Part shown: positions 1 to 64,000 of the stretch, piece by piece
How the letters are laid out: each line of letters opens with the position of its first letter
Position numbering within the stretch: position 1 is the stretch's first letter
NCBI GenBank assembly: GCA_022539475.1
Contig: VCMS01000142.1
Span: forward strand, 106,313-170,312
DNA: 64,000 nt
Direction of reading: 5' to 3'
Source of the DNA: Gracilaria domingensis
Taxonomy: Eukaryota > Rhodophyta > Florideophyceae > Gracilariales > Gracilariaceae
Translations under genes and position numbers: made by a program
Notes under the pieces: model-generated
Databases searched by the model: none
Told to the model about the DNA's origin: nothing
Seen by the model: only the letters and a program-made list of their open reading frames with translations

Positions 1-2
1 AT

Positions 3-1451
3 CTGCAATCCACCATTTCCACCGTTTCGGGCATCACACCCGACCGTCAGACCATCCTCTTCAAGGGACAGGTTCTTGAACCAGGATCCGCTCTAGCCGA
101 CTACTCACTCTCCGACGGCCACACCATCAGTGTAGTGCGTCGAATCGGAAAGTCTTCCAAGTCCACGTCTTCCAAACCCGCGTCTTCCAAACCTACATCT
201 TCCAAACCCGCTCCAGCGCAGCCCACACAGCCAGCGACCACACAACAAGATGCTGGCGCCGATGCACCGCAACCGCCCTCACTTGAGGATATGATGCGCT
301 CGTTGAACATGGGCGCTCCGGGCTCTTCCGGGCTTGGAGCCGGCGCTGGCGCTGGAGCCGGCCCCATGCCTGACCTCAGCGCGCTTCTTGGCGGCGGCGG
401 CGGCGACGCGGACGCAGCAGGGCCTGGTGGTACGGAGCAGCTTTTCGCACAACTGCCGCAGATGATGAACGGGTTTCTCAACAATAACATGCTACAGGAC
501 TACCTTAATGACGAGGACAAGCAGGAACAGAGTCGTGAGGCAATCTTGAACAATCCGTTCATGAAAAAGTTGCTAGAGAGCGATCCGGAGTTCAAGAAGG
601 TTGTCAGCGATCCTGTGAAATGGCGCGCCAGCATGGACGCTGCTAAGAGTTTGTTTAAGGTGGGTGAAAAGCCTGATGGAGATGGAGACGCTGCGGATAG
701 CGCTTCACGGTCGATACCTGCGGAAGGAAAGACTAGGGAGGCCACCAAGCAGACGGCGGCTGATTTGGCACCCCCCGGAATTAACATCAAGAAGCTTTCT
801 GAGTCGTACGGTCATGCGTTGGGGCAATCTCTTATTAACTCAGGTCTCGGACTAGATCCAGAATTGGTGATCAATGGGCTCAGAAGCGCCGTTCAGGGAA
901 AGGCGTTCCCAATGTCACTACCAGACTATGAGCGTTCAATGGCGACGCTTCAGAACATCGCGTCGGAGTTTCTGACAAAGGCGAACCTTGAGGACGCCAA
1001 CAACTTTTTCGCAGAGGTCAAGCAGACTGGCGACGCGGTGGTTTTGGAGGAGGGAAAGATCGCGTACGAGAAGGGCGATGATGAGGTGGACAGCTCCATG
1101 CCGAAGGCGGATGAGAAGTCGACGGTTTTGGTGATTGTGACGGCCAGGCTACTGGACGGGCGGCATTTCTTTACGTGCCCGGCTGCGGATGAGACGGGCG
1201 AGTCTGTGCACCCACTGACGCTGGAGCTGGCGACGGCGCCGCCGGCGTTGGCGAAGGGAATTGTTGGCATGCACGAGAATGAGTCGCGACTGCTGTACGT
1301 GCACCCCACGGCATGCGACGGCATGTCGGACATGTTCGGCGACCTGCTCCCGCCGAATGCGCTGCTGATATTCGACCTGCAACTGGTGAGCGCGAACGCG
1401 CCGGAAGAGGACACTGTGGGGGAGGCGTATTATAATAAGGTCAGTTCGTAG
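3..1451 (+). CDS. Ubiquitin-like / Mip-type FKBP fusion protein (5' partial)
   Basis: The frame is already open at base 3 and ends at TAG 1449-1451, so the true start lies upstream; 482 residues are visible. Residues 1-49 are the end of a ubiquitin-like domain (TILFKGQVL, LADYSLSDGHTISVVRR). A Ser/Pro/Lys/Gly-rich linker follows, then a helical stretch (about 95-220) reminiscent of ubiquilin/STI1 regions. Residues about 255-335 resemble the dimerising N-terminal domain of Mip/FkpA-type FKBPs (SYGHALGQSL, GLRSAVQGKAF, FFAEVKQ). Residues about 365-475 keep the FKBP outline (TARLLDGRHFF, LLPPNALLIFDLQLVSA). The catalytic FKBP residues are poorly kept: no FD after the DG turn, no VIPGW tryptophan, and Cys where the AYG tyrosine is expected. 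A chaperone or adaptor linked to proteasome delivery is more likely than an active prolyl isomerase. The fold assignments are from pattern only. Confidence 0.75.
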   Translation: MQSTISTVSGITPDRQTILFKGQVLEPGSALADYSLSDGHTISVVRRIGKSSKSTSSKPASSKPTSSKPAPAQPTQPATTQQDAGADAPQPPSLEDMMRSLNMGAPGSSGLGAGAGAGAGPMPDLSALLGGGGGDADAAGPGGTEQLFAQLPQMMNGFLNNNMLQDYLNDEDKQEQSREAILNNPFMKKLLESDPEFKKVVSDPVKWRASMDAAKSLFKVGEKPDGDGDAADSASRSIPAEGKTREATKQTAADLAPPGINIKKLSESYGHALGQSLINSGLGLDPELVINGLRSAVQGKAFPMSLPDYERSMATLQNIASEFLTKANLEDANNFFAEVKQTGDAVVLEEGKIAYEKGDDEVDSSMPKADEKSTVLVIVTARLLDGRHFFTCPAADETGESVHPLTLELATAPPALAKGIVGMHENESRLLYVHPTACDGMSDMFGDLLPPNALLIFDLQLVSANAPEEDTVGEAYYNKVSS

Positions 1452-2003
1452 TGCTAGACACAGGTGGGTAGACAATGCAGAAGTGTGTACGGTTGTATCG
1501 CAGGTACAGTAGGCTCTAGAGGAGGGACAGAATGGGGAGGTGGGGGGGGGGGGGGGGGGGGGGCGGGCGGGCACGACGGACAGAGGTGCGGCGGCCTGGC
1601 GTGCAGTAAATGAGCCCATTTGCATTGGAAAACGGCGCGGCGCGCGCTGTGCACGAGCGGCTGCGGCGCTGCGGCTGTCGCGTGAGTATCGCCGTGCCAC
1701 CGCTCGCGTTGGAACGCCCCCCGTCAACGGACGAAACACGCCGCGCGCTGCCGTCCTCCAACCGTCACCGCCCGCGCTGTACGCACCCCTCCCCGGACCC
1801 CGCCACTCCCCCCTCTACGCGAAGCTGCTGCGCAGCCGCGCCACTTGCCTCGCTGTTACCTCCCCCCTGCTTGGCCCCCCTCCACTGTCCGCTTCAGTTT
1901 CCGCCCTGTGCTTCTCTTCTCTCACTCCCCCCCCCCTCCCCCCCTCCTCCCCTCTGTTTCCCGTTTCTCATCTGCAGCGCTGACCTGACGTTTTCCCCCC
2001 CAT
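1452..2003. other. Intergenic spacer with promoter/5' leader of the PP2A subunit gene
   Basis: No gene is visible. It holds the poly-G tract, then CpG-rich sequence, then from about 1750 a strongly pyrimidine-rich stretch with long C runs (1925-1965) ending in CCCCCCCATATGACG at the PR65 start. The pyrimidine tract is probably the 5' untranslated leader. Confidence 0.6.
1542..1563 (+). repeat. Poly-G tract (22 G)
   Basis: An uninterrupted run of 22 G follows GGGGAGGT about 90 bp past the stop of the first gene. It is G-quadruplex capable and its length is likely variable and error-prone in sequencing. Confidence 0.95.
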
Positions 2004-4043
2004 ATGACGAGCGCAGTCGTGCATGAGGAGGAGCTTGACGCTTCCTTGTACCCGATCGCCGTGCTGCTTGATGAGCTCAAGCATGAGGACATTCAACTTC
2101 GTCTCAATGCCACGCGCCGTATCAAGACTATAGCAGAGGCGCTTGGCCCTGAGCGCACGCGCGGCGAATTGTTGCCCTTCATTACCGAGACTGTCGACGA
2201 CGAGGATGAGGTCTTGCTCACGCTCGCTGAAGAGCTCGGTGACTTTCTTGACGAGGTGGGCGGCCCGGCGTACTGTCCCGTGCTCGTTCAGCCACTTGAG
2301 ACGCTCGCCAATGCGGAGGAAACCGTTGTCAGGGAGAAGGCTGTCGAATCTTTATGTCGCCTTTCTAATCAGGTACAGCAACAATCGGAGGATGATGCGC
2401 GTTCGTTGCACGTCGATCACATGTTCCCGCTTGCGCAGCGCTTGGCTAATGGCGATTGGTTCACCTCACGTATCTCTGCTTGCGCGCTTTTCCCTGATCT
2501 GTACAACCGCATTCCGCACGATCGCACCGATTTGAGAACACAGATTCTTGAGATGTACAAGAATTTGGTGCATGACTCCACGCCCATGGTGCGTAGGGCT
2601 GCTGCTTCCAATATTGGCAACTTCGCTAGAGCGGTGCATGCCCATTCCCCTACCCTTGTTTGTGAGGAGTTGTTGCAACTTTTCTCTGATCTTGTCGGCG
2701 ACGACCAGGATAGCGTCAGGCTTATCATTGTGGAAAACGCACCTGTTTTTGCATCCCTTCTCAATCCTAGGGATACCACCGAATCGGCAGATGCGTCCAT
2801 GTCCAGCGAAACTAATGGGCCTACGTCCTCAGCCCCTGCAAATATAGAGGGGGCTCAAGAGGATAGCTCTACGGCAAATGAGGCTGAGAAACCAAACCAA
2901 GAATCATCTGCGACGGGAAATGGCCCAATTTCCCATCATCACACAGCTACGGAGCGTATTGTTGACATGGTTCGTGGATTCTCTGTCGACAAGTCATGGC
3001 GTGTACGTTATATGGTGGCAACCAGACTGAACGACCTGTGTGATGCGCTGGGACCGGAAGCTACGCGCAACGATCTTCTTCAGGCGTATATTGCTATGCT
3101 TCAAGACAATGAGCCTGAAGTGCGAACTGCAGCTGCGTTTAAGGTCACCGATATTGCCAAACGATTGGTGGAGTTACCGCCGAAACCAGATTGCTCATCT
3201 GGTTCCGATCACGTTATTTATGATATCTTTCCTAATGTAGAGCAATTGGTGAACGACAGCTCTCAACATGTTCGCGCGGCTTTGGCCTCTAATATTATGG
3301 GTTTGGCACCTGTGCTTGGTGTCGATATAACAGTGAGTCACTTAGTGGAGATTGTTCTAGCACTTCTTAAGGATGAATATCCGGAGGTTAGACTGAACGT
3401 GATCACCCATTTGGACAAAGTGAGCTTCATCATGTCGATTGAGAAATTGAGTGATGAATTGCTTCCCGCCATTGTCGATTTAGCTGAGGATAAGAATTGG
3501 AGAGTAAGACTAGCCATCATCGAGCGCATTCCACTTCTTGCGAGACAATTAGGGAAGGACTTCTTTGAGGAAAACAATAAGTTGGGTGATCTATGTATCA
3601 GTTGGCTTGGGGACTGTGTGTTTTCAATTCGCGAAGCTGCCATTAAGAATCTTAGGGCTCTCACAGAAGTATTCGGCTTAGACTGGGCTAAGGATTACAT
3701 CGTTCCCCAAGTTATGGAAATGTACGACAAGTCTGGGAATTATTTGCTTAGAATGACTGCACTTCACGCAATTGGTGTTTTATCAGAGGTTTTAGGGCCG
3801 GAGACTGTGGAAGAATCATTTTTGCCCATTGTCACAGAACGCGCATCGAGGGACCCTGTTCCTAATGTACGTTTTTGTTCTGCTAAGACATTGAACTTAG
3901 TAATTCCGTTCGTGAGGGAAGACGTCAGGGAAAGTAAGATACGACCGTGCTTGATGTCATTGGCGGATTCATCTGAAAAGGACCAGGATGTCAATTACTT
4001 CGCTCAACAAGCTCTACTGAAACTGAGCTCCTGTCCGACTTAG
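2004..4043 (+). CDS. PPP2R1: PP2A 65-kDa scaffold (A) subunit, PR65-type HEAT-repeat protein
   Basis: The ATG at 2004 opens a 679-residue protein starting SLYPIAVLLDELKHEDIQLR, the classical start of the PP2A regulatory A subunit, and ending with a HEAT repeat. Inside are repeats with the expected turns (NWRVRLAIIERIPLLARQLG, VPNVRFCSAKTLNLV). PR65 forms the horseshoe scaffold that joins the PP2A catalytic subunit to a B subunit in cytosol and nucleus. Most family members have about 590 residues; the extra length is an acidic, Ser/Asn/Glu-rich insertion at about residues 259-316, between two repeats near the middle. Identity is sure; the function of the insertion is unknown. Confidence 0.96.
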   Translation: MTSAVVHEEELDASLYPIAVLLDELKHEDIQLRLNATRRIKTIAEALGPERTRGELLPFITETVDDEDEVLLTLAEELGDFLDEVGGPAYCPVLVQPLETLANAEETVVREKAVESLCRLSNQVQQQSEDDARSLHVDHMFPLAQRLANGDWFTSRISACALFPDLYNRIPHDRTDLRTQILEMYKNLVHDSTPMVRRAAASNIGNFARAVHAHSPTLVCEELLQLFSDLVGDDQDSVRLIIVENAPVFASLLNPRDTTESADASMSSETNGPTSSAPANIEGAQEDSSTANEAEKPNQESSATGNGPISHHHTATERIVDMVRGFSVDKSWRVRYMVATRLNDLCDALGPEATRNDLLQAYIAMLQDNEPEVRTAAAFKVTDIAKRLVELPPKPDCSSGSDHVIYDIFPNVEQLVNDSSQHVRAALASNIMGLAPVLGVDITVSHLVEIVLALLKDEYPEVRLNVITHLDKVSFIMSIEKLSDELLPAIVDLAEDKNWRVRLAIIERIPLLARQLGKDFFEENNKLGDLCISWLGDCVFSIREAAIKNLRALTEVFGLDWAKDYIVPQVMEMYDKSGNYLLRMTALHAIGVLSEVLGPETVEESFLPIVTERASRDPVPNVRFCSAKTLNLVIPFVREDVRESKIRPCLMSLADSSEKDQDVNYFAQQALLKLSSCPT

Positions 4044-4590
4044 GGAGAATCAGCATTCCAAACTGGGAAAGAAATACCGGTGTATAGCAAAGCATAGAAG
4101 AAGCTGAAGTCTGCTTGGCACTGTTACGCAAGGCAAGAATTAATCATGATATCAGATAGATCTTATTGGATGTGTTTTATCTTACGGTATACCTATTTGT
4201 CGCGTGCCACCAACATTTCGTGGAGCATTCCGAGCGGTGAACAGACATCTTAGCAGTAAATCTGACTCTCCTTAGCATCCCCACTAAACAGCTCAACGTC
4301 TCCAGATGGAAAAGCATTTTGTTGGTATGGTATTACTATCTGACAAGGGTGGCCAGAGTGCGACTTCTATCTTCTGTTGACACCAAGGTAGACGACAGAT
4401 ATTGCCGGGATGCAAAGAGCGCCTAGATTAGAGGGACTTCTTTTACTACTCTATATTCCCATTGTTTTACACTTGTTAAGATCGGAATCTCCAGACTGAG
4501 ACATGACAGTTCTGGAGAACATGCGATAAGACTTCCTAATGCCCCACATCAACAGCTGTGTGAGGGGTTTTCTCGATACCTTCCCCGTGA
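4044..4590. other. Convergent intergenic spacer
   Basis: It lies between the 3' ends of the PR65 gene (+) and the sterol reductase gene (-). I see no open frame, RNA gene or repeat that I can support; it must hold both polyadenylation regions. Confidence 0.6.
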
Positions 4591-6324
4591 TTATTTCTTC
4601 GCTGCAAGTGCTGACGCGCTGGTGTTCTTTCTGCCCACTTTATAATATACATCCATGAAAGTTTCCTGTGCTTTGTACTTCTCCCTGCATTCCTGATACA
4701 GAGTTTTGTCAAACATTTTCCAAAAGTCCTCTTCGTTTAGTTCAGATATCGCATACAGGGTTTGATAACCATGGTTACCAATGAGCCATTGTTCGAGTTT
4801 GTGACTCGCGGCCGCGTTGTCGAAAGTCTCCTTTCGAAGAATATGACCTGGCGTGTACCAAATTCCAAGATCTGTGTACATTTGCGCTTCTTCTGTATCC
4901 CCTTGATCCAATTCACCCGCGTCGTAATCTTTCTCACAGTCCAACATTGTCCCCTTCCGTGTCTTGAAGACACGATGCGGACACAGCCATAGTGGATAAA
5001 TATCATATTCATCGTGCATAAGCTCCATGCACTCAGCCGTCTTCCGCAAAGGAACAAGGATGTCCTGCGCAACAAAACGGGAGGTATAGTACTCCCACAT
5101 TTTTCCAAACGTTGTCAACTTCAAAAAGCTTACCCTTGGGGGCATGAGCCATCCCAGGAACCATCGAAACATGACATGGTTACCCATTGGAACCAATAAA
5201 TCTGCTTCCCAGTAGAGACTTCTGGTATGTCGATGGTAGTAATCCCTGGTAGGAACATACTCAACGACAGGCGAGCCATCTACTGTCTTGTCAAGAATTG
5301 CTTCTTTGACATGCTTGTGAAACCATGGTTTAAACCAGTACCCCATACGGTTTATCGTTCCTTGCTTTGCTTCTTCGTAGTCAACGTAATCAGCAGTCAT
5401 TATCACCCCACGGTTGGAGCTATACATCAACCCTTCTACGTACTCCGCCCAAGGTTTATCGGTGGGAACAAGAAAGTGGTTCCAAGCCTTGCACATTTCT
5501 TTGATAGTTCCCGCAACGGGATAATAAGTGACTTTCATGTACGGCTTCACTTTGATGATACGCATTTCAATGCCAACCAGCATCCCTATCGCGCCATAAG
5601 ACCACGGAATTGCGTAGAATAGATCGCTGTACTCGTTATCTCGTGTGGCGGTTACCGTACGGCCCCCGGCGAGGACGATTTCCATTGATACAACTTCATC
5701 ATAGAATAGACCGTATTTATGACTTGAACCCTCGATTCCATATCCGCACACCAGGCCACCAACAGTGAGATCGTCATATTCAGGGACGATCGGGATACAG
5801 ACGCCCATCTTCAAGAGAGTGGCGGTAATGTACCCCATCGTCACGTAGGGCTCCATCTTCACAATCATCCGATCCATGTCCACCTCGACTACGTCTGCTA
5901 AGTCGGAAAGGTCTACTTCATATCGGGAACCACGTTTGTACGCGGAATCGCGATTTGTAACGCTCCAAAACGATGGTCGAGCGGTGCATACTAATCCATG
6001 ATAACCAGGACGGTGCTTCTCTAGGGCTGCGCGTACGCGTTCAACACGGTCAAGATGCTTACGGATTGTCGCAGGGCCGCGAATCAGTGACTTCACCCAT
6101 GCTTTGAGCAAGTGAACACGAGCCCACATGAAAGACAATGGAAGTACAATGGGAATTATGACTATCCATCGAAATTGCATCAAAAAGTCAACCAGGTGGA
6201 AGGGAGCAAGTGGGTGATGACATATCGGTCGTGGTGCAGATTCGGGTTTCCACCACCAATTCCCTGTCTCCTTTTCCTCGTCATCTTCGGGCTTGGCACA
6301 AGTTCCCTGAGTGTCCAAACTCAT
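4591..6324 (-). CDS. DHCR24: Delta(24)-sterol reductase, DHCR24/DWF1 (DIMINUTO) family
   Basis: From the ATG at 6324-6322 the protein has 577 residues, ending at TAA 4591. A hydrophobic membrane anchor sits near residues 45-70 (WIVIIPIVLPLSFMWARV). It is followed by the FAD-binding domain typical of the family: DLADVVEVDMDRMIVKMEPYV, then PEYDDLTVGGLVCGYGIEGS and GLFYDEVVSMEIVLAGG. The C-terminal half carries the conserved LYWEADLLVPMGN and EYDIYPLWLCPHR regions. The enzyme reduces the C24 double bond of sterol side chains at the endoplasmic reticulum; in cholesterol-making red algae it completes cholesterol synthesis, in plants it makes campesterol/sitosterol. No intron or damage is seen. 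It is divergent from the TFIIB gene. Confidence 0.95.
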   Translation of the reverse strand: MSLDTQGTCAKPEDDEEKETGNWWWKPESAPRPICHHPLAPFHLVDFLMQFRWIVIIPIVLPLSFMWARVHLLKAWVKSLIRGPATIRKHLDRVERVRAALEKHRPGYHGLVCTARPSFWSVTNRDSAYKRGSRYEVDLSDLADVVEVDMDRMIVKMEPYVTMGYITATLLKMGVCIPIVPEYDDLTVGGLVCGYGIEGSSHKYGLFYDEVVSMEIVLAGGRTVTATRDNEYSDLFYAIPWSYGAIGMLVGIEMRIIKVKPYMKVTYYPVAGTIKEMCKAWNHFLVPTDKPWAEYVEGLMYSSNRGVIMTADYVDYEEAKQGTINRMGYWFKPWFHKHVKEAILDKTVDGSPVVEYVPTRDYYHRHTRSLYWEADLLVPMGNHVMFRWFLGWLMPPRVSFLKLTTFGKMWEYYTSRFVAQDILVPLRKTAECMELMHDEYDIYPLWLCPHRVFKTRKGTMLDCEKDYDAGELDQGDTEEAQMYTDLGIWYTPGHILRKETFDNAAASHKLEQWLIGNHGYQTLYAISELNEEDFWKMFDKTLYQECREKYKAQETFMDVYYKVGRKNTSASALAAKK

Positions 6325-7106
6325 TGCATAGAGGCAACTACCCAATTACTTCGTCCCTTCTCTTTTCGGAGCACAATATCGTAACACTCGATTCAGGAAT
6401 TGCTTCGGAATCTGAGGTTCAGATGTTAATGATCTCACATGTGGTGTTGGGCAACAACGAACGCAATTCCCAACACGGTCCGTACCCGTCACGGCGCAAT
6501 GGTCTTGATACAGCTCTTAATTAATGCACCTGAAGATGGATTTTTCAACTTGGTCGTGGAGGAAACGGATCTGGTCTGACACCACACGTTTTAGTCACCA
6601 TCAACCACCAATAAGTTCTCGGCAATAACTCATCTATCCTTGGTACCGTCGGTACGCCATCAATTGAGACGCATGGCACATGGATATAGCTTCTGGTATG
6701 TAACGTAACCTGGACCGATATCCTTGATCAGTCGACGCTCCTGATGTCGCTTTGTCGTCTAGATTGTATCTTTGTCTTCTAGAGCAGTCTAGAAGACATC
6801 GTTTCAAAAGAAGAAGAAAAACCACAAAAAAAGTTGTAAAAATCCACGTAAACTCGTTGTAACATGCGTCTACAAGGGCAAGAGTCATAAATGCAAACGT
6901 AGCAGTGAGGGAAACCTCATTAACCAAACCGTCGAACAGAGGCTGGAAGATTGTGTTGAATGCGAGTCGACGTAGAACGCCGAACGGGGGAGGGTTAAAG
7001 GGTTGACGCCTAATTGAATCCTCTGTGACACATCCTTTGCCTAACCGTTTACTCGTTTACTCGAAAGCACCTGAGACAGGTGAACCACTGTTGTTCAGTT
7101 CACAAC
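6325..7106. other. Divergent promoter region between DHCR24 (-) and TFIIB (+)
   Basis: 782 bp without a credible gene. A 97-codon minus-strand frame at 6634-6927 has no recognisable features. The centre (about 6780-6850) is A/T-rich with GTCTTCTAGAGCAGTCTAGA repeats. It presumably serves as a bidirectional promoter. Confidence 0.55.
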
Positions 7107-8138
7107 ATGAATTCGTACAACGGGATGCCGAGCTTGGCTCCGCCTATGGAGCGCGAAATGCCGGAAGAGTGTCCGGAATGCGGCTCTGACGACATCGTCG
7201 AGAACTGGAGAGAGGGTACGGCAGACTGCAGGAGTTGCGGTCTTATTCTCATCGAGAGACTGCTTGATCTTGGCACTGAATGGCGAACTTTCACTTCCGA
7301 AGAAGGTGACGATCCAAACCGTGCAGGTCCAGCAAATAACCCTTTGCTCGAGTTTGAGCATGGTACGAGCATCGGAACTGGTGCCAAAGGAGGTGGTGCG
7401 CTGAGCGTGTCGCTCAACCGAGCGCAGAACAGGAACGCGACATCCGCTGCTGATAAGGTGATGATGGAAGTAATGCAGCGGATTGGAAGATACCGCGACC
7501 GCCTGAACCTGGCAAGGTCTGTGAGCGACCGTGCGTTGGAGCTGTTCAAACGATATCAAGACCTTCTAACAACCAAGGTGGTATCCACGCCAGGAGAGCC
7601 CGACAAGCGTGTGAGAACGAGAACGCTTCGTGAAGAGGAAGTGAACGAGATTGTGGCGTCCAGCCTGTTCATCGCGTGCAGGAATCAGAAGGTGGCACGG
7701 TCTTACAAGGAAATCTGTACGTTAACCGGCGTACCTAAGAAAAACGTGGGTGCCACGGTAAAGAAGATGGAGCGACAGCTGACCGACGCCAAGACAACTT
7801 ATGTGCGCGGTACGGACGACTTTGTGACACGCTTCGGCAACTTTCTGGACCTGCCACGCAACGTTATCAATGCTGCCGACGTGGTGGCTGACGAAATGCA
7901 AAACCACGAGGTGCTGCATGGTAAGACGTACACGACTCTGGCGGCGGCAAGCATCTACATCGTGACGCTACTGTGTAAGGACGAGCATAAGAGGACAGCG
8001 AAGGAGATTGCAGACGTGACGGGCGTGGCCGAGGTGACCATCAAGTCAACGTATCGCGCATTCTACCCATACATAGAGGGAGTCGTACCCGAGGACTTTG
8101 AGTGTGCTGTGAGCGTGGCAGACCTGCCGCAGCCGTAA
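7107..8138 (+). CDS. TFIIB: Transcription initiation factor TFIIB
   Basis: The first ATG in frame is 7107 (an upstream GTG at 7080 is not credible as a eukaryotic start), giving 343 residues. The N-terminal zinc ribbon is complete (Cys22, Cys25, Cys41, Cys44: CPECGSDD ... CRSCGL). It is followed by the B-reader/linker region (LGTEWRTFTSEEGDDPNRAG), which in TFIIB enters the RNA polymerase II cleft. Two cyclin-like repeats follow (about 118-205 and 225-320), with SLFIACRNQ and AASIYIVTLLC marking equivalent helices. The B-reader motif and repeat layout favour TFIIB over BRF1 or plastid/archaeal relatives. It bridges TBP and Pol II at promoters. Confidence 0.95.
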   Translation: MNSYNGMPSLAPPMEREMPEECPECGSDDIVENWREGTADCRSCGLILIERLLDLGTEWRTFTSEEGDDPNRAGPANNPLLEFEHGTSIGTGAKGGGALSVSLNRAQNRNATSAADKVMMEVMQRIGRYRDRLNLARSVSDRALELFKRYQDLLTTKVVSTPGEPDKRVRTRTLREEEVNEIVASSLFIACRNQKVARSYKEICTLTGVPKKNVGATVKKMERQLTDAKTTYVRGTDDFVTRFGNFLDLPRNVINAADVVADEMQNHEVLHGKTYTTLAAASIYIVTLLCKDEHKRTAKEIADVTGVAEVTIKSTYRAFYPYIEGVVPEDFECAVSVADLPQP

Positions 8139-8569
8139 CACGCACGGCCCGCGAGTGGAGCAAGGCGGCGGGGGTTTGTAATACGCTTGTAGATACAGTA
8201 CTAATTAGATTGGCGGGTAATGACCGAAGTAAACTCGCGCGCTGGGTAGAGGTTCACTGTGCGCACTCTGTACCTCGACGACGCCGAGCGAGGCGCACCT
8301 GTGGGCAGGACGCGAGTGGCGGCGGCCACTTGGGCTCGCGGCGAGAGCGACGCGACGGCAGCCGCAGCTTGCCGCCGCGGCGCGGCACGCCGCCGCTGGG
8401 AGCCAAATCTTGCGCGGAAAGGGAAAAAGCGCGCTAAAACAAAGCGCGGCGGCAGTTGACGTGGCGTGGGAGCGCGCAGTTCGCGCACCCATCGCTCGCA
8501 GCCGCCCGATCAAGTCGCGCCGACCGGCGCCCCCGCGCGCGCACGCGCCCGCCCCTCCGCCAACGCATC
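8139..8569. other. GC-rich promoter of the GLTSCR1-domain gene
   Basis: A strongly CpG-rich stretch (8230-8560), rich in GCGCG and CGGC words, precedes the ATG at 8570. Similar GC-rich leaders precede the HEMA, PQ-loop and RPL19/RBR-like genes, so this looks like a common promoter type here. No gene is supported. Confidence 0.6.
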
Positions 8570-11500
8570 ATGAGCCAACCGGACCGCCGCCTCTTCGCCG
8601 ACCTCCCGCCCGTCACCGACCCGCCGCCCTTCCCGTCGCTCCCGCTGCCCAACCCTATGCCCCCGCCCGCGTCTGCTCCTGCCCCCCCGCAGCATCCGCT
8701 TGTTTCGCTCGCCACCGCCGCACACAAGAAGCCGCGCAAGCCGCAACCTCGTCGCCCGCGTACCAAGCCTGCCGCTCCCACGCTTCTCCCGGCCCCCGTG
8801 CCGCCCAACGGCTCCGCGCCGCCGCCGCAACTTCCGCATCACATATCGCAGCACCCGCTCGGTCATATGTTTATGCAGTCTCACCCATCACTCTTCCAGC
8901 AGCAGTTTCCTCCGCAGCCTCAGTCTCACCAACTCCGCGCCGCTCTCCTCCCGCAGCGACAAAAACTGCCCTTGCAAACGCAATCGCAGCCGCAATCGCA
9001 GCCGCGACAACAACAGCCGCAGCCGCAGCCGCAGCAGCCGCAGCCGCAGCCGCAACCGCAGCCGCAACCGCAGCCGCAGCCGCAACAGCAACCGCAACAG
9101 CAACCGCAGCAGCAACCGCAGCAGCCGCAGCCGCAGCCGCAGCCGCAGCGCCGACAACAGCCCCATGCGAATCAACTCGCATTCCTCCGCTCACAAGCTT
9201 CCATTCCCGCTTCCACAAATCCAAATCCATCGGCTTCCCTGTTCTCTGGATTGCCAAGTTCGGACCCAAATGCCGTCCATTTACAACCGTCGCAACAGCA
9301 ACATCCGCACCAGCAAATACCGCTTGGTGGTGATCCCCGCCTCGCCAAATTTGACGCTGCCACTCTCGAGCAAGTGCTGCGGAGAACTACCAACCCCCAA
9401 ATCTTTGCCACCCTAAGCAAACAGCTCAACTTCTTGCGAAGCAAACCCGCCTCCTCCATCCTTCCTTCTCAACAGATCCAAACTTCCGCTTCCCCCTTCT
9501 CCGCACAAGTCAACACGCGTGGGCATCACAGTCCGCTTGCCTCATCCCCGCCCAACCTCCAGATGGGCGCTTCGCCGAACGTATCGCAGAGTGCTTTGAT
9601 TCAAAGACAGCAACTGCTTCAAAAGCAACAACTGTACAATCAGCATCATCTTAATCAGCGACGCTCGCCAGCTCACCATTCCAATGCTCTTTCATCGTTT
9701 CCGTTTAACGCCACAGCCTCACAAGATCCTCTTACTGCTAGTCTTACCCAGAACATTGGAAATCTTCCGCCTCATCTTCAACATCACCTTCAAGCACAAT
9801 TGCAATCTCGTCAACTACAAGCGCAGCAGCGGCTCCAAATGCACAAGTCTAAAGCAAATTCATCACACTCGCAAGCATCACAAGCCACTCACAGTAATTC
9901 CACATCACGACGGCCCTCGCCTTCCAACAAGAGACCGCCGAGGCAAAGTCCGAAAGGAACCACAATCGGCGTTTCGGATATGAACGGAGTCGCCTCATCT
10001 ACATCTGGTGCACGAGCAAATCCGAATCATGCTCTGTCCCAGTCTTTTGAAGACACGCAGTCTATCGGATCCATGCGCCCGACAGATTTGCGCAATTCTG
10101 ATTCAGCTCGCAATGCTTCGCAGTTTTTGTCGGCTGGTGCTGTGAATCCGTTGGCACAAACTCAAAAACCCGCTGTGGTTCCGGAAGTGCCAATTAAGTT
10201 TGAGATTGACACAAAGAAGATTGATAAAGAACGCATTCGAGTTTTTCGAGAGCGCGAACTCAAGGGCCGGGGCAACCAGAAGAAACAAAGACTACAGCAT
10301 CGCCCGTTGAATGACTACGTGCGTGTGCACAACCCGGATTACACGACCCCCTTTCATGGCTTGGTAGATGCTTTTGAGCGAATTGTCCCATTTCATGTGC
10401 TGTTGCCACCAGAAGATTCGTCAGTTTCGTCAGAGGAATGGAGGAAATGTACGGATGACCTGAGCGAAAAGTACAACGGTTATTACAAGAAGCTTCGCGG
10501 CCATTGCGAGCGACTGCATGATAGTAATTTCGAAGCTGTTGGCGAAGAGACGGTGTTTGGGCAGAGTTCTCTTACAACCGAAGACTCCCTCTTGATGGAA
10601 CGAATCTTGTTGGATGACTACAAGGAAACTGTGCGAAGGGAAACCGCTTTGGCTCGGAAACGAGCCGCGGAAGCTGAGGCCAAGAAATTGCAAGAACTGA
10701 ACCGTCAACGCGAACTACTGCAAAGTCAGGCTCGACAATTGTCAGTGAGTGGTGCTCTTTCACCGGCACAAGCAGCTCAGATTCCGCACCTAACGCAGGC
10801 TTCCTCTCTTCACCCTGGACCTCAGCCCTCTTTTGAATCTGTTTCAGGTTCCATAGGCGTTTCGAACGGCTCTGTCTCTGCGTCGCATGTTATTGTATCA
10901 GCTGGCGCTCAAGCGGCGTTGTGGAGACAAGCCAGCCCGAGCTCCTCGCAAATGCTGTCAGCGGTTCAGAACAATGGAATGCTACAAACTAATTCGTCTG
11001 CCTTGGTAGGAGTAGATACAGCACAAATGCAACGCTTTGCGACCAGTAGTGGTGATGTTGCAGGTTTTGTGAATCAGGGACAAGTGGCGTCATCTGGTTC
11101 TGAAGTGTTCCTGGCCAACCGGCCCACCGAGCAACTGGGGTCTGAGCAATACTTGTTGCCTCAACCTCGTCTTGAAAAGCCATCTGATGCTGCCCACGGT
11201 GTATCTACAGTGCCGAAGACTGGGATGGTGGATGGTATGATGGCTGGGCAGATTCATATGGGTGGCGACAGTTTGGTCAACGTTGACATGCATGACGCGA
11301 TGCAAGTAGCAACAGCCGGAAGCGCAGGTTCACAAGTGAGCGCTGGAGTAGAACGGGATGGCGGGAACCAAGTGTCCTTGACAAGAAGTGGATCCAATTC
11401 CGCTCTGGAGGAGAACTCAGCTGTGCAGAATGGGGCAAGTGGGCCAGAGGTTGGCAGCGTCGCAGAAGATGATGGCCTGCTTTCGTCGTTCAACGATGAT

Positions 11501-11836
11501 AATAACGTCAGTTTGAATGGGCATGGTTCCGAAGCGGCTGGTAAACGAAATGCAGTTTCGTCAGAAGGCACACCTCAATCGTTTGGAATACAGGATGGTG
11601 TAAATGCAGTGGCAGTTTCGGTTGGAAACGAGGGGAGCATGGATGAATCCCTTGAAGGAGGAGATCTTGTTGGAGAAAATTTGGGTGTGAATCATATTGT
11701 TTCGTCAGTTGATAAGTCTAGTGCTGGTGAGAGTGAAGTGAAACCGACTGACAGTAGTGGGGTGAAAAAGAGTGGCGGAAAGCAGGAGGTTGGCGCATTG
11801 GCAATGGGATCTTTACTAAATTCTGACGAGAGGTAA
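8570..11836 (+). CDS. GLTSCR1 (BICRA/BRIP)-domain protein, putative SWI/SNF subunit
   Basis: The ATG at 8570 (MSQPDRRLF) gives 1088 residues. The first half is disordered: Pro-rich, then a Pro-Gln repeat (about 140-195) and Gln/Ser/His-rich sequence. The folded part, about residues 555-690, matches the GLTSCR1 domain: RPLNDYVRVHNPDYTTPF, then DAFERIVPFHVLLPPED, then LLMERILLDDYKETVRRE. A charged helix follows (about 690-725), then a Ser/Gly/Val-rich acidic tail. Known members (BICRA/BICRAL in animals, BRIP1/2 in plants) are subunits of BRD-containing non-canonical BAF or BRM chromatin remodellers, so a nuclear remodelling role is inferred. The family call rests on the domain only. Confidence 0.8.
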   Translation: MSQPDRRLFADLPPVTDPPPFPSLPLPNPMPPPASAPAPPQHPLVSLATAAHKKPRKPQPRRPRTKPAAPTLLPAPVPPNGSAPPPQLPHHISQHPLGHMFMQSHPSLFQQQFPPQPQSHQLRAALLPQRQKLPLQTQSQPQSQPRQQQPQPQPQQPQPQPQPQPQPQPQPQQQPQQQPQQQPQQPQPQPQPQRRQQPHANQLAFLRSQASIPASTNPNPSASLFSGLPSSDPNAVHLQPSQQQHPHQQIPLGGDPRLAKFDAATLEQVLRRTTNPQIFATLSKQLNFLRSKPASSILPSQQIQTSASPFSAQVNTRGHHSPLASSPPNLQMGASPNVSQSALIQRQQLLQKQQLYNQHHLNQRRSPAHHSNALSSFPFNATASQDPLTASLTQNIGNLPPHLQHHLQAQLQSRQLQAQQRLQMHKSKANSSHSQASQATHSNSTSRRPSPSNKRPPRQSPKGTTIGVSDMNGVASSTSGARANPNHALSQSFEDTQSIGSMRPTDLRNSDSARNASQFLSAGAVNPLAQTQKPAVVPEVPIKFEIDTKKIDKERIRVFRERELKGRGNQKKQRLQHRPLNDYVRVHNPDYTTPFHGLVDAFERIVPFHVLLPPEDSSVSSEEWRKCTDDLSEKYNGYYKKLRGHCERLHDSNFEAVGEETVFGQSSLTTEDSLLMERILLDDYKETVRRETALARKRAAEAEAKKLQELNRQRELLQSQARQLSVSGALSPAQAAQIPHLTQASSLHPGPQPSFESVSGSIGVSNGSVSASHVIVSAGAQAALWRQASPSSSQMLSAVQNNGMLQTNSSALVGVDTAQMQRFATSSGDVAGFVNQGQVASSGSEVFLANRPTEQLGSEQYLLPQPRLEKPSDAAHGVSTVPKTGMVDGMMAGQIHMGGDSLVNVDMHDAMQVATAGSAGSQVSAGVERDGGNQVSLTRSGSNSALEENSAVQNGASGPEVGSVAEDDGLLSSFNDDNNVSLNGHGSEAAGKRNAVSSEGTPQSFGIQDGVNAVAVSVGNEGSMDESLEGGDLVGENLGVNHIVSSVDKSSAGESEVKPTDSSGVKKSGGKQEVGALAMGSLLNSDER
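8985..9155 (+). repeat. CAG/CCG-type trinucleotide repeat encoding Pro-Gln
   Basis: An imperfect array of CAGCCG/CAACCG/CAGCAG units inside the GLTSCR1-domain gene codes for about 55 residues of (PQ)n and (Q)n. It is a likely length-variable site. Antisense it reads as poly-Ala or Leu-Arg, which explains the long overlapping shadow frames here. Confidence 0.9.
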
Positions 11837-13528
11837 CATTCTGGCGAGGGCATGAGGATGTAAGCGATAACACAGCGTTTGTATAGACTAATATTGAAAA
11901 CAAAAGGGCGGCTTAACTGCTTGTAAAGCAACGGAAGAAGACCAGATACAGCAAGCGTTGTGTTGCTTTTTGAGCAGAGGAGCAAAGGTGAGGGAATGGT
12001 TTCTATTTGAGGAAATGGCTAGTGCGGATTAGGGTTTGTATCGCTACTACGCAACAAACGGTAATGTGAGCGCATAAGATGTGATCATCATTGATGATTC
12101 AGAGGCATGTATGTTTCAAAGGGTTGGCAAACATCCGCCTGTTCTGCGTTGTTGAGCGAGAGCGTTACGCTCCATGACGCTCCATTTCTCTCGTGTTTCG
12201 CACGGCGCGAGGAGACGAACCCGTTGCGGCTTTGAGCAGGCGAACGAAGATAGACTGTGATTGGCAGTGGTTTGATTGTTGGCGCTCGTGAGAAACGAGC
12301 TGTATTCGATGTGAAGCACTGCGATATGCAACAACTGCGAGTGTATCTACCTTCGGGATCACGTGTGCTTGTGAGGTATGAAGCTACGCGTGTCTGGAGG
12401 ATGGCGATGGCGAATGTGATGACAAGTAATAACTATCCGCCTTGAACTATTTAGCGCTGGTGTCGGAGTGGCATGAGGTGCACGAGCATCGGTTGTCGTG
12501 GCTGACGTGTGTGTGAACAGCGTAAGGATGGATAGATGGAAACGTCGCGTTCCTGCGAAGCAGACGGCATCCGGGCGTTGAGCAAACGTACTACAAGGCG
12601 GATTGAATTGGTGGACAGCCAGCAAAACAACGTGTGATAATAAGCATTGGCAGTGCTGCGACTGTCTGTTGTAAAGCCCCGTTTTGACGACGTCAGTTCT
12701 CTCTCAGGTGCAGAGCTCCGGACACGCTCATCTGGCGAGCGGACGAGCGTGCGACACAGCCGGTGCGCGCGAGCAGCCGCACCACGACAGGCTGTCGTGA
12801 CGACAGGTGAGCTACAGGCAGCGCTGCTCGGCGGTTCTGTCCCCTGTATCTACATGTACGTTGGAACCGCTGCTCAGCAGGCGCGGCCGCGCCGAGGACG
12901 GGGGCCACCGCGCTCAACAAGCGGGCAGTAAAGACGAGGTAGAGGCGGCCTTCTCGCCGGCCGCGCCAGCGCGCATCGGCGCGCATCGGCGCGCATCGGC
13001 GCGCATCGGCATCGGCGCGGTGGAGGGCTACCGCGTGGCCGAAGGCGCGCGCACCCGCCATCACACGCGCCTCGCTGGCCGGCCACGCCCGGCGCGACGG
13101 GGGCGAAAACCCCAGCAACACGGCCACTGTAGATACAACCGCGCGCCGTGGGAGGCAGCCAATGGACGCCAAGCGCCACGCACCTCGCGCGGCGCGCAGC
13201 GCAGCAGCACACACAGCACAGTCGGGCAAAAAAGATCCGCCTCTCGTCGCGCACCTGGCGCCGCGCCATTGGAGGCCGCCGCACCCGCTCCGCGCGGCGC
13301 GCTGCTCAAGTCCTCGTTCGCCGCCGTTGCACAAATTGCCCTCGCGCTGCTCGATTTGCTCTCGTGGCGCGCCTACTTCTCGCCCTCTCGCCAGCCGCCT
13401 CCCCACGCGCCGCGCCCCTGTTTATCCGTGCGCCTCGGCAGAGCCTTGCCGCTGAGTTCCTTCTCCAAGCTGCTCAACGCCTTTGCAAGTTTTGGGCCTC
13501 GTCGTTCGACTACCTGCCACTGCCCGCC
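11837..13528. other. Long spacer and CpG-rich leader upstream of HEMA
   Basis: 1.7 kb without a gene that I can support. 11837-12650 is ordinary mixed sequence. From about 12690 to 13520 it becomes very CpG-rich, holds a 10-bp tandem array (12971-13010), and then runs into the HEMA start. Long frames in this part arise from high GC. Confidence 0.55.
12971..13010 (+). repeat. Tandem decamer GCGCATCGGC x4
   Basis: Four perfect head-to-tail copies of GCGCATCGGC, followed by a partial ATCGGC, lie about 520 bp before the HEMA start codon. They could be a regulatory-site array or just an expanded repeat. Confidence 0.95.
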
Positions 13529-15052
13529 ATGAATACCCCCAATTTTGTTGCGCCGCTTTTCACTTCGTCTTCATTCATTCCCTTGCGATCCCTCAACACA
13601 CGCCGCTCAATTCGCCCCTCTGTACGCGTGGGCGCGTCCTCGTGCAGGGCTGCCCAAGCCGCCGTCAAGTCCGGCTCGCCGTCATCCGCCAACAACCCAG
13701 ATGATCGCCCCGCAAAACGCGTTACCGCCGTCTCCACCCAGCCTCCGAACAAGAAGACCGCGCCCTCGTTGGGCAAGGTCGTTGTCATGGGTCTGTCTCA
13801 TCACACTGCAACCGTCGATGTTCGGGAGAAGCTCTCCATCCCGGAAGCCGAATGGCAATCTGCCGCCGGCCATCTCTGTTCCCTGTCAGCCGTATCAGAG
13901 GCTGCTGTTTTGTCTACTTGCAATCGTTTTGAGGTCTACATTGTTTCTGACCATCCCTTCCAGGCAATTCAGGAGGTCATTGCGCACCTTTCCTCACGCA
14001 GCGGATTAGCTGTTGGTCAGCTCCGCAAGCACCTCTTTATGCTCACTGAGGACGAAGCCATTTGGCATTTGTTCCGAGTCTCCGCCGGACTGGATTCTCT
14101 TGTCATCGGCGAGGGACAGATTCTTTCTCAGGTCAAGAAGTGCTACGAGCTAGCGAGTGAAAAGGGTGGCTTTGCGGGAAAGATTCTTTCACGACTTTTG
14201 AACACCGCTGTTTCTGCGGGCAAGCGCGTGCGATCTGAAACTGGAATTGCGAAGGGAGCCGTGTCCATCTCAAGTGCTGCTGTTGAGCTTGCTGAAATGA
14301 AGACGGAACAGGACGTGCATGTCTCGCTTCGGGATGCTCGTGTTTGCATCATGGGCGCCGGCAAGATGTCTCGCCTCCTTGTGCAGCATCTGCTCTCGCG
14401 ACATGTCACTGATATCACCATTGTCAATCGCTCCATGGGTCGTGCAGAGGAGCTCGTCAAGATGTTCCATGGATCTGATATCAAGGTGAAGGTTTGGGGT
14501 TCCTTGCTAGATGTTCTTGCCCAGAGTGACCTAATTTTCACATCTACAGCAGCGCCGAAACCTATTGTTACACAAGGTTTGCTTGAAGAGTGTTTTGACA
14601 AGAGTAGCCGACATATGCTAATTGACATTTCAGTTCCGCGGAACGTGAGCACTGACGTCAATGATATGGAAGGGGTATTCTCTTACAATGTCGACGACTT
14701 GAAGGCTGTTGTGGCCAAGAATCAGGCCAAGAGACGGCGCTTGATGTTGGAGGCCGAAGATGTTCTGAGAGAGGAACAGACTACTTTCAATAATTGGCAC
14801 AACTCCTTGGGCTGCATCCCAGCCATCTCAAAGCTTCAACAGCGTGCGGAAAGTATTAGGCAAGATGAGATGGATCGTGTTCGCGGCAAGTTATCATCCC
14901 TTTCGGCCAGTGAGATGAAGGCTGTCGAACAGCTTTCAAAGGGTATCATTAACAAGATGCTACATTCACCAATGGTTCATCTTCGAGGTCTTGACGATAT
15001 GGAGGAAAGGACTCAAACACTTCGAAACATCGAAGCATTGTTTAAGCTTTGA
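13529..15052 (+). CDS. HEMA: Glutamyl-tRNA reductase, plastid-targeted
   Basis: The ATG at 13529 gives 507 residues. The first ~75 are Ser/Arg/Pro/Ala-rich with few acidic residues, as in a plastid transit peptide. The mature part starts KVVVMGLSHHTATVDVREK. The active-site cysteine is Cys131 in LSTCNRFEVY. The catalytic domain contains GLDSLVIGEGQILSQVK, the NADPH domain VCIMGAGKMSRLL (about 270), and the C-terminus carries the dimerisation helices. The enzyme reduces glutamyl-tRNA(Glu) to glutamate-1-semialdehyde, the first committed step of C5-pathway tetrapyrrole synthesis (chlorophyll, haem, bilins), in the plastid. Frames extending upstream of the ATG are GC-rich leader. Confidence 0.97.
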   Translation: MNTPNFVAPLFTSSSFIPLRSLNTRRSIRPSVRVGASSCRAAQAAVKSGSPSSANNPDDRPAKRVTAVSTQPPNKKTAPSLGKVVVMGLSHHTATVDVREKLSIPEAEWQSAAGHLCSLSAVSEAAVLSTCNRFEVYIVSDHPFQAIQEVIAHLSSRSGLAVGQLRKHLFMLTEDEAIWHLFRVSAGLDSLVIGEGQILSQVKKCYELASEKGGFAGKILSRLLNTAVSAGKRVRSETGIAKGAVSISSAAVELAEMKTEQDVHVSLRDARVCIMGAGKMSRLLVQHLLSRHVTDITIVNRSMGRAEELVKMFHGSDIKVKVWGSLLDVLAQSDLIFTSTAAPKPIVTQGLLEECFDKSSRHMLIDISVPRNVSTDVNDMEGVFSYNVDDLKAVVAKNQAKRRRLMLEAEDVLREEQTTFNNWHNSLGCIPAISKLQQRAESIRQDEMDRVRGKLSSLSASEMKAVEQLSKGIINKMLHSPMVHLRGLDDMEERTQTLRNIEALFKL

Positions 15053-15633
15053 GTAGAGGTGCAGTAGTCAGCTTCAGGTTCGATGTGTGTGTATGAGTGG
15101 TTCTGTGTATGCCTTTCCCACTTCATAGTTTTTTCTACTGCAAACGGCTGGACGTGAGGCTTCGTCCTTCTGTTTCGCGCTTGTTGTGTTGGTGTTTTGT
15201 TCTTCTTGCGATGCGCTCGATTGGAACAAAGCCTCCGCTTAGTTTTCGACGCTTCTCTTTTCTCCGACACGCGCTGTTGAAGAGCGAGCATCTTCACGAA
15301 CTTCATCACCAAAAATAAATGTAACAAAATGATTCAATATCTACGTCATTATCCTTGTTGCCCGCCTTGTTAGCATGTGTTTAAGGTGATCTACTCCCAG
15401 TTCCCTCCCCCCGTGCATGTTTCGAAGATACACAGCTGCTTCGCTACTTGTTGTGGACCTTGCTGTGTTTCATTCCGCGGCTCGGTGGATTTCACCATGC
15501 TTCCGCTCAGGGGGGGTTGGGGTTATGTCCAGTTTAGTATGCGAACAGGACATGATTCCTGGCAAAGAATCAAATAGCTCCAGTTTCAGCCCTTTAGAAT
15601 CCTGCTGAATACAACCGTGGTTCAGACGTTTCT

Positions 15634-15860
15634 TCTTCTTCTTCTTCAGTTTGGACGGTAGTTTCTTTTTGCTGAACTACAGTAAAGCTTCAGAGATAGC
15701 TTTCTCTCTTTAAGAAGACCAAGAAGTTCTGTGGATTATACTTAATCAGGTATTGAACAGACATTTCTGCTTCTTCTTCTTCTTTAATTTGGACGATAGT
15801 TTCTTATTCTAAACTACAGTAAAGCTTTCAGAGGAAGCTTTCTCTCTTTAGGAAGGCGTT
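15634..15860 (+). repeat. Diverged direct repeat, two copies of ~85 bp
   Basis: Copy 1 (about 15634-15720) and copy 2 (about 15770-15857) both read TTCTTCTTCTTC, then a TTTGGACG(G/A)TAGTTTCTT block, ACTACAGTAAAGCTT and CTTTCTCTCTTTA(A/G)GAAG, with scattered substitutions. The nature of the unit is unknown. Confidence 0.75.
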
Positions 15861-16284
15861 TTTGCTTCGTGTGGCTGGCTGACGAACAATTCGCGTTGAG
15901 AGATATTTTGAAAGCGGGCGTCATAAAATGATATGTTCGGCGTCTTCTGAAATTTGTGAGACGTTTCGTATCTTTTCTGAAGGATTTCACTGCGTTCTTC
16001 TCCATTGTGGAGATCAGCCTTAACTGGTAACGTGGTAGACCTGCTAGTAGAAACAGGTTGGTCTCATGTAGTATGAGTCATATTGGAGTCCAAAGCTCTT
16101 ACTGCGAATAAGGAGGGATGATGTTGAGCACTGCGAAGGCAGTTGTCATTCCTATACAAAAGTACAGCTCCTAATTAAGCTTTCTCTCTGTTCTCTACTG
16201 CAATGCACCAAAAGTAACCTCAGCTTTCCATGCTCCTTGCACTTTCGGCGAAACCTGGAGGAGACAGCATTATGTCAGAGCCAC

Positions 16285-16690
16285 TGAATACTGTTGAGCA
16301 TATATCTTGGGTGCCCAAACCGAAATATGTCGAGGGACTTACGCTTGGTAGCATTGGGCAAACGTCGAGGTCTAGCTGTTGGTGAGATTATCAAAAAGTG
16401 GGCTCAGAAGATGCTGGCCTTTCTAATGAGAGGACGTTTCTTTTCCGAGAAACGCTATATACTACGTCGGAATACACACAAACAGAGAGAGAGACGTTTT
16501 CACGGTGTCCATTGAGGACTGCGCCGAGAATGAGATGCTTGCCACCCCGTCAGGATCGTCGGCAAATGAATGTAACAGACCTAATCCGAAAATGGCGAGA
16601 AGAGTGTTGGGTTTTCTAGTGAAAGAGCGTTTCTTTCAACAGAAACGCTCTGTAGTAAGTACGAATTAGACTACTGCGCCCGTATTAGAG
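16285..16690 (+). mobile_element. Two degraded 3' fragments of a LINE-like element
   Basis: 16294-16515 still translates to a stretch (NMSRDLRLVALGKRRGLAVG, AFLMRGRFFSEKRYILRRN) that parallels the better copy at 31300-31720 residue by residue, ending in AGAGAGAGA. A second, more decayed copy spans about 16575-16690 (TGGCGAGAAGAGTGTTGGG to AGAGAGAGATG). The word TGTCAGAGCCAC sits just before copy 1 (about 16272) and just after copy 2 (about 16695). The assignment to a non-LTR element is by analogy with the copy at 31.3 kb. Confidence 0.6.
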
Positions 16691-17573
16691 AGAGATGTCA
16701 GAGCCACGTTCATTTGAAGTATGAAATTTTGTTGCTTGAGGGGGGAATTGTCAAAGCAATGATACCAGTTGGTTCGAAGCCATAACTTTTTGGAATACCC
16801 ACTCCAACATCATTCATGTTCACGGAGGCAATTTCTCCTGCGCAAACCAGCCGAAACTCTCTTTCGTAGGACGTTTGATATTCTTGTCTTTCTTTCGAGG
16901 ACTTCGATATTCCACTTTCAAGATATATGGAAGAATTATCTGTAGAGGACCCGTTAGAGAACCCATTTGGTATACTTTTCCGGATTCATCATAAACCTGA
17001 ACCGATGAAAGTCTCTTGAAGAAAATGTTCAAACCACAAAGAATTGCTTCATCACTCTCGAAACCTTGCTATTTGTCTCTCCCTCTTACATGATAAGGGC
17101 GCAGTACACTATTTCGTCTTCACTGCTGACTATTCTGTCGAAAGAAACGCTCTTTCACTGCAAAATGTAGAACTCTGTACGACCATTTACCAATTATCTC
17201 TACCACAGTCATTCTTTGACGATCTTGGCGCGGAGGTGAACAGAGTATTCTCGACGCAGGCTTCAAAGGACATCGTAAATCTCAGTGCTTCGTGTCGTGA
17301 ATTACGACGCCCAGTCGCCATTTTCTAACTGCTTTCTTCCCAGTCAAACAGGTTACAAGTGGGCATAGAGAAGATGCATGTTCCACACATAGTTGCCAGA
17401 AAGTCACTTCTGCCCCTCTTAAAAGGAACAAGCGCTCCAAGTGACACTGCCATAGTAGCATCTCAACCGCAGTGCAGTGACGTTTCACGTATTTCTTGTG
17501 AAGCATATGAGCTGAAAGGCCTTCGAAGATTTGATAGTAGTATCCCGCTTTCCAGAGTTGGAATTACAAATCA

Positions 17574-18056
17574 TTAGAAAGGATCAAGAGTGAATTGACA
17601 TGGTCCTTGAACTTCATCCAGTGCTGAACACGTCCCATCCGTTCCATACACTTCCGCATATACTAAACCTCGCTGACAAAGAGGACTCGAGTCCCAAGTT
17701 CTGGCAAGCTTCTCAAGCTCCTCACCTATGTGCTTTGGAACTGGACACCGCAATGCCTTCGAGAGGCGCTTCCGTTTCAGACCTTCGGTCACACTGTGAT
17801 AGTCTTTGGATATATACGCCGATCGCCCGTTTCCTTCTCCCAGCTTTACGACATAGCGACCATCTCCAGTCTTCACACGAACGACTTGCCAAAGTAAAGT
17901 TCGTGGCAAACGTTCTCGAACTACCACACACATGCGCACGTTTCTTCCTTGTCTGGGACCGGGAATTCGACAAATTGGGGACAAGAAAGCCGCTCGATTT
18001 GTTCCTTCACAAGACATCTGCGGTCCATCTGGGAAACTCAATAGCTGGCTAGACAT
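17574..18056 (-). CDS. YlxR-like (DUF448) protein, probably plastid-type
   Basis: 160 residues from ATG 18056-18054 to TAA 17574. Residues about 40-115 fit the YlxR/DUF448 family: RMCVVVRERLPRTLLWQVVR, then VVKLGEGNGRSAYIS, then EGLKRKRLSKALRCPVP and an amphipathic end helix. Bacterial and cyanobacterial members are small RNA-binding-type folds often encoded beside nusA/infB. The usual second cysteine of the CxxC pair is Val here. The N-terminal ~38 residues could be a targeting sequence, and a cyanobacterial (plastid) origin is inferred. A full-length antisense frame (17600-18052 +) overlaps it and is judged a shadow. No intron is seen. Confidence 0.75.
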   Translation of the reverse strand: MSSQLLSFPDGPQMSCEGTNRAAFLSPICRIPGPRQGRNVRMCVVVRERLPRTLLWQVVRVKTGDGRYVVKLGEGNGRSAYISKDYHSVTEGLKRKRLSKALRCPVPKHIGEELEKLARTWDSSPLCQRGLVYAEVYGTDGTCSALDEVQGPCQFTLDPF

Positions 18057-19034
18057 TGGGCGTGGCTACTGCTTGTTACCGGATAGAGCAGACGAACAGA
18101 TATGGAATTGGGTGGCAGAGAGAAGAGGCAGAGAAGGTTGTAGTCAAACCTTCTCACAGAGAACTATTATCCTATGCTCGTTTATTGCCACGAAGATTAC
18201 AAAGACGTTCAAAAACGCGAGGAGCTCAAAATTAGAGCCAGTTCACGTCAACACTGTTGACGTGCCAAACTAGACATTTGTATCCTGTTGAGTCAACAGT
18301 CAACAGTGTTGACTTGACACTGTCGAGTCAACACGGTCGAGTCGACACTGTCGAACTCGACAGGATACAAATGTCAACTCCAACCGAAGTCACCTGTTGT
18401 CAACAGTGTTGACGGAGCCGTACACCACTGCATGAGAGTATGACCTAAACCTCCCCTCCAGGGTAGAGAAGAAGATAAGCGCTTTTCTCTTCTTTGCATC
18501 GCGTGTGGATTGTGTCAGATCGTTGTGACTTCTTCTTGAGTTAGGAAAAGTGCACTAGTGATGATTTGAATAACCAACTGCGTACAGTATTGTTGCCGCA
18601 ACAGATTCTCTTCTAGGCGAGACCAGCGTTTTGTCAGGCATCAGATCCGCGCATGGCCGAAAACGTATCGATTCACTCACTGGTTAAAAGGATTAGATAA
18701 ACTAAGGCATGAAGTCATATGATTTAAGCGTGACCTCGAGTCAACATATGAAGTCAGTTCTCACCGCAATCGATACTCGATAAAGCTACACCTATTTAGA
18801 TTAGAAAGTTACGCAATCCCATCACTTTTTGGTGTCCCTTCACCGCGTCACTCACTTTGCTGCCCCGAGTTTGTCCAGAACCACGGACTCCAGAACATTC
18901 CTAAAGCAGCAATTGCCGGAAATGAATCCCAAAGTTAAAAGTCCATTACGCAAGCGAAGAAGAAGAGAACTTCCAATCTACGAGCTCACGGCCCGACTAA
19001 AAACGTACGCTGCAAGATTCACAGTGTTCGCCAA
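18057..19034. other. Spacer with foldback repeat
   Basis: Apart from the palindrome-rich foldback at 18244-18413 no feature is supported. The 18420-18960 part is unremarkable mixed sequence between two minus-strand genes. Confidence 0.5.
18244..18413. repeat. Foldback element with three GTCAACANTGTTGAC palindromes
   Basis: Perfect 15-bp palindromes around one central base lie at 18247-18261 (arms extend to 10 bp), 18299-18313 and 18399-18413. Between them, ACATTTGTATCCTGTTGAG (about 18273-18292) is matched in inverted orientation by CTCGACAGGATACAAATGT (about 18356-18374), with GTCGAGTCAACACGGTCGAG-type repeats in the loop. This could be a small foldback/MITE-like element or a cluster of binding sites. 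Confidence 0.85.
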
Positions 19035-20711
19035 CTACATTAGGTCTTCCTCCAGGTCAATTCCATCAATTTCATCCCATAGCTTCCGCTGCTGTCCAAT
19101 GAAAGAAACGAGAGCAGGGTCTTGACGTTCGGATTCTTCAGACTCTGAATCTTCAGAATCTTCATCGTTTTCCGATTGATCGCTTCGTGATTCGTATGCT
19201 TCGCCCTCTTTCGAATCCGGACTTTCACCACTTGAAGTCCTTGACCGAACTCCGAGCGATTTTCTGGAGGGAAGAGCCAATGTCTGGGCATTCTGCCGTC
19301 GTTTGCTGTACGTATGTGTCGGGGCTGGGGCTTTGGAGCCAATTTGGGATCGATATATAGATCGCTCCTCCATCTCAGAACGGAATCCGGGCGTTTGCGC
19401 GCGCTGTTCGATAACGGCGCTCGAGCTCTTCTGAAGCAGTTGACGATTCCTGGTAGTGTCTAAAGACGCTTTCACGATTCGACTTCTTGGGTTGGTTTTC
19501 GTCACATACTCCGCAGTTGACAGTTCATCTAACAAGGAAGGTTTATGGATTTCATCTTCATCTTCATCTTCGTGTTCTAGTAATTTTGAAGAACTTGGTA
19601 AAGTGGGAGACTGACGCGACATTGCCAGTGGAATTGATGGTGGTAATATTGACGTTTGTGGCTTTAGTTCGGGGTCTTTGGAATTAGTAACCTCCTTTAG
19701 CCTACTTCTCACGCCATAAGAAGGTTTCCTCTTCACTTTCGTGGGCAGAGGCTGGATTTCATCTTCGGGATATAAGGGAGGTGGGGAGGGCGGACGGGGA
19801 GGGCGCTTTGGTCGCTTTTTCTGCTGAAGAGTTTTTGGTTGAGGCGTAACAGGTTGTATTTCATCTTCGGGATATAAGGGAGGTGGAGGGGGCAGGCGGG
19901 GAGGGCGCTTTGGCCGCTTTTGCTGCTGAAGATTTTTTTGTTGAGGCGGCAAAGGTTGTATTTCATCTTCAGGATATAAGGGAGGTGGGGAGGGCGTACG
20001 GGGAGGGCGATTTGGTCGCTTTTTCTGCTGAAGAGTTTCTTGTTGAGGCGTAACCGGTTGTATTTCATCTTCTGGATACAGTGGAGGTGGAGATGGACTC
20101 CGTCGCGAAGGTTTTGGATGATTTCCGTGTTTCGGTTGCGACAGGGGGCTCTCGCGAGACTTCTCTGTCGACTCACGCGTTGCAGATGGCGATGAAGGAG
20201 CCCGTGGTTTCTTTTCAGATGCAGGCGCTTTCGGATCGAGCTCTATCCGTTTCGGACGTGACGAAGACTCCATCAGTATAGAACTTGACTCGCTCACTCG
20301 TTTTCTTTGTTCCAACGCTGTGGAAAGCTTCTCTGAACTCTCCTCACGTTCGATTTCCTTCACATCGCGCTCTTGAGTAGCCCTCGTTCTCGAATCCTTG
20401 CTCTTCGTTTGAGCTGTAACGGATACTGTCTTCGTCTGCGAAAGCTGCTTTCTGCGCAAACGATTCTCTGTCCCATTCTTTGATTTCTCTGCGCTTCGTG
20501 GTCTCTTGTACGCTTTCTTGGTCGGTTTGGCAGGCTGCTGAAGACGGCTCTTCGCACGGGTTACAATGGTTGTGGCGTTGGAGACATCTGCGAGGGGCGT
20601 CCGCAAAGTGTCTGCTTCTGTGGCGAGTCTCTCAAGACGTGGTCGCTTCCGCGCACGTTCGGGTACTGCATTACATTCTGTTTGCTGAATTCTAGCGCTT
20701 CTTCGAGGCAT
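19035..20711 (-). CDS. Disordered basic nuclear-type protein with 34-residue repeats; possible sororin-like C-terminus
   Basis: 558 residues from ATG 20711 to TAG 19035. Composition is Lys/Arg/Ser/Pro-rich throughout and no folded domain is evident. It has a basic N-terminus (MPRRSARIQQ, RKRPRLERLA), a TPLADVSN motif at 39-45, four tandem PPPLYPEDEIQP repeats with 34-residue period (about 205-325), an acidic Ser/Glu region, and a short conserved-looking C-terminus (QQRKLWDEIDGIDLEEDLM). Many disordered chromatin/cell-cycle proteins look like this. The last residues faintly recall the C-terminal motif of the cohesin regulator sororin, which is a guess. The gene is supported by length, coding-like composition and a clean start. 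Confidence 0.65.
   Translation of the reverse strand: MPRRSARIQQTECNAVPERARKRPRLERLATEADTLRTPLADVSNATTIVTRAKSRLQQPAKPTKKAYKRPRSAEKSKNGTENRLRRKQLSQTKTVSVTAQTKSKDSRTRATQERDVKEIEREESSEKLSTALEQRKRVSESSSILMESSSRPKRIELDPKAPASEKKPRAPSSPSATRESTEKSRESPLSQPKHGNHPKPSRRSPSPPPLYPEDEIQPVTPQQETLQQKKRPNRPPRTPSPPPLYPEDEIQPLPPQQKNLQQQKRPKRPPRLPPPPPLYPEDEIQPVTPQPKTLQQKKRPKRPPRPPSPPPLYPEDEIQPLPTKVKRKPSYGVRSRLKEVTNSKDPELKPQTSILPPSIPLAMSRQSPTLPSSSKLLEHEDEDEDEIHKPSLLDELSTAEYVTKTNPRSRIVKASLDTTRNRQLLQKSSSAVIEQRAQTPGFRSEMEERSIYRSQIGSKAPAPTHTYSKRRQNAQTLALPSRKSLGVRSRTSSGESPDSKEGEAYESRSDQSENDEDSEDSESEESERQDPALVSFIGQQRKLWDEIDGIDLEEDLM
19745..20095 (-). repeat. Tandem repeat of ~102 bp, about 3.5 units
   Basis: Nearly identical units (ATTTCATCTTC(G/A/T)GGATAT on the plus strand at about 19756, 19858, 19960 and 20062) encode the four PPPLYPEDEIQP segments of the disordered protein. 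Low divergence suggests recent expansion or homogenisation. Confidence 0.9.
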
Positions 20712-21238
20712 TTCCTACCCTCGAACGTCTAAACAAATTTGAGGGGAGCGAGCGGGAATGTGTATTGCAGGATCTCACGGATGAACGAACACAATGCGTT
20801 GTTGTGCTTGTCCATCCAAAACAAAAAAGGCGGGAGCCAGTGATTTCTTGAATTTTTGCGGTGACAGAGGAGACAAGCGTACAGGTGTAGACCGCTTTTC
20901 CTCAGCTTTTTTGGCATATGGAGTTTTCAGACATTTGTCAAATGCGTGTTTCTGTGTACCTCTTGGTGCCCTTGTATCTCCCGATGGGAGTCTGACCACA
21001 TTCCATCATGGAATTTCCATGACGATGGCCGACACTTTCATCATCTCCAAACCACCTTTGGCGCAAAGAGGGGTACCGTTGGTACTCTGAAGATCCTTCT
21101 ATACTTTGCCCTTGTGGATTAAGATTGCTCCGTGAGGTCCACAATCTTTGATGACTGCCATAGCCGATGAGCTTCCGGACGACGTTCTCTGAGAAAGTTT
21201 TGCTGTAGACTGTGCGCCCAAACCCAGACACCTCCAAA
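20712..21238. other. Divergent spacer
   Basis: It lies between the disordered protein gene (-) and the acetyltransferase-like gene (+). Several 60-110 codon frames on both strands have no recognisable features and are treated as chance. Confidence 0.5.
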
Positions 21239-21776
21239 ATGTTGCAGGATAAATCCTCGTCAGTCATTCAGGAGAGCGGGGTGACTCTCAAGATGGACAT
21301 AATGATGACACAAGCTATCCCTAAGGTTTTTGATATGGAAAAGAACAGCTATCCTTCGGATGAAGCCGCATCCTTGGAAGCCATAGAGTATCGAGCATCT
21401 GTGACTGAAGGGCTTTGTCAAATTGCCCGACACGCTTCAACAAATGAGATCATTGGATTTGTCACTGCAACTGCAGCTCCTGAAGGGACGGAAAGAATGA
21501 CTGAGTCTATGATGAAGGAGCACTGCGCCGCTGGAAATGTGGTTTGTATCCATAGCGTTGTGATTGATACGGAGACGTGGGTTAGGGAAGGCGATGCTGG
21601 ACGCTTATGTGAACAACATAAGAAGCATGGGCAAATATGATCGCATCTTGCTTATATCGAAACGGTACTTGGTGCATTTTTACGAATCAGTTGGGTTTAG
21701 CGTTGTTGGGGAAAGTGCTATTTCACATGGCAAAGATACTTGGATCGAAATGGAGTTGTCTCTTCGTCGTCAATAA
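21239..21776 (+). pseudogene. Arylalkylamine N-acetyltransferase-like GNAT protein, frameshifted
   Basis: The ATG at 21239 opens an AANAT-type (non-vertebrate/fungal class) GNAT reading frame. The first part, to about 21570, reads YPSDEAASLEAIEYRASV, EIIGFVTATAAPEGTE, MTESMMKEHCAAGNVVCIHSVVID; it then leaves frame. The acetyl-CoA loop and the rest (RRRGLGKAMLDAYV, ILLISKRYLVHFYESVGF, DTWIEMEL) continue in the next frame to TAA 21776. The break lies between VVID and RRRGLG, in GATACGGAGACGTGGG. The spacing is short by a couple of residues, as if a few bases were lost. Everything else is well kept, so the break may be recent, an assembly error, or a missed tiny splice. The expected activity is acetyl transfer from acetyl-CoA to arylalkylamines. 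Confidence 0.75.
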
Positions 21777-22291
21777 GGTCTAGATGGAGCCCAAAGAAGC
21801 CGAAAATCATTCAGCATAGGCAGTTGCCGGAAATACTTAACGCGTGAGGTCGTCAGTTGATTCATTTATTGTGAATCATCCACATGAAAGAGGCAAACAG
21901 TTGGAAAGACTTTTCACTTCAGAACGTCAAACGAAACGCGTAGGATAGCATGCGAACGTAGAAGGTAAGGGTTATCCTTATACACTGTTACAGGAACTGT
22001 ATTTTTAGGATAATTTGAAAGGACCTTGTGCAGCACGTGCCGTTAAGACTGAACTACCACCAAACATTCAAATGCACTCATAAACGCGCTCTTTCTGCAA
22101 GATGTCGCTTCCTTTGATCGAAGGAGCCTCCGCCTAATGGCCACGGCCGCCGTTTTTGCATCTTTCTGAGCAGAGCCAAGCATCCACACCCGGTCTACCT
22201 GCTTGTATTCACCACGTTCTCCTCGTGCTCTGGGGGATTACGTTGGAACCTATTGCGTTGGGGCTCTTATTCGAGCAGAGCTGCTTGAAGA
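21777..22291. other. Spacer upstream of the HVA22-like gene
   Basis: 515 bp in which I can support no gene, RNA or repeat. It contains the 3' end region of the acetyltransferase locus and the promoter of the next gene. Confidence 0.5.
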
Positions 22292-23872
22292 ATGGAATAC
22301 GTTCGAGCCGTCAAGTTGCTCACCAAACAAACTCAACTGTACTTGCAGGAGGTCCTGCCACTTGCTCGCGAAACGCTTCAGTCCTCATTCACAACATTTT
22401 ATCTCATTGCTCGTCTTGGTCACGCTACCGTACGCCCACTACTCTCTCTTCTTCTCCAAATATACAATGTTGTGTTTCCTGCGGTAACCGTCGTGCTTCT
22501 GAAACTCTGGTCTGCCTTTTGTCTCCAACCAGCTCGCGTGCTAGCCGTGGAAGCTGCAATATCAATCGCGGTCGTCTTCATCTCCTACCTGGAAAGACGC
22601 TTTCGTTTCTTGCATGGCATGCGCTTGTTTTACACACGCACTTCTACCCGCGTGCGGACCAGTTATCGATTGTTCCTGTCTGAGATACGAGCCAAGTCAA
22701 AGTTGGCTGCGCTCGCCACTCCACACATAATTTTCATATGTCTCGCGTTTCTTTTCCATTCCACCATTGGAAAGAGATTGTCGTACTTCTTGCAAGGAGC
22801 ACGGCTTCTTGTATTAGCATGTATTCGACCCGCAGTACGCACTGCTCTTCTTCTGTACACCGTTGACATCGAAGCACACCCAGAAACCGCCTCAACTCAC
22901 GTATCCTCTGCTCCGGCCTCTGCCGTTGACTCATCATTGGATGCATCCCGTGAAAGGGTGCCTCGCAGGCGTCGTCGGGCCACCACTCCAGCACGTAGAC
23001 GCCGTTCATCCGCATCAAGCCCTGATGATGCAAGAGATACAGCCCGTTCGAATAGCAGAGTCAATCGATCTTTGTCTGTGTCAAATGGTGCTCTCGACAA
23101 CTCCTCTTCCATATCGACGCTCTGGGACATACCTCAAAGCGAGAAGGAGCATGAGGCGTTAGAGCTTGCAACATTGCGCTTTTGGGTTGTTTTCGCGCTT
23201 GCGTGGGCTACTCGTTCACTTATATGGTACTTCTGCCCCGCTCGTTTTGAGGGATTTCTTAGCGAAATAGATAACTTTCTTCTGTACTTCTTGTTGTGGT
23301 CAGATCTGGATATCACTAAGGGAGCTGAAACAATTTACGCCCTCGTTTCTAGGACCGCAAGAAGTAGAACTCGTAGGCGGGGTCAGAGCAGACTTGAAAA
23401 ACTCAATGTCATTCTCAGAGTCCTGGTGGCCACCGGTGTCGTGAATGCAGACCATGCTGAAGATTTTTCCACGGTCGTGGCAGAATCTGGTTTAGCGCTA
23501 TTGGGAGCCGTCTTCCTTATAACCCCGCGAATGGTCACTTTTCTAGGAACAGTAGCTGTTGGATTTATTTTGCCATGCTACTTGTCACAGGGAGTGATTG
23601 AATCACGGGATACGAAAAGCTTCTACCGTCATAACTGGTTGTCATACTGGAACACATTATATCTACTTGAGATTGCATACACCGCCACTGTGAATGCCTT
23701 CGGGTGGCTTCCATTGTGGTATCATATCAAGCTGGGTGTTTTGCTGTGGTTACAGCTTCCATATTTCCGCGGAGCGACGATTGTACTGGATCGGGTTATG
23801 GCGTGGTGGGGTAAAACCATGTCGTCTATGCAGCGACAAGTTGTGACGCCAAGAAAGAAGAAACGGGCCTGA
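22292..23872 (+). CDS. Multi-pass membrane protein with C-terminal TB2/DP1/HVA22 (REEP-type) domain
   Basis: 526 residues from ATG 22292 to TGA. The N-terminal part (about 1-200) has several hydrophobic segments (PLLSLLLQIYNVVFPAVTVV, ATPHIIFICLAFLF). An Arg/Ser-rich hydrophilic linker follows (about 215-285: RRRRRATTPARRRRS). The C-terminal third holds the HVA22/REEP signature: ILPCYLSQGVIESRDTKSF, WLSYWNTLYLLEIAY, GWLPLWYHIKLGVLLWLQLP, then a basic tail. REEP/HVA22 proteins form hairpins that shape tubular endoplasmic reticulum and act in ER-membrane turnover. Typical members have 150-250 residues, so the long N-terminal membrane region is an unusual addition. Confidence 0.8.
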   Translation: MEYVRAVKLLTKQTQLYLQEVLPLARETLQSSFTTFYLIARLGHATVRPLLSLLLQIYNVVFPAVTVVLLKLWSAFCLQPARVLAVEAAISIAVVFISYLERRFRFLHGMRLFYTRTSTRVRTSYRLFLSEIRAKSKLAALATPHIIFICLAFLFHSTIGKRLSYFLQGARLLVLACIRPAVRTALLLYTVDIEAHPETASTHVSSAPASAVDSSLDASRERVPRRRRRATTPARRRRSSASSPDDARDTARSNSRVNRSLSVSNGALDNSSSISTLWDIPQSEKEHEALELATLRFWVVFALAWATRSLIWYFCPARFEGFLSEIDNFLLYFLLWSDLDITKGAETIYALVSRTARSRTRRRGQSRLEKLNVILRVLVATGVVNADHAEDFSTVVAESGLALLGAVFLITPRMVTFLGTVAVGFILPCYLSQGVIESRDTKSFYRHNWLSYWNTLYLLEIAYTATVNAFGWLPLWYHIKLGVLLWLQLPYFRGATIVLDRVMAWWGKTMSSMQRQVVTPRKKKRA

Positions 23873-23964
23873 GCATCGCAGAACGAACTAATCCCAAGGG
23901 GTCCCTTGCTGAATAACACAACGGTTATTTTGTTTGAAGTCAGCAACGGGAAGGAAAGCTTCTG

Positions 23965-24714
23965 TCATTGACTCAAATCGCGTTCAGCCAATATGGCTTC
24001 AATGGTTGGCCGCACTTGCTCCAGCTGCTCGTCTCTAATTGGTTTGTACGTTCCGTTATCCTCTTTCGCTACAAGCCAGACGGTCTGCATAGGACGGATT
24101 ACCATGTAATCCTTTCCCTTATAGGAAAACTCACCGATTACTTCAACCGAAGTATCGTCATCTTCATCTTCATCTTCATCGTCCTCGTCCTCATCCTCGT
24201 CTTCCTGGCCCGCATGTTCACTCTCGTCTTCTGCTGTCATAATGTAGGCCGTATTCTTGAGTTCGATTTCGTGTTCCGCACAAACTGCTTTTGCACTAGG
24301 ATAGAGTTCGGCGATCAATTCGTCTTCTAGAACAGGATGAAGCTTTCCGTCATGAAAGTTTTGTACCACCGCAACGGGATCATCGATTGGGTAGCAGAGA
24401 ATGTGTGATATCCCTTCAAAGTTGAAGGACTCTTCAATACCAACGGTGATGGAGCGTCGTGTAACTGGATCCCTAAGAGTCACCTGCAGGTCGTCCTCAT
24501 CATCGTAGTCATCACCATCTTCGGGCCCATTATTAAAACAAACTGGTATGCACGGAGGTAAATGGCGGGTAGTCGTCTCAGGTCGATAAAGTCGAGCGCA
24601 CTCGCGCTTCTTTAATAGCGCCGAACGTGTTGTAAACGAACTCGAAAACTTCGTCTGTGTACGAGACGCTGTAGAATGTTTTCCACACGAAAAGGGTGGA
24701 ACAAACGTGCTCAT
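23965..24714 (-). CDS. DUF3727-domain protein, cyanobacterial type, probably plastid-targeted
   Basis: 249 residues from ATG 24714 to TGA 23965. The first ~50 residues are Ser/Thr/Arg-rich with hardly any acidic residue, consistent with a plastid transit peptide. Then a DUF1292-like strand region (LQVTLRDPVTRRSITVGIEE, ILCYPIDDPVAVVQNF), a very acidic (ED)n spacer (about 165-190), and a C-terminal DUF3727 module (EVIGEFSYKGKDYMVIRPMQ, PTIEAILAERD). The same combination occurs in cyanobacteria and plastid-bearing eukaryotes; its biochemical role is unknown. The gene is convergent with the HVA22-like gene, 92 bp apart. Confidence 0.8.
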   Translation of the reverse strand: MSTFVPPFSCGKHSTASRTQTKFSSSFTTRSALLKKRECARLYRPETTTRHLPPCIPVCFNNGPEDGDDYDDEDDLQVTLRDPVTRRSITVGIEESFNFEGISHILCYPIDDPVAVVQNFHDGKLHPVLEDELIAELYPSAKAVCAEHEIELKNTAYIMTAEDESEHAGQEDEDEDEDDEDEDEDDDTSVEVIGEFSYKGKDYMVIRPMQTVWLVAKEDNGTYKPIRDEQLEQVRPTIEAILAERDLSQ

Positions 24715-25414
24715 CGATGAAAGGCGAACGGGGAAGTATATTTAGATGCTTGCGTGGAACTGTTACGATGAGCGTTTGACGAGAGGAACCTTTCACTGTC
24801 AAAGATCAGAATCCTTAGGTTTGTACTCAGTTTGCTGATGTCAAGAATTTCGTTCCCTGTATCTAGCTAGCATGGATTTCGCACAACAGATGACCCGGAC
24901 CGCGGAGATTTCGCGGGATAACACTTCGTTACCTTCAGTAGATACTTCACGGGCAAAGGGTCATCGCGGGAGCACCTTTCTGAGATCACGACAAAAGTTT
25001 GATCATTATGTGATCATGCATCAATAAAACAAAAAGACCTACTTCATTAATGTTAAATAAATTTTACGAAAAGGAATCGTACGTGTATGATTGTGCAAAA
25101 AGAACACGTGCAGATTTTTTCCTGGTGAGGACTCCTCACGGCCATACCAAGAGCAGGCTATGGGCCTTGGCAATGCCAAGTTGGCATATCTACGGTTGAC
25201 TCTACCGGGTACCGTCGGTAGCCTTCTATCCTTAGAGGCTCATCTAACGGTGAATTGCTGTGCTTCCGAGGACCGAAGAGACAGCATTGGACCCACATTG
25301 GACTTGAGAAGTCCCAAATTCTTCTCTCCCCAACAATCGCAAAGGCATGGAAAGGAGATTCTCTCGGGGTGCATCGACTGTTGAATATACTGCGCACATC
25401 TGCCTTCTTTCAAA
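24715..25414. other. Divergent spacer between DUF3727 and OGG1 genes
   Basis: No gene is supported. Frames of 60-97 codons on both strands at 25090-25520 are without recognisable features. An A/T-rich block lies at 25010-25090. It should hold both promoters. Confidence 0.5.
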
Positions 25415-26812
25415 ATGACTCGCCACGTTATTTCTAGCACGTCGTTCATCATCCCCGCCGCGGCCGGAGCCAGCAAGAAACGGGTCACAAGAGGGTCTTT
25501 GATTCGAAGCTTGAGCTCCACCGTCGCTGAATCAGAATGGAAAACTCTAACAGTACCAGACCGTTACTTGCGCTTACAACTGACGCTGAAGAGCGGACAG
25601 TCGTTTATGTGGCGAGAAATGGGTACCTTTCCGTTCCCGCCCTCGCACACCGGGATCGCTCGGGAATGGGCCGGCCCTGTTGGGGATTACCTTTTCATCC
25701 TACGACAGGCACACCCACAACCACCAGAGTGTGTGGATGACCCAGTGTGGTATCGCGTACATTCAGAGTGCGATCATGCCAGTTCAGAAGTTTCGCATCA
25801 ATTACTCAGTGACTACTTTCGTGCAGATATGGACCACACGAAGCTGATGAAATCATTCTGCAAGGCCGATAGCGTATTCAATCACATCTTTCCGTTCTAC
25901 AAAGGACTACGCACTCTGAGAATTGAGCCACAAGAGTGCTTGTTCGCGTACATCTGCTCTTCAAACAACAACATCAAACGAATCACAATGCTAGTAACAC
26001 ACTTGGCCAGCACGTATGGTCAAAAACTTGCTACTCACGGTGATTACACATTCCACGCATTCCCATCGACGGAGACGCTTGCAGCTGAAGCGAACGAGCA
26101 GGATCTCCGCGACGCAGGATTCGGCTACCGCGCAAAGTTCATCCCAGCAACGGCGCGCGAGTTAACAAAACAGGCTGCTGCGGAAGGCATGTCTGTGGAG
26201 CAGTTGCTGCTATCATGGCGTATGCTGCCTCGCAAAGAAGTGTCCAACAAGCTGGTAAAGTTTGCAGGAATAGGGCGCAAAGTTGCTGGATGTATTGCGT
26301 TGATGTCGTTGGATCAGCACGGAGAGATACCAGTGGACACGCACGTTTGGCAGATTTCAAAACGCTACATGCCTGATCTGGAGGGCAAGTCATTGACGGA
26401 CAGAGTATACGATCGAATCGGAGAGTTCTTCAGGACGCGGTTTGGAGAAGAAGTCGCTGGATTTGCGCATAACGTGCTGTTCATTGCAGAGCTTGCTGAT
26501 TTCAAGGATTTGGTCCCGGGGGTTGACAGGGAGGCGAGTGTGAAGACGGAAGGCGGGGTTCTGAAAGTGGGCGACGTAAAGAAAGTGAAACGGACGGCGG
26601 TGAAGAAGAAGAAGAAGAAGAGCACCGACGGAGCGGACAGGAAGCTGCGAAACACGCGCGGACAGAATGGGGTGCAAAAGACAAGCAAACGCGGTGGGAG
26701 ACGCGGCAAGGAGGCAGTGGTGAAGGATGAGGCGGTGGCGAAGGAGGAGGCGGTGGTGAAGGAGGAGATGTCGGAACAAGCTGCCAAAATCGAGGATCAT
26801 CCTCGCACATGA
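25415..26812 (+). CDS. OGG1: 8-oxoguanine DNA glycosylase/AP lyase
   Basis: 465 residues from ATG 25415. The OGG N-terminal domain (LKSGQSFMWREMG) is followed by the helix-hairpin-helix-GPD glycosylase core. Lys289 in GIGRKVAGCIALMSLDQ and Asp308 in IPVDTHVWQISKRY are spaced by 19 residues like Lys249/Asp268 of human OGG1: Lys forms the Schiff base with the sugar and Asp assists. The enzyme removes 8-oxoguanine opposite C and nicks the abasic site. Human OGG1 has 345 residues; here a Lys/Glu-rich disordered tail of about 85 residues (RTAVKKKKKKSTD ... KEEMSEQ) is added, plausibly for nuclear localisation. The N-terminus (TRHVISSTSFIIPAAAG) could also serve organelle targeting. Confidence 0.96.
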   Translation: MTRHVISSTSFIIPAAAGASKKRVTRGSLIRSLSSTVAESEWKTLTVPDRYLRLQLTLKSGQSFMWREMGTFPFPPSHTGIAREWAGPVGDYLFILRQAHPQPPECVDDPVWYRVHSECDHASSEVSHQLLSDYFRADMDHTKLMKSFCKADSVFNHIFPFYKGLRTLRIEPQECLFAYICSSNNNIKRITMLVTHLASTYGQKLATHGDYTFHAFPSTETLAAEANEQDLRDAGFGYRAKFIPATARELTKQAAAEGMSVEQLLLSWRMLPRKEVSNKLVKFAGIGRKVAGCIALMSLDQHGEIPVDTHVWQISKRYMPDLEGKSLTDRVYDRIGEFFRTRFGEEVAGFAHNVLFIAELADFKDLVPGVDREASVKTEGGVLKVGDVKKVKRTAVKKKKKKSTDGADRKLRNTRGQNGVQKTSKRGGRRGKEAVVKDEAVAKEEAVVKEEMSEQAAKIEDHPRT

Positions 26813-27268
26813 TGTTGGTGGAACCAACGGCAACACATCATAATGATAATGAACGTGTACACAAGACGGAGAGATAACAGGCGAGCTCAGTCACGCAGGC
26901 CAGACGGGACGGGCGCGCTGACACGTAAGCAAGCGGCCGCGCGCTAAGTGGTGTGCGCGTGTGGCGCCGCGATTGGGCGACGCCAGCGATTTGCAGTGTG
27001 AAAGCGGAGTGTAGCCCAATTAATTGCGTCACGCACTGGCCTGCGGTTCTGTCGCCCTCAACCACGCCGCGGATAGCCGCCCTTGTTCGCCACGCCCGCG
27101 TGCCACCGTGGGGGCGCCGCATCGCGTCAGACTTCGCCGCGCTTGCCGGCCCGCTTTCGTGCCGTCGTCGCGTCGGCAGCCTCTTGAATCGCCGCTGCGC
27201 ATGAGGGTATATGGCTGCTTGTTGGTCGCGCTTTCTAGTCGTCGCTCCCTGGTGGAGCTGTTTGTATC
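26813..27268. other. GC-rich promoter of the PQ-loop gene
   Basis: 456 bp, CpG-rich from about 26900. The overlapping frames here are composition artefacts; no gene is supported. Confidence 0.55.
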
Positions 27269-28117
27269 ATGACGCTTTATGATGTAGCTTCCTTGGCTAT
27301 TACTGCGCTGCAGCTCGGCCAGTTTCTGCCGCAGCACTATGAAATGGCTGTCAAGAAGTCGGCAGTCGGTTTGTCGCCGTGGTTACTGTTTTTCAACAGC
27401 TTGTACACATATTTGGTGGCGCTTGAGCTTTTGCTGCTCGATGATTTGGCGTGCCAGGTCTCGCCTTATCGGTGCTTTATGAGGTCTCAGCCTCTTATTC
27501 AGATGGTTGGCAGCGCTTTTCTCTGTGCCACCATGTGGTATTGGTTCTTAAAGTTTTATGATGCTGAACAGAATCATTCGGATGCACACAAGGCCCCTCC
27601 GTATCTGACGCCCCAGATTTCGCCTCACACTTTCTTCAACGCGTACATTGTGCTGGCCGCTGCCTTCACAGCTGTTGGCTACACGCTGATGGCCTTTTTC
27701 GGTCGTACCAGTCCTACATTGATAGCATATGCGCAATGGTGTGGTTTGATTTCTGCCGCTCTCAACGGTATCATGTGGATTCCTCAGATATATGTTACTG
27801 CTTCCTACGGCCACAAGGGTGATGTTAGTGTGTGGTGGGTGCTATCGTCTGTGCTCATGGACGTCGTTTACTCTGTATATCTTGCACGTATGGGGGAGCA
27901 CTGGACAGTGTGGGCTAACAACGTTCCGGATGGTATACAAACTACCGTTCTCCTTTTGCTCATCTTACGTTTGGAATACCTTGACGATATTGCTGGAGTT
28001 GATGACTATGGTAATCCTCTTGGCGATACCAAGTATCTTACTGAGAGATCAGCACCTGATGAATCACAACCGCTTCTGTCAACCGATAATATTGCTGCGG
28101 TGGAAGAGAAAGTGTGA
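27269..28117 (+). CDS. PQ-loop-type seven-helix membrane protein
   Basis: 282 residues from ATG 27269 to TGA. About seven hydrophobic helices are visible. The two PQ motifs stand at the expected ends of helices: LGQFLPQHYEMAVKKSAVG near the N-terminus and IMWIPQIYVTASYGHKGDVS in the second half. The C-terminal ~45 residues are hydrophilic and acidic and contain a dileucine-type signal (DESQPLLSTD), which suits endolysosomal or vacuolar sorting. PQ-loop proteins include lysosomal cystine and cationic amino-acid exporters, SWEETs and others; the substrate cannot be read from sequence. Confidence 0.8.
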   Translation: MTLYDVASLAITALQLGQFLPQHYEMAVKKSAVGLSPWLLFFNSLYTYLVALELLLLDDLACQVSPYRCFMRSQPLIQMVGSAFLCATMWYWFLKFYDAEQNHSDAHKAPPYLTPQISPHTFFNAYIVLAAAFTAVGYTLMAFFGRTSPTLIAYAQWCGLISAALNGIMWIPQIYVTASYGHKGDVSVWWVLSSVLMDVVYSVYLARMGEHWTVWANNVPDGIQTTVLLLLILRLEYLDDIAGVDDYGNPLGDTKYLTERSAPDESQPLLSTDNIAAVEEKV

Positions 28118-31100
28118 CAAGCCACGTCCTGGAGCAGCCACAGATACCCTACAAGCCCAACTAATTACTGTTTTTCGCCATCTTTATACTTGATCACTTT
28201 GCTCATTGCATGTCCATGCGGAACGTACAGAATCGACCATCTGTGACAATCTTGAGACTCCGTAGAGATACAGCCTTACTCTTGAGCTCAGCAGCACAGA
28301 ACATAATGGGCATCAACAGTAGTGAAACGCGTGAGGAAAGTCCTCCCCATCCTTAATTTCATTTTCATTTACTTGTGCTTGTGTGCTCTAGACTATCCAG
28401 CATGTCATGTTCAAGCATTAAAACGCCTCAGTCATGTAGAGCACCAATCACCAAAACGGAACTCTCGCAAGGTGTGAGGGTTATCCCCATTACCCATTCT
28501 CCCTTTTTTCGCGTCTTTGACCGATAACAATTTCATCGGCAAAGTCACGCCGCCGGTACCATGTACGAATACTGGTATTCCTGTTCCTTGGTGCGCTTCC
28601 TTCTCTCTGGATTTGACGGACAAGAAAGCTTTCATCAAAACGGCAAACGTTAATATGTTGCAATTGTGTTACTGACTCATAAAACTTCATATGCTGTCGA
28701 ACTTACTTCGTGTTTCCTTAGATTTCGAAGTGGAACTGCATGTAATGGGTTGTGACGACACCTTGGCAATAAAGGATCACGCACGAAAAAGTGTCCTGAA
28801 TCCGTTTCTTCAACAGGCAGAGTTTCTTTTTGTTCAGTTTCTTCGATCACGCGTTTCGTAAACTGTGTGCGGGCGACGCAAAGTTCCAACTGTTGTTCTG
28901 CAAAGTTTCCACCACGAACCTTGAAGATGTTTCTTTCGGAAGATGAAACACCTTGTGCCAGTCCAAGCATATGCTCTGCATCATCAAACGAGCTGCCCAA
29001 ACGGCAGTGTCGAAACTTGCGTCGCCCGCCACCCATTCAATTCGGTATTGTTCTGTATATCCGACGACTTCTTGCGAGAAAAAGGCGCCGTATGAAGTGC
29101 TTCGGTTGTTGTTTGATCGCCAAACGAAAAGCCGGTCTTCTTGCTCGGATAAGAAGATATTCCGTGTTTTCCTCCATCATGGAGGAAACACTGAAGGCAA
29201 AGGCTTATGTACTGCTAATGTCAAACATCTCCTGTCCAACGACGCGCAATGTGTCCCAATGATTCAGGCCGCCTTTGGCGTTAGAGATATGCATGCTGAC
29301 GTTTCCAACGCATGTCGAACAAACTATTTCCAACTGAAAGCAGATTCCATGAAGGAACCAACCGCCTTACTATACAAAACCCAGCATATATCGTGCCAAT
29401 GCACATGTAAGCAGGAACATGGACATTTTGAGTCTATTCGTGACGAGGGGTGGAACTACCTTATGAGCAAGCTGTCGGGAACACCTAACGAAGCGGGCCG
29501 AAATCCCTCATATGATGAAGACAGGCAACGGAATTTGCTGTGACAGCTGTGTCATTACCCTCTTTTGTGCTGTTCTCACGTCTTCTCCTACAGCATTTAT
29601 AGGATTTATGGGCTGCTGCATCAAGGACAGCACGAGAGCTTTGTGCCCGGGAAACATGCGTCAACGTGAAATGTCCAGGATTGGCCCGTCGTCAGCCCAT
29701 AGCTTAGCTGTTTTGATAAAGATTGACTCTTTGCTATGACCGAACATCCTCACTTTTGGAAGGAAGAGTACTGTCAGATGGGCCGCGCTCCCTCTCTTCA
29801 ATCTTTCCTCGTTATTCCCCTGCACAATCAACTTTGTTTTCCTGTCGTTGGCCAGGTACACCTCAAACAAATATATGGTTTGGTTGTTTTTTTCTTTCTT
29901 CTTCGAAACAAACAGCGGAATTGTAAAGAAGATCTATGACATGTATATATAACAACGAGGAAACGTTAGAGATAAAAAAGCAACCAAGAGAGAAGTTGAC
30001 GAGCACGTGCAAGATGTGATAACAGACGGGGGGTGCTGTCTTTCCTTCATTACGAAGTAACCTTGCACTCAATATCTTTCAATTTTGCATCCTAGCAAAT
30101 GGAGAAGACGTACTTTTGGTACAAACAAAAGTGATCATGTATCACTCGTGTGCATTGTAGTGACTACAATGTTGTCAATCGAAACAGATCTGTTTGCGCG
30201 CGCTGTGGTGGCGTGATGGCGTGGCACAGTGTAAAGGTCGCCTCGCTCTATCCTACCAACGAAATAAGATGATTTCGAAAAGGATCTCTAACCTGCGTCC
30301 CGGACGAGTAGACACAGTTGTGGAGGTGAGCAGCAAAACGAATTTACGGACACGGTGGTTAAAGTGGCTGAGTACGAGAGAGCAGGTGTGGAAAAGTATG
30401 TTATTTTAAACTGATGCCAAATGCAAAGGTGAAAGCAAAAGAGACAAACGCGTTGAGGTTTATCGCAGGAATCCTACGACGAACAGCTGGCGGCCTAAAG
30501 AAATATATCGCGCGGATTGGGGTTGGGCAAATTGTTTCTTGTGAACTCCGAACAAACCCATATCCACTGGTGTATCCCCACGATATACTGTCCAAAATAA
30601 AGAAAGAAGAAGATCCCCACGATATACTTCTTTTGACCGCCAGCTGTTTGTTGTAGGATTTATCGTCATCTTTGTCGACGACGTTTACAAATGGGGTTTG
30701 GATGCTTTCAACTTTGCCCTCGCCAATTCTGGCGGCATTTTCACCTTACTGCATGAGGAGATTGTCGCCAATGCCACTCGATACACCCACCTGTTTGCAG
30801 AGGCCGCCGACGAAATCTTGGCAGATCTTCGAGCCGCTGATCTTAACCCTGTGCACCGCGCACGTGATCGAGTCGGCGCCTTGTTGGAGCCCAGGCGTTT
30901 GAGAGAGGAACAGTTTCGGGATGCGCAGCAGCGGAATGGCGGCCACCGATGTGCAGGACGTAAATCGGCCAGCGGGACCCGTCGAGGATCCCAGAAATCT
31001 AGTGCCGGCGACCATGACCAGGTCTCTGTGTTTTCCCCTTGCAAAGGTGTCAGTTAGAGAACGGCGTCCGGCAGATCATGGAAGATCATGCATTGGTGCC

Positions 31101-31299
31101 AGCCATGATCGTGTTGTTAGAAGTCATAGAATTTGTGGTATCCATGTTCTGGAAGAGTACTAGAGGGTAACGGGAAAAGGTGTTGGAGCTTCTGATTATA
31201 GAGCGTTTCTTGAACGCTCCACACTTGGCTTCGATTACGCGATTGTGCCTGTAAGAGAGGCAATAGAGAGAGGTTTCAAGAAGAGCGAAAGAGCGAAGT
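28118..31299. other. Gene-poor region, probably degraded mobile DNA
   Basis: 3.2 kb with only weak frames. Minus-strand pieces between 28432 and 29036 (for example VCRFDESFLVRQ) and a plus-strand frame at 28953-29543 (TTG start) match no family I can name. An open stretch about 30600-31057 (+) encodes FVDDVYKWGLDAFNFALANS and an Arg/Glu-rich helix, but has no ATG at its head and no recognisable domain. An inverted repeat lies at 30461-30667. Confidence 0.5.
30461..30667. repeat. Imperfect inverted repeat (~60-bp arms)
   Basis: The left arm about 30461-30520 (ATCCTACGACGAACAGCTGG, CGGCCTAAAGAAATATATCG) is matched by the reverse complement of the right arm about 30605-30667 (ATCCTACAACAAACAGCTGG, CGGTCAAAAGAAGTATATCG). 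The loop contains a further CCCCACGATATACT copy. It looks like a foldback or small non-autonomous element. Confidence 0.75.
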
Positions 31300-31690
31300 A
31301 TGGTGCAGCCTCTTATTACATCGCTACCTTTGGAGCTTGCAAACGTACTCTCTCTTCGTGAAGCCGAATTGACTTTGGCAAAATTGTTTGTAGGACATTC
31401 ACCGATATTACATCCATTGGGCACGCATATTCAAGGAAAACGACTTATGTGCACCTGCCGTCCAGGAGTTCTGAATGCTGTTGAGCATTATATTCTGAGG
31501 TGCCCGAGGCCAAATATGTCGCGACGCTTATGTTTGCCAGCGTTACGCGAACGCCGGGGTCTAGCTGTTGGCGCGATTACTCGAAAGTGGCCCGAGAGGG
31601 TGCTGGCCTTCCTTACGAGAGAGCGCTTCTTCCACGACAAATGTTATATTTTACGTCGGAATTGGGCTAGAATACCCATAAAGAGAGAGA

Positions 31691-31720
<30 letters not shown>
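31300..31720 (+). mobile_element. 3' fragment of a LINE-like (non-LTR) retrotransposon ORF
   Basis: From ATG 31300, 142 codons are open. The middle (AELTLAKLFVGHSPI, CTCRPGVLNAVEHYILRCPR) matches the C-terminal Cys/His pattern CxC...(T/A)VEHxLxxCP that ends many LINE-type reverse transcriptase proteins. The fragment runs straight into a GA microsatellite (about 31693-31722), the sort of simple-repeat tail LINE copies carry. No reverse transcriptase core is present, so this is a 5'-truncated insertion. Related, more decayed pieces lie at 16.3-16.7 and 17.1 kb. Confidence 0.65.

Positions 31721-31722
<2 letters not shown>
31693..31722 (+). repeat. (GA)n microsatellite
   Basis: An almost uninterrupted GA run directly abuts the LINE-like fragment and probably represents or derives from its 3' tail. 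Confidence 0.95.
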
Positions 31723-31726
<4 letters not shown>

Positions 31727-32434
31727 GAGGATATTGCAGCCTGGCATTCGGAAGCCGAAGGTTTGCTCCTTGACATGAAATCCACAGAAAGCGTCGTATG
31801 TTACATTCCTCAACTGTATCGCTATCCTACTTCAGCAACCGCTAACGGACATACTCTTTACGGATGCACATGTTTTGAGCCTTCGAAGTCTGTTTCCTCT
31901 GAATCGTCTCATAAAGAAGATGTAGAGCACACGCGAAATGCTGAGGATGCATGAGCGGATTGCTTAGATTCTTATCTTACTGATGGCTCTGAATCAAACA
32001 AAATGTGTTCCCACTGAAACCTGGTTCTTCATAGTGTTCCCGACTCCTGCATCCCCCGCTTCAAGGAACATATGAATCAAACAGACGTCTAATAGGAGGA
32101 TACTCCAATATTTTATGCTTGTGAAAGCATTTGTAACAATTCGTAGTGATGATCACCTCTCGACTAACTCTACTGCACCAAGGGAACCCACGATCATCAA
32201 AATCTTCATCTGATAAGAACGTCGTGCATCCAACACAAGTGATACGCATCAATTTAAGTAAAGAGCACGATTGCCCGGTTAGGACAAGATCGAGTGTCGA
32301 GTGCAGAATAGCTTTTTCGGTTGCAAGTATGTAAATGTCAACGCTGATTGAGACACGCGAGTTGAGAACGAATCAAAGATATGTAGAAATAGAATCTACG
32401 AAGTAGAACTGCTCTTTGCAGAGTAGGACATGTT
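31723..32434. other. Spacer downstream of the LINE fragment
   Basis: It contains one small frame (31721-31954, 77 codons, opening inside the GA tail) without recognisable features, then A/T-rich sequence up to the RPL19 stop codon. No gene is supported. Confidence 0.5.
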
Positions 32435-33117
32435 TTACGAAGCAGCAACACGGGCAACACCCTCTTGCTTACGACGCTCCTCAAGTCGGGCAGCCTTGCG
32501 CTCCCTAGCGGCGCGATTCTTCAGACGACGCGCTTCGAATTGCTCCGCAATAGCCTTAGAACGAGCCTTCTCAGCCTTGGCCTTGTGGATTGACTCCATA
32601 AGCACTCTTCTGTTCTTGAAGACGTTACCCTTGCATCTGAGGTACAGCTCATGATAGAGATACCTGTCGATCTTCTTGGCCTCGCGATACTTGCGGAGAA
32701 GGTTACGAAGCACACGCTGACGCCTCATCCACAAGACCTTTTGCGGAAGGCGGGCATCGCGCGTACCAAGACGCTTTCCGTATCCGCAGTGTCGACCCTT
32801 GCTTTTCGCGGCGTGCAGCTTGCGGACTCGGGCGCGAGAGTGAACGGTGACGGGCTTCTTGATGACGAGGCCATCCGACACCAGCTTTCGAATATTTTGT
32901 CCTAAGGGCAAAGCGCAAAGGCGAGTGTTAGACGAGATCCATGCGGAGCGGCGGCAATTCGATAGCGGGCGCTGGACTGGGAGGGCAATGATGGCGAAGA
33001 CTTACTGGAGTTGGCGATGGCGATCTCCTGAATTTCGTTGGGATCAAGCCAGACCTTGTTCTTGCCGCATCCGAGCACGGACGCGGCAAGCCTCTTCTGA
33101 AGTTTGAGCGACACCAT
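32435..33117 (-). CDS. RPL19: 60S ribosomal protein L19 (eL19), two exons
   Basis: Exon 1 is 33117-33006 ([37 protein letters not shown]), exon 2 is 32901-32435 ending in TAA. Joining at A|GA restores ANSRQNIRKL, the family sequence at this point, and gives 192 residues. The rest is typical eL19 ([50 protein letters not shown]), with a long basic C-terminal helix. eL19 is a structural protein of the large cytosolic subunit. An intron near the 5' end in a ribosomal protein gene, in an otherwise intron-poor locus, is a pattern familiar from yeasts and red algae. Confidence 0.96.
32902..33005 (-). other. Spliceosomal intron of RPL19 (104 nt)
   Basis: Read on the minus strand it begins GTAAGT (33005-33000) and ends TTGCCCTTAG (to 32902), phase 1. 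It is the only intron in the window that I can place with confidence. Confidence 0.92.
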
Positions 33118-34131
33118 TTCGCACTCGCGTGGCGCTCGGCTGCGTGTGATCTACAACGACTGCGGACGATGGTCGCCGGCCGGCGCGCCGCGCGGAACGG
33201 CGATTGCCATAGCGGCGTCGGACGCCGGCCGCGTCGAACCGCTTCACCATGACGCGTGTGCACCTCGCCAGCAGCACCCCGCGCACACGTGCACAGCGCG
33301 ACAGACAATTCGTCACCACGTAGCACAGCAGCGACGCAACGCAGCACAGCACGATTCGGCGCGGCACCGGCGCAAAGCACCGAGTGCCGCACGTCATATC
33401 GCGCGCACAAGATTGGAATCGAAGACGCTAGGCCAGTAACACCGCGCCACGTTGCGGCTGGGACACCCGTTCCACAACGAGCACGCGCACGCGGCGCTGT
33501 AAGCCGGTGGACGCCGCGTTGGAACGCGCGCACAATCGGCGCACAAAGGGCGGCGCGGCCGGCGCTTCCACCGGCAGCTCAAATCGGTCGGCGTTGTTTT
33601 TTGCGCACGTCGCAGTCGCGGTGCCACGCGACCGCACGCCGCCACTGCCTCCGCCACGACATCGGCGCGGCGCGCGCACATCGGCGCTGCCGCTGCTGTT
33701 CGCCGCCTGTTCCTTTCAAATCCCTCGCATTTCGCAACCAGCGCTGTCGCCTCGCTCTCGCCCGAAACCCCCCCGCTCTTCCACGCCAACTCTCCCCCCC
33801 GCGACCCGCGCCCCATCCCACGCCACACCTTTCCACCCCCCGTCCGCGACCCCCCTCCCTCGTTCGGCTCCGTGCTCAGAATCAGTTCTACTCACCAGTC
33901 TACCCCCAATTGGCCCATATCCGCATCCGACCACAGCTATCCCGTCCTTGCTTCATTTCGCCAACCTCGCTCTCCCCACCCGTTACCGCCCCACCTACTC
34001 CGCCTACCCACCCCTTCCGTTTGTGCTACCGCCCAGGAATGCCACCTCCGTCTTTCATCCGCTTCACTAGCCTTCTTCGGTAGGGCCTGCAATCTCTCCC
34101 CAACAACCCCTACTCTCACCGCTCGTCACAA
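33118..34131. other. CpG-rich divergent promoter between RPL19 (-) and the RBR-like gene (+)
   Basis: 33120-33720 is extremely CpG-rich; 33720-34080 is pyrimidine-rich with C runs (CCCCCC), like the leader of the PR65 gene. Long frames on both strands (for example 33256-34083) have Arg/Pro/Ala composition without features and are rejected. Confidence 0.6.
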
Positions 34132-35055
34132 ATGGGGAGGAAGAGGTTCTACGATGCCGTTCGTGATCTCATTCGAGACGAACACGACCCTCCGGAACAG
34201 CCTCGCTCCCGCCGTCGCCTCTCCATTTCATCTCTACTCATCGCCCCGCAGACATGTGCAGCCTGCTGGGATCCCGTCCCACTAGAAGGCTCCGTCTTCC
34301 TATGCAACAGTTGTTGCGGCGCTCTATGTCCACCCTGTCTCACCCAGTATGCCCGCTCTGCCGTTTCTGATCGTCAGCTTCTTCCTCTGCGCTGCGCTGA
34401 ACAGGGTTGTCGTGCACCGCTGCCACTTTCGGCTCTCAATGGGCTGCTAACTGCTGATCAAATAGCGAAGCTTGCTCGTTTCCAATGCGAGCTCATGCGC
34501 GAGCCTGCCAAGGGTTTACCTCCGCTGTCCTCGCTTCATGTCGAGCGTGACAGTGAAGCTGCACTTCATGACTTGATACGCGACAAGGGATGGCGCCGTT
34601 GTCCGGATTGTGGCACCGGCATTGAAAAGACTGTTGGCTGCCCGCATGTTGTATGTGTCTGTGGTGGCGAATTGTGTTATTCATGCGGCGAGAGGTGGGG
34701 AAATTGTGGTATTACTTGTCCGCGCCGCCATGCGATACCAGCACATCCGGATGCGCTTCTTGGGTTATTACCTGGTAGGTTTGAAGAGTTGAGAGATGAA
34801 GTTTGGGAACGTATGGTTGCTTTGCTTGAGAGGCTTCGGGAACATCTGGAGAGGGATTTTCCGGCGCGGATGCAAAACTATCCTACGGTTCAACACGACC
34901 TGCCGCCTTCCATCGCTTCACAACGGCATTCACAAACTCTCACTCATGCACCCATTAGAACGAACCCTGGTATCCATATGCGTGATGAATCGCAGCCCGT
35001 CAAGATGAGTTTGAGATCTTTGGTACATCCGAGTTTAGACAATAGGCTATGGTGA
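34132..35055 (+). CDS. RING/IBR (RBR-like) zinc-binding protein, putative E3 ligase
   Basis: 307 residues from ATG 34132 to TGA. A RING1-like cluster spans about residues 42-95 (CAACWDP, CNSCCGALCPPC, LRCAEQGC). A second zinc cluster spans about 155-205: RRCPDCGTGIEKTVGCPHVV, CVCGGELCYSCG, which fits an IBR or RING2 module. In RING2 of RBR ligases the cysteine in GGC(M/N)H forms the ubiquitin thioester; the equivalent here is VGCPH. Only two of the three RBR modules are obvious. The C-terminal third is helical then disordered. Ubiquitin ligase activity is plausible but unproven. Confidence 0.75.
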   Translation: MGRKRFYDAVRDLIRDEHDPPEQPRSRRRLSISSLLIAPQTCAACWDPVPLEGSVFLCNSCCGALCPPCLTQYARSAVSDRQLLPLRCAEQGCRAPLPLSALNGLLTADQIAKLARFQCELMREPAKGLPPLSSLHVERDSEAALHDLIRDKGWRRCPDCGTGIEKTVGCPHVVCVCGGELCYSCGERWGNCGITCPRRHAIPAHPDALLGLLPGRFEELRDEVWERMVALLERLREHLERDFPARMQNYPTVQHDLPPSIASQRHSQTLTHAPIRTNPGIHMRDESQPVKMSLRSLVHPSLDNRLW

Positions 35056-36342
35056 CCCAATTGCGTCTCAAACATCAAGTTTGAGGGTTATTTGACAAGT
35101 GTAGTAGAAATATACTTCGCAAGGGGGATTCGGAAGCTAGCCATCATGAAGCTTACGAGTTCTTGTGTAGCGCTGCTTATAGGGAGCCAGTGTGGAAATT
35201 CAATCAAGTCCAGCTTGAGATGGATATGCAACGAATACCGTTTGCCTTAGCGTCAATATCACCTTTTTAGAGTAGCACTTGAGGGACGCTTTTAAGACTT
35301 GTGAGCTTGAAGGTTCTCTCCCTCTGTTCCGGAAGTCCACCGTAACGGTGACGAACAAAGTAATTCATTGACTTGTGCCTTGAGAGCACTTACTGCAACA
35401 CTCTCTTTTGCTGCCTATGACCCGCCTCTACCGCAATGAGCTCCCGTATCGAAAGTAGGCATATACGCATCTGAGAAGAAACTACACTAGGCACATCACT
35501 TCAGGTAGATTGTCACGATTGCATGCAACATGAGGCTCGATAGCTTGTTTACAAACGGTATCATTTTAATGTGTGGTTAACTTGAATGACAGCACTTGTC
35601 CTTGAAAACCGCAAGCCTTTTCCTTCTCGATGAACAACCTGAGCGTTAGTATTATGCCGAGGCGAGAAATGATGCCCTTGCTCGACGTTCGACGAAATGC
35701 AGCTTGTTCATCCCGCTAAGAACAAAGGTAAGCATCTGACCACAAAAAGAGGGAAAGCGCAGGTTCATCTTTTCTAAAGCGTCCGACACCATGCACACAC
35801 CAGTCGTTTCCAACGATTCTCGTCAAGCTCATATATACGATTTACAGCCATAGATATACGTGACCCACTATTGTTTCAGATATACCTATGCAAATCGAGA
35901 CTAGTCTTCCACTGCATGAGTAGTTTGCCAGTACTACTGTCGCATCGTATGGCAGGGTCTTGAAGATCTTACTTGTTCCCAGTCTTTTATCTGTAGCCAC
36001 ATGGAACAAAACCCCAGAAGAATGGCATAGGATCACCCTGAATCGCTGCATTCGTTATCTCTGTCTGTCTGTCTGTCTGTCTGTCTCTCCTCTCTTTCTG
36101 AGTATACATGCGCTTATGCATGTAGGCGTGTGCGTGCGTGCGTGTGCGTGCGCGTTCGTGTATGTCAATTTGTTTCTGTAGGCTGATCTTGAGCTGCAAA
36201 AGCGGTTCTCTCAATACTCTGCACTTGATATGCCCATACAGGCAGAATCTCGTGGTTGATGGCTGCAAAGAGGAAACGTCTCAGAACCTCATAGTCAGAA
36301 ACGACAGAATGTAAAACAGCAGTTACATCATGATGCTTCTTG
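35056..36342. other. Convergent spacer with microsatellites
   Basis: 1.3 kb between the 3' ends of the RBR-like gene and the HIBCH-type gene. Apart from a CTGT microsatellite (36061-36086) and a GTGCGTGC-rich stretch (about 36125-36160), nothing is recognisable. Confidence 0.55.
36061..36086 (+). repeat. (CTGT)n microsatellite
   Basis: Six and a half perfect CTGT units, followed shortly by GTGTGCGTGCGTGCGTGTGC-type repeats. Confidence 0.95.
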
Positions 36343-37392
36343 TCACACAGCGGAGACTTGTGTAGGATCGAAGACCTCCCATTCCGGATTTCCAGTTTTG
36401 TCCACCAGCACTGCTCGAACACCTTCAATAAAGTCGCTTCGCGACGCCAGATCTACTTCGGCTACCAGCTCTCGCTCAAGAGCGTTTCTCAGACCCCCCT
36501 CCTTGTAACCCTCTTTCATAATCCGAAAGCATTCATGCAAAGCACGTGGTGAACCTTTCTTCATAGCTGCAAGCGTTTGTCTGGCCCAATCGTCGTCCTT
36601 TGACTCCAGGTGCTGAATGATTTCTTTCACGCTTCCATGAGAGAAAACGTCGTCGATAACTCGTCTCATTTCAGATTCGGGATTTGAGAGATCGGTTACG
36701 CCATCCAACGACTGTTGTACTTTGCTCAGTACAGCGTCTCTGCTGACACCCACAAGATTAGCGCCTGTCCACTGAGCGTCAATCACCCCATCAGCCAAAC
36801 CAAGGGCTAAGGCATCTGCCGGTCCAATGCGAGTCCCCGTGAGAGAAGCATACATTCCCACACAACCTGGCATCTTCGCATAAAACTGAGTTGCACCGCA
36901 GTCGGGTACAAGTCCGATCGCTACTTCAGGCATCGAGAACAAGGCCTTTGAAGTTACTAAGCGCACTGAACAGGACTGGAAGAGTCCTTGCCCAGCTCCG
37001 AAAGCATATCCGTCTGCCAGAGCCACAGTGACGACCCCGGAACCCTGCAATGATGCCATCCTTTCCATAAAGCGATACTCTCTGTTTAAAGTCTCCCAGG
37101 CAGCCCCTCGTCGTTCGTGTGACTGAATGGGACCAGCGCTCATGACCTTCTCGCGAAGCGCTCGCACATCGCCGCCTGCAGAAAACGCACGACCAGAGCC
37201 AGTTAGAAGAACATAGCTCGGCGATTTGACACAGTCGATGACAGCATTCAGTGCGATGAAAGTCGCCGGTAGAAGGGCATTGAGCGACTTCTCACGAACA
37301 AGAGTTATGTGATGAATCGTCTCTCCGCTCGCAATTCTCCGCAGAACATAGGTTAGTCCACCCGTACTAAGCAAACTGGGGTCTAACTTCAT
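36343..37392 (-). CDS. HIBCH: 3-hydroxyisobutyryl-CoA hydrolase-like protein (enoyl-CoA hydratase superfamily)
   Basis: From the first ATG (37392-37390) 349 residues to TGA 36343. Crotonase-fold marks are GSGRAFSAGGDVRALREK (oxyanion-hole loop), GYAFGAGQGLFQ and FSMPEVAIGLVPDCGATQFY, whose Glu belongs to the HIBCH active site. The C-terminal SRSDFIEGVRAVLVDKTGNPEW is specific for the HIBCH/CHY1 branch. HIBCH hydrolyses 3-hydroxyisobutyryl-CoA in valine breakdown (mitochondria, or peroxisomes in plants). No clear targeting peptide or PTS1 is present. The frame stays open upstream of the ATG to a possible 3' splice site (CATCTTTTCTTTTCAG, about 37428-37443 read on the minus strand), so a short upstream exon carrying a targeting sequence cannot be excluded. 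Confidence 0.85.
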   Translation of the reverse strand: MKLDPSLLSTGGLTYVLRRIASGETIHHITLVREKSLNALLPATFIALNAVIDCVKSPSYVLLTGSGRAFSAGGDVRALREKVMSAGPIQSHERRGAAWETLNREYRFMERMASLQGSGVVTVALADGYAFGAGQGLFQSCSVRLVTSKALFSMPEVAIGLVPDCGATQFYAKMPGCVGMYASLTGTRIGPADALALGLADGVIDAQWTGANLVGVSRDAVLSKVQQSLDGVTDLSNPESEMRRVIDDVFSHGSVKEIIQHLESKDDDWARQTLAAMKKGSPRALHECFRIMKEGYKEGGLRNALERELVAEVDLASRSDFIEGVRAVLVDKTGNPEWEVFDPTQVSAV

Positions 37393-37947
37393 CTCAGTGA
37401 AGACAAGCACATCAACGAATGTGCTGAAAAGAAAAGATGTGGAACTGATGTCAGTGGAAAAGAACTGATATCAGTATCGTCGGTAGATCATCTTGATCTC
37501 GGCTGTGAACAATGCTCAACGGCTGTGGAACACCTTCGTAGATACCGAGAGCCCTTGTATGTACATTTGACACTTTGATAATATCCAATATAACGCGAAA
37601 TGTTATAATAAAATCGTGATAAAATGTCTTATTTAAAAATTAATTTATCTTCATCAATAATTGAACAAAGCATTATTTTAATGAAGGTACTGTAACTGGA
37701 ATACGGAATGATCTGCAGGTGTCGAACTTCGAAAATCGAAGGAATACCGAAGGTTTGGCTACATCAGCGGCATTCGAGATCAATCCGATTGCGGAATAGG
37801 GCTTTTTAATTAACGATTTCCAGCTTAAGCGCTAAGGCCGCCAACTGGAACAGATAGCTATTTTCAAACTAAGCACAAATCGTTATCGCTTCCGGACACG
37901 TTGTCCAAAACCCAAACGCTAGCCCCGCCCGCTCTCGTACGTTCACC
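37393..37947. other. A/T-rich spacer, 5' side of the Harbinger copy
   Basis: 37560-37700 is unusually A/T-rich for the window. The left end of the PIF/Harbinger transposon should lie here, but its terminal inverted repeat cannot be recognised because the partner end is outside the window. Confidence 0.5.
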
Positions 37948-38986
37948 ATGGGAGATTCAGACAAAGTTTTGGTACCCCTGCTCTTTCTTTCCCAAATGAA
38001 CCAAACCGCTGTACACACTCAAACTTTGATTCAGCAAGGATCCATGTTGAACTCCGAAATTAATTATAACAACTCAAACGACGCTTTCCCGGAGTTTGAA
38101 GACCACCCTGGACGTGATAACCCTGTAGCAGGTACAAAAGCACTTTATTGCAAGCGGGACGTTTTTGAGGTCTACGAGAACATACGCAACAAAGATCCAG
38201 ACGTTTGTCTCTTTGAAAAGACTGTCCACATGAGTAGAGAACTTTTTGATGCGCTACATTCAATTGTTGAAGAGAGACTAGAAGCGGCTATGGATGTTCG
38301 TGATGAGTATGTAAGACAAACTCGTACAGCACAACGACGACGGTTGGGAACGGAGGAGATGCTGTTTATGTTCTTGGATATACTGGGTGGATCAAATGAA
38401 GGAGGTATAGGTGTAGAGCGCGTCGGCTACAGGTATGGTTTCTCTAGCGGTACTGTCTCAAACTATTTTAGACACGCCCTTTTTGCCGTGTACCGATCTC
38501 TTGACGCCTTGGAATCGAACCTAATTCAATGGCATGATGAGAACGAAAGGGCTGGAATGGAGGGACTTATAATCGGATTTCCGAAATGTGTTTTCTTTGT
38601 GGATGGCAGTAAGAATCGCCGGTGGAGACCAGGAGATAGGAGCGAACAGGAAAGAGCGTACGACGGGTACAAGAAAGGGCATAGATAGTCTATTCTTGTT
38701 TATTGTGACCTATTCGGTCGCTTTATAAGGCTAGAAATTACTGACAACGGAGCTGAGAGTGATAGAAATTTGTATACGTCGTCCGAAGTGTACCGAAACC
38801 ACGCGCTCTACTTGTCTCCGGAGCAGCATGGCATGGCGGATATGGGTTTTGCCGGTAGTGGTGCACTTGTAGTACCCTACAAGCGAAACGAAAGCACGAG
38901 CTGGATGTACCGAACACTCTACAATTGTTTCATAAGGAAACAAAGAATGGTGAACGAGTGGGGAATTGGTTTCATAAACAACAGAT
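37948..38986 (+). pseudogene. PIF/Harbinger-type (DDE_4) transposase, nonsense mutation and split by an LTR element
   Basis: ATG 37948 opens 246 codons up to TAG 38686-38688; the same frame then continues without further stops to 38986. The protein has the PIF/Harbinger order: helix-turn-helix-like RYGFSSGTVSNYFRHALFAV, catalytic Asp in CVFFVDGSKNRRWRPGD, second Asp in TDNGAESDRNLY, and the Glu in RMVNEWGIGFINNR. The frame ends exactly where element 2 begins with TGTGGTGCAAAA; the remaining C-terminus should lie beyond the right edge of the window. The usual Myb/SANT companion gene of Harbinger elements is not seen. The copy is dead as it stands. Confidence 0.85.
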
Positions 38987-39111
38987 TGTGGTGCAAAACC
39001 CTCGACGGGAAACAACAAACCGCGTCGCGGACGAGCACCTCAGGGTGTTCAGGCCCTGCTCCCTGTGAAGGGCAGTCGAGCGGCAGAACCCTCCGATAGG
39101 GCCAACACGAG
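38987..39111 (-). repeat. Element 2 3' LTR, left part
   Basis: It begins TGTGGTGCAAAACC directly after the Harbinger frame and is cut by element 1 after ACGAG. Its counterpart is at 50112-50842; the two pieces together make about 856 bp. Confidence 0.75.
39107..39111 (+). other. Target-site duplication, left copy (ACGAG)
   Basis: ACGAG abuts the left end of element 1; the identical ACGAG follows its right end at 50107-50111. A 5-bp duplication is normal for Ty3/gypsy integrases. Confidence 0.95.
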
Positions 39112-39652
39112 TGTCGTATAGCACGATCTGGCTGACCGCACGGACGGAGTGGATTGAGAGGAGTGCCGTGTCGTACGTGTCGGGCTGGCCCGAGCGGATA
39201 GTTGTACGCGTGATTGTCCCCGCATCGGATATCGGTCCCAAACGTACGTAGGACACGTGTGCCGGTCGGACGGTGACAGGCGTAATATAGTACTGTAAGT
39301 TGCTACCTAGAGGCTGCACAGAGGCGGGTTTACCCGATATTTAGGTAGACCCCAACCTCGCCATGACCTCACGTTGTAAACACCAAGCACCCTTTGCCGT
39401 ACGTCTTGCTCGTCAAGTAGCGCTACCGACAGGCCGTTAAGCTAAGTACTACAAGGTTTATTAGGCCGTTCGTACCCTTTTGCACGCTCCTGAACGTGCT
39501 TGGTGATACCAACCGCCCACTCTCCCCGCTGACCGCCCGGTGCTTCCTCCTTACTCCCCGTACGGATTCATTACAGTCGCTCCCTCGAGCCGCAGCTAAC
39601 TCCGTCGCCTCAAGACCGCTTCGGGTTTTCTCCCGATACGTACTATATCACA
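39112..39652 (+). repeat. Element 1 5' LTR (541 bp)
   Basis: It starts TGTCGTATAG and ends CTATATCACA (imperfect terminal inverted repeat with TG...CA). It contains four CGTACG words. Confidence 0.95.
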
Positions 39653-39653
39653 C

Positions 39654-39671
39654 TGGTCTCCCGACCTAGAA
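39654..39671 (+). other. Candidate primer binding site of element 1
   Basis: TGGTCTCCCGACCTAGAA begins one base after the 5' LTR. TGG would pair with the CCA end of a tRNA; which tRNA cannot be decided here. Confidence 0.6.
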
Positions 39672-39727
39672 GTGGAATTCGAGACCGCACGGAGTTTACA
39701 GCACCGAATTGGAAACGATACTCGAAG

Positions 39728-41926
39728 ATGAGCTCGAACGTCCCACACGGAGATCAAGGAGAACGGCAGGTCGCAGAAGACAATGCTGAGTCCACTTTGG
39801 CCGCCCCTCGCGCCGCTTCGGACCATGCCTCGGTAGGCCGCCGGAGCACCCGAAGTACCGCGACGGCCTACGTGACCCCCTCAGAAGAGCCCGAACGGGT
39901 AATCCGTGAAGGCAACTTGCAAACCAAATCGGACCGAAGGAAGAAAGAGAGGAGTAAGAACTCCGGGCCCCCTTTGAGAACTGAGATTGTACCACCTGGG
40001 ACGGCGGCACTCCCGCCTATACCTCAGACCGGACGGAGACCACCCCACGAACTATGGGCCGAAATAGCCCCGTACGCCCTGGAGGGACTTCGCACGGAGA
40101 TCGAGGTTCATGTACCCATGGCGGTCGAATTATATCTCAAGGACCGTATCCCGGAATTGATGCGTCGTGACATCACACCGATCATACCCCGCATCGTGAA
40201 CGATGCGCTGGGATCCAGACGTACCGAAAGCGGAATGCAAGAGAATCTGAGTAACACCTTGGCCGCTTTGGTAGCTAAGCTACCACCCCAACCCCCAAAG
40301 TTTGACACTGACCAAACGGACAACGCACCTAGTCGCGGTGAGAGACAGGGACCGGAAATGGAGAAGGATCCGCAGAGGGATCCGACCGGTGTCTATCTCC
40401 CACCAGTACCCCCTCAGGCTGACCCGGACGGAAGCTCGAGCGATTCCTCCGACGACGGGAGGAATCACCGCAAACGAGGCGGTAAACCGGGCAAGCATTC
40501 CGATTCGGACAGTTCCGTACGTAGACGGAAGAATCGTCGCCGCCGCAGAGGGCGACGACATTCAGATACTGACTCCGCGTCCTCGCGCTCATCATCAGAG
40601 GATGAGCAGACCGACTCGGATGACTCTGGGGACTCTCAAAGCCCCCGAAGAAAGCGCAAGTCCGAACGGCGACGTTCCCGATCGGACAAGTTGACGCTTA
40701 AGCGCCTCCGACCTCTGAACGTCAAGTTCACCAAGGTTGTGGACTACCGTACGTACCGGCTCATTCGGCGCAGCCATAAGTACGACTCGAAGGTAGCACG
40801 CAAGATCGCGCGCTATCAAAAGAAATTGAACGTCCAGATGAAAGGACATTCATTTTCCGGAACGGATCCCATCTCCGTTCTCAATTTCTTGCAGCGGTTC
40901 AAAACCGCTTGCAACCATAACGGACTGACAGAAGGAGCGGCACTGTGGTGCTTCCAGTTCTACCTAACCGGGCCCGCACACGCTCTGGTCCAATCCCGCC
41001 TCATCGGTGAGTCGGGAGCGGTCGACAGGCCTCGCGATGAAGCGCTCCATACGTACGAAGAGGTGGTAAATTTCTTACTGACCACCTACGCCACGGATGA
41101 AGTCATCGCCACGGCGTCCGCAGAGGTGACGTTTTACACCCAGTCGTCAGGGATGTCCGAAACGGAATTCGCCCAGAAGCTCTGGACGAAAGCCCTCCGC
41201 TGTGGTAACGTATACACCGATCGGGACTTGAAGGGCTTATTTGTCGAAGGACTTTTGCCCGCCATACGGTCAAAGGTGCGGAATCACCTCACCACCCATC
41301 CCAGTATCGGATACGACGCGCTTGCCCGTTATGCGGAATCGTACGGCGATACTCACCGCGCCTCACGCCGCCAGTCCGTTCGGGTGGACACGCAGACTAC
41401 GTCTGCTCGGCCTCGTGCCACTTGTACGATAAGGAAGGTGCACCAGGTCGAGTCCCCCTCGGCCTCGACGTATTCCCTGTCGGATGACGACGGCGAAGAT
41501 GTCCTCATCGTTTCCCAGGGGTCTTCCATGCCGTCACCACCCACCACACCAAGTGCAACCACCCCAGCGACTTCCGCACGGTCATTCCCCAGTACGCCCG
41601 GCCAAAGATCGAGCAACCCCCCTGGCGCGGTGTCAAGGGACCGTCCGTGCAGGATTTGCCTCTCGCGAGAGCCGAACTGCTGTCAACTTCTCCCACCGGA
41701 CGTTAAAGCTAAACTCCTCGCAATCCGCGAGCAAAACTACCAACGCCGGCGCGACGAAGGGTACTACGGCACCGGCATATCCACACGGAGAAACACGCCA
41801 CCGCCATCCAATATCGGTTTCCGTAATATTGGCCCGACTCGTACCTCTTACGCCCAGCCTCGGCAGGCAGCCATGCTGGTGGAAGAGACCGTTTCGGAAC
41901 AGGAAAACGAGCCGGAGGATGCGTAG
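39728..41926 (+). CDS. gag: Gag-like protein of element 1
   Basis: 732 residues from ATG 39728 to TAG. The N-terminal third is charged and disordered. An Arg/Ser-Asp-rich region (about 235-325, RRKNRRRRRGRRHSDTDS) could bind nucleic acid. A retrotransposon Gag (capsid) domain lies at about 372-560 (FSGTDPISVLNFLQRFKTAC, FAQKLWTKALRCGNVYTD). There is no standard CCHC zinc knuckle; only a Cys cluster CRICLSREPNCCQ near residue 640. Pol follows in another frame. Confidence 0.9.
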   Translation: MSSNVPHGDQGERQVAEDNAESTLAAPRAASDHASVGRRSTRSTATAYVTPSEEPERVIREGNLQTKSDRRKKERSKNSGPPLRTEIVPPGTAALPPIPQTGRRPPHELWAEIAPYALEGLRTEIEVHVPMAVELYLKDRIPELMRRDITPIIPRIVNDALGSRRTESGMQENLSNTLAALVAKLPPQPPKFDTDQTDNAPSRGERQGPEMEKDPQRDPTGVYLPPVPPQADPDGSSSDSSDDGRNHRKRGGKPGKHSDSDSSVRRRKNRRRRRGRRHSDTDSASSRSSSEDEQTDSDDSGDSQSPRRKRKSERRRSRSDKLTLKRLRPLNVKFTKVVDYRTYRLIRRSHKYDSKVARKIARYQKKLNVQMKGHSFSGTDPISVLNFLQRFKTACNHNGLTEGAALWCFQFYLTGPAHALVQSRLIGESGAVDRPRDEALHTYEEVVNFLLTTYATDEVIATASAEVTFYTQSSGMSETEFAQKLWTKALRCGNVYTDRDLKGLFVEGLLPAIRSKVRNHLTTHPSIGYDALARYAESYGDTHRASRRQSVRVDTQTTSARPRATCTIRKVHQVESPSASTYSLSDDDGEDVLIVSQGSSMPSPPTTPSATTPATSARSFPSTPGQRSSNPPGAVSRDRPCRICLSREPNCCQLLPPDVKAKLLAIREQNYQRRRDEGYYGTGISTRRNTPPPSNIGFRNIGPTRTSYAQPRQAAMLVEETVSEQENEPEDA

Positions 41927-41943
41927 GGGCGTCGTCTCCTCCG

Positions 41944-44900
41944 ATGCCGGATAGCCTCGCCACACCGGGCGACAAGCCCAAACCAACCAGTGCGGACAGT
42001 CAAGAACTGACTCTCGACACCCCAGAACGTATGGACGACACTGTTTTATTCGCGAGTGCAAATTACAAAGTTCACCTTTCCGTGGGCCTCACATCTACCC
42101 TAATGTATCCGCTCACGGGTGTTCTAGATACCGGAGCCGGTCCTTGTCTGATCCACGAGCGGCACCTTCCACCGCGATGGCAATCTCGTCTCCGAACGGA
42201 CGTAAAGCCACGCATTACGGACGCTTCACGCAACCGTATGGAGGTCGTGGGTGTTCTCCCGCTTGCTGTCCGCATTGGAGACCTTCACGTACGAGTACAT
42301 TTCCTTGTGGTATCGAACCTCGCCACAAGCGTCCTACTCGGCACGTCCTTTATCGATCGATACGTATTGGGAATCTTACCCCCAAAACGGACGATCCTCC
42401 TGCGCCATTCACGGCCTGTCTCGATATTGTCCCACGCGTACGGTCCCCACACGCCCACGTCCGTACGGAAATACCCAGTCCAACCGGAGCGGAATGTGCC
42501 CTCTAACAAGATACACGTCGCCCGACCTGTTACGTTACCCCCCATGTCCGAAACCAGGGTACAAGTAACAACCAAGGCGTCCGGTCTGGTATTTCTACAA
42601 TCACACCACCGCACGGGCAGTTCGTTAGAGCTAACACTGCTCGCGAACGGCGTCATGGATCTACGTCCGGACGTTCCCTTCTTCGTTCAAGTTGCTAACG
42701 TCTCGGACCGACCGGTGCACCTCCACAAACGTACCGTCATCGGTCTCGCCCTCCCGTCCCCTATAGCACTAATCAACCCCCTTCACCCAGCTAGGCCGCG
42801 GAGCGACGACTCTCAGGAGGGGGAGGATACCGCTTTAGAAGATACCGCTTTGGACCAACCTCCACGGCGTTCTGACCAGCCCGATTGGCCCCAACGCGTT
42901 CAAATCAGCCCCGAGTATGAGAAAGAACGCGACACAGTCATTGAACTCCTCCGACTGTTCAAGGACATGTGGGATGGCCATTTAGGCAAGATCTCCGCCG
43001 CAAAGCATCGGATACAGCTGGAACCCGGCACCAAGCCGATATTCCAGATGCCTTACCGTGCAGGACCCGCCCGACGGGAACTTGAACGTAAGGAGATAAC
43101 CCAACAGCTGGCAGCAGGGGTGATAGAACCATCGTCCGCAGAATGGGCCAGTCCGGTCGTCTTTGCACAGAAGAAAGATGGAAGCCTACGTTTTTGCGTC
43201 GACTACCGCCGTTTAAATGCCGTGACCGTACGGGATACATACCCTCTGCCAAGAATGGACGAGTGCATAGACTCGTTAGGAGACGCACGGATATTCTCCA
43301 CACTGGACGCCAATAGCGGATACTGGCAGACCGAAGTGGACGAAGCCGACCGGGACAAGACAGCCTTCACGTCCCACATGGGCCTCTACCGCTACGTACG
43401 GATGCCTTTTGGACTCAAGAACGCCCCGGCTACGTTCCAGAGGGCTCTGGACATCATCCTATCACGTGTTAAGTGGCAGTACGCACTGGTTTACCTGGAT
43501 GACGTGATCATCTACTCCAGAACGATAGAAGAACACTACGAACACGTACGGACAATCCTCGACATGCTACGTTCCGCAGGAATTACCCTACGACTGGACA
43601 AATGTCATTTCTTTAGTGGAACGGTCGACTACCTCGCCCATATCATCCGTCCGGGCAAGCTACAGGTGTCTACGAAGACGCAGGAGGCCATCAAGCAGGC
43701 GAAGCCGCCCACTACGCAAACGGAACTCCGCTCGTTCCTGGGTCTTTGCAACGTCTTCCGCCGGTTCGTACAGAACTTCGCACGGATAGCGGCTCCCCTG
43801 AATCAGAAACTGGAAAAGGGGCAGCCTACTAGCTTCGAAACCCTGACCGATACGGAATACGAGGCATTCGACGAACTTCGCCAACGCCTGGTACGGCCCC
43901 CGATACTGGCTATCCCGAAACAAGGATATCCATACGTACTGGACACCGACGCGTGTGACCGTCAGGTTGGCTGTGCCCTCCTCCAGAGGCAACCCGATGG
44001 GGACCTTCTCCCAATCGGATACTGGAGCCGCTCGCTAACCAAGACCGAGCGAAAGTATTCAACGACCGAACGGGAATGCCTCGCTGTAGTATGGGCTATC
44101 CTGCACCTCCGACCGTATTTGGAAGGACAGAAGTTCACTGTTCGCACGGATCACCACTCGTTGAGGTGGATACTGAACCTAGCGGACGCCTCAGGGCGAC
44201 TCGCACGGTGGCGCCTACGCCTGATGGAGTACGACTTCGACGTCATTCACCGACCGGGTATCAAACACCGAGCGGCAGATGCACTCTCACGAATCCAAAC
44301 GGACGGAGAGGACACTTCACCGCTAGACGACGAGGTCCCCTGTTTCCTCATCGACGACCGTCCGGACGACGGCCTCGTTATAACCAACATCACCGTAGAC
44401 GGACAAGAATATACGAACGTCTGCATAGATTGGCCAAGACCCGAACGGGAATCACCAGGAATACCGGAAGTGCTGGCACTGCCCACGGAAGAAACCGAAA
44501 TCGTACCCATCACGCTCGAGGAACTCGTACGAGCTCAGGCGCAGGACCCTTTCTGCCAATCCGTACGGAGAGATGTCGGCAACGGGGTTACCTTGTTCGA
44601 TGTCGACCGAAACGGAGTACTCATACGACGCTCACGCTTGGACGGCGCCCTACAGAAGGTGGTCCCCGAGTCCCTGCAGGCACGCGTTCTTTACCTGGCG
44701 CACTATCCCCGCTTGGTCGGACACCCTGGTGCCACCAGAATGTACGAAACACTACGGAGGGACTTCTATTGGCCCCACATGGCCAACGACGTCTTCCAGA
44801 CCGTACGGGATTGTCGGTCATGCCCAGCCGTCAAAGGAACCCGTTATCGGTCCCAGAAGCTGCTGAAGCTCTTCCCAGCAGCTGGTCCGCTCGAGTTTAT

Positions 44901-46131
44901 TGCCATGGACATAGTGGGACCCTTTACCAGATCCCTTAACGGATGCCAGTATATCCTGGTAATGACCGATCGGTTTAGCAAGCTCTCGCGAGCCATACCG
45001 CTGCGGTCAACCACCGCCCCATTGGTAGCCAAAACGTTCTTGGAACATTGGGTTTACCCGTACGGCATCCCGAACTGCCTACTAACCGACAACGGACCGC
45101 AGTTCACGTCGAAGTTTTTCGAGGCCGTCTGCTCCGCACTGGGCACGAAGCACGTTTCGACCACTACGTATCACCCCCAGACAAACGGGCAGGCCGAACG
45201 GTTCAACAAGACGCTGGTGGAGCGCCTCCGCCACTACGTAGCAGACCACCAAAGGACGTGGCACGCATATGTCCAACCCCTTACGTACGGATATAACCTC
45301 CAGGTCCATAGGTCCATCGGAACCACCCCGTTCGCGGTCGCACTAACGAGGACACCCCCCAGCGTCCTCATCGACGAACCCAGTACGTCCTTGGACCCTG
45401 CAACACCGACTCAGCCGTCCGCAGCCCAGTTGAAGCGATACACACTCAAACTCCTACAGGCGACGCTTCAGACCGCGCGGACAAAGCTGACACGCGCACA
45501 GCAGCGCTACAAGGACGACTTCGATAGGACCGTCCGGTTTCGCCCTACGTTCGCGGAAGGCGAGGAAGTGTACATTGACCGACCCAATTACAAAAGCACG
45601 GAAGAGGACCTAACGGAACAGGAACGAACTCTTCGGAAACTACTGCCGAAGACCACCGGTCCGTTCAAGGTCAAAGCCACAACGGACACTACCGTTACTA
45701 TCGATGAAAACGGTATCGAACACACCGTCTCCATTGATCGCGTCACACGCGCCCCGTCCGCACGGCCTACGAGTAGCCCCGTTACCACCGAACGTACACG
45801 GGAGGAACCCGTCGCTGACCCGGAGGGACCATTCGCGGACGACGTCGTCGACCGCGACGATTTACCGCCACCCGATACGGTTCCTTGCGTCGTGGAACGC
45901 GTCGTAGCGCACCGCGATAGGCCGGACGGAGTCCAATACCGCGTACGCTGGTACGGCTACACCGCCGAATCCGACACCTACGAACCCCCTTCCAACATCC
46001 CGCAGCACTTTGTCGCACGATACTGGCGTCGCCGAAGTCGTACGACATCGGCAACACCCTTAAGGAGGGGGAGAGAAGCAGACGGAAGTCCGTCGGCCGG
46101 ACAAAACGCCACCTACTCCCCAAGCACGTGA
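41944..46131 (+). CDS. pol: Pol polyprotein of element 1 with chromodomain
   Basis: 1395 residues, uninterrupted, from ATG 41944 to TGA. In order: aspartic protease (DTG at 62-64), reverse transcriptase (YPLPRMDECIDSLGDARIFS, active site YLDD at 517-520), RNase H (YVLDTDACDRQVGCALL, TDHHSLRWIL), integrase with HHCC zinc domain (from about 920) and DDE core (FIAMDIVGPF, LLTDNGPQFTSKFF, HPQTNGQAERFNKTL), and a chromodomain (about 1312-1365, YRVRWYGYTAESDTYEP), which places it among chromoviruses. The frame is -1 relative to gag, and the pol frame is open for at least about 48 nt upstream of its ATG, across the gag stop. Either -1 frameshifting or reinitiation is possible; no canonical slippery heptamer is seen. 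It appears intact. Confidence 0.96.
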   Translation: MPDSLATPGDKPKPTSADSQELTLDTPERMDDTVLFASANYKVHLSVGLTSTLMYPLTGVLDTGAGPCLIHERHLPPRWQSRLRTDVKPRITDASRNRMEVVGVLPLAVRIGDLHVRVHFLVVSNLATSVLLGTSFIDRYVLGILPPKRTILLRHSRPVSILSHAYGPHTPTSVRKYPVQPERNVPSNKIHVARPVTLPPMSETRVQVTTKASGLVFLQSHHRTGSSLELTLLANGVMDLRPDVPFFVQVANVSDRPVHLHKRTVIGLALPSPIALINPLHPARPRSDDSQEGEDTALEDTALDQPPRRSDQPDWPQRVQISPEYEKERDTVIELLRLFKDMWDGHLGKISAAKHRIQLEPGTKPIFQMPYRAGPARRELERKEITQQLAAGVIEPSSAEWASPVVFAQKKDGSLRFCVDYRRLNAVTVRDTYPLPRMDECIDSLGDARIFSTLDANSGYWQTEVDEADRDKTAFTSHMGLYRYVRMPFGLKNAPATFQRALDIILSRVKWQYALVYLDDVIIYSRTIEEHYEHVRTILDMLRSAGITLRLDKCHFFSGTVDYLAHIIRPGKLQVSTKTQEAIKQAKPPTTQTELRSFLGLCNVFRRFVQNFARIAAPLNQKLEKGQPTSFETLTDTEYEAFDELRQRLVRPPILAIPKQGYPYVLDTDACDRQVGCALLQRQPDGDLLPIGYWSRSLTKTERKYSTTERECLAVVWAILHLRPYLEGQKFTVRTDHHSLRWILNLADASGRLARWRLRLMEYDFDVIHRPGIKHRAADALSRIQTDGEDTSPLDDEVPCFLIDDRPDDGLVITNITVDGQEYTNVCIDWPRPERESPGIPEVLALPTEETEIVPITLEELVRAQAQDPFCQSVRRDVGNGVTLFDVDRNGVLIRRSRLDGALQKVVPESLQARVLYLAHYPRLVGHPGATRMYETLRRDFYWPHMANDVFQTVRDCRSCPAVKGTRYRSQKLLKLFPAAGPLEFIAMDIVGPFTRSLNGCQYILVMTDRFSKLSRAIPLRSTTAPLVAKTFLEHWVYPYGIPNCLLTDNGPQFTSKFFEAVCSALGTKHVSTTTYHPQTNGQAERFNKTLVERLRHYVADHQRTWHAYVQPLTYGYNLQVHRSIGTTPFAVALTRTPPSVLIDEPSTSLDPATPTQPSAAQLKRYTLKLLQATLQTARTKLTRAQQRYKDDFDRTVRFRPTFAEGEEVYIDRPNYKSTEEDLTEQERTLRKLLPKTTGPFKVKATTDTTVTIDENGIEHTVSIDRVTRAPSARPTSSPVTTERTREEPVADPEGPFADDVVDRDDLPPPDTVPCVVERVVAHRDRPDGVQYRVRWYGYTAESDTYEPPSNIPQHFVARYWRRRSRTTSATPLRRGREADGSPSAGQNATYSPST

Positions 46132-46218
46132 CGGGCTCCAACCGACACGGATACGACCACTGACGCGCGACGGTTGGCCGGATATTCGCCCTAACCGTAC
46201 GCTCATTGGCTCACCCCC

Positions 46219-46224
46219 TTTATT
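46219..46224 (-). terminator. Putative AATAAA polyadenylation signal for ORFX1
   Basis: AATAAA read on the minus strand, about 130 bp past the ORFX1 stop codon and before it would run into the pol gene. Comparable to the AATAAA after ORFX3. Confidence 0.5.
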
Positions 46225-46356
46225 TTTTGATCTAGTGAAACGCCGCCTTTTCCGATATCGGCACTTTACGTCAACGGATTCAACCTGACGTACGCAAAGG
46301 AAGAATGCACAGAACAACACAAGTTTACTCAAGGACACGCACGACATTGGAACCGT

Positions 46357-48696
46357 CTACGCACCACCCGGTCCCTTCTTCTGGATACTCTTCACTGCCG
46401 GCAACGTCTTGGATACGCCACGACCACGGCCACGCGTACCACCACGACCACGCCCCCCACGAGGTGTCGGAATGCCCGAACGGTAGGCCGACGCCGAGCC
46501 CCCTCGGGAACTGACCGGCTGGAACGGACTTGAAGTACCCGGCCAAGGAGCGTTGGCTACCACGACCCTCACGGATGACTGCGGCTGACTAGGCGCGCTC
46601 GCCGCCGGAACGTCACTGGCAACCACGCCTGACGCACCCGCACCGGTACCTGGCGTCACCGGAGCAGGAGCGCTAGGAGCTTCCACACCGGACGCAACTT
46701 CCGCCATTGGGGTATCCCCGGGCTCCACGTCGTCACCAACTGCTACAGCACCGCCACCGGACGCTTGAGCGCCACCGTCCCCCGTCGCAGCGACACCTTC
46801 CGTACCGGCGACAGCCTCACCACCGTCTCCCCCAGCTCCTTCCGGACTCACCGGAGGTGCTGGAGGGTTCAGAGTGACCCCGTCAAACATGGACGCACGC
46901 GCCCGTCTCAGGTTCTGAACGATCTGGTTGACCTGATTCTCCACCGTGGCCTGGTCGTGCAACCCTTGATAGGTCTCACCGACCAACTCGTCCAACGTCG
47001 GAGCCTGCGTCTCCATAACCTGTCCGTCCGGCGCAGTACCCTCCCCGAAACCGGCCAGCATACCCTGCTCGTACGAACCGAGAACGCGCAGGCTGTGTTC
47101 GCGAAGGTAACCGAGTAGGTCCAACATGCCCTGAGCCTGCTCACGCAGGCACGCTTCGGAGTTCGCCGCGCGACGCACCCAAGTACGCGCAGCCGTCAGG
47201 GCGCCCGGCACGTCAGTCGGCTCCGGAATCCCACGCGGAACGCATACAGCCCGCAAGGCGTTGAGCAACGTCTGGAGGCGCTCGCCAGAGACTTCGACAC
47301 CCATTGCGTCCAATTGGCGGCCTGGGAGCCCGACCTGGACCTCTCGCTCCGTACGCACAGGTACCTTCACGATCTCCGGATCAGGCTCCGGCTCGGCCGC
47401 AGAGGATAACTGAGGCAGACCGGCTTGGACCCCGCTCTCACGCCTCGGCACTGGAGGAGCGGCTTCGAAGTCTTCTTCCATGTACCCATGCGGGAAGTAG
47501 TTCGGCCTATCCGCGAATGGCCAAGGCGGAAGCTGTCCCGTTGGCAATAGCACTCGGTCGATCGGCAACGCGCCCGTACCGGATGCGGGCATAGTAGGGA
47601 ACGAGTCCTCAAAGTAATCGTACCAGAGGAACCCCGGCGTCTGCGACCAGTCCGTCTCCAAAGAGTACTGAAGGAGCTTCTCACCGACCGCAGGGGGGTA
47701 AGAGGTCCCCCGCAGGATGTTCTGCAACCCCATTTCGGCCAAGATGCATACCAATTTGTACGGGAGAGGGAACAACCGTCCGTACTGCGGCGAATCGTCC
47801 GTGTTGTACAGGCGCTGATCGCCCGCACGGGTGAAGACTTCCACACCGTCGCTGGCCGCCTGGAGGAACGCCATGAAAGCGAAAACTGCCCACTCGGCGT
47901 ACAGGATCTGCAAGACCGCACGGCTCAACGCTCCTTGGGATAGCAGTTCCCGCGAATGGTATGCCACCACGGACGGCGTCGGTACGGAAAGGTTGCGTTC
48001 GACCTCCACAGACTTCCACGCCTCGGTCATACCGTAGTATACCGTCGTACGGTCGTTCTTCGCGACGTCGAAGTACTCGACGTTGTGCTAGGAGTAGAAG
48101 AAACGGTGTGAACCCCGGATGCGGGCTTCCGTCGCGGCGTTGCTCCCCCAATGCTCGCGGTCTAACCAGTACAGCTGGTCGTACGGCGGTTCGAACATCA
48201 CCAACGCGAGAGGGTTACCGTTTTCGGGCGGAAAGTTCGCGTCGGAATTGAGCCGGTGCATCAGGCTCTGAAGTCGGCGTTGATACTCGCGCTCCTCGGG
48301 GCACCTTAAGTACGGCATATCGGCTATCCCGAACGTCCTTTCGTCCGCACGACCGACGATTCCAGGAAGGTGATTCCAACGTGCCTGCCAAGCTTCCATT
48401 CGCGTACGCTTTTGGTTACGGCTCGCCACCTCACGTAATGGGAGCGAGACCGGAATGGCTGCGAAGCGACGCGCATCGAAGTACTCCGCATTGTCCTGAA
48501 TGTACTCGTTGACCGTGATCGGAACCTGCTTCGACCGACGCGGGGCCTGGCTCGTACGACGACTACGATGGTCGAAGTGCTGACCAGGAAGCGGCATAGA
48601 CCGAAACGGACCGCCGCCACCGGACACACTCGGTTGATTCGGATTACTCGCCATCGCAGACGGCGAGGCGGACGACTGGCTTGATTGCGAACCCAT
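46357..48696 (-). pseudogene. ORFX1: antisense extra gene of element 1, with one in-frame TAG
   Basis: It reads against gag-pol, between pol and the 3' LTR. From ATG 48696 (or 48654) a single frame runs to TAG 46357, interrupted only by TAG 48090-48088; in all 780 codons. The flanks of the internal stop (RFFYS|HNVEYF) align with the uninterrupted ORFX3 (TMFLFHNVEYW), so it is one gene. Shared blocks with ORFX3 are ADMPYLRC/SDLPFIRC, FEPPYDQLYWLDREHW, VPTPSVVAYHS, AEWAVFAFMAFLQA and MGLQNILRGTSY. The second half is Ala/Gly/Val/Pro-rich, ending in an Arg-Gly tail (RGGRGRGGTRGRGRG). No known family is recognised. The stop may be a mutation, read through, or removed by splicing (CTTCTACTCCTAG resembles a 3' splice site). 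Confidence 0.75.
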
Positions 48697-48728
48697 CGGG
48701 GGCAACGGATGACGGGTGGAAGGGAGCT

Positions 48729-48734
48729 CTTATA
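48729..48734 (-). promoter_or_regulatory. TATA-like box upstream of ORFX1
   Basis: TATAAG on the minus strand, about 33 nt before ATG 48696. Similar TATA words precede ORFX2 and ORFX3, suggesting an internal antisense promoter. Confidence 0.5.
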
Positions 48735-49565
48735 GCCGCGAGGTACGACACGGAGATGCACGGGCTAAGACGGACGGCGTTCGGGACCTCGCGAAAAGCG
48801 ATATCGCTCGTACCGATACGTACACTTTGAGGCCTCATACACTTCAATTTATTTCCGAGCGGGCATGATCACTGTACATCCACCCCTTTCCGTGACGGCT
48901 AAAGCCCATTCCCGCTCGGAACGCATCCGACGTGGTAGTCGCCGCGCCGCGAGCGCAGTCGCATAGCCAGTACGCGCACAACCTCGCTATTGGCCTTCGC
49001 TGTCGTCGCCACTATCGTCGGAAGGTCGCAAGGCGGGACAGTGTCCGCCGCGGCGCGCGCACCGCGCGTACCACACGGTACCGACCCGAAACGGACATGA
49101 GCGCGTCTCACCGGCCGCGAACGCGCCGTAGCGTGCGAAGGAGGAGGATTCGTGCGCCCCCGTGACCGCTCGGTTGCACACCATCGGGCGCTTCCGTCGC
49201 TTCGCGAATTGGACGCGGAAGTGTCAGTTCTGACCGCGTACCTACCACCATGGTGGTCGGTGTCCCTCATAGTCGGGCGCAGCCGCCTTCACGCGAGCTT
49301 TTCCCTCGGTCGCCGCATTGGCGGTTCCATGAACGGACACGGGCCACGCGCCACCCATAGCGCCCTTGTCGCCAGCGGTCTGTTTCAGTTCTACTAGCTC
49401 CGCCGCTCCCCCACGCCACGCGTGTAATTCTCACATGGCTTCGCCCCGCCCGTGGCGGGCACTTTCTGTGAAAGAAACGATCGGTGGCTTCTTCTCAGCC
49501 GAACGGACTTGGGCGCAGCACTGGGCTGCACTCCGAGGACGGAGTGCAATCTAAGGAGGGGGATC
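48735..49565. other. Non-coding 3' region of element 1 (ORFX1 promoter side)
   Basis: About 830 bp between ORFX1 and the 3' LTR, CpG-rich, without a supported gene. It contains the polypurine tract at its right end. Confidence 0.6.
49552..49565 (+). other. Polypurine tract of element 1
   Basis: TAAGGAGGGGGATC directly precedes the 3' LTR, the expected site of plus-strand priming. Confidence 0.85.
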
Positions 49566-50106
49566 TGTCGTATAGCACGATCTGGCTGACCGCACGGACG
49601 GAGTGGATTGAGAGGAGTGCCGTGTCGTACGTGTCTGGCTGGCCCGAGCGGATAGTTGTACGCGTGATTGTCCCCGCATCGGATATCGGTCCCAAACGTA
49701 CGTAGGACACGTGTGCCGGTCGGACGGTGACAGGCGTAATATAGTACTGTAAGTTGCTACCTAGAGGCTGCACAGAGGCGGGTTTACCCGATATTTAGGT
49801 AGACCCCAACCTCGCCATGACCTCACGTTGTAAACACCAAGCACCCTTTGCCGTACGTCTTGCTCGTCAAGTAGCGCTACCGACAGGCCGTTAAGCTAAG
49901 TACTACAAGGTTTATTAGGCCGTTCGTACCCTTTTGCACGCTCCTGAACGTGCTTGGTGATACCAACCGCCCACTCTCCCCGCTGACCGCCCGGTGCTTC
50001 CTCCTTACTCCCCGTACGGATTCATTACAGTCGCTCCCTCGAGCCGCAGCTAACTCCGTCGCCTCAAGACCGCTTCGGGTTTTCTCCCGATACGTACTAT
50101 ATCACA
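49566..50106 (+). repeat. Element 1 3' LTR (541 bp)
   Basis: It has the same length and termini as the 5' LTR, with one substitution noticed. Confidence 0.95.
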
Positions 50107-50111
50107 ACGAG
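50107..50111 (+). other. Target-site duplication, right copy (ACGAG)
   Basis: It is identical to 39107-39111, showing that 39112-50106 inserted as one unit and has not recombined. Confidence 0.95.
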
Positions 50112-50842
50112 CCGGGTGTAAATCCGGGTGGCCCCGATCTGGGCGTGCAGTCGGAGGTAAAAGGGGTAGAATCGGCGTAGGTATCCGGATGGTTCCGGCG
50201 AGCCACAGCGAGTGGGGGTATCCAGCCCAACGGTATGGGACGACAAAAGATCGACAAACGAGCCGCACTGCGGAGCACTGACTCGCGATAAGCGGGAAAA
50301 CTCCCGAGACAAATAAAACAAACCTACAATGTAGGGCAGAGTAGCGAAAGCCGTAAGACGGAAATGACAACAATAAAATAGATAAGAAAAGTGCCGTGAC
50401 GACGGATTAGTACTCCTCAGGGACGGAGGTTGGTTGATCAGCCCGGAATTGCGGCGGTATTCCCCAGGATGGGGCTGGTGACCGTGCGCAAGCGGCAAGA
50501 AGATCAGAGCCAAAGGCCTCGTTGAGGTTTACTTCCCGTACAGTGGCGGCAAGTGCCGCCACTTATATACGGCACTTGAAAATATCAATTAAAATATCTA
50601 ACTATCCGGCGCTGCCGGCCAATACACTACAGGTGTGCCCCCGTAGCATGCTTGCCACGAGGCCCGCGCGATCGGGCCAACTTGGCACACGTGTGCAGAA
50701 ATACTACCCTTCCTAGGCATACCCCAAAATAGGGGCACTACCCCAGTAGCCTCTCATAACCTGAGGTGTCGCAGCCGGTAACGGATCAACAAACTATGAA
50801 AAGCACCTCGGTGCATCCCCACAAAGGGCATTTTGCTCTACA
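50112..50842 (-). repeat. Element 2 3' LTR, right part
   Basis: It continues the LTR after the second ACGAG and ends CATTTTGCTCTACA, the inverted match of the left end. TCTCTCCCTTCTC follows at once: on the element strand this is a purine tract, GAGAAGGGAGAGA, as expected for the polypurine tract before a 3' LTR. It is rich in hyphenated palindromes (for example CCGGATGGTTCCGG). The true right end is inferred, since the second LTR is outside the window. Confidence 0.7.
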
Positions 50843-50895
50843 TCTCTCCCTTCTCAGGCTGAGACACCGACTCCGTCGGCTCGATACGCCTCGCG

Positions 50896-52695
50896 ATGGA
50901 GGGATATAAGGAAGTCTCCCAAGACGGGTCTGCCGAGAACTGTTCGGAGCCACCAACACCTCCGGTGTCGGTAGCGAACCTCGTCATCTCGAGCCCTTCC
51001 GCGATGTCCAACGCACCGAACGCCCCTGCGTCCTTGACGGCACGCATGCAAGTGTCGAACCCGCCGTTTCGGTCTGTACCTCTCCCGCAGTCGGCGGCTG
51101 CCTCCCAGCCGGGTTCTTCCGGACAAGATCACGCTCCAGCTCAGGCTGGTCCCGCGCCCGTGTGGGATTGGTTCAACGCCGAGATGCCAGCTACGCTGGG
51201 TGGATGGCCTACCGCAGGCGCCTTACGCATCCGGGATCCGCACCGGCACAGTTTCCTTTTTGCCCAGGCCCCCTGGTTTGACGCCGAAGCCGTTCGGGAT
51301 ACAGAGCTCGTCGACTCGTACGCTGTCGACGGTCAACTCCCTGGTGGGCTTCCTACTGACGTTACCCGTTCATGGGACTGGATCGCCCGCGTTGCGGTTA
51401 TACCGAGCTGCCTGTTTGTAGGTCGAAACGAGACGAGACGATTCGCTCGCAATGAGATGGCCCGCATTGGGTACGCGCGACACTTCCGAGCTCCGAACGA
51501 ACATCCGGTGCCGGCACAGTACCAGTACGATGTGGCACGTTACCGAACTTTCGGCGAGGTCGGCTACGGCGACCACCTAGCCAACGCGTTGGACGAAATT
51601 GACCGATATTCGGATACCGTTCAGCCGCAGCAGGAGTTGATCCTGTGGGCGCGGCCGATCCTTCGCGCCGAGTTCCGGTTCCTTCGCCGTCCTGGACGGT
51701 CTCAATTTCATGAAGGCCTCCGATTCGAGAGGAAATGGCGTTCCCGCTTCGGGGTACTGGTGCCGTACCAGTTCACGGAGGTGGAACGCATTGCGCGTCA
51801 CTCCCATACTGGGCGATACCTGCCGCTGCCGTCATTCCGGCCTGCGGTCGAAGTCCCACGAGGGTGTCACGTAGAGCTACCGCCCTGCCTAACTTACATA
51901 GGCTCGTACTTCATGAAAGATCCGCCTCGCGGCCTGTAGAGCATCCTGGCAACAGAATGGACCGTCCGCGTTGCGGCTTTCCTCCTCATCGAGGCATATG
52001 ATTCGTACCGAGTTTGGTTCATCCCGGAACTCATCCGGCAAGCGATCCGAGCGTTGGATCTCTCCGAAGTGCTCGGCTCGGTCCGCAATGCGCGCGAAGC
52101 CACCGCGTTGGTGGACGTCATTGACCAGATTGACTGGAATGAGGTGCCTGCTAGTCAGGTTTCCGACGGAGTCCGTCGGCAGTCGGACCGTTCTCCCGGA
52201 CGGAACGTCAACGCCGGCGACTTCGTATACTTTGACCCATGGATTTGGGAGGTAATTGGCCCCGCTGAGGCGGCTGGTCGCCGCCGAGAGGAGCGATATA
52301 TCCCGGAAGGGCACCCGCGTGGGTTCGTATACGTCGACGATGACGGTGATGACCCTGCAGAAGGAGGAAGTCCCATGGATGAGGGGAGCCCAGTGGGGGT
52401 TGCCTCGGAGCCCGACGCTACGGGAGATGACGACGAAGTCGTGATCGTTGACCCACCCGCTGTAGCGGCTCCCGCTCCGACCGGCCCGTGGGCTCAGGAT
52501 GTAGCGTCCGCCGTGGGCGGCAGTTCTTCTCTCACTCCGCGAGCGGCGGTCATTCGCGACTTCCTTCGAGGCGTGGGGGTGGCCGTTCCCAATACGGTGA
52601 CCGACGAGTCGGAGTTGCAAGCAATAGCGGCACAGCGCTTCTCCGGGGCTCCCGGTAGTGGGGGCACCCCAGGTGCTGGGCCGTCCGGCGCGTAA
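50896..52695 (+). pseudogene. ORFX2: antisense extra gene of element 2, with one in-frame TAG
   Basis: Antisense to pol2. ATG 50896 (or 51004, behind TATAAG at 50905-50910) starts a frame of 600 codons to TAA 52695, broken only by TAG 51937-51939. Around the stop, LPPCLTYIGSYF...(stop)SILATEWTVRVAAFLLIEAY aligns with ORFX3 PTPPVLAYFGSS...SVARSEWAVMVAILALQA, so both halves belong together. It is more divergent than ORFX1 and ORFX3 are from each other, and has no Arg-Gly tail (it ends SGGTPGAGPSGA). The coding DNA itself is packed with hyphenated palindromes. Function unknown. Confidence 0.7.
50905..50910 (+). promoter_or_regulatory. TATA-like box near the ORFX2 start
   Basis: TATAAG lies 9 nt inside the longest ORFX2 frame; if it is the promoter, the in-frame ATG at 51004 would be the start. 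Confidence 0.4.
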
Positions 52696-53202
52696 TTCCC
52701 CGGCTCGCGATCCCCTACGGGCTACGGTAGTCCGCGATAGACCCCGATGATGAGGGGCGACTCAATAGTTAGAGGTAAACTTCTCCAGCCGTGCTGGCTT
52801 GGCTCAAACTCTTCGTCTTGCTCTCCACCTTCTCAGTGGGCAATACCTCGTTTGAGGCTGTTGCGAATGGCCCACAAGAGAGGGATAACTTTTCCGCACA
52901 AGCGGCTGTAGCGATAAAACTTTTTAGTCTTCCTTCCAGTGTCCTGGCTTCTTCTCCTTCTTCTTAGGCTTCTTTCTTCTTTATCTTCTTCTCCACTGTA
53001 AGTGGCTTCCGCATTTCGCGGCATGTTTGTTCAGCAAAAAGCTGTCCGCTTAGAGCGGCCTGGTCCGCCTGAGGCGGCTGCGTGATCTCAGTTAACTTAG
53101 TTGCACCCGCTTGACGCGGCATATTTTTGCGTAATGCAATACTGTCCGCATGAGGCGGCATATTCCGTTCGAGACGGCTGCGCTCAATAGGAACGTGGGT
53201 GG
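52696..53202. other. Palindrome-rich spacer between ORFX2 and pol2
   Basis: It separates the convergent ORFX2 and pol2 genes. 53040-53190 carries a run of hyphenated inverted repeats: CCGCTTAGAGCGG, CCGCCTGAGGCGG, CCGCTTGACGCGG and CCGCATGAGGCGG within about 115 bp. TTCTTCTTCTCC-type pyrimidine repeats occur at about 52925-52995. Confidence 0.8.
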
Positions 53203-56200
53203 TCAACCCACTTGGGCCTTGTCCAGCGTAGCCGGTATCGGTGTCCGTGTGCGACGGTGGTACTGCAAGACCTTCGAGCGAGGCAAGTGCTCAATGGGCT
53301 CGTGCGTATCCTCTGAAGAGGCGTAGCCGTACCAACGGACTCGATACAGTAGTTCCCCGTCAGGGGCGTAGCCGTGACTTACCAGACGGTCAATGACATA
53401 TTCCTCATCGAGAACACTCCGCTCTGTGTGCGGCTTGCTTGAAGAATCCTCTTTCGAGGCGTAGTCGTCGCTTCTCCCGTCGTGGACATCGTCGTTCGTG
53501 ATCGGCTTCCGTTCTGACGGCAGTACATCCTGTACGCCAGGCTTTGGTCTCCGTGACCATGGTACTTTCCTGACCACCATGCTTCCAGATTCCTGGTTCT
53601 TCTCCCCATGCCGCTGGGCTGTGACCGTGCTCCGGTCTTCTCGAATAGCGAGCTTCCGGCGTTCCGGCACAATCTCCCGTTGCGACGGTGAACGGTCCGC
53701 AGAGCGGTGAGCCAGCGAGTGGTGTTCTGGCACGTGCCGTGGCGGCGGTTCGCCGCGCGCTGCGGTTTGCGACACCTGCGCCTTTGCATGGCTGTCAAGA
53801 GCCGATTCAAATTCGGAATTTTTTGAACCGTTCTTAGGCGGCGCCAGGTCTGTGGCTGGCGCGTGCCCGGCTTGCGCACTGTAATCCTCGGTTGGAGGCG
53901 GATCTCCCACGGAGCTCGACACTTGGCGCGACGTGCACGCGTCGTCAGTGCTTGAGTGCTGCCCACTTGCTGTGGCTTGACTGTTCGCCACACTGGTGGT
54001 TGGTTCCGTCTTTTTGACGGCTTTGGCACTCTGTGCTGCACCAAAATCTCCCGAAGTCGGGTCTGCCGTAACAGCACGGTTTTTTCGAACTAACTCTTCT
54101 TTCTCCGGACTTCCGGCTTTGCGATTCACCATAGTGGTGCCTTCCACCTCAGCCTTCCGTGGTAACGGCGCGTTCTTCTCTTCCGGTCTTCCGGCTGCAA
54201 TCGTCACCGAGGTGGCGTCCTTCTCAGAAGGCCTCCGCGAAACTGTGCGATCCCTCCGGCTTTCCGGCTGCAAATCACGTACCACATCGGTACTGTGTTC
54301 CCGTTCTTGGGCCTGCAAACGTAACTCCGTTCGCGACGGCGGTGGTGAGCGAGAGTGATCTTCCTCTTCTTGAGGCTTCCGCGGTAGCCGCGCGTCGTTC
54401 TCTTCATTCCGGCTCTCCGGCTGTGTGTCGCGCGTTGACGCGCCTTCATCACGACTTGCGTGCGATACAGAGGCCTGCGAAGGCGACTCCGTCGACGACG
54501 GCGACAACGAAAAAGAACGACCTGCCTCCTCCTCCTTCTCAGTGGGAGTGTCGGGGGTGGCGGCGAGTATCCCCATAGGGGCCCTTATCCGCGTGTGCAC
54601 ATGTGCGGCATTGGAGACCGACCGGTCAGATTCCGGCTTAGCAGGCAAATGGGCAAGTCCGCGATCCGGATGCGGCAACACAGACGGTTGAGTGCGGGTA
54701 CCCGCCGCGGCGTCTGTTTCCGTTTCGACGGCTGTTCCCACAGTGGGTGCGGTAGGGGCCGACGATGACGGTAGCGAATCCTGCGAAACAGGCTTTGGCG
54801 CAGGCGTTATGCGATCTAGCGACAAACGCTCGTGCTCTCCCTTGATATCAAGGACAACCGTTGCGTCGGTGACAGCAATAACCCGGAACGGGCCGTCCGC
54901 GATAGGAGAAAGCTTGTGGCGCTTCTCCTTTTCGGGGTTGTAGTACTCCTTCCGTACGAAGGCAAAGCTACCTTCCCTGATCTGAGGGGCATTCTTACGC
55001 ACTCTAGCGTCGAAATTCCGCTTGTATGCGGCCTGGGCCTTAGCGATATGCTGCCCAACTGTAGGGATAATGTTCTTAAGCCAGTCCTTCCAGGCGTCCC
55101 TGTGTAGACGGGGCGACGGAAACTTATCCAAAGTTGGCTGTGGCTCGATAGCCACCGAACGTGGGACGCGTGATAGCACCAGCTCGAACGGCGAGATTCG
55201 AGTCGTGCGATGAATCTGCGTATTGTAGGCATAAGTCACCGCATCGGTGTACTGATCCCATTCCGACGGATGCTCGGCAACAAACGTCCGCAATGCGTTG
55301 AGCATCGTGCGGTTAAAACGCTCAACCTGCCCATTACTCTGGGGATGATATGTTGTCGTAAACCAGTTTTGGATCCGCAAGATGCGGCATACGTCCTGAA
55401 AGAACTTAGCCGTGAACTGCGGTCCATTATCCGATAGTAAGTCAATCGGCGGTCCGTAGACAAAAACCCAGTGAGTAACGAAAGCTTGGGCGACCGCACT
55501 AGCAGTAACCTTCTTTAAAGGCACAGTCCGTACCAGCTTAGAAAAGCGGTCGGTGATAACAAGCAAAAACCGGTTTCCCCGGCGGGTGCGAATAAACTCG
55601 CCGAGTAGATCGATCGCCACAAACTCCAGTGGAGCCCTAGCAGGGAATAGTGCCAACTTCTTGGAATACTTATGCAGCTTGACGCGGTTCTTCGCGCAGT
55701 CAGAACATCCACGAACAGTGGCATACGCGTCGAAAGCCATTGCTGGCCAGTAAAAGTCCTTCCGTAAGGTGTAGTACAACTTCCTGCCACCAGGGTGGGC
55801 TGACAACTTCGCATAGTGCGACAAATGCAGTACTCGTGACTGAAGTGAGTGCGGAACCACAATCTGTGGCCTGTTTCCGACAGTTCGGATTAGAAATCCT
55901 TGGTCGTTCTCGACGAAAGGCAACTGTGCTCCACCGTTTAGACGACTACGAATCTCCGTACAAAAACGGTCGGTGTGCTGCTCCCGGATGAGTTCCTCCG
56001 GCTTGATCGGTACGAAAAAGCCCGGTTCGGGTTGCGTGTCTGACACGGCTAAAACAGCATCGTAGATGTCCCATCCTTCCGATTCTTCATCGGCATCGCT
56101 CGAGCCGTCTTCCACGAGGAAGCACGGTATCTCCAGATCATCGACTGGCGCAGCTTCAGCCGCTGTTCCTAAGCGGGACAGTGCATCAGCCTGAGTGTTC

Positions 56201-56560
56201 AGGAGTCCTTTCTTGTAACGGATTTCGAAGTCGAATTCCGACAAGCGAAGTCTCCACCGCATCAAGCGGCCAGATGGCTCTGCTATAGAGAGTAGCCAGC
56301 GTAATGCCAAATGATCGGTATGAACAATGAAGCGGGTCCCCATAAGATAGGGCCGCAGTGTCTGTAACGCCCAGACAACCGCCAAGCACTCCTTCTCGGA
56401 TACCGAGTAATTCCTCTCGTGAACGTTGAGGCTCCTTGACCAATACCCAATTGGCAATCGCTCGCCATCATTGGTGGTCTGGAATAGGGCACAGCCGACT
56501 TGGTAGTCGCTCGCATCCGTATCTACTGCATATGGCAAACCAGCCCTAGGCAGGGATAAA
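53203..56560 (-). pseudogene. pol: Pol of element 2, truncated by insertion of element 3
   Basis: The frame enters at 56560 within the RT/RNase H region and ends at TGA 53203; protease and RT are not in the window. RNase H (YAVDTDASDYQVGCALF, TDHLALRWLLS), integrase HHCC (HLSHYAKLSAHPGG, CSDCAKNR) and DDE core (FVAIDLLGEF, LLSDNGPQFTAKFF, HPQSNGQVERFNRTM) are intact. Between integrase and the C-terminal chromodomain (YRVRWYGYASSEDTHEP) lies a Ser/Pro/Arg/Glu-rich disordered stretch of roughly 450 residues, much longer than in pol1 or pol3. An apparent ATG further upstream (56664) lies in element 3 LTR sequence and is accidental. Confidence 0.9.
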
Positions 56561-57132
56561 TGTGGTATAGCCGATCGGTGCGAGCTGCTAGTGGGGAGCC
56601 CTGCGTGGGCTCGACCCGGCGGAGGAGTGAAACACGTGACACCTAATAGGTCGGCAGCACCCACCGTTGCCTATAGTGCACGGTGACCAAGTGGTAAATA
56701 CGCCTGCACTGGTGTGCGGCAGGCACGTATAACCTTCGAGGTCAGCAAAACTATTAGAGGACTACTAGACTTACCAATTGGTGACTGTAGAACCGAACTG
56801 GTGTCAAATTAGCCTAGTTGGTGCTTGACTTTACCATTTGGTGTGGGAGGTTGGCGTCTCGGGGGTTTAGTACACCCGAGCGCCCCTCCGGCTCTCACGG
56901 GCCTAGTGCCACGTGGGCCACCGGGAGGTGCATTTGTGGTGCACCACCCCGGCCACATATCTACCCTACCTAGTAATTATTAATTCTAAATTATCGAGAA
57001 TAGACTAATTAGTCCTGTCCAAGCCTGCGCTTGCGCGTCCCACGTGGTACAGTAGACACACGTGCCCGGGAGCTCGTGACGTCACCACTTGGTCTTGTAG
57101 AGCCCCCGTTGATCTGGCCGAGCTATACTACA
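56561..57132 (-). repeat. Element 3 3' LTR (572 bp)
   Basis: It starts TGTGGTATAGCC and ends GAGCTATACTACA on the plus strand. The left edge is exact because pol2 is interrupted there; the right edge is defined by the matching terminus and the adjacent tract. It holds four exact ACCANNTGGT motifs. Confidence 0.85.
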
Positions 57133-57148
57133 GACCCCCCTCCTACCG
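57133..57148 (-). other. Polypurine tract of element 3
   Basis: On the plus strand GACCCCCCTCCTACCG; on the element strand GGTAGGAGGGGGGTC directly before the LTR start TGTAGTATAG, the same arrangement as in element 1. Confidence 0.8.
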
Positions 57149-58131
57149 ACAGGCACGCCCCGTGGCTGCGAAGGTTTCACGGCGTTTGCCGCCTTTTCAC
57201 CAAACGGTCGTCGGCGCGCATCGCCTGGCGCACGGCGCGTCTCGCGATGACGCGAAGATGGCGCGGTGCACGGCGCGGTTCGCCACATGCACTGCAGCGC
57301 CATTACCCACGCCGCCGTACCCCTCTGTGGTAGGTGCGATCGTACCTTACGTCCCTCGTGGTATTGGAACGCGAAACCGCGAACCGCGACCATTCAGGTT
57401 GATCTTGTCGCGCGCCTGGTACCACGTGGTTGTCTTCGCCTCTTTGGTCCCTCCCGGAGGAGTCCGTCACTCCATCTTCCCCTGTCCGTCCTCCCCCTGG
57501 GCGGGTTAGTCCCGGCTTACCAGTTGGTTTCGAGCCTCCCTTCGGTGGGGTTCGCAGTTGTCAACCGATCGGCACACGGCCCCCTCGTGGTGTCGCTCCT
57601 ATTCTCTGTTGGACACTTGGTCTTGTGCCGTACTGAGGTGATACCTCGTTGGTTCCGACACGTACTGTCTCTCCGCTTGAGTGAGGGCGCCACTGGGGTG
57701 TCGTTGCCTTGGGCGGCCGCGTCGAGGGTGAGGAGACTCCTGCCCGTGGCTCTTCAGACTTCGTGACCATACCGGTGCTGACGCCGCTTCTACCTAGTGG
57801 TCTGCCTCATCGGGGTGTTCAGGCTTGATTCAGGTCCAGCCGAGGGGTTTACCCGACTGCGTGGCGTTCAGCGCCCCTCCACCTGGTTCCTCGCGGTCTC
57901 CTTTCGTCCCTTAGGTTCCCTCTGGGGTGGTTGTACCCTCCCTGGTTCACGGAACCTGTCCAGCCGGCGCTCCACCCTGGTCATTTTCACGGTGTGTCAG
58001 CTCGCTCGAGTGGCGCGCCCGTTCTCTGTGACCCCTCAGGTTTCAACTAGTCATCCAATTGGTGGTGTTCCCCCTCTCGGTTGGTATCCTTCGTGGCACG
58101 CTCTCGCTCCAACTCGCGCCTTTTATACCTC
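57149..58131. other. Non-coding 3' region of element 3 (ORFX3 promoter side)
   Basis: About 980 bp without a supported gene; several long frames are chance. It contains exact ACCANNTGGT motifs (57421, 57519) and several one-mismatch copies, and a TATA word (58124-58127) just before ORFX3. Confidence 0.6.
58124..58127 (+). promoter_or_regulatory. TATA-like box upstream of ORFX3
   Basis: TTTTATACC about 41 nt before ATG 58168 (5 nt before ATG 58132). Confidence 0.4.
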
Positions 58132-60858
58132 ATGGGTGATCAACCCGCTTCCCCAACGGGGTGGTCAATGACGTTCGAACGCCGTGAAGACGGTGCCGAG
58201 GAGGGCATCGCGCGCGCCCTTCCCGTTGTGGTGGACCCCGGGGGTGAGACGGCGCCGTTTCAATCGAATTACCACGTGGTTGACTCTTCGCAGCCCTGTC
58301 TGCCGTCCCAGACCCGTACACCTGTGTCCTTTCCATCGGGCGCCGAGGCTCTCGTGGAGGCCAACCACTTGGTACTGGAGGAGCCGCACTTCGACCCTAT
58401 AAAGGGATATTCGGCTTCTGAAGTCTCCCCCTCGGCGGAGGTCAACCGTTCGGTTCGCGAAACTGTTGCCTCCCGGTCGAGGATGTCTGGCAAGACCCCT
58501 GGGGTAGCGCGCGGCCGCGGAGGTGGCATCTTCAAGCCTAACACGCGGTCGAGTACGCGTTCTCGTCAAGACCCTTACGGTCGCGGTGGGTATGATCCCT
58601 ACGCAGCCGCCGCGGGCCCGAGCAACGTTAACCCTCTTGCGGTGGCCGGTACGGTGGAGGCTCAACAGCTGAATCCTCATGACCTTAATAGGACGCACGG
58701 GCAGCCGCATGCCCACTATGGTGCACGCTTTGCCGATATCTCCGCCGAATTGGTCGCTCTGGGGAACTGGCCTTTCCACATCAGTTCCTCACTCTGTCCC
58801 TTGCGGTTCCGCCACATGGGTCTCACGCAGTATACCGCAATTGCCCGTTGGGATTGTCGCCGGTTGGAGGCGGTGCCTATGGCACCTCCTCCACCACGCA
58901 AGGGCGAGAAGCAGAGCCGGTTCGGTCGACAACAGTGTTTCCATGAGCGGCAGCGACACACGAAGTTTCTATACTACATCCCCGTGGCCGTACCGTCGGA
59001 TCTCCCCTTCATCCGCTGCGATGGGGAGGTCCACTACTTCCGCCGTTTGGTAGATATCCTTCACCGCTTGGACGAACCTGCTACGCACATCGAGGTCGAT
59101 CTGGAGTACGTCGCGTTTGAGCGCCCTTTAGACACCAATTATTGGACTGACCGTGGGAGGTGGGCGACCGATGCGATGGCTGAGAGCCGTGTTCGTCACC
59201 GTAACAACCGTACGCGGACCATGTTCCTGTTCCACAACGTTGAGTATTGGTCGCAGAGCGACCACAACCGCCGGACATGGTATGTCAATCGACCCTCTTG
59301 GTGGGACCACTATGAAGTATGTCAGTGGCTGGAAGTGCCGACCCCGCCGGTCCTTGCGTACTTTGGTAGTAGCATCTCCCTAGAGAGGAACAACGCATAT
59401 GCCGTTTGGTCGGTCGCGCGCAGCGAGTGGGCCGTCATGGTGGCTATCCTCGCCCTTCAGGCTTCCGTGGAAGGTGTGACTTGGGACACGCGCTGCCCTG
59501 ACAAGTCTGTCGGGATCAGCGGAACTCAACCAGTTGGTCGTATCTTCAATATTCCCAACGATGTGGTCGGCGACATTCGTGCCATGGGGCTCTCCAACAT
59601 CGTGGAGGGCACCAAATATACTGCGCAGCAGTTGGATGGCTACCTCACTGCGGTAAGTAACCACAATTGGGGGCCTGAACAGGGTTGGGATGTCTACGAC
59701 CCGGAGGTTCATAGCATCGTGCCTCTCCAACAGCAGCACATGGCTGGCGAAGACCCATTTGGTAATGACGATACCGTGATGGTGGCTGCCGAGAACTATG
59801 AGTCCCCCGCATTGCCTCCGTCGGCACCTGTACAGGCTACTCCTCCGACCAGCGTGGCTGCGCCTGTTCCAAGTGGTCCGGCGAACCCTCAGGCGGTTGC
59901 TCACCCTCCCGGACGGGCTGCCCAGGGGCCTCTTCGGGTTGGTTTCCAGTCGCTTCCGGTGAATCCGGTGCCCCCTGGTGGTGATAGTGGCGCGATACGG
60001 AGCGCTCTGGCTCGTCTCAACCACGCCTCGATGGTGCACTTCAACCGTCCTGGTCTCAATGACATCCTCACCGCTGTGGATACTCTTACCAACTTGCTCC
60101 CCGTGGTTGCTCACCACGAGCGGCGCACTTCTGAGCTGCGACAGTTCCGCGACTACTTCCAGCGCAATCTCTACCGTGAGGTGACAGCCTATGTTGGTCA
60201 GTTGAGCAACCTTGTGGAAGGCCACGCGCCGTTACATCGACCCCCTGTGGAAAGTTTCAACCCGTACGCTCCTGCGTCACAGCAACCTGCGACCCCAATG
60301 GTAGGCTTTGGTGGCCTTGGTACGTATCAACTCCCTGGTGGACCTCCTGGTGGTGATCCTGCGGCACCTTTCCATACTCCGCTTGGTCCTCACAACGTTC
60401 CTCTTCCTCCAGCAAGTACTGGGACAGGAGCACCAAGTGGTTTCTCAACTGGTTTCCGTTCGGCTCCGCTTCCGCCGACGTCCGGTGCTCCTAGGCCGCC
60501 TACTGGTCTGACCCCCGGTGCAGGGCCGTCTAGTGGTCTTGCTCCTCCGACCTCTGGTGGCATCCCTCCGTCTAGCTTACCGCCTTCCTTCCATCCACCC
60601 ACTGGTCCTGCGAATACCATGCCGGTAGTCAGCAGCGGTACCCCTGCGGGACCTGCTGGTACTTCTGCTCCCTTACCAAGTGGTGGTGCGCCACCGAGCG
60701 CGGCTAGCGGCGGGGGCGGAAGCTCCGCCGGACCTATGTCGGTGTCCTCTGGTCGTGGAGGTTCCGCTTCATCTCGCGGGACCTCCCGTGGACGTGGTCG
60801 CGGTCGTGGAACCAGTCGTGGACGCGGACGTGGCCGTGGGTCCTCCAAGGCCTCCTAA
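58132..60858 (+). CDS. ORFX3: intact antisense extra gene of element 3
   Basis: The best preserved ORFX: 908 residues from ATG 58132 (or 895 from ATG 58168, better placed behind the TATA word) to TAA 60858, without internal stop. Central region about 200-520 carries the blocks shared with ORFX1: SDLPFIRC, FERPLDTNYWTDRGRW, FHNVEYW, VPTPPVLAYFG, SEWAVMVAILALQAS, MGLSNIVEGTKY. The last ~250 residues are Pro/Gly/Ser-rich and end in RGRGRGRGTSRGRGRGRG, an Arg-Gly tail typical of RNA-binding or nucleolar proteins. I recognise no catalytic domain. It is transcribed opposite to pol3 and followed by AATAAA. Proposed role: an element-specific nucleic-acid-binding factor (hypothesis). Confidence 0.85.
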   Translation: MGDQPASPTGWSMTFERREDGAEEGIARALPVVVDPGGETAPFQSNYHVVDSSQPCLPSQTRTPVSFPSGAEALVEANHLVLEEPHFDPIKGYSASEVSPSAEVNRSVRETVASRSRMSGKTPGVARGRGGGIFKPNTRSSTRSRQDPYGRGGYDPYAAAAGPSNVNPLAVAGTVEAQQLNPHDLNRTHGQPHAHYGARFADISAELVALGNWPFHISSSLCPLRFRHMGLTQYTAIARWDCRRLEAVPMAPPPPRKGEKQSRFGRQQCFHERQRHTKFLYYIPVAVPSDLPFIRCDGEVHYFRRLVDILHRLDEPATHIEVDLEYVAFERPLDTNYWTDRGRWATDAMAESRVRHRNNRTRTMFLFHNVEYWSQSDHNRRTWYVNRPSWWDHYEVCQWLEVPTPPVLAYFGSSISLERNNAYAVWSVARSEWAVMVAILALQASVEGVTWDTRCPDKSVGISGTQPVGRIFNIPNDVVGDIRAMGLSNIVEGTKYTAQQLDGYLTAVSNHNWGPEQGWDVYDPEVHSIVPLQQQHMAGEDPFGNDDTVMVAAENYESPALPPSAPVQATPPTSVAAPVPSGPANPQAVAHPPGRAAQGPLRVGFQSLPVNPVPPGGDSGAIRSALARLNHASMVHFNRPGLNDILTAVDTLTNLLPVVAHHERRTSELRQFRDYFQRNLYREVTAYVGQLSNLVEGHAPLHRPPVESFNPYAPASQQPATPMVGFGGLGTYQLPGGPPGGDPAAPFHTPLGPHNVPLPPASTGTGAPSGFSTGFRSAPLPPTSGAPRPPTGLTPGAGPSSGLAPPTSGGIPPSSLPPSFHPPTGPANTMPVVSSGTPAGPAGTSAPLPSGGAPPSAASGGGGSSAGPMSVSSGRGGSASSRGTSRGRGRGRGTSRGRGRGRGSSKAS

Positions 60859-60896
60859 GTCACCTCGTGGTTCCCTCTCGTGGATTCTTCTCGACT

Positions 60897-60902
60897 AATA
60901 AA
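60897..60902 (+). terminator. Putative polyadenylation signal of ORFX3
   Basis: AATAAA 39 bp after the ORFX3 stop, followed by T-rich sequence (TTCTTTTGTTTTCCTG), as at a poly(A) site. Confidence 0.6.
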
Positions 60903-60996
60903 GTGTCTTGCACTGTGTTCTCTGATCTTCTTTTGTTTTCCTGTTAGGTTAGTTAGTTAGCTTTTCGTGTAGCGTGGCGTTCAACGGCTTCGATAA

Positions 60997-61007
60997 CCCC
61001 CCCCCCC
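60997..61007 (+). repeat. C11 tract between ORFX3 and pol3
   Basis: A homopolymer of 11 C lies five bases before the pol3 stop codon on the plus-strand map. Confidence 0.95.
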
Positions 61008-61011
61008 TTCC

Positions 61012-63998
61012 TTAGCGACGCGTACCACGCGAAGCAATACCAGTTGGTGGGGGCGTTCGCCCTTGTTTGCGCCAGTATCGGATGATGAAGTTGTTAGGGA
61101 TATGACCAGGTGGTTCCATAGAGTCGTGCTCGGGCGACCATCCATACCATCTTACCCGGTAGCGCATACCCTTTGTGGTGTGTTCGTGACCTACAATGGT
61201 GTCAATAGCGCACTCCTGAGTGTCTACTTGAGGGTGTGACTCTTCCATTTGGTCATGGGGTGCGTGGCTCCCCGTGGGTGGTGTGACTCGTTGGTCTTGC
61301 CGAGGCTCGATCTCCTGTGCCGCTTGGGTCGTGGGGTCAGCCGTTACGGCTCTGGTGGAAGGTTGACCGCTCGGCTGACTCATCATAGGAGGGGGTATGG
61401 GAGACGTTTGCTCCCTCTCTGCTTCCTGCTGCGTTGGCTCACCTATTGGTTGTGCATTCGCTGTCGTCGGTTGTGCGGCCTTGACAATCCTGTCGATGGA
61501 GACCGTGTTCTCCAAACCTTCCATTATGACCGTAGCGGTATGCTCGTCGGAGCAAATCACCTTGTATGGTCCCGTGGACTTGGGTAGTAGTTTAGAATTG
61601 ATATCCTCCTCAAGGCGGATGTCCTCTTCCATCTCCGCTGGGGTTGGTCGCTTACCTTTTGGTGGCACGTCAAGGAAGACCATGTCTCCTGCTACCACTT
61701 TGGTCACTTTGCTCACCGTTCGGTCATAGTCCGCTTCATACCGTTCTTGGGCTGCTGTCATCTTAACTTTGGCAGCAGCCAAAGCGGCGCGTAACTTCTG
61801 GAGTATGTCTCTCTTGACCTTCGCCGGTGTGAGTGTCCCGGCCGCTTCCGAGCGGTCAGGTCCGGGCTGGACGATAATACCATGTGGTGTTCGCGAAAGT
61901 ACCAGGTCGAATGGGGTTGTTTGAGTGACCCTGTGGACCTGGAGGTTGTACGCATATGTCAATGGTTGGACATACTCCGACCATGTGGTTTGGTGCTCTT
62001 CGACATAGTGCCGTAGGCGTGCCACTAGGGTCTTATTGAAGCGTTCCACTTGGCCGTTTGTTTGAGGATGATAGGCCGTGGTAAAGTAGTGCTTGACCCC
62101 TAGCATTGTACAAACCGCCTCGGAGAACTTAGAAGCTAGGTTCGAACCGTTATCGGTCAGTAGGTACATGGGAGCACCGTACGGGTAGACCCAATTCTCC
62201 AGGAAGGCTGTCGCTAGTGTCGTTGCCGTTTGGTTCTTCAGAGGTATGGCTCTGGTGAGCTTTGTGAACCTGTCGGTTATGACTACTACAAAGCGATAAC
62301 CCTCTGAGGTCTTGGGCAGGGGCCCCAGTATGTCGATTGCTACGAATTCCAGGGGCCCCGCCGCCGGGAATAGCTTTAGGTACTTCCTGTGCTTCGCCAC
62401 ACCACCTCCGGTCTTAATGCACGAATTGCATTGCGCCACATAGGTATATACATCGTTAGCCATATGCGGCCAGTAGAATTGCCTCCGAAGGGTATAGTAC
62501 AACCGCGTGGCTCCAGGGTGCCCCGAAAGCCGTGGATTGTGTGACAGATATAACACCCTTTGTCTTAATGACTCAGGTACGACCTTCTGGAGAGCTCCGT
62601 CTAAAGGTGAGCGTCTGATGAGGTACCCATTGTGGTCGACGTCGAAATGAGAATCCTTCCTTCCAAGTACGTCAGCGAGCGTTTTGCACAACCTATCGGT
62701 CGATTGTTCGCGTAAGAATTCCTCACGGGTGATTGGAGCGTGTTCCCCTTCCTCCACAGGAAGGAGGGTCTCCACTACCACTTGGTACGTACTGTCATCA
62801 TGCCAGTATCCCTTCAGAACTTCATTGACCTCGTGGTTAGCTAGTTCTATAGTAAAGCATGGGATGTCGTCGTCCACTGGGTCAGTGTCCAATCCTTCGG
62901 TATTCAACCGGGACAATGCATCCGCCACTCGGTACTTGACCCCGGGGCGGTACTGCACATCGTACTCAAACTCCGAGAGTCTCAGACGCCATCGGGCCAG
63001 ACGACCCGATGCGTCCGCCAAGCCTAATATCCACCTCAAGGAGTCGTGATCCGTTCGGAGCGTGAAGCGCACACCATATAGGTAAGGACGTAGCATGAGC
63101 ATGCTCCAAACAACCGCTAGGCATTCCTTCTCCGTTACGGTGTAGTTCTGCTCCGCTTGGTTAAGAGCTCTACTCCAATACCCAATTGGTGCGAGCTTGC
63201 CGTCCTCCTGTTCCTGCATTAGGCAGCAACCTATTTGGGCGTCCGACGCATCCGTGTCCAGTGTATACGGGAGTCCCGTTTTGGGCAATGCCAGTACCGG
63301 TGGGGAGAGAAGCGCTGCTTTCAATGTATAGAACGCCTCTACCTCGTCCTCTTCCAGGTGGTCAAAGTGTGTGGGCTGCCCCTTCTGCAACCTCCGGTTC
63401 AAGGGTGCGGCTATCTTTGCAAAACCCTTGATGAACCGCCGGTAGACGTTGCATAGACCTATAAAGGATCGTATGTCCGTCTGCGACGTAGGGAGCTTCG
63501 CTTCCTGTACCGGTCGGATATTCCGTTTGGTCACTTCGAGTTTCCCGGGGCTTATTGTATGCCCTAGGTACTCTACCTCTTGGTTGAAGAACATACACTT
63601 TCGTAGTTTGAGGGTCACGCCTGCCTCTTGTAGCAACTGCAGTACCACTTGGACGTGCGAGAAGTGCTCCTCTATGGACCTCGAGTAGATGACTACGTCA
63701 TCTATGTATACCAATGCGGTTGTCCACTTCACTTTAGACAGTATGATGTCTAACGCCCTTTGGAAGGTAGCGGGGGCGTTTCTTAAACCAAGCGGCATGC
63801 GTAAGAAGCGATACAGGCCTGCGTGGCATGTAACCGCAGTCTTATCACGGTCACCCTCTGGTATTTCGATCTGCCAATACCCGCAGTTGGCGTCCAGTGT
63901 GGTAAAGATGTTCGCATCTCCTAGGGAGTCGATGCATTCATCCATCCTCGGGAGGGGTACGAGTCCCTTACCGTTTACGCATTAATTTTTCTGTAGTC
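61012..63998 (-). pseudogene. pol: Pol of element 3 (5' part outside the window), one nonsense codon
   Basis: The minus-strand frame leaves the window at 63998 and ends at TAA 61012. Near the edge the RT reads DYRKINA, then TAA (63977-63975), then TVRDSYPLPRMDEC; the homologous pol1 has Val at this site, so it is a premature stop in the RT domain. The remaining ~980 residues are intact: RT active site ALVYIDDVVIYSR, RNase H (LDTDASDAQIGCCLM), integrase HHCC and DDE (FVAIDILGPL, LLTDNGSNLASKFSEAV, HPQTNGQVERFNKTL), and a C-terminal chromodomain (YRVRWYGWSPEHDSMEP). Unless the stop is bypassed this copy cannot make its own RT. Confidence 0.9.
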
Positions 63999-64000
63999 AA

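Follow-up and report, generated by a model that had tools for sequence, protein, structure and literature searches.

The 64-kb window (the whole stretch of DNA analysed, 64,000 nucleotides from Gracilaria domingensis) contains three nested chromoviruses, of which E1 is complete and E2 and E3 are partial, and each possesses an extra open reading frame (ORFX) antisense to pol (Table 1). The chromovirus domain set (RT, RNase H, integrase, and C-terminal chromodomain) is full in E1, whose pol also encodes a protease; the part of E2 in the window lacks the RT, and the RT of E3 is partial. Paired LTRs, with an identity of 99.8%, and a short target duplication are present in E1, the only element in which they are assessable, as the 5' ends of E2 and E3 lie outside the window. 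The polypurine tract of E1 was also recognised by reading the sequence, whereas its gag matched no Pfam family above the cut-off. E1 is inserted into the LTR of E2 with the 5-bp target duplication ACGAG, and E2 pol is interrupted by E3, the E2/E3 boundaries being inferred by eye. The ends of the E3 LTR resemble, by eye, those of the E1 LTRs. Scanning the window for Rfam families and tRNA genes gave no matches.

Table 1. Positions of the elements, genes, and sites in the window.
Feature	Position	Strand	Remarks
E2 3' LTR, outer part	38987..39111	-	split off by E1; boundary inferred, second LTR outside window
E1 target site duplication ACGAG (5 bp)	39107-39111 and 50107-50111		read from sequence
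E1, complete chromovirus	39112..50106	+	two 541-bp LTRs, ACGAG on both flanks
E1 5' LTR	39112..39652	+	
E1 gag	39533..41926	+	open frame, stop to stop; assigned by position
E1 motif CCGTACGG	39558..50019		7 sites, first to last
E1 pol	41827..46131	+	Pfam RVP, RVT_1, RT_RNaseH, Integrase_H2C2, rve, Chromo
ORFX1	46357..48729	-	antisense to E1 pol; one in-frame stop in window copy
E1 3' LTR	49566..50106	+	
E2 hairpin lattice CCNN-N3-6-NNGG	50112..56667	-	plus 38987-39111; 112 sites
E2 3' LTR, inner part	50112..50842	-	boundary inferred
ORFX2	50863..52695	+	antisense to E2 pol; one in-frame stop in window copy
E2 pol, 3' part	53203..56670	-	RNase H, integrase, chromodomain (Pfam)
E3 3' LTR	56668..57132	-	boundaries inferred
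E3 motif ACCANNTGGT	56686..62786		16 sites, first to last
ORFX3	58051..60858	+	antisense to E3 pol; open frame, 935 aa
E3 pol, 3' part	61012..63981	-	RT to chromodomain; 5' end outside window

An inverted CC…GG pair at an element-specific gap was the top dinucleotide-pair signal in E1, E2, and E3, and the gap k at which CC-k-GG was in excess was specific to the family. Apart from the CCGTACGG counts, E1 was counted with one LTR. The reversed pair GG-k-CC stayed within z 2.5 (k 0–20) in E1 and E3 and reached z 3.0 in E2, and 39 kb of host-like sequence lacked the CC…GG signal. The initial annotation had assigned to each element an extra ORF and a private palindrome, and this pairing was borne out by the site counts. 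CCGTACGG occurred 9 times in the window against 0.93 expected, with 7 of the 9 in E1, two of which are one site present in both LTRs. ACCANNTGGT occurred 18 times against 0.78 expected, with 16 in E3 (0.15 expected within E3, p 4e-27). A single private palindrome applies to E1 and E3 but not to E2, and the motif of E1 is better described as CCG-N2-CGG (44 sites, counted with one LTR) or CCG-N3-CGG (26 sites), with 6.6 expected, within a general excess of CC-N4-5-GG. E2 contains CC-N5-10-GG hairpins rather than one fixed-letter palindrome. The 4-bp hairpins CCNN-N3-6-NNGG numbered 112 in E2 (10.4 expected) at a mean spacing of 59 bases, spanning the LTR, pol, and ORFX2, and for stems with CC/GG at their base the enrichment was 2.7-fold at 3 bp (loops of 3–6 nt), 8-fold at 4 bp (loops of 3–8 nt), and 15-fold at 5 bp (loops of 3–5 nt). 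Both coding and non-coding DNA contain sites and hairpins.

The excess was controlled by codon-preserving shuffles, dinucleotide expectation, and reversed motifs. Most frames of gag, pol, and ORFX retained it at fixed protein and codon usage; hairpins numbered 52 in E2 pol and 31 in ORFX2, against 8.0 and 7.2 in the shuffles. In ORFX1, CCG-N2-CGG was not enriched (4 vs 2.3) and CC-N5-GG was (36 vs 18.3). In two further families, L067 and L069, pol was enriched in the motif and ORFX was not, with 1 site against 0.4 expected in the ORFX of L067 and 1 against 1.1 in that of L069. Several frames also showed a mild rise in 4-bp hairpins with other bases (for instance, 47 in E2 pol against 28.3). 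A genome-wide count of CCG-N4-CGG pairs (1353 vs 721 reversed) was set aside, as it is not a clean control. It is barely conceivable that the pattern is an artefact of codon usage, base composition, or repeats: nothing favours this beyond the double-counted LTR site of E1, and the three controls and the one-LTR counts contradict it.

We sampled six further ORFX clades of the genome (L065–L070), and all six carried a CC…GG-type motif, one of them weakly (L065, 12 vs 1.4, with no CC-k-GG z above 2.5). The gaps between half-sites were 3, 4, or 6, or 7–10 in hairpins, at approximately 12 to 174 sites per 10 kb, and each motif was densest in its own families. The five motif types (CCGNNCGG, ACCANNTGGT, CCANTGG, CCGNNNNCGG, and the CCNN hairpin) mapped onto five ORFX groups over 10 motif-typed rows, the branch of the E2 row in the ORFX tree being long and uncertain; motif type and ORFX clade, whose independence would have spoken against the initial annotation, thus do not vary independently. 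Likewise, no motif was found in the 3 kb examined of each of two Ty3 families, L071 and L072, with no ORFX nearby among the matches listed. The ORFX parts of L066 and L068 (61% aligned identity) contained 9 and 16 CCG-N4-CGG sites, of which 4 were shared, and the sites turn over at roughly steady density. Pol and ORFX were not seen to disagree in any family sampled.

ORFX lies between pol and the 3' LTR in antisense orientation, and at least 45 of 56 E3-type integrases among the matches listed were followed within 4.5 kb downstream by an ORFX on the opposite strand. ORFX3 is clearly homologous to ORFX1 (1e-37) and distantly to ORFX2 (3e-9), and the direct comparison of ORFX1 with ORFX2 was not significant (0.041). 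Relatives of ORFX1 have open frames of 787–827 aa, open 610-aa frames of ORFX2 occur at other loci, ORFX3 has at least 118 genome matches, and many ORFX clades are present in the 78-Mb genome. The dN/dS value of ORFX was 0.134 over 879 aligned codons between E3 and L073, the sole measurable pair, and purifying selection acts on ORFX in this pair. The corresponding value for pol of L066 and L068 is unreliable because the pol of L068 runs across two frames in the stretch examined. The proposed co-evolution of motif and protein is consistent with the selection on ORFX in this pair and with the turnover of sites.

The sole ORFX homologue found, by a search with a nine-row alignment, was BWQ96_08351 of the red alga Gracilariopsis chorda, and protein searches with whole ORFX3 and its core gave none. 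Plastid-type genes with single exons, judged by eye, likewise fit a red-algal host. The whole-protein and nine-row searches scored only the approximately 8,000 candidates that shared most words, and distant or crowded-out relatives may exist. ORFX matched no Pfam family above the cut-off, viral contigs contained relatives of neither ORFX nor pol, and sequence searches of the PDB gave no significant match (best E 0.083). An AlphaFold2 model of the ORFX3 core from five rows was useless (pLDDT 34). The translations of ORFX1 and ORFX3 end in Arg-Gly-rich tails.

CCANTGG, CCGNNCGG, and ACCANNTGGT are letter-specific palindromes with centres of 1–2 nt. Exact sites were 9- to 16-fold over chance, and most single letter changes in CC or GG reduced this to 0–2.6-fold. 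Compensatory pairs were mostly not favoured; the exceptions were pair 3 of ACC-N4-GGT in E3, at 14 against 4.6, and a mild excess at the outer pair of CCG-N4-CGG, at 24 against 10.1. C/G swaps were tolerated at pair 2 of CCG-N3-CGG in L066 and L068 (4.2- and 3.2-fold, respectively), and the first inner pair was coupled in both (z 4.8 and 3.8), with other Watson-Crick letters there at chance level. Letter-specific palindromes with such short centres would suit a DNA-binding dimer better than a hairpin.

The sites of E2 are different. Their inner positions accept all four Watson-Crick pairs, provided that the letters pair (z 11.6 and 8.5), and therefore point to recognition of a hairpin, not to plain reading of double-stranded DNA. 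Because simple recognition of double-stranded DNA does not predict such hairpins, packaging, which the initial annotation had named as an alternative, was kept as the main rival reading: stem-loops dispersed along the genomic RNA or single-stranded cDNA would be bound by Gag or ORFX and would serve to package or coat the element's own RNA. The enrichment of E2 stems of 3–5 bp and the density of about one hairpin per 59 nt across E2 agree with this, as do the Arg-Gly-rich tails. In E1, E2, and E3 the letters immediately outside the motif paired less often than expected (z −2.3 to −2.8), as at the end of a stem; L065–L070 showed no such depletion. In the ORFX2 region, weights for the flanks and loops of E2 that were trained on pol favoured the sense strand (z 3.3), and in the LTR they gave only z 0.7. 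Sense-type wobbles, however, were not commoner than antisense-type ones over the four stem positions of E2 (64 vs 72), although one position had 11 against 5, and no sense-wobble excess was found in E1 or E3. The E2 sites are true hairpins, yet without overall G·U tolerance. An asymmetry between strands in the flanks, strong at first, was dropped as a main argument because the pooled test, conditioned on P(A after GG) and P(T before CC), was not significant (p 0.33 and 0.26). Moreover, sites of the E1, E3, and L067/L069/L070 types, with centres of 1–3 nt and arms of 2–4 bp, are too short for stable hairpins. On either strand, E1, E2, and E3 all fold a little more stably than shuffled sequences, with equal z on the two strands in E1 and E2 and a lean to the sense strand in E3 (−0.44 vs −0.22) that is within error. 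On this balance we consider packaging rather unlikely.

We tentatively favour, as a possible rather than an established explanation, a family-specific self-recognition code that would be read at the DNA level by a dimeric, element-encoded protein, for which ORFX is the likeliest choice. Inverted CC…GG sites fill the coding and non-coding DNA of each ORFX-bearing family sampled, and their gap and adjoining letters vary from family to family. The candidate reader, putatively transcribed antisense from the 3' side, may coat the copies or cDNA of its own family, and the simplest purpose would be to keep these copies expressed or to distinguish them from the many related families that share the genome. 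Since pol and ORFX were never seen to disagree, the reader could instead be Gag, the integrase with its C-terminal extension, or some other factor, or the sites could act in integration, for example in target immunity, with ORFX hitch-hiking. This accords with the sites of L067 and L069 in pol but not in ORFX and with the insertion of both nested elements, E1 and E3, into a different family, E2. However, two insertions prove nothing about target choice, and L071, which has a chromodomain by eye and no ORFX nearby among the matches listed, showed no such sites in the 3 kb examined; we regard this reading as improbable. The CC…GG core common to all ORFX families sampled in one genome would be explained by a mutational process or by a host factor that binds DNA or RNA, but a single factor would not produce five geometries on elements that share a genome while sparing host-like DNA and L071/L072, and a mutational process would neither respect reading frames nor be expected to centre on CC/GG. 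Such an origin is very unlikely.

Within the favoured self-recognition code, a possible rule, proposed with similar caution, is one of spacing: homologous accessory proteins may all recognise CC…GG, with families separated by the gap and the adjoining letters. Fungal zinc-cluster dimers (Gal4 and Leu3) set specificity by the spacing of constant CCG/CGG half-sites; the likeness is one of logic only, as ORFX has no such domain by Pfam. A spacing code, if true, would give the mobile genome a second identity layer at the nucleic-acid level, co-evolving with an antisense gene, and could support orthogonal anti-silencing, packaging, or target immunity.

In the anti-silencing system of the VANDAL transposons of Arabidopsis, the element encodes an accessory protein, VANC, that is paired with a short motif multiplied within the same family, and the dense motifs differ between families and diverge together with the protein (PMC5735166). 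The family-specific motif enriched in its own copies supports the VANC-like logic of the initial annotation. However, the carriers here are LTR chromoviruses, not Mutator-like DNA transposons, and the VANC motifs described in that source are non-coding tandem repeats in the same orientation (PMC5735166), whereas the present sites are palindromic, scattered, and found also within the gag, pol, and ORFX frames. ORFX, moreover, has no Pfam family. The best reading is that the evolutionary logic resembles that of VANC but that ORFX is probably not a VANC; if ORFX is the reader, VANC-like logic would extend to LTR elements. Antisense accessory ORFs are also described for plant Ty3 elements, such as TRP28 of Retand, predicted to bind DNA, with Grande and RIRE2 as further cited cases (PMC11963269). 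They share with ORFX the position between pol and the 3' LTR and the conservation across families. Retand, however, is not of a chromovirus lineage, and PF04195 is present in its ORF (PMC11963269), whereas the present elements have a chromodomain and ORFX does not match PF04195; the sections of that source drawn on here report tandem repeats and no family-specific dispersed palindromes. The E2 hairpins match the picture of RNA-virus packaging signals, described as numerous degenerate stem-loops that share a recognition motif and are spread across the genome (PMC6281560), but here the carrier is a retroelement, overall G·U tolerance is lacking, strand preference is weakly hinted, and most families have letter-specific palindromes (centres of 1–4 nt) too short to fold. 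No description of dispersed family-specific palindromes in LTR elements was found in the literature searched by titles and abstract openings.

These observations bear on how related retrotransposons in one genome distinguish their own DNA or RNA and on how LTR elements might fight silencing. The specificity is legible from the sequence, as several families of one genome have their own geometries matching homologous antisense genes, and co-evolution of protein with DNA (or RNA) becomes directly testable, clade by clade. In these elements a nucleotide code is laid over two opposed coding strands.

Three chromoviruses, E1, E2, and E3, are nested in the right-hand part of the window. The LTRs of E1 (541 bp each) are 99.8% identical, and the sequence reveals a target duplication, ACGAG, and a polypurine tract ahead of the 3′ LTR. 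E1 gag and pol lie in different frames and overlap by approximately 100 bases (41827–41926), an arrangement suggestive of programmed frameshifting. An extra frame (ORFX1, ORFX2, and ORFX3, respectively) lies between pol and the 3′ LTR of each element on the strand opposite to pol; the window copies of ORFX1 and ORFX2 contain one stop each.

Nested LTR retrotransposons in the window
Element	Position	Strand	Description
E1	39112–50106	+	Complete; gag frame; pol with protease, RT, RNase H, integrase, and chromodomain (Pfam)
E2	38987–39111 and 50112–56667	−	3′ LTR holds E1; boundaries by eye
E3	~56668 to beyond window end	−	Inserted in E2 pol; boundaries by eye

We scanned every dinucleotide pair at spacings of 2–30 in each element, and the top-scoring pair in E1, E2, and E3 alike was CC-Nk-GG. 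The z values were 7.8 (k = 5) and 5.0 (k = 4) for E1, 9.2 (k = 9) and 6.9 (k = 8 and 6) for E2, and 11.6 (k = 4) and 6.1 (k = 5) for E3. The reversed GG-k-CC pairs at k 0–20 remained within z 2.5 in E1 and E3 and reached up to z 3.0 in E2; at k = 22, a z of 3.6 was found in E1. Across the 39 kb of host-like DNA, the CC-k-GG counts were under the first-order Markov expectation at all k 0–20. Periodic pairs of the GC-4-GC and CC-4-CC type were raised in this host-like part (1–38980). The fuller motifs were CCG-N2-CGG (44) and CCG-N3-CGG (26) in E1, each against 6.6 expected, and ACCA-N2-TGGT (16) and ACC-N4-GGT (35 against 2.2) in E3. The two palindromic motifs reported in the initial annotation indeed occurred far over chance.

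Synonymous codons were shuffled within each frame, with the protein and codon usage kept. Against these shuffles, CCG-N2-CGG occurred 21 versus 5.6 times in E1 pol and 9 versus 1.7 times in gag, the E3 palindrome ACCANNTGGT occurred 5 versus 0.5 times in both pol and ORFX3, and CCG-N7-CGG occurred 10 versus 2.6 times in E2 pol. In ORFX1, the excess of CCG-N2-CGG was not significant (4 versus 2.3) and that of CC-N5-GG was significant (36 versus 18.3). Ten pooled host frames gave single hits at most (CCGTACGG, 1 versus 0.1).

The E2 sites accept any bases at the two positions inside CC…GG provided that they pair, and the inner pairs exceeded the permutation control (z 11.6 and 8.5). The CCNN-N3-6-NNGG sites numbered 112 against 10.4 expected (about 1 per 59 bases), and the hairpin density was 15–22 per kb across the LTR, ORFX2, gap, and pol. 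The excess was 2.7-fold for 3-bp stems with loops of 3–6 (96 versus 35), 8-fold for 4-bp stems with loops of 3–8 (108 versus 13.5), and 15-fold for 5-bp stems with loops of 3–5 (29 versus 1.9). Against codon-preserving shuffles, CCNN hairpins numbered 52 versus 8.0 in pol and 31 versus 7.2 in ORFX2. The 4-bp hairpins of other bases were mildly raised (pol, 47 versus 28.3; ORFX2, 24 versus 16.0), as they were in several E1 and E3 frames and in none of three host frames. Wobbles summed over the four stem positions were 64 of the sense type and 72 of the antisense type, with 11 and 5, respectively, at one position. Flank weights trained on E2 pol gave a sense-strand preference for the ORFX2 region (z 3.3) and none for the LTR (z 0.7). 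A strand asymmetry of the flanks, apparent at first, was not significant in nine families when the bases beside any CC/GG were used as the background.

Six further ORFX clades elsewhere in the genome (L065–L070) were analysed over 5 kb each. CCG-N4-CGG occurred 24 times in L066 (2.1 expected; 7e-18) and 33 times in L068 (2.3; 9e-27), CCG-N2-CGG 36 times in L070 (2.7; 6e-28), and CCA-N-TGG 15 and 11 times in L067 and L069 (1.4). L065, whose 5-kb stretch is partly another transposon, contained 12 CCG-N2-CGG against 1.4, with no CC-k-GG z above 2.5. A pogo/Tc1-type transposase-like frame, recognized by eye in translation, adjoins its ORFX (L065:3193–4408). Codon-preserving shuffles (200, scored for four motif types and the hairpin) covered ORFX and pol in L066–L069 and ORFX alone in L065 and L070; none of the 200 reached the count of the own motif in at least one frame of each clade. 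In L067 and L069, the own motif was beyond the shuffles in pol only, and the ORFX frame was at chance level. Mild side signals were CCNN hairpins in pol of L066, L068, and L069 and ACC-N4-GGT in L067 pol.

The motif densities by family, which take in 4 of 30 ORFX3 loci and 3 of 30 ORFX2 loci, form a near-diagonal table. Per 10 kb, E3 copies had 12–22 ACCANNTGGT sites, the other families 0, and the host 0.5; E2 copies had 156–174 E2 hairpins, other ORFX families 4–33, and the host 5. In L013, an E3 copy that lies about 2 kb from an E2 ORFX match, the E2-hairpin density was 58. Off-diagonal densities above the host occur, as for CCG-N4-CGG (E1, 18; E2, 14; own families, 48–66). Two Ty3 families with no ORFX nearby among the matches listed (L071 and L072, 3 kb each) had none of five motifs above chance, in agreement with the proposed association of motif and ORFX. 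L071 has a chromodomain by eye and a G+C of 0.42; no chromodomain was seen by eye in L072. The power at 3 kb was high in most families and limited in others, where the worst 3-kb windows gave no better than p 0.58 (L069), 0.03 (E1), and 0.01 (L067).

The sites of families other than E2 are letter-specific. The exact motif exceeded chance 9- to 16-fold (4- to 8-fold for CCG-N3-CGG). This ratio dropped to 0–2.6-fold for most variants with one CC/GG letter altered, and a change of the adjoining A or T was tolerated. Compensatory pairs were mostly not favoured in these families, with three exceptions: ACC-N4-GGT in E3 at pair 3 (14 versus 4.6), CCG-N4-CGG at its outer pair (24 versus 10.1), and CCG-N3-CGG in L066/L068 at pair 2, for C/G swaps. 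Pairing immediately outside the motif was depleted in E1, E2, and E3 (z −2.3 to −2.8), and this depletion was absent in the host control and in L065–L070.

A search of the assembly (77.9 Mb, 680 contigs) gave at least 118 matches to ORFX3 and at least 146 to ORFX2. ORFX1 retrieved its own family and many clades at approximately 34–47% identity, with open frames of up to 600–830 aa among the matches listed. Open ORFX frames are numerous in the genome, including 610-aa ORFX2 frames. Thirty-four E2-family matches tie at an ORFX2 score of 605.3 bits, with 98% identity and, in most cases, a 610-aa frame, and these identical scores are a sign of recent amplification. A listed ORFX3-family match was located within 4.5 kb downstream of 45 of 56 E3-type integrase matches, on the opposite strand in 45 of 45; the remaining 11 had none among the 107 of 118 ORFX3 matches used. 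ORFX3 matched ORFX1 (31% over 297 columns, 1e-37) and ORFX2 (22%, 3e-9), and ORFX1 and ORFX2 gave no significant match to each other. No Pfam family exceeded its cut-off, and a sequence search of the PDB gave no significant relative. In the protein collection, where scoring was confined to the 7,992 candidates with the most words in common, a single homologue was found, Gracilariopsis chorda BWQ96_08351 (1.8e-88; 44% identical over 61% of the query).

The 11-row ORFX tree (10 motif-typed rows and the G. chorda protein) contained groups for CCG-N4 (support 93/97), CCG-N2 (82/94), ACCA-N2 (98/97), and CCA-N1, the last including the G. chorda protein (99/99); the E2 type formed a long, uncertain branch. 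The pairing of ORFX clade with motif type foreseen in the initial annotation was thus found among the 10 typed rows, apart from the uncertain E2 branch. This result shows concordance, not causation, because the families are few and no case of disagreement between pol and ORFX was found. The sole pair of measurable divergence, E3 and L073, shows purifying selection on ORFX (dN 0.10, dS 0.76, ratio 0.134 over 879 aligned codons). Synonymous change was saturated in three other comparisons; L036 and E2 are almost identical (dS 0.015, ratio 0.68) and uninformative.

L066 and L068 share a 2-kb pol block with 93% identity, and their ORFX are approximately 66% identical in DNA (BLASTN); ORFX was either swapped as a module or evolved much faster. 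In this ORFX part (61% in global alignment), 9 and 16 CCG-N4-CGG sites were found with 4 in common (reversed controls, 0–2). Sites are gained and lost here, and the motif density stays high. E3 and L073 (82% identity) have 4/6 and 4/5 of their ACCANNTGGT sites in common. Plain CC-N4-GG was kept no better (34/51) than reversed pairs (17/24), which indicates that turnover, not strict conservation, is the rule.

These results support a family-specific recognition code maintained by nucleotide-level selection. A DNA-binding homodimer with an evolving dimer geometry would give dimeric, sequence-specific sites with a gap differing by family. ORFX would be the most economical candidate for the reader, because the extra gene is found with the pattern, the protein is conserved where measurable, and the ORFX clades correspond to the motif types. 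We infer that ORFX reads the sites, probably on DNA, and that the purpose may be anti-silencing or regulation of its own copies. E2, with its hairpin-like sites, is the chief obstacle to a DNA dimer. Its protein may recognize hairpins in extruded or single-stranded form; alternatively, the entire system may work on RNA or cDNA in a manner missed by the wobble and strand tests. Dispersed packaging signals, as described in PMC6281560, resemble E2 only.

The likeness of a DNA-reading ORFX to VANC, suggested in the initial annotation, holds for the logic and not for membership. According to PMC5735166, the short family-specific motifs bound by VANC proteins lie in non-coding tandem repeats, and the proteins strip methylation, whereas the ORFX system differs in carrier, motif layout, and location. 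In Retand elements (PMC11963269), the stretch from pol to the 3′ LTR contains antisense ORFs with TRP28, for which DNA binding is predicted there; the position is like that of ORFX, whereas the domain and lineage differ.

The left part of the window contains host-like single-exon genes, which by eye resemble red-algal ones. A frame resembling a PIF/Harbinger-type transposase fragment by eye (37873–38688) lies immediately left of the nested elements. A minus-strand coding frame (19035–20714) contains a 102-bp-spaced repeat, with 3 copies at 19744–20092, and a repeated PPPLYPEDEIQP-type peptide was recognized by eye.
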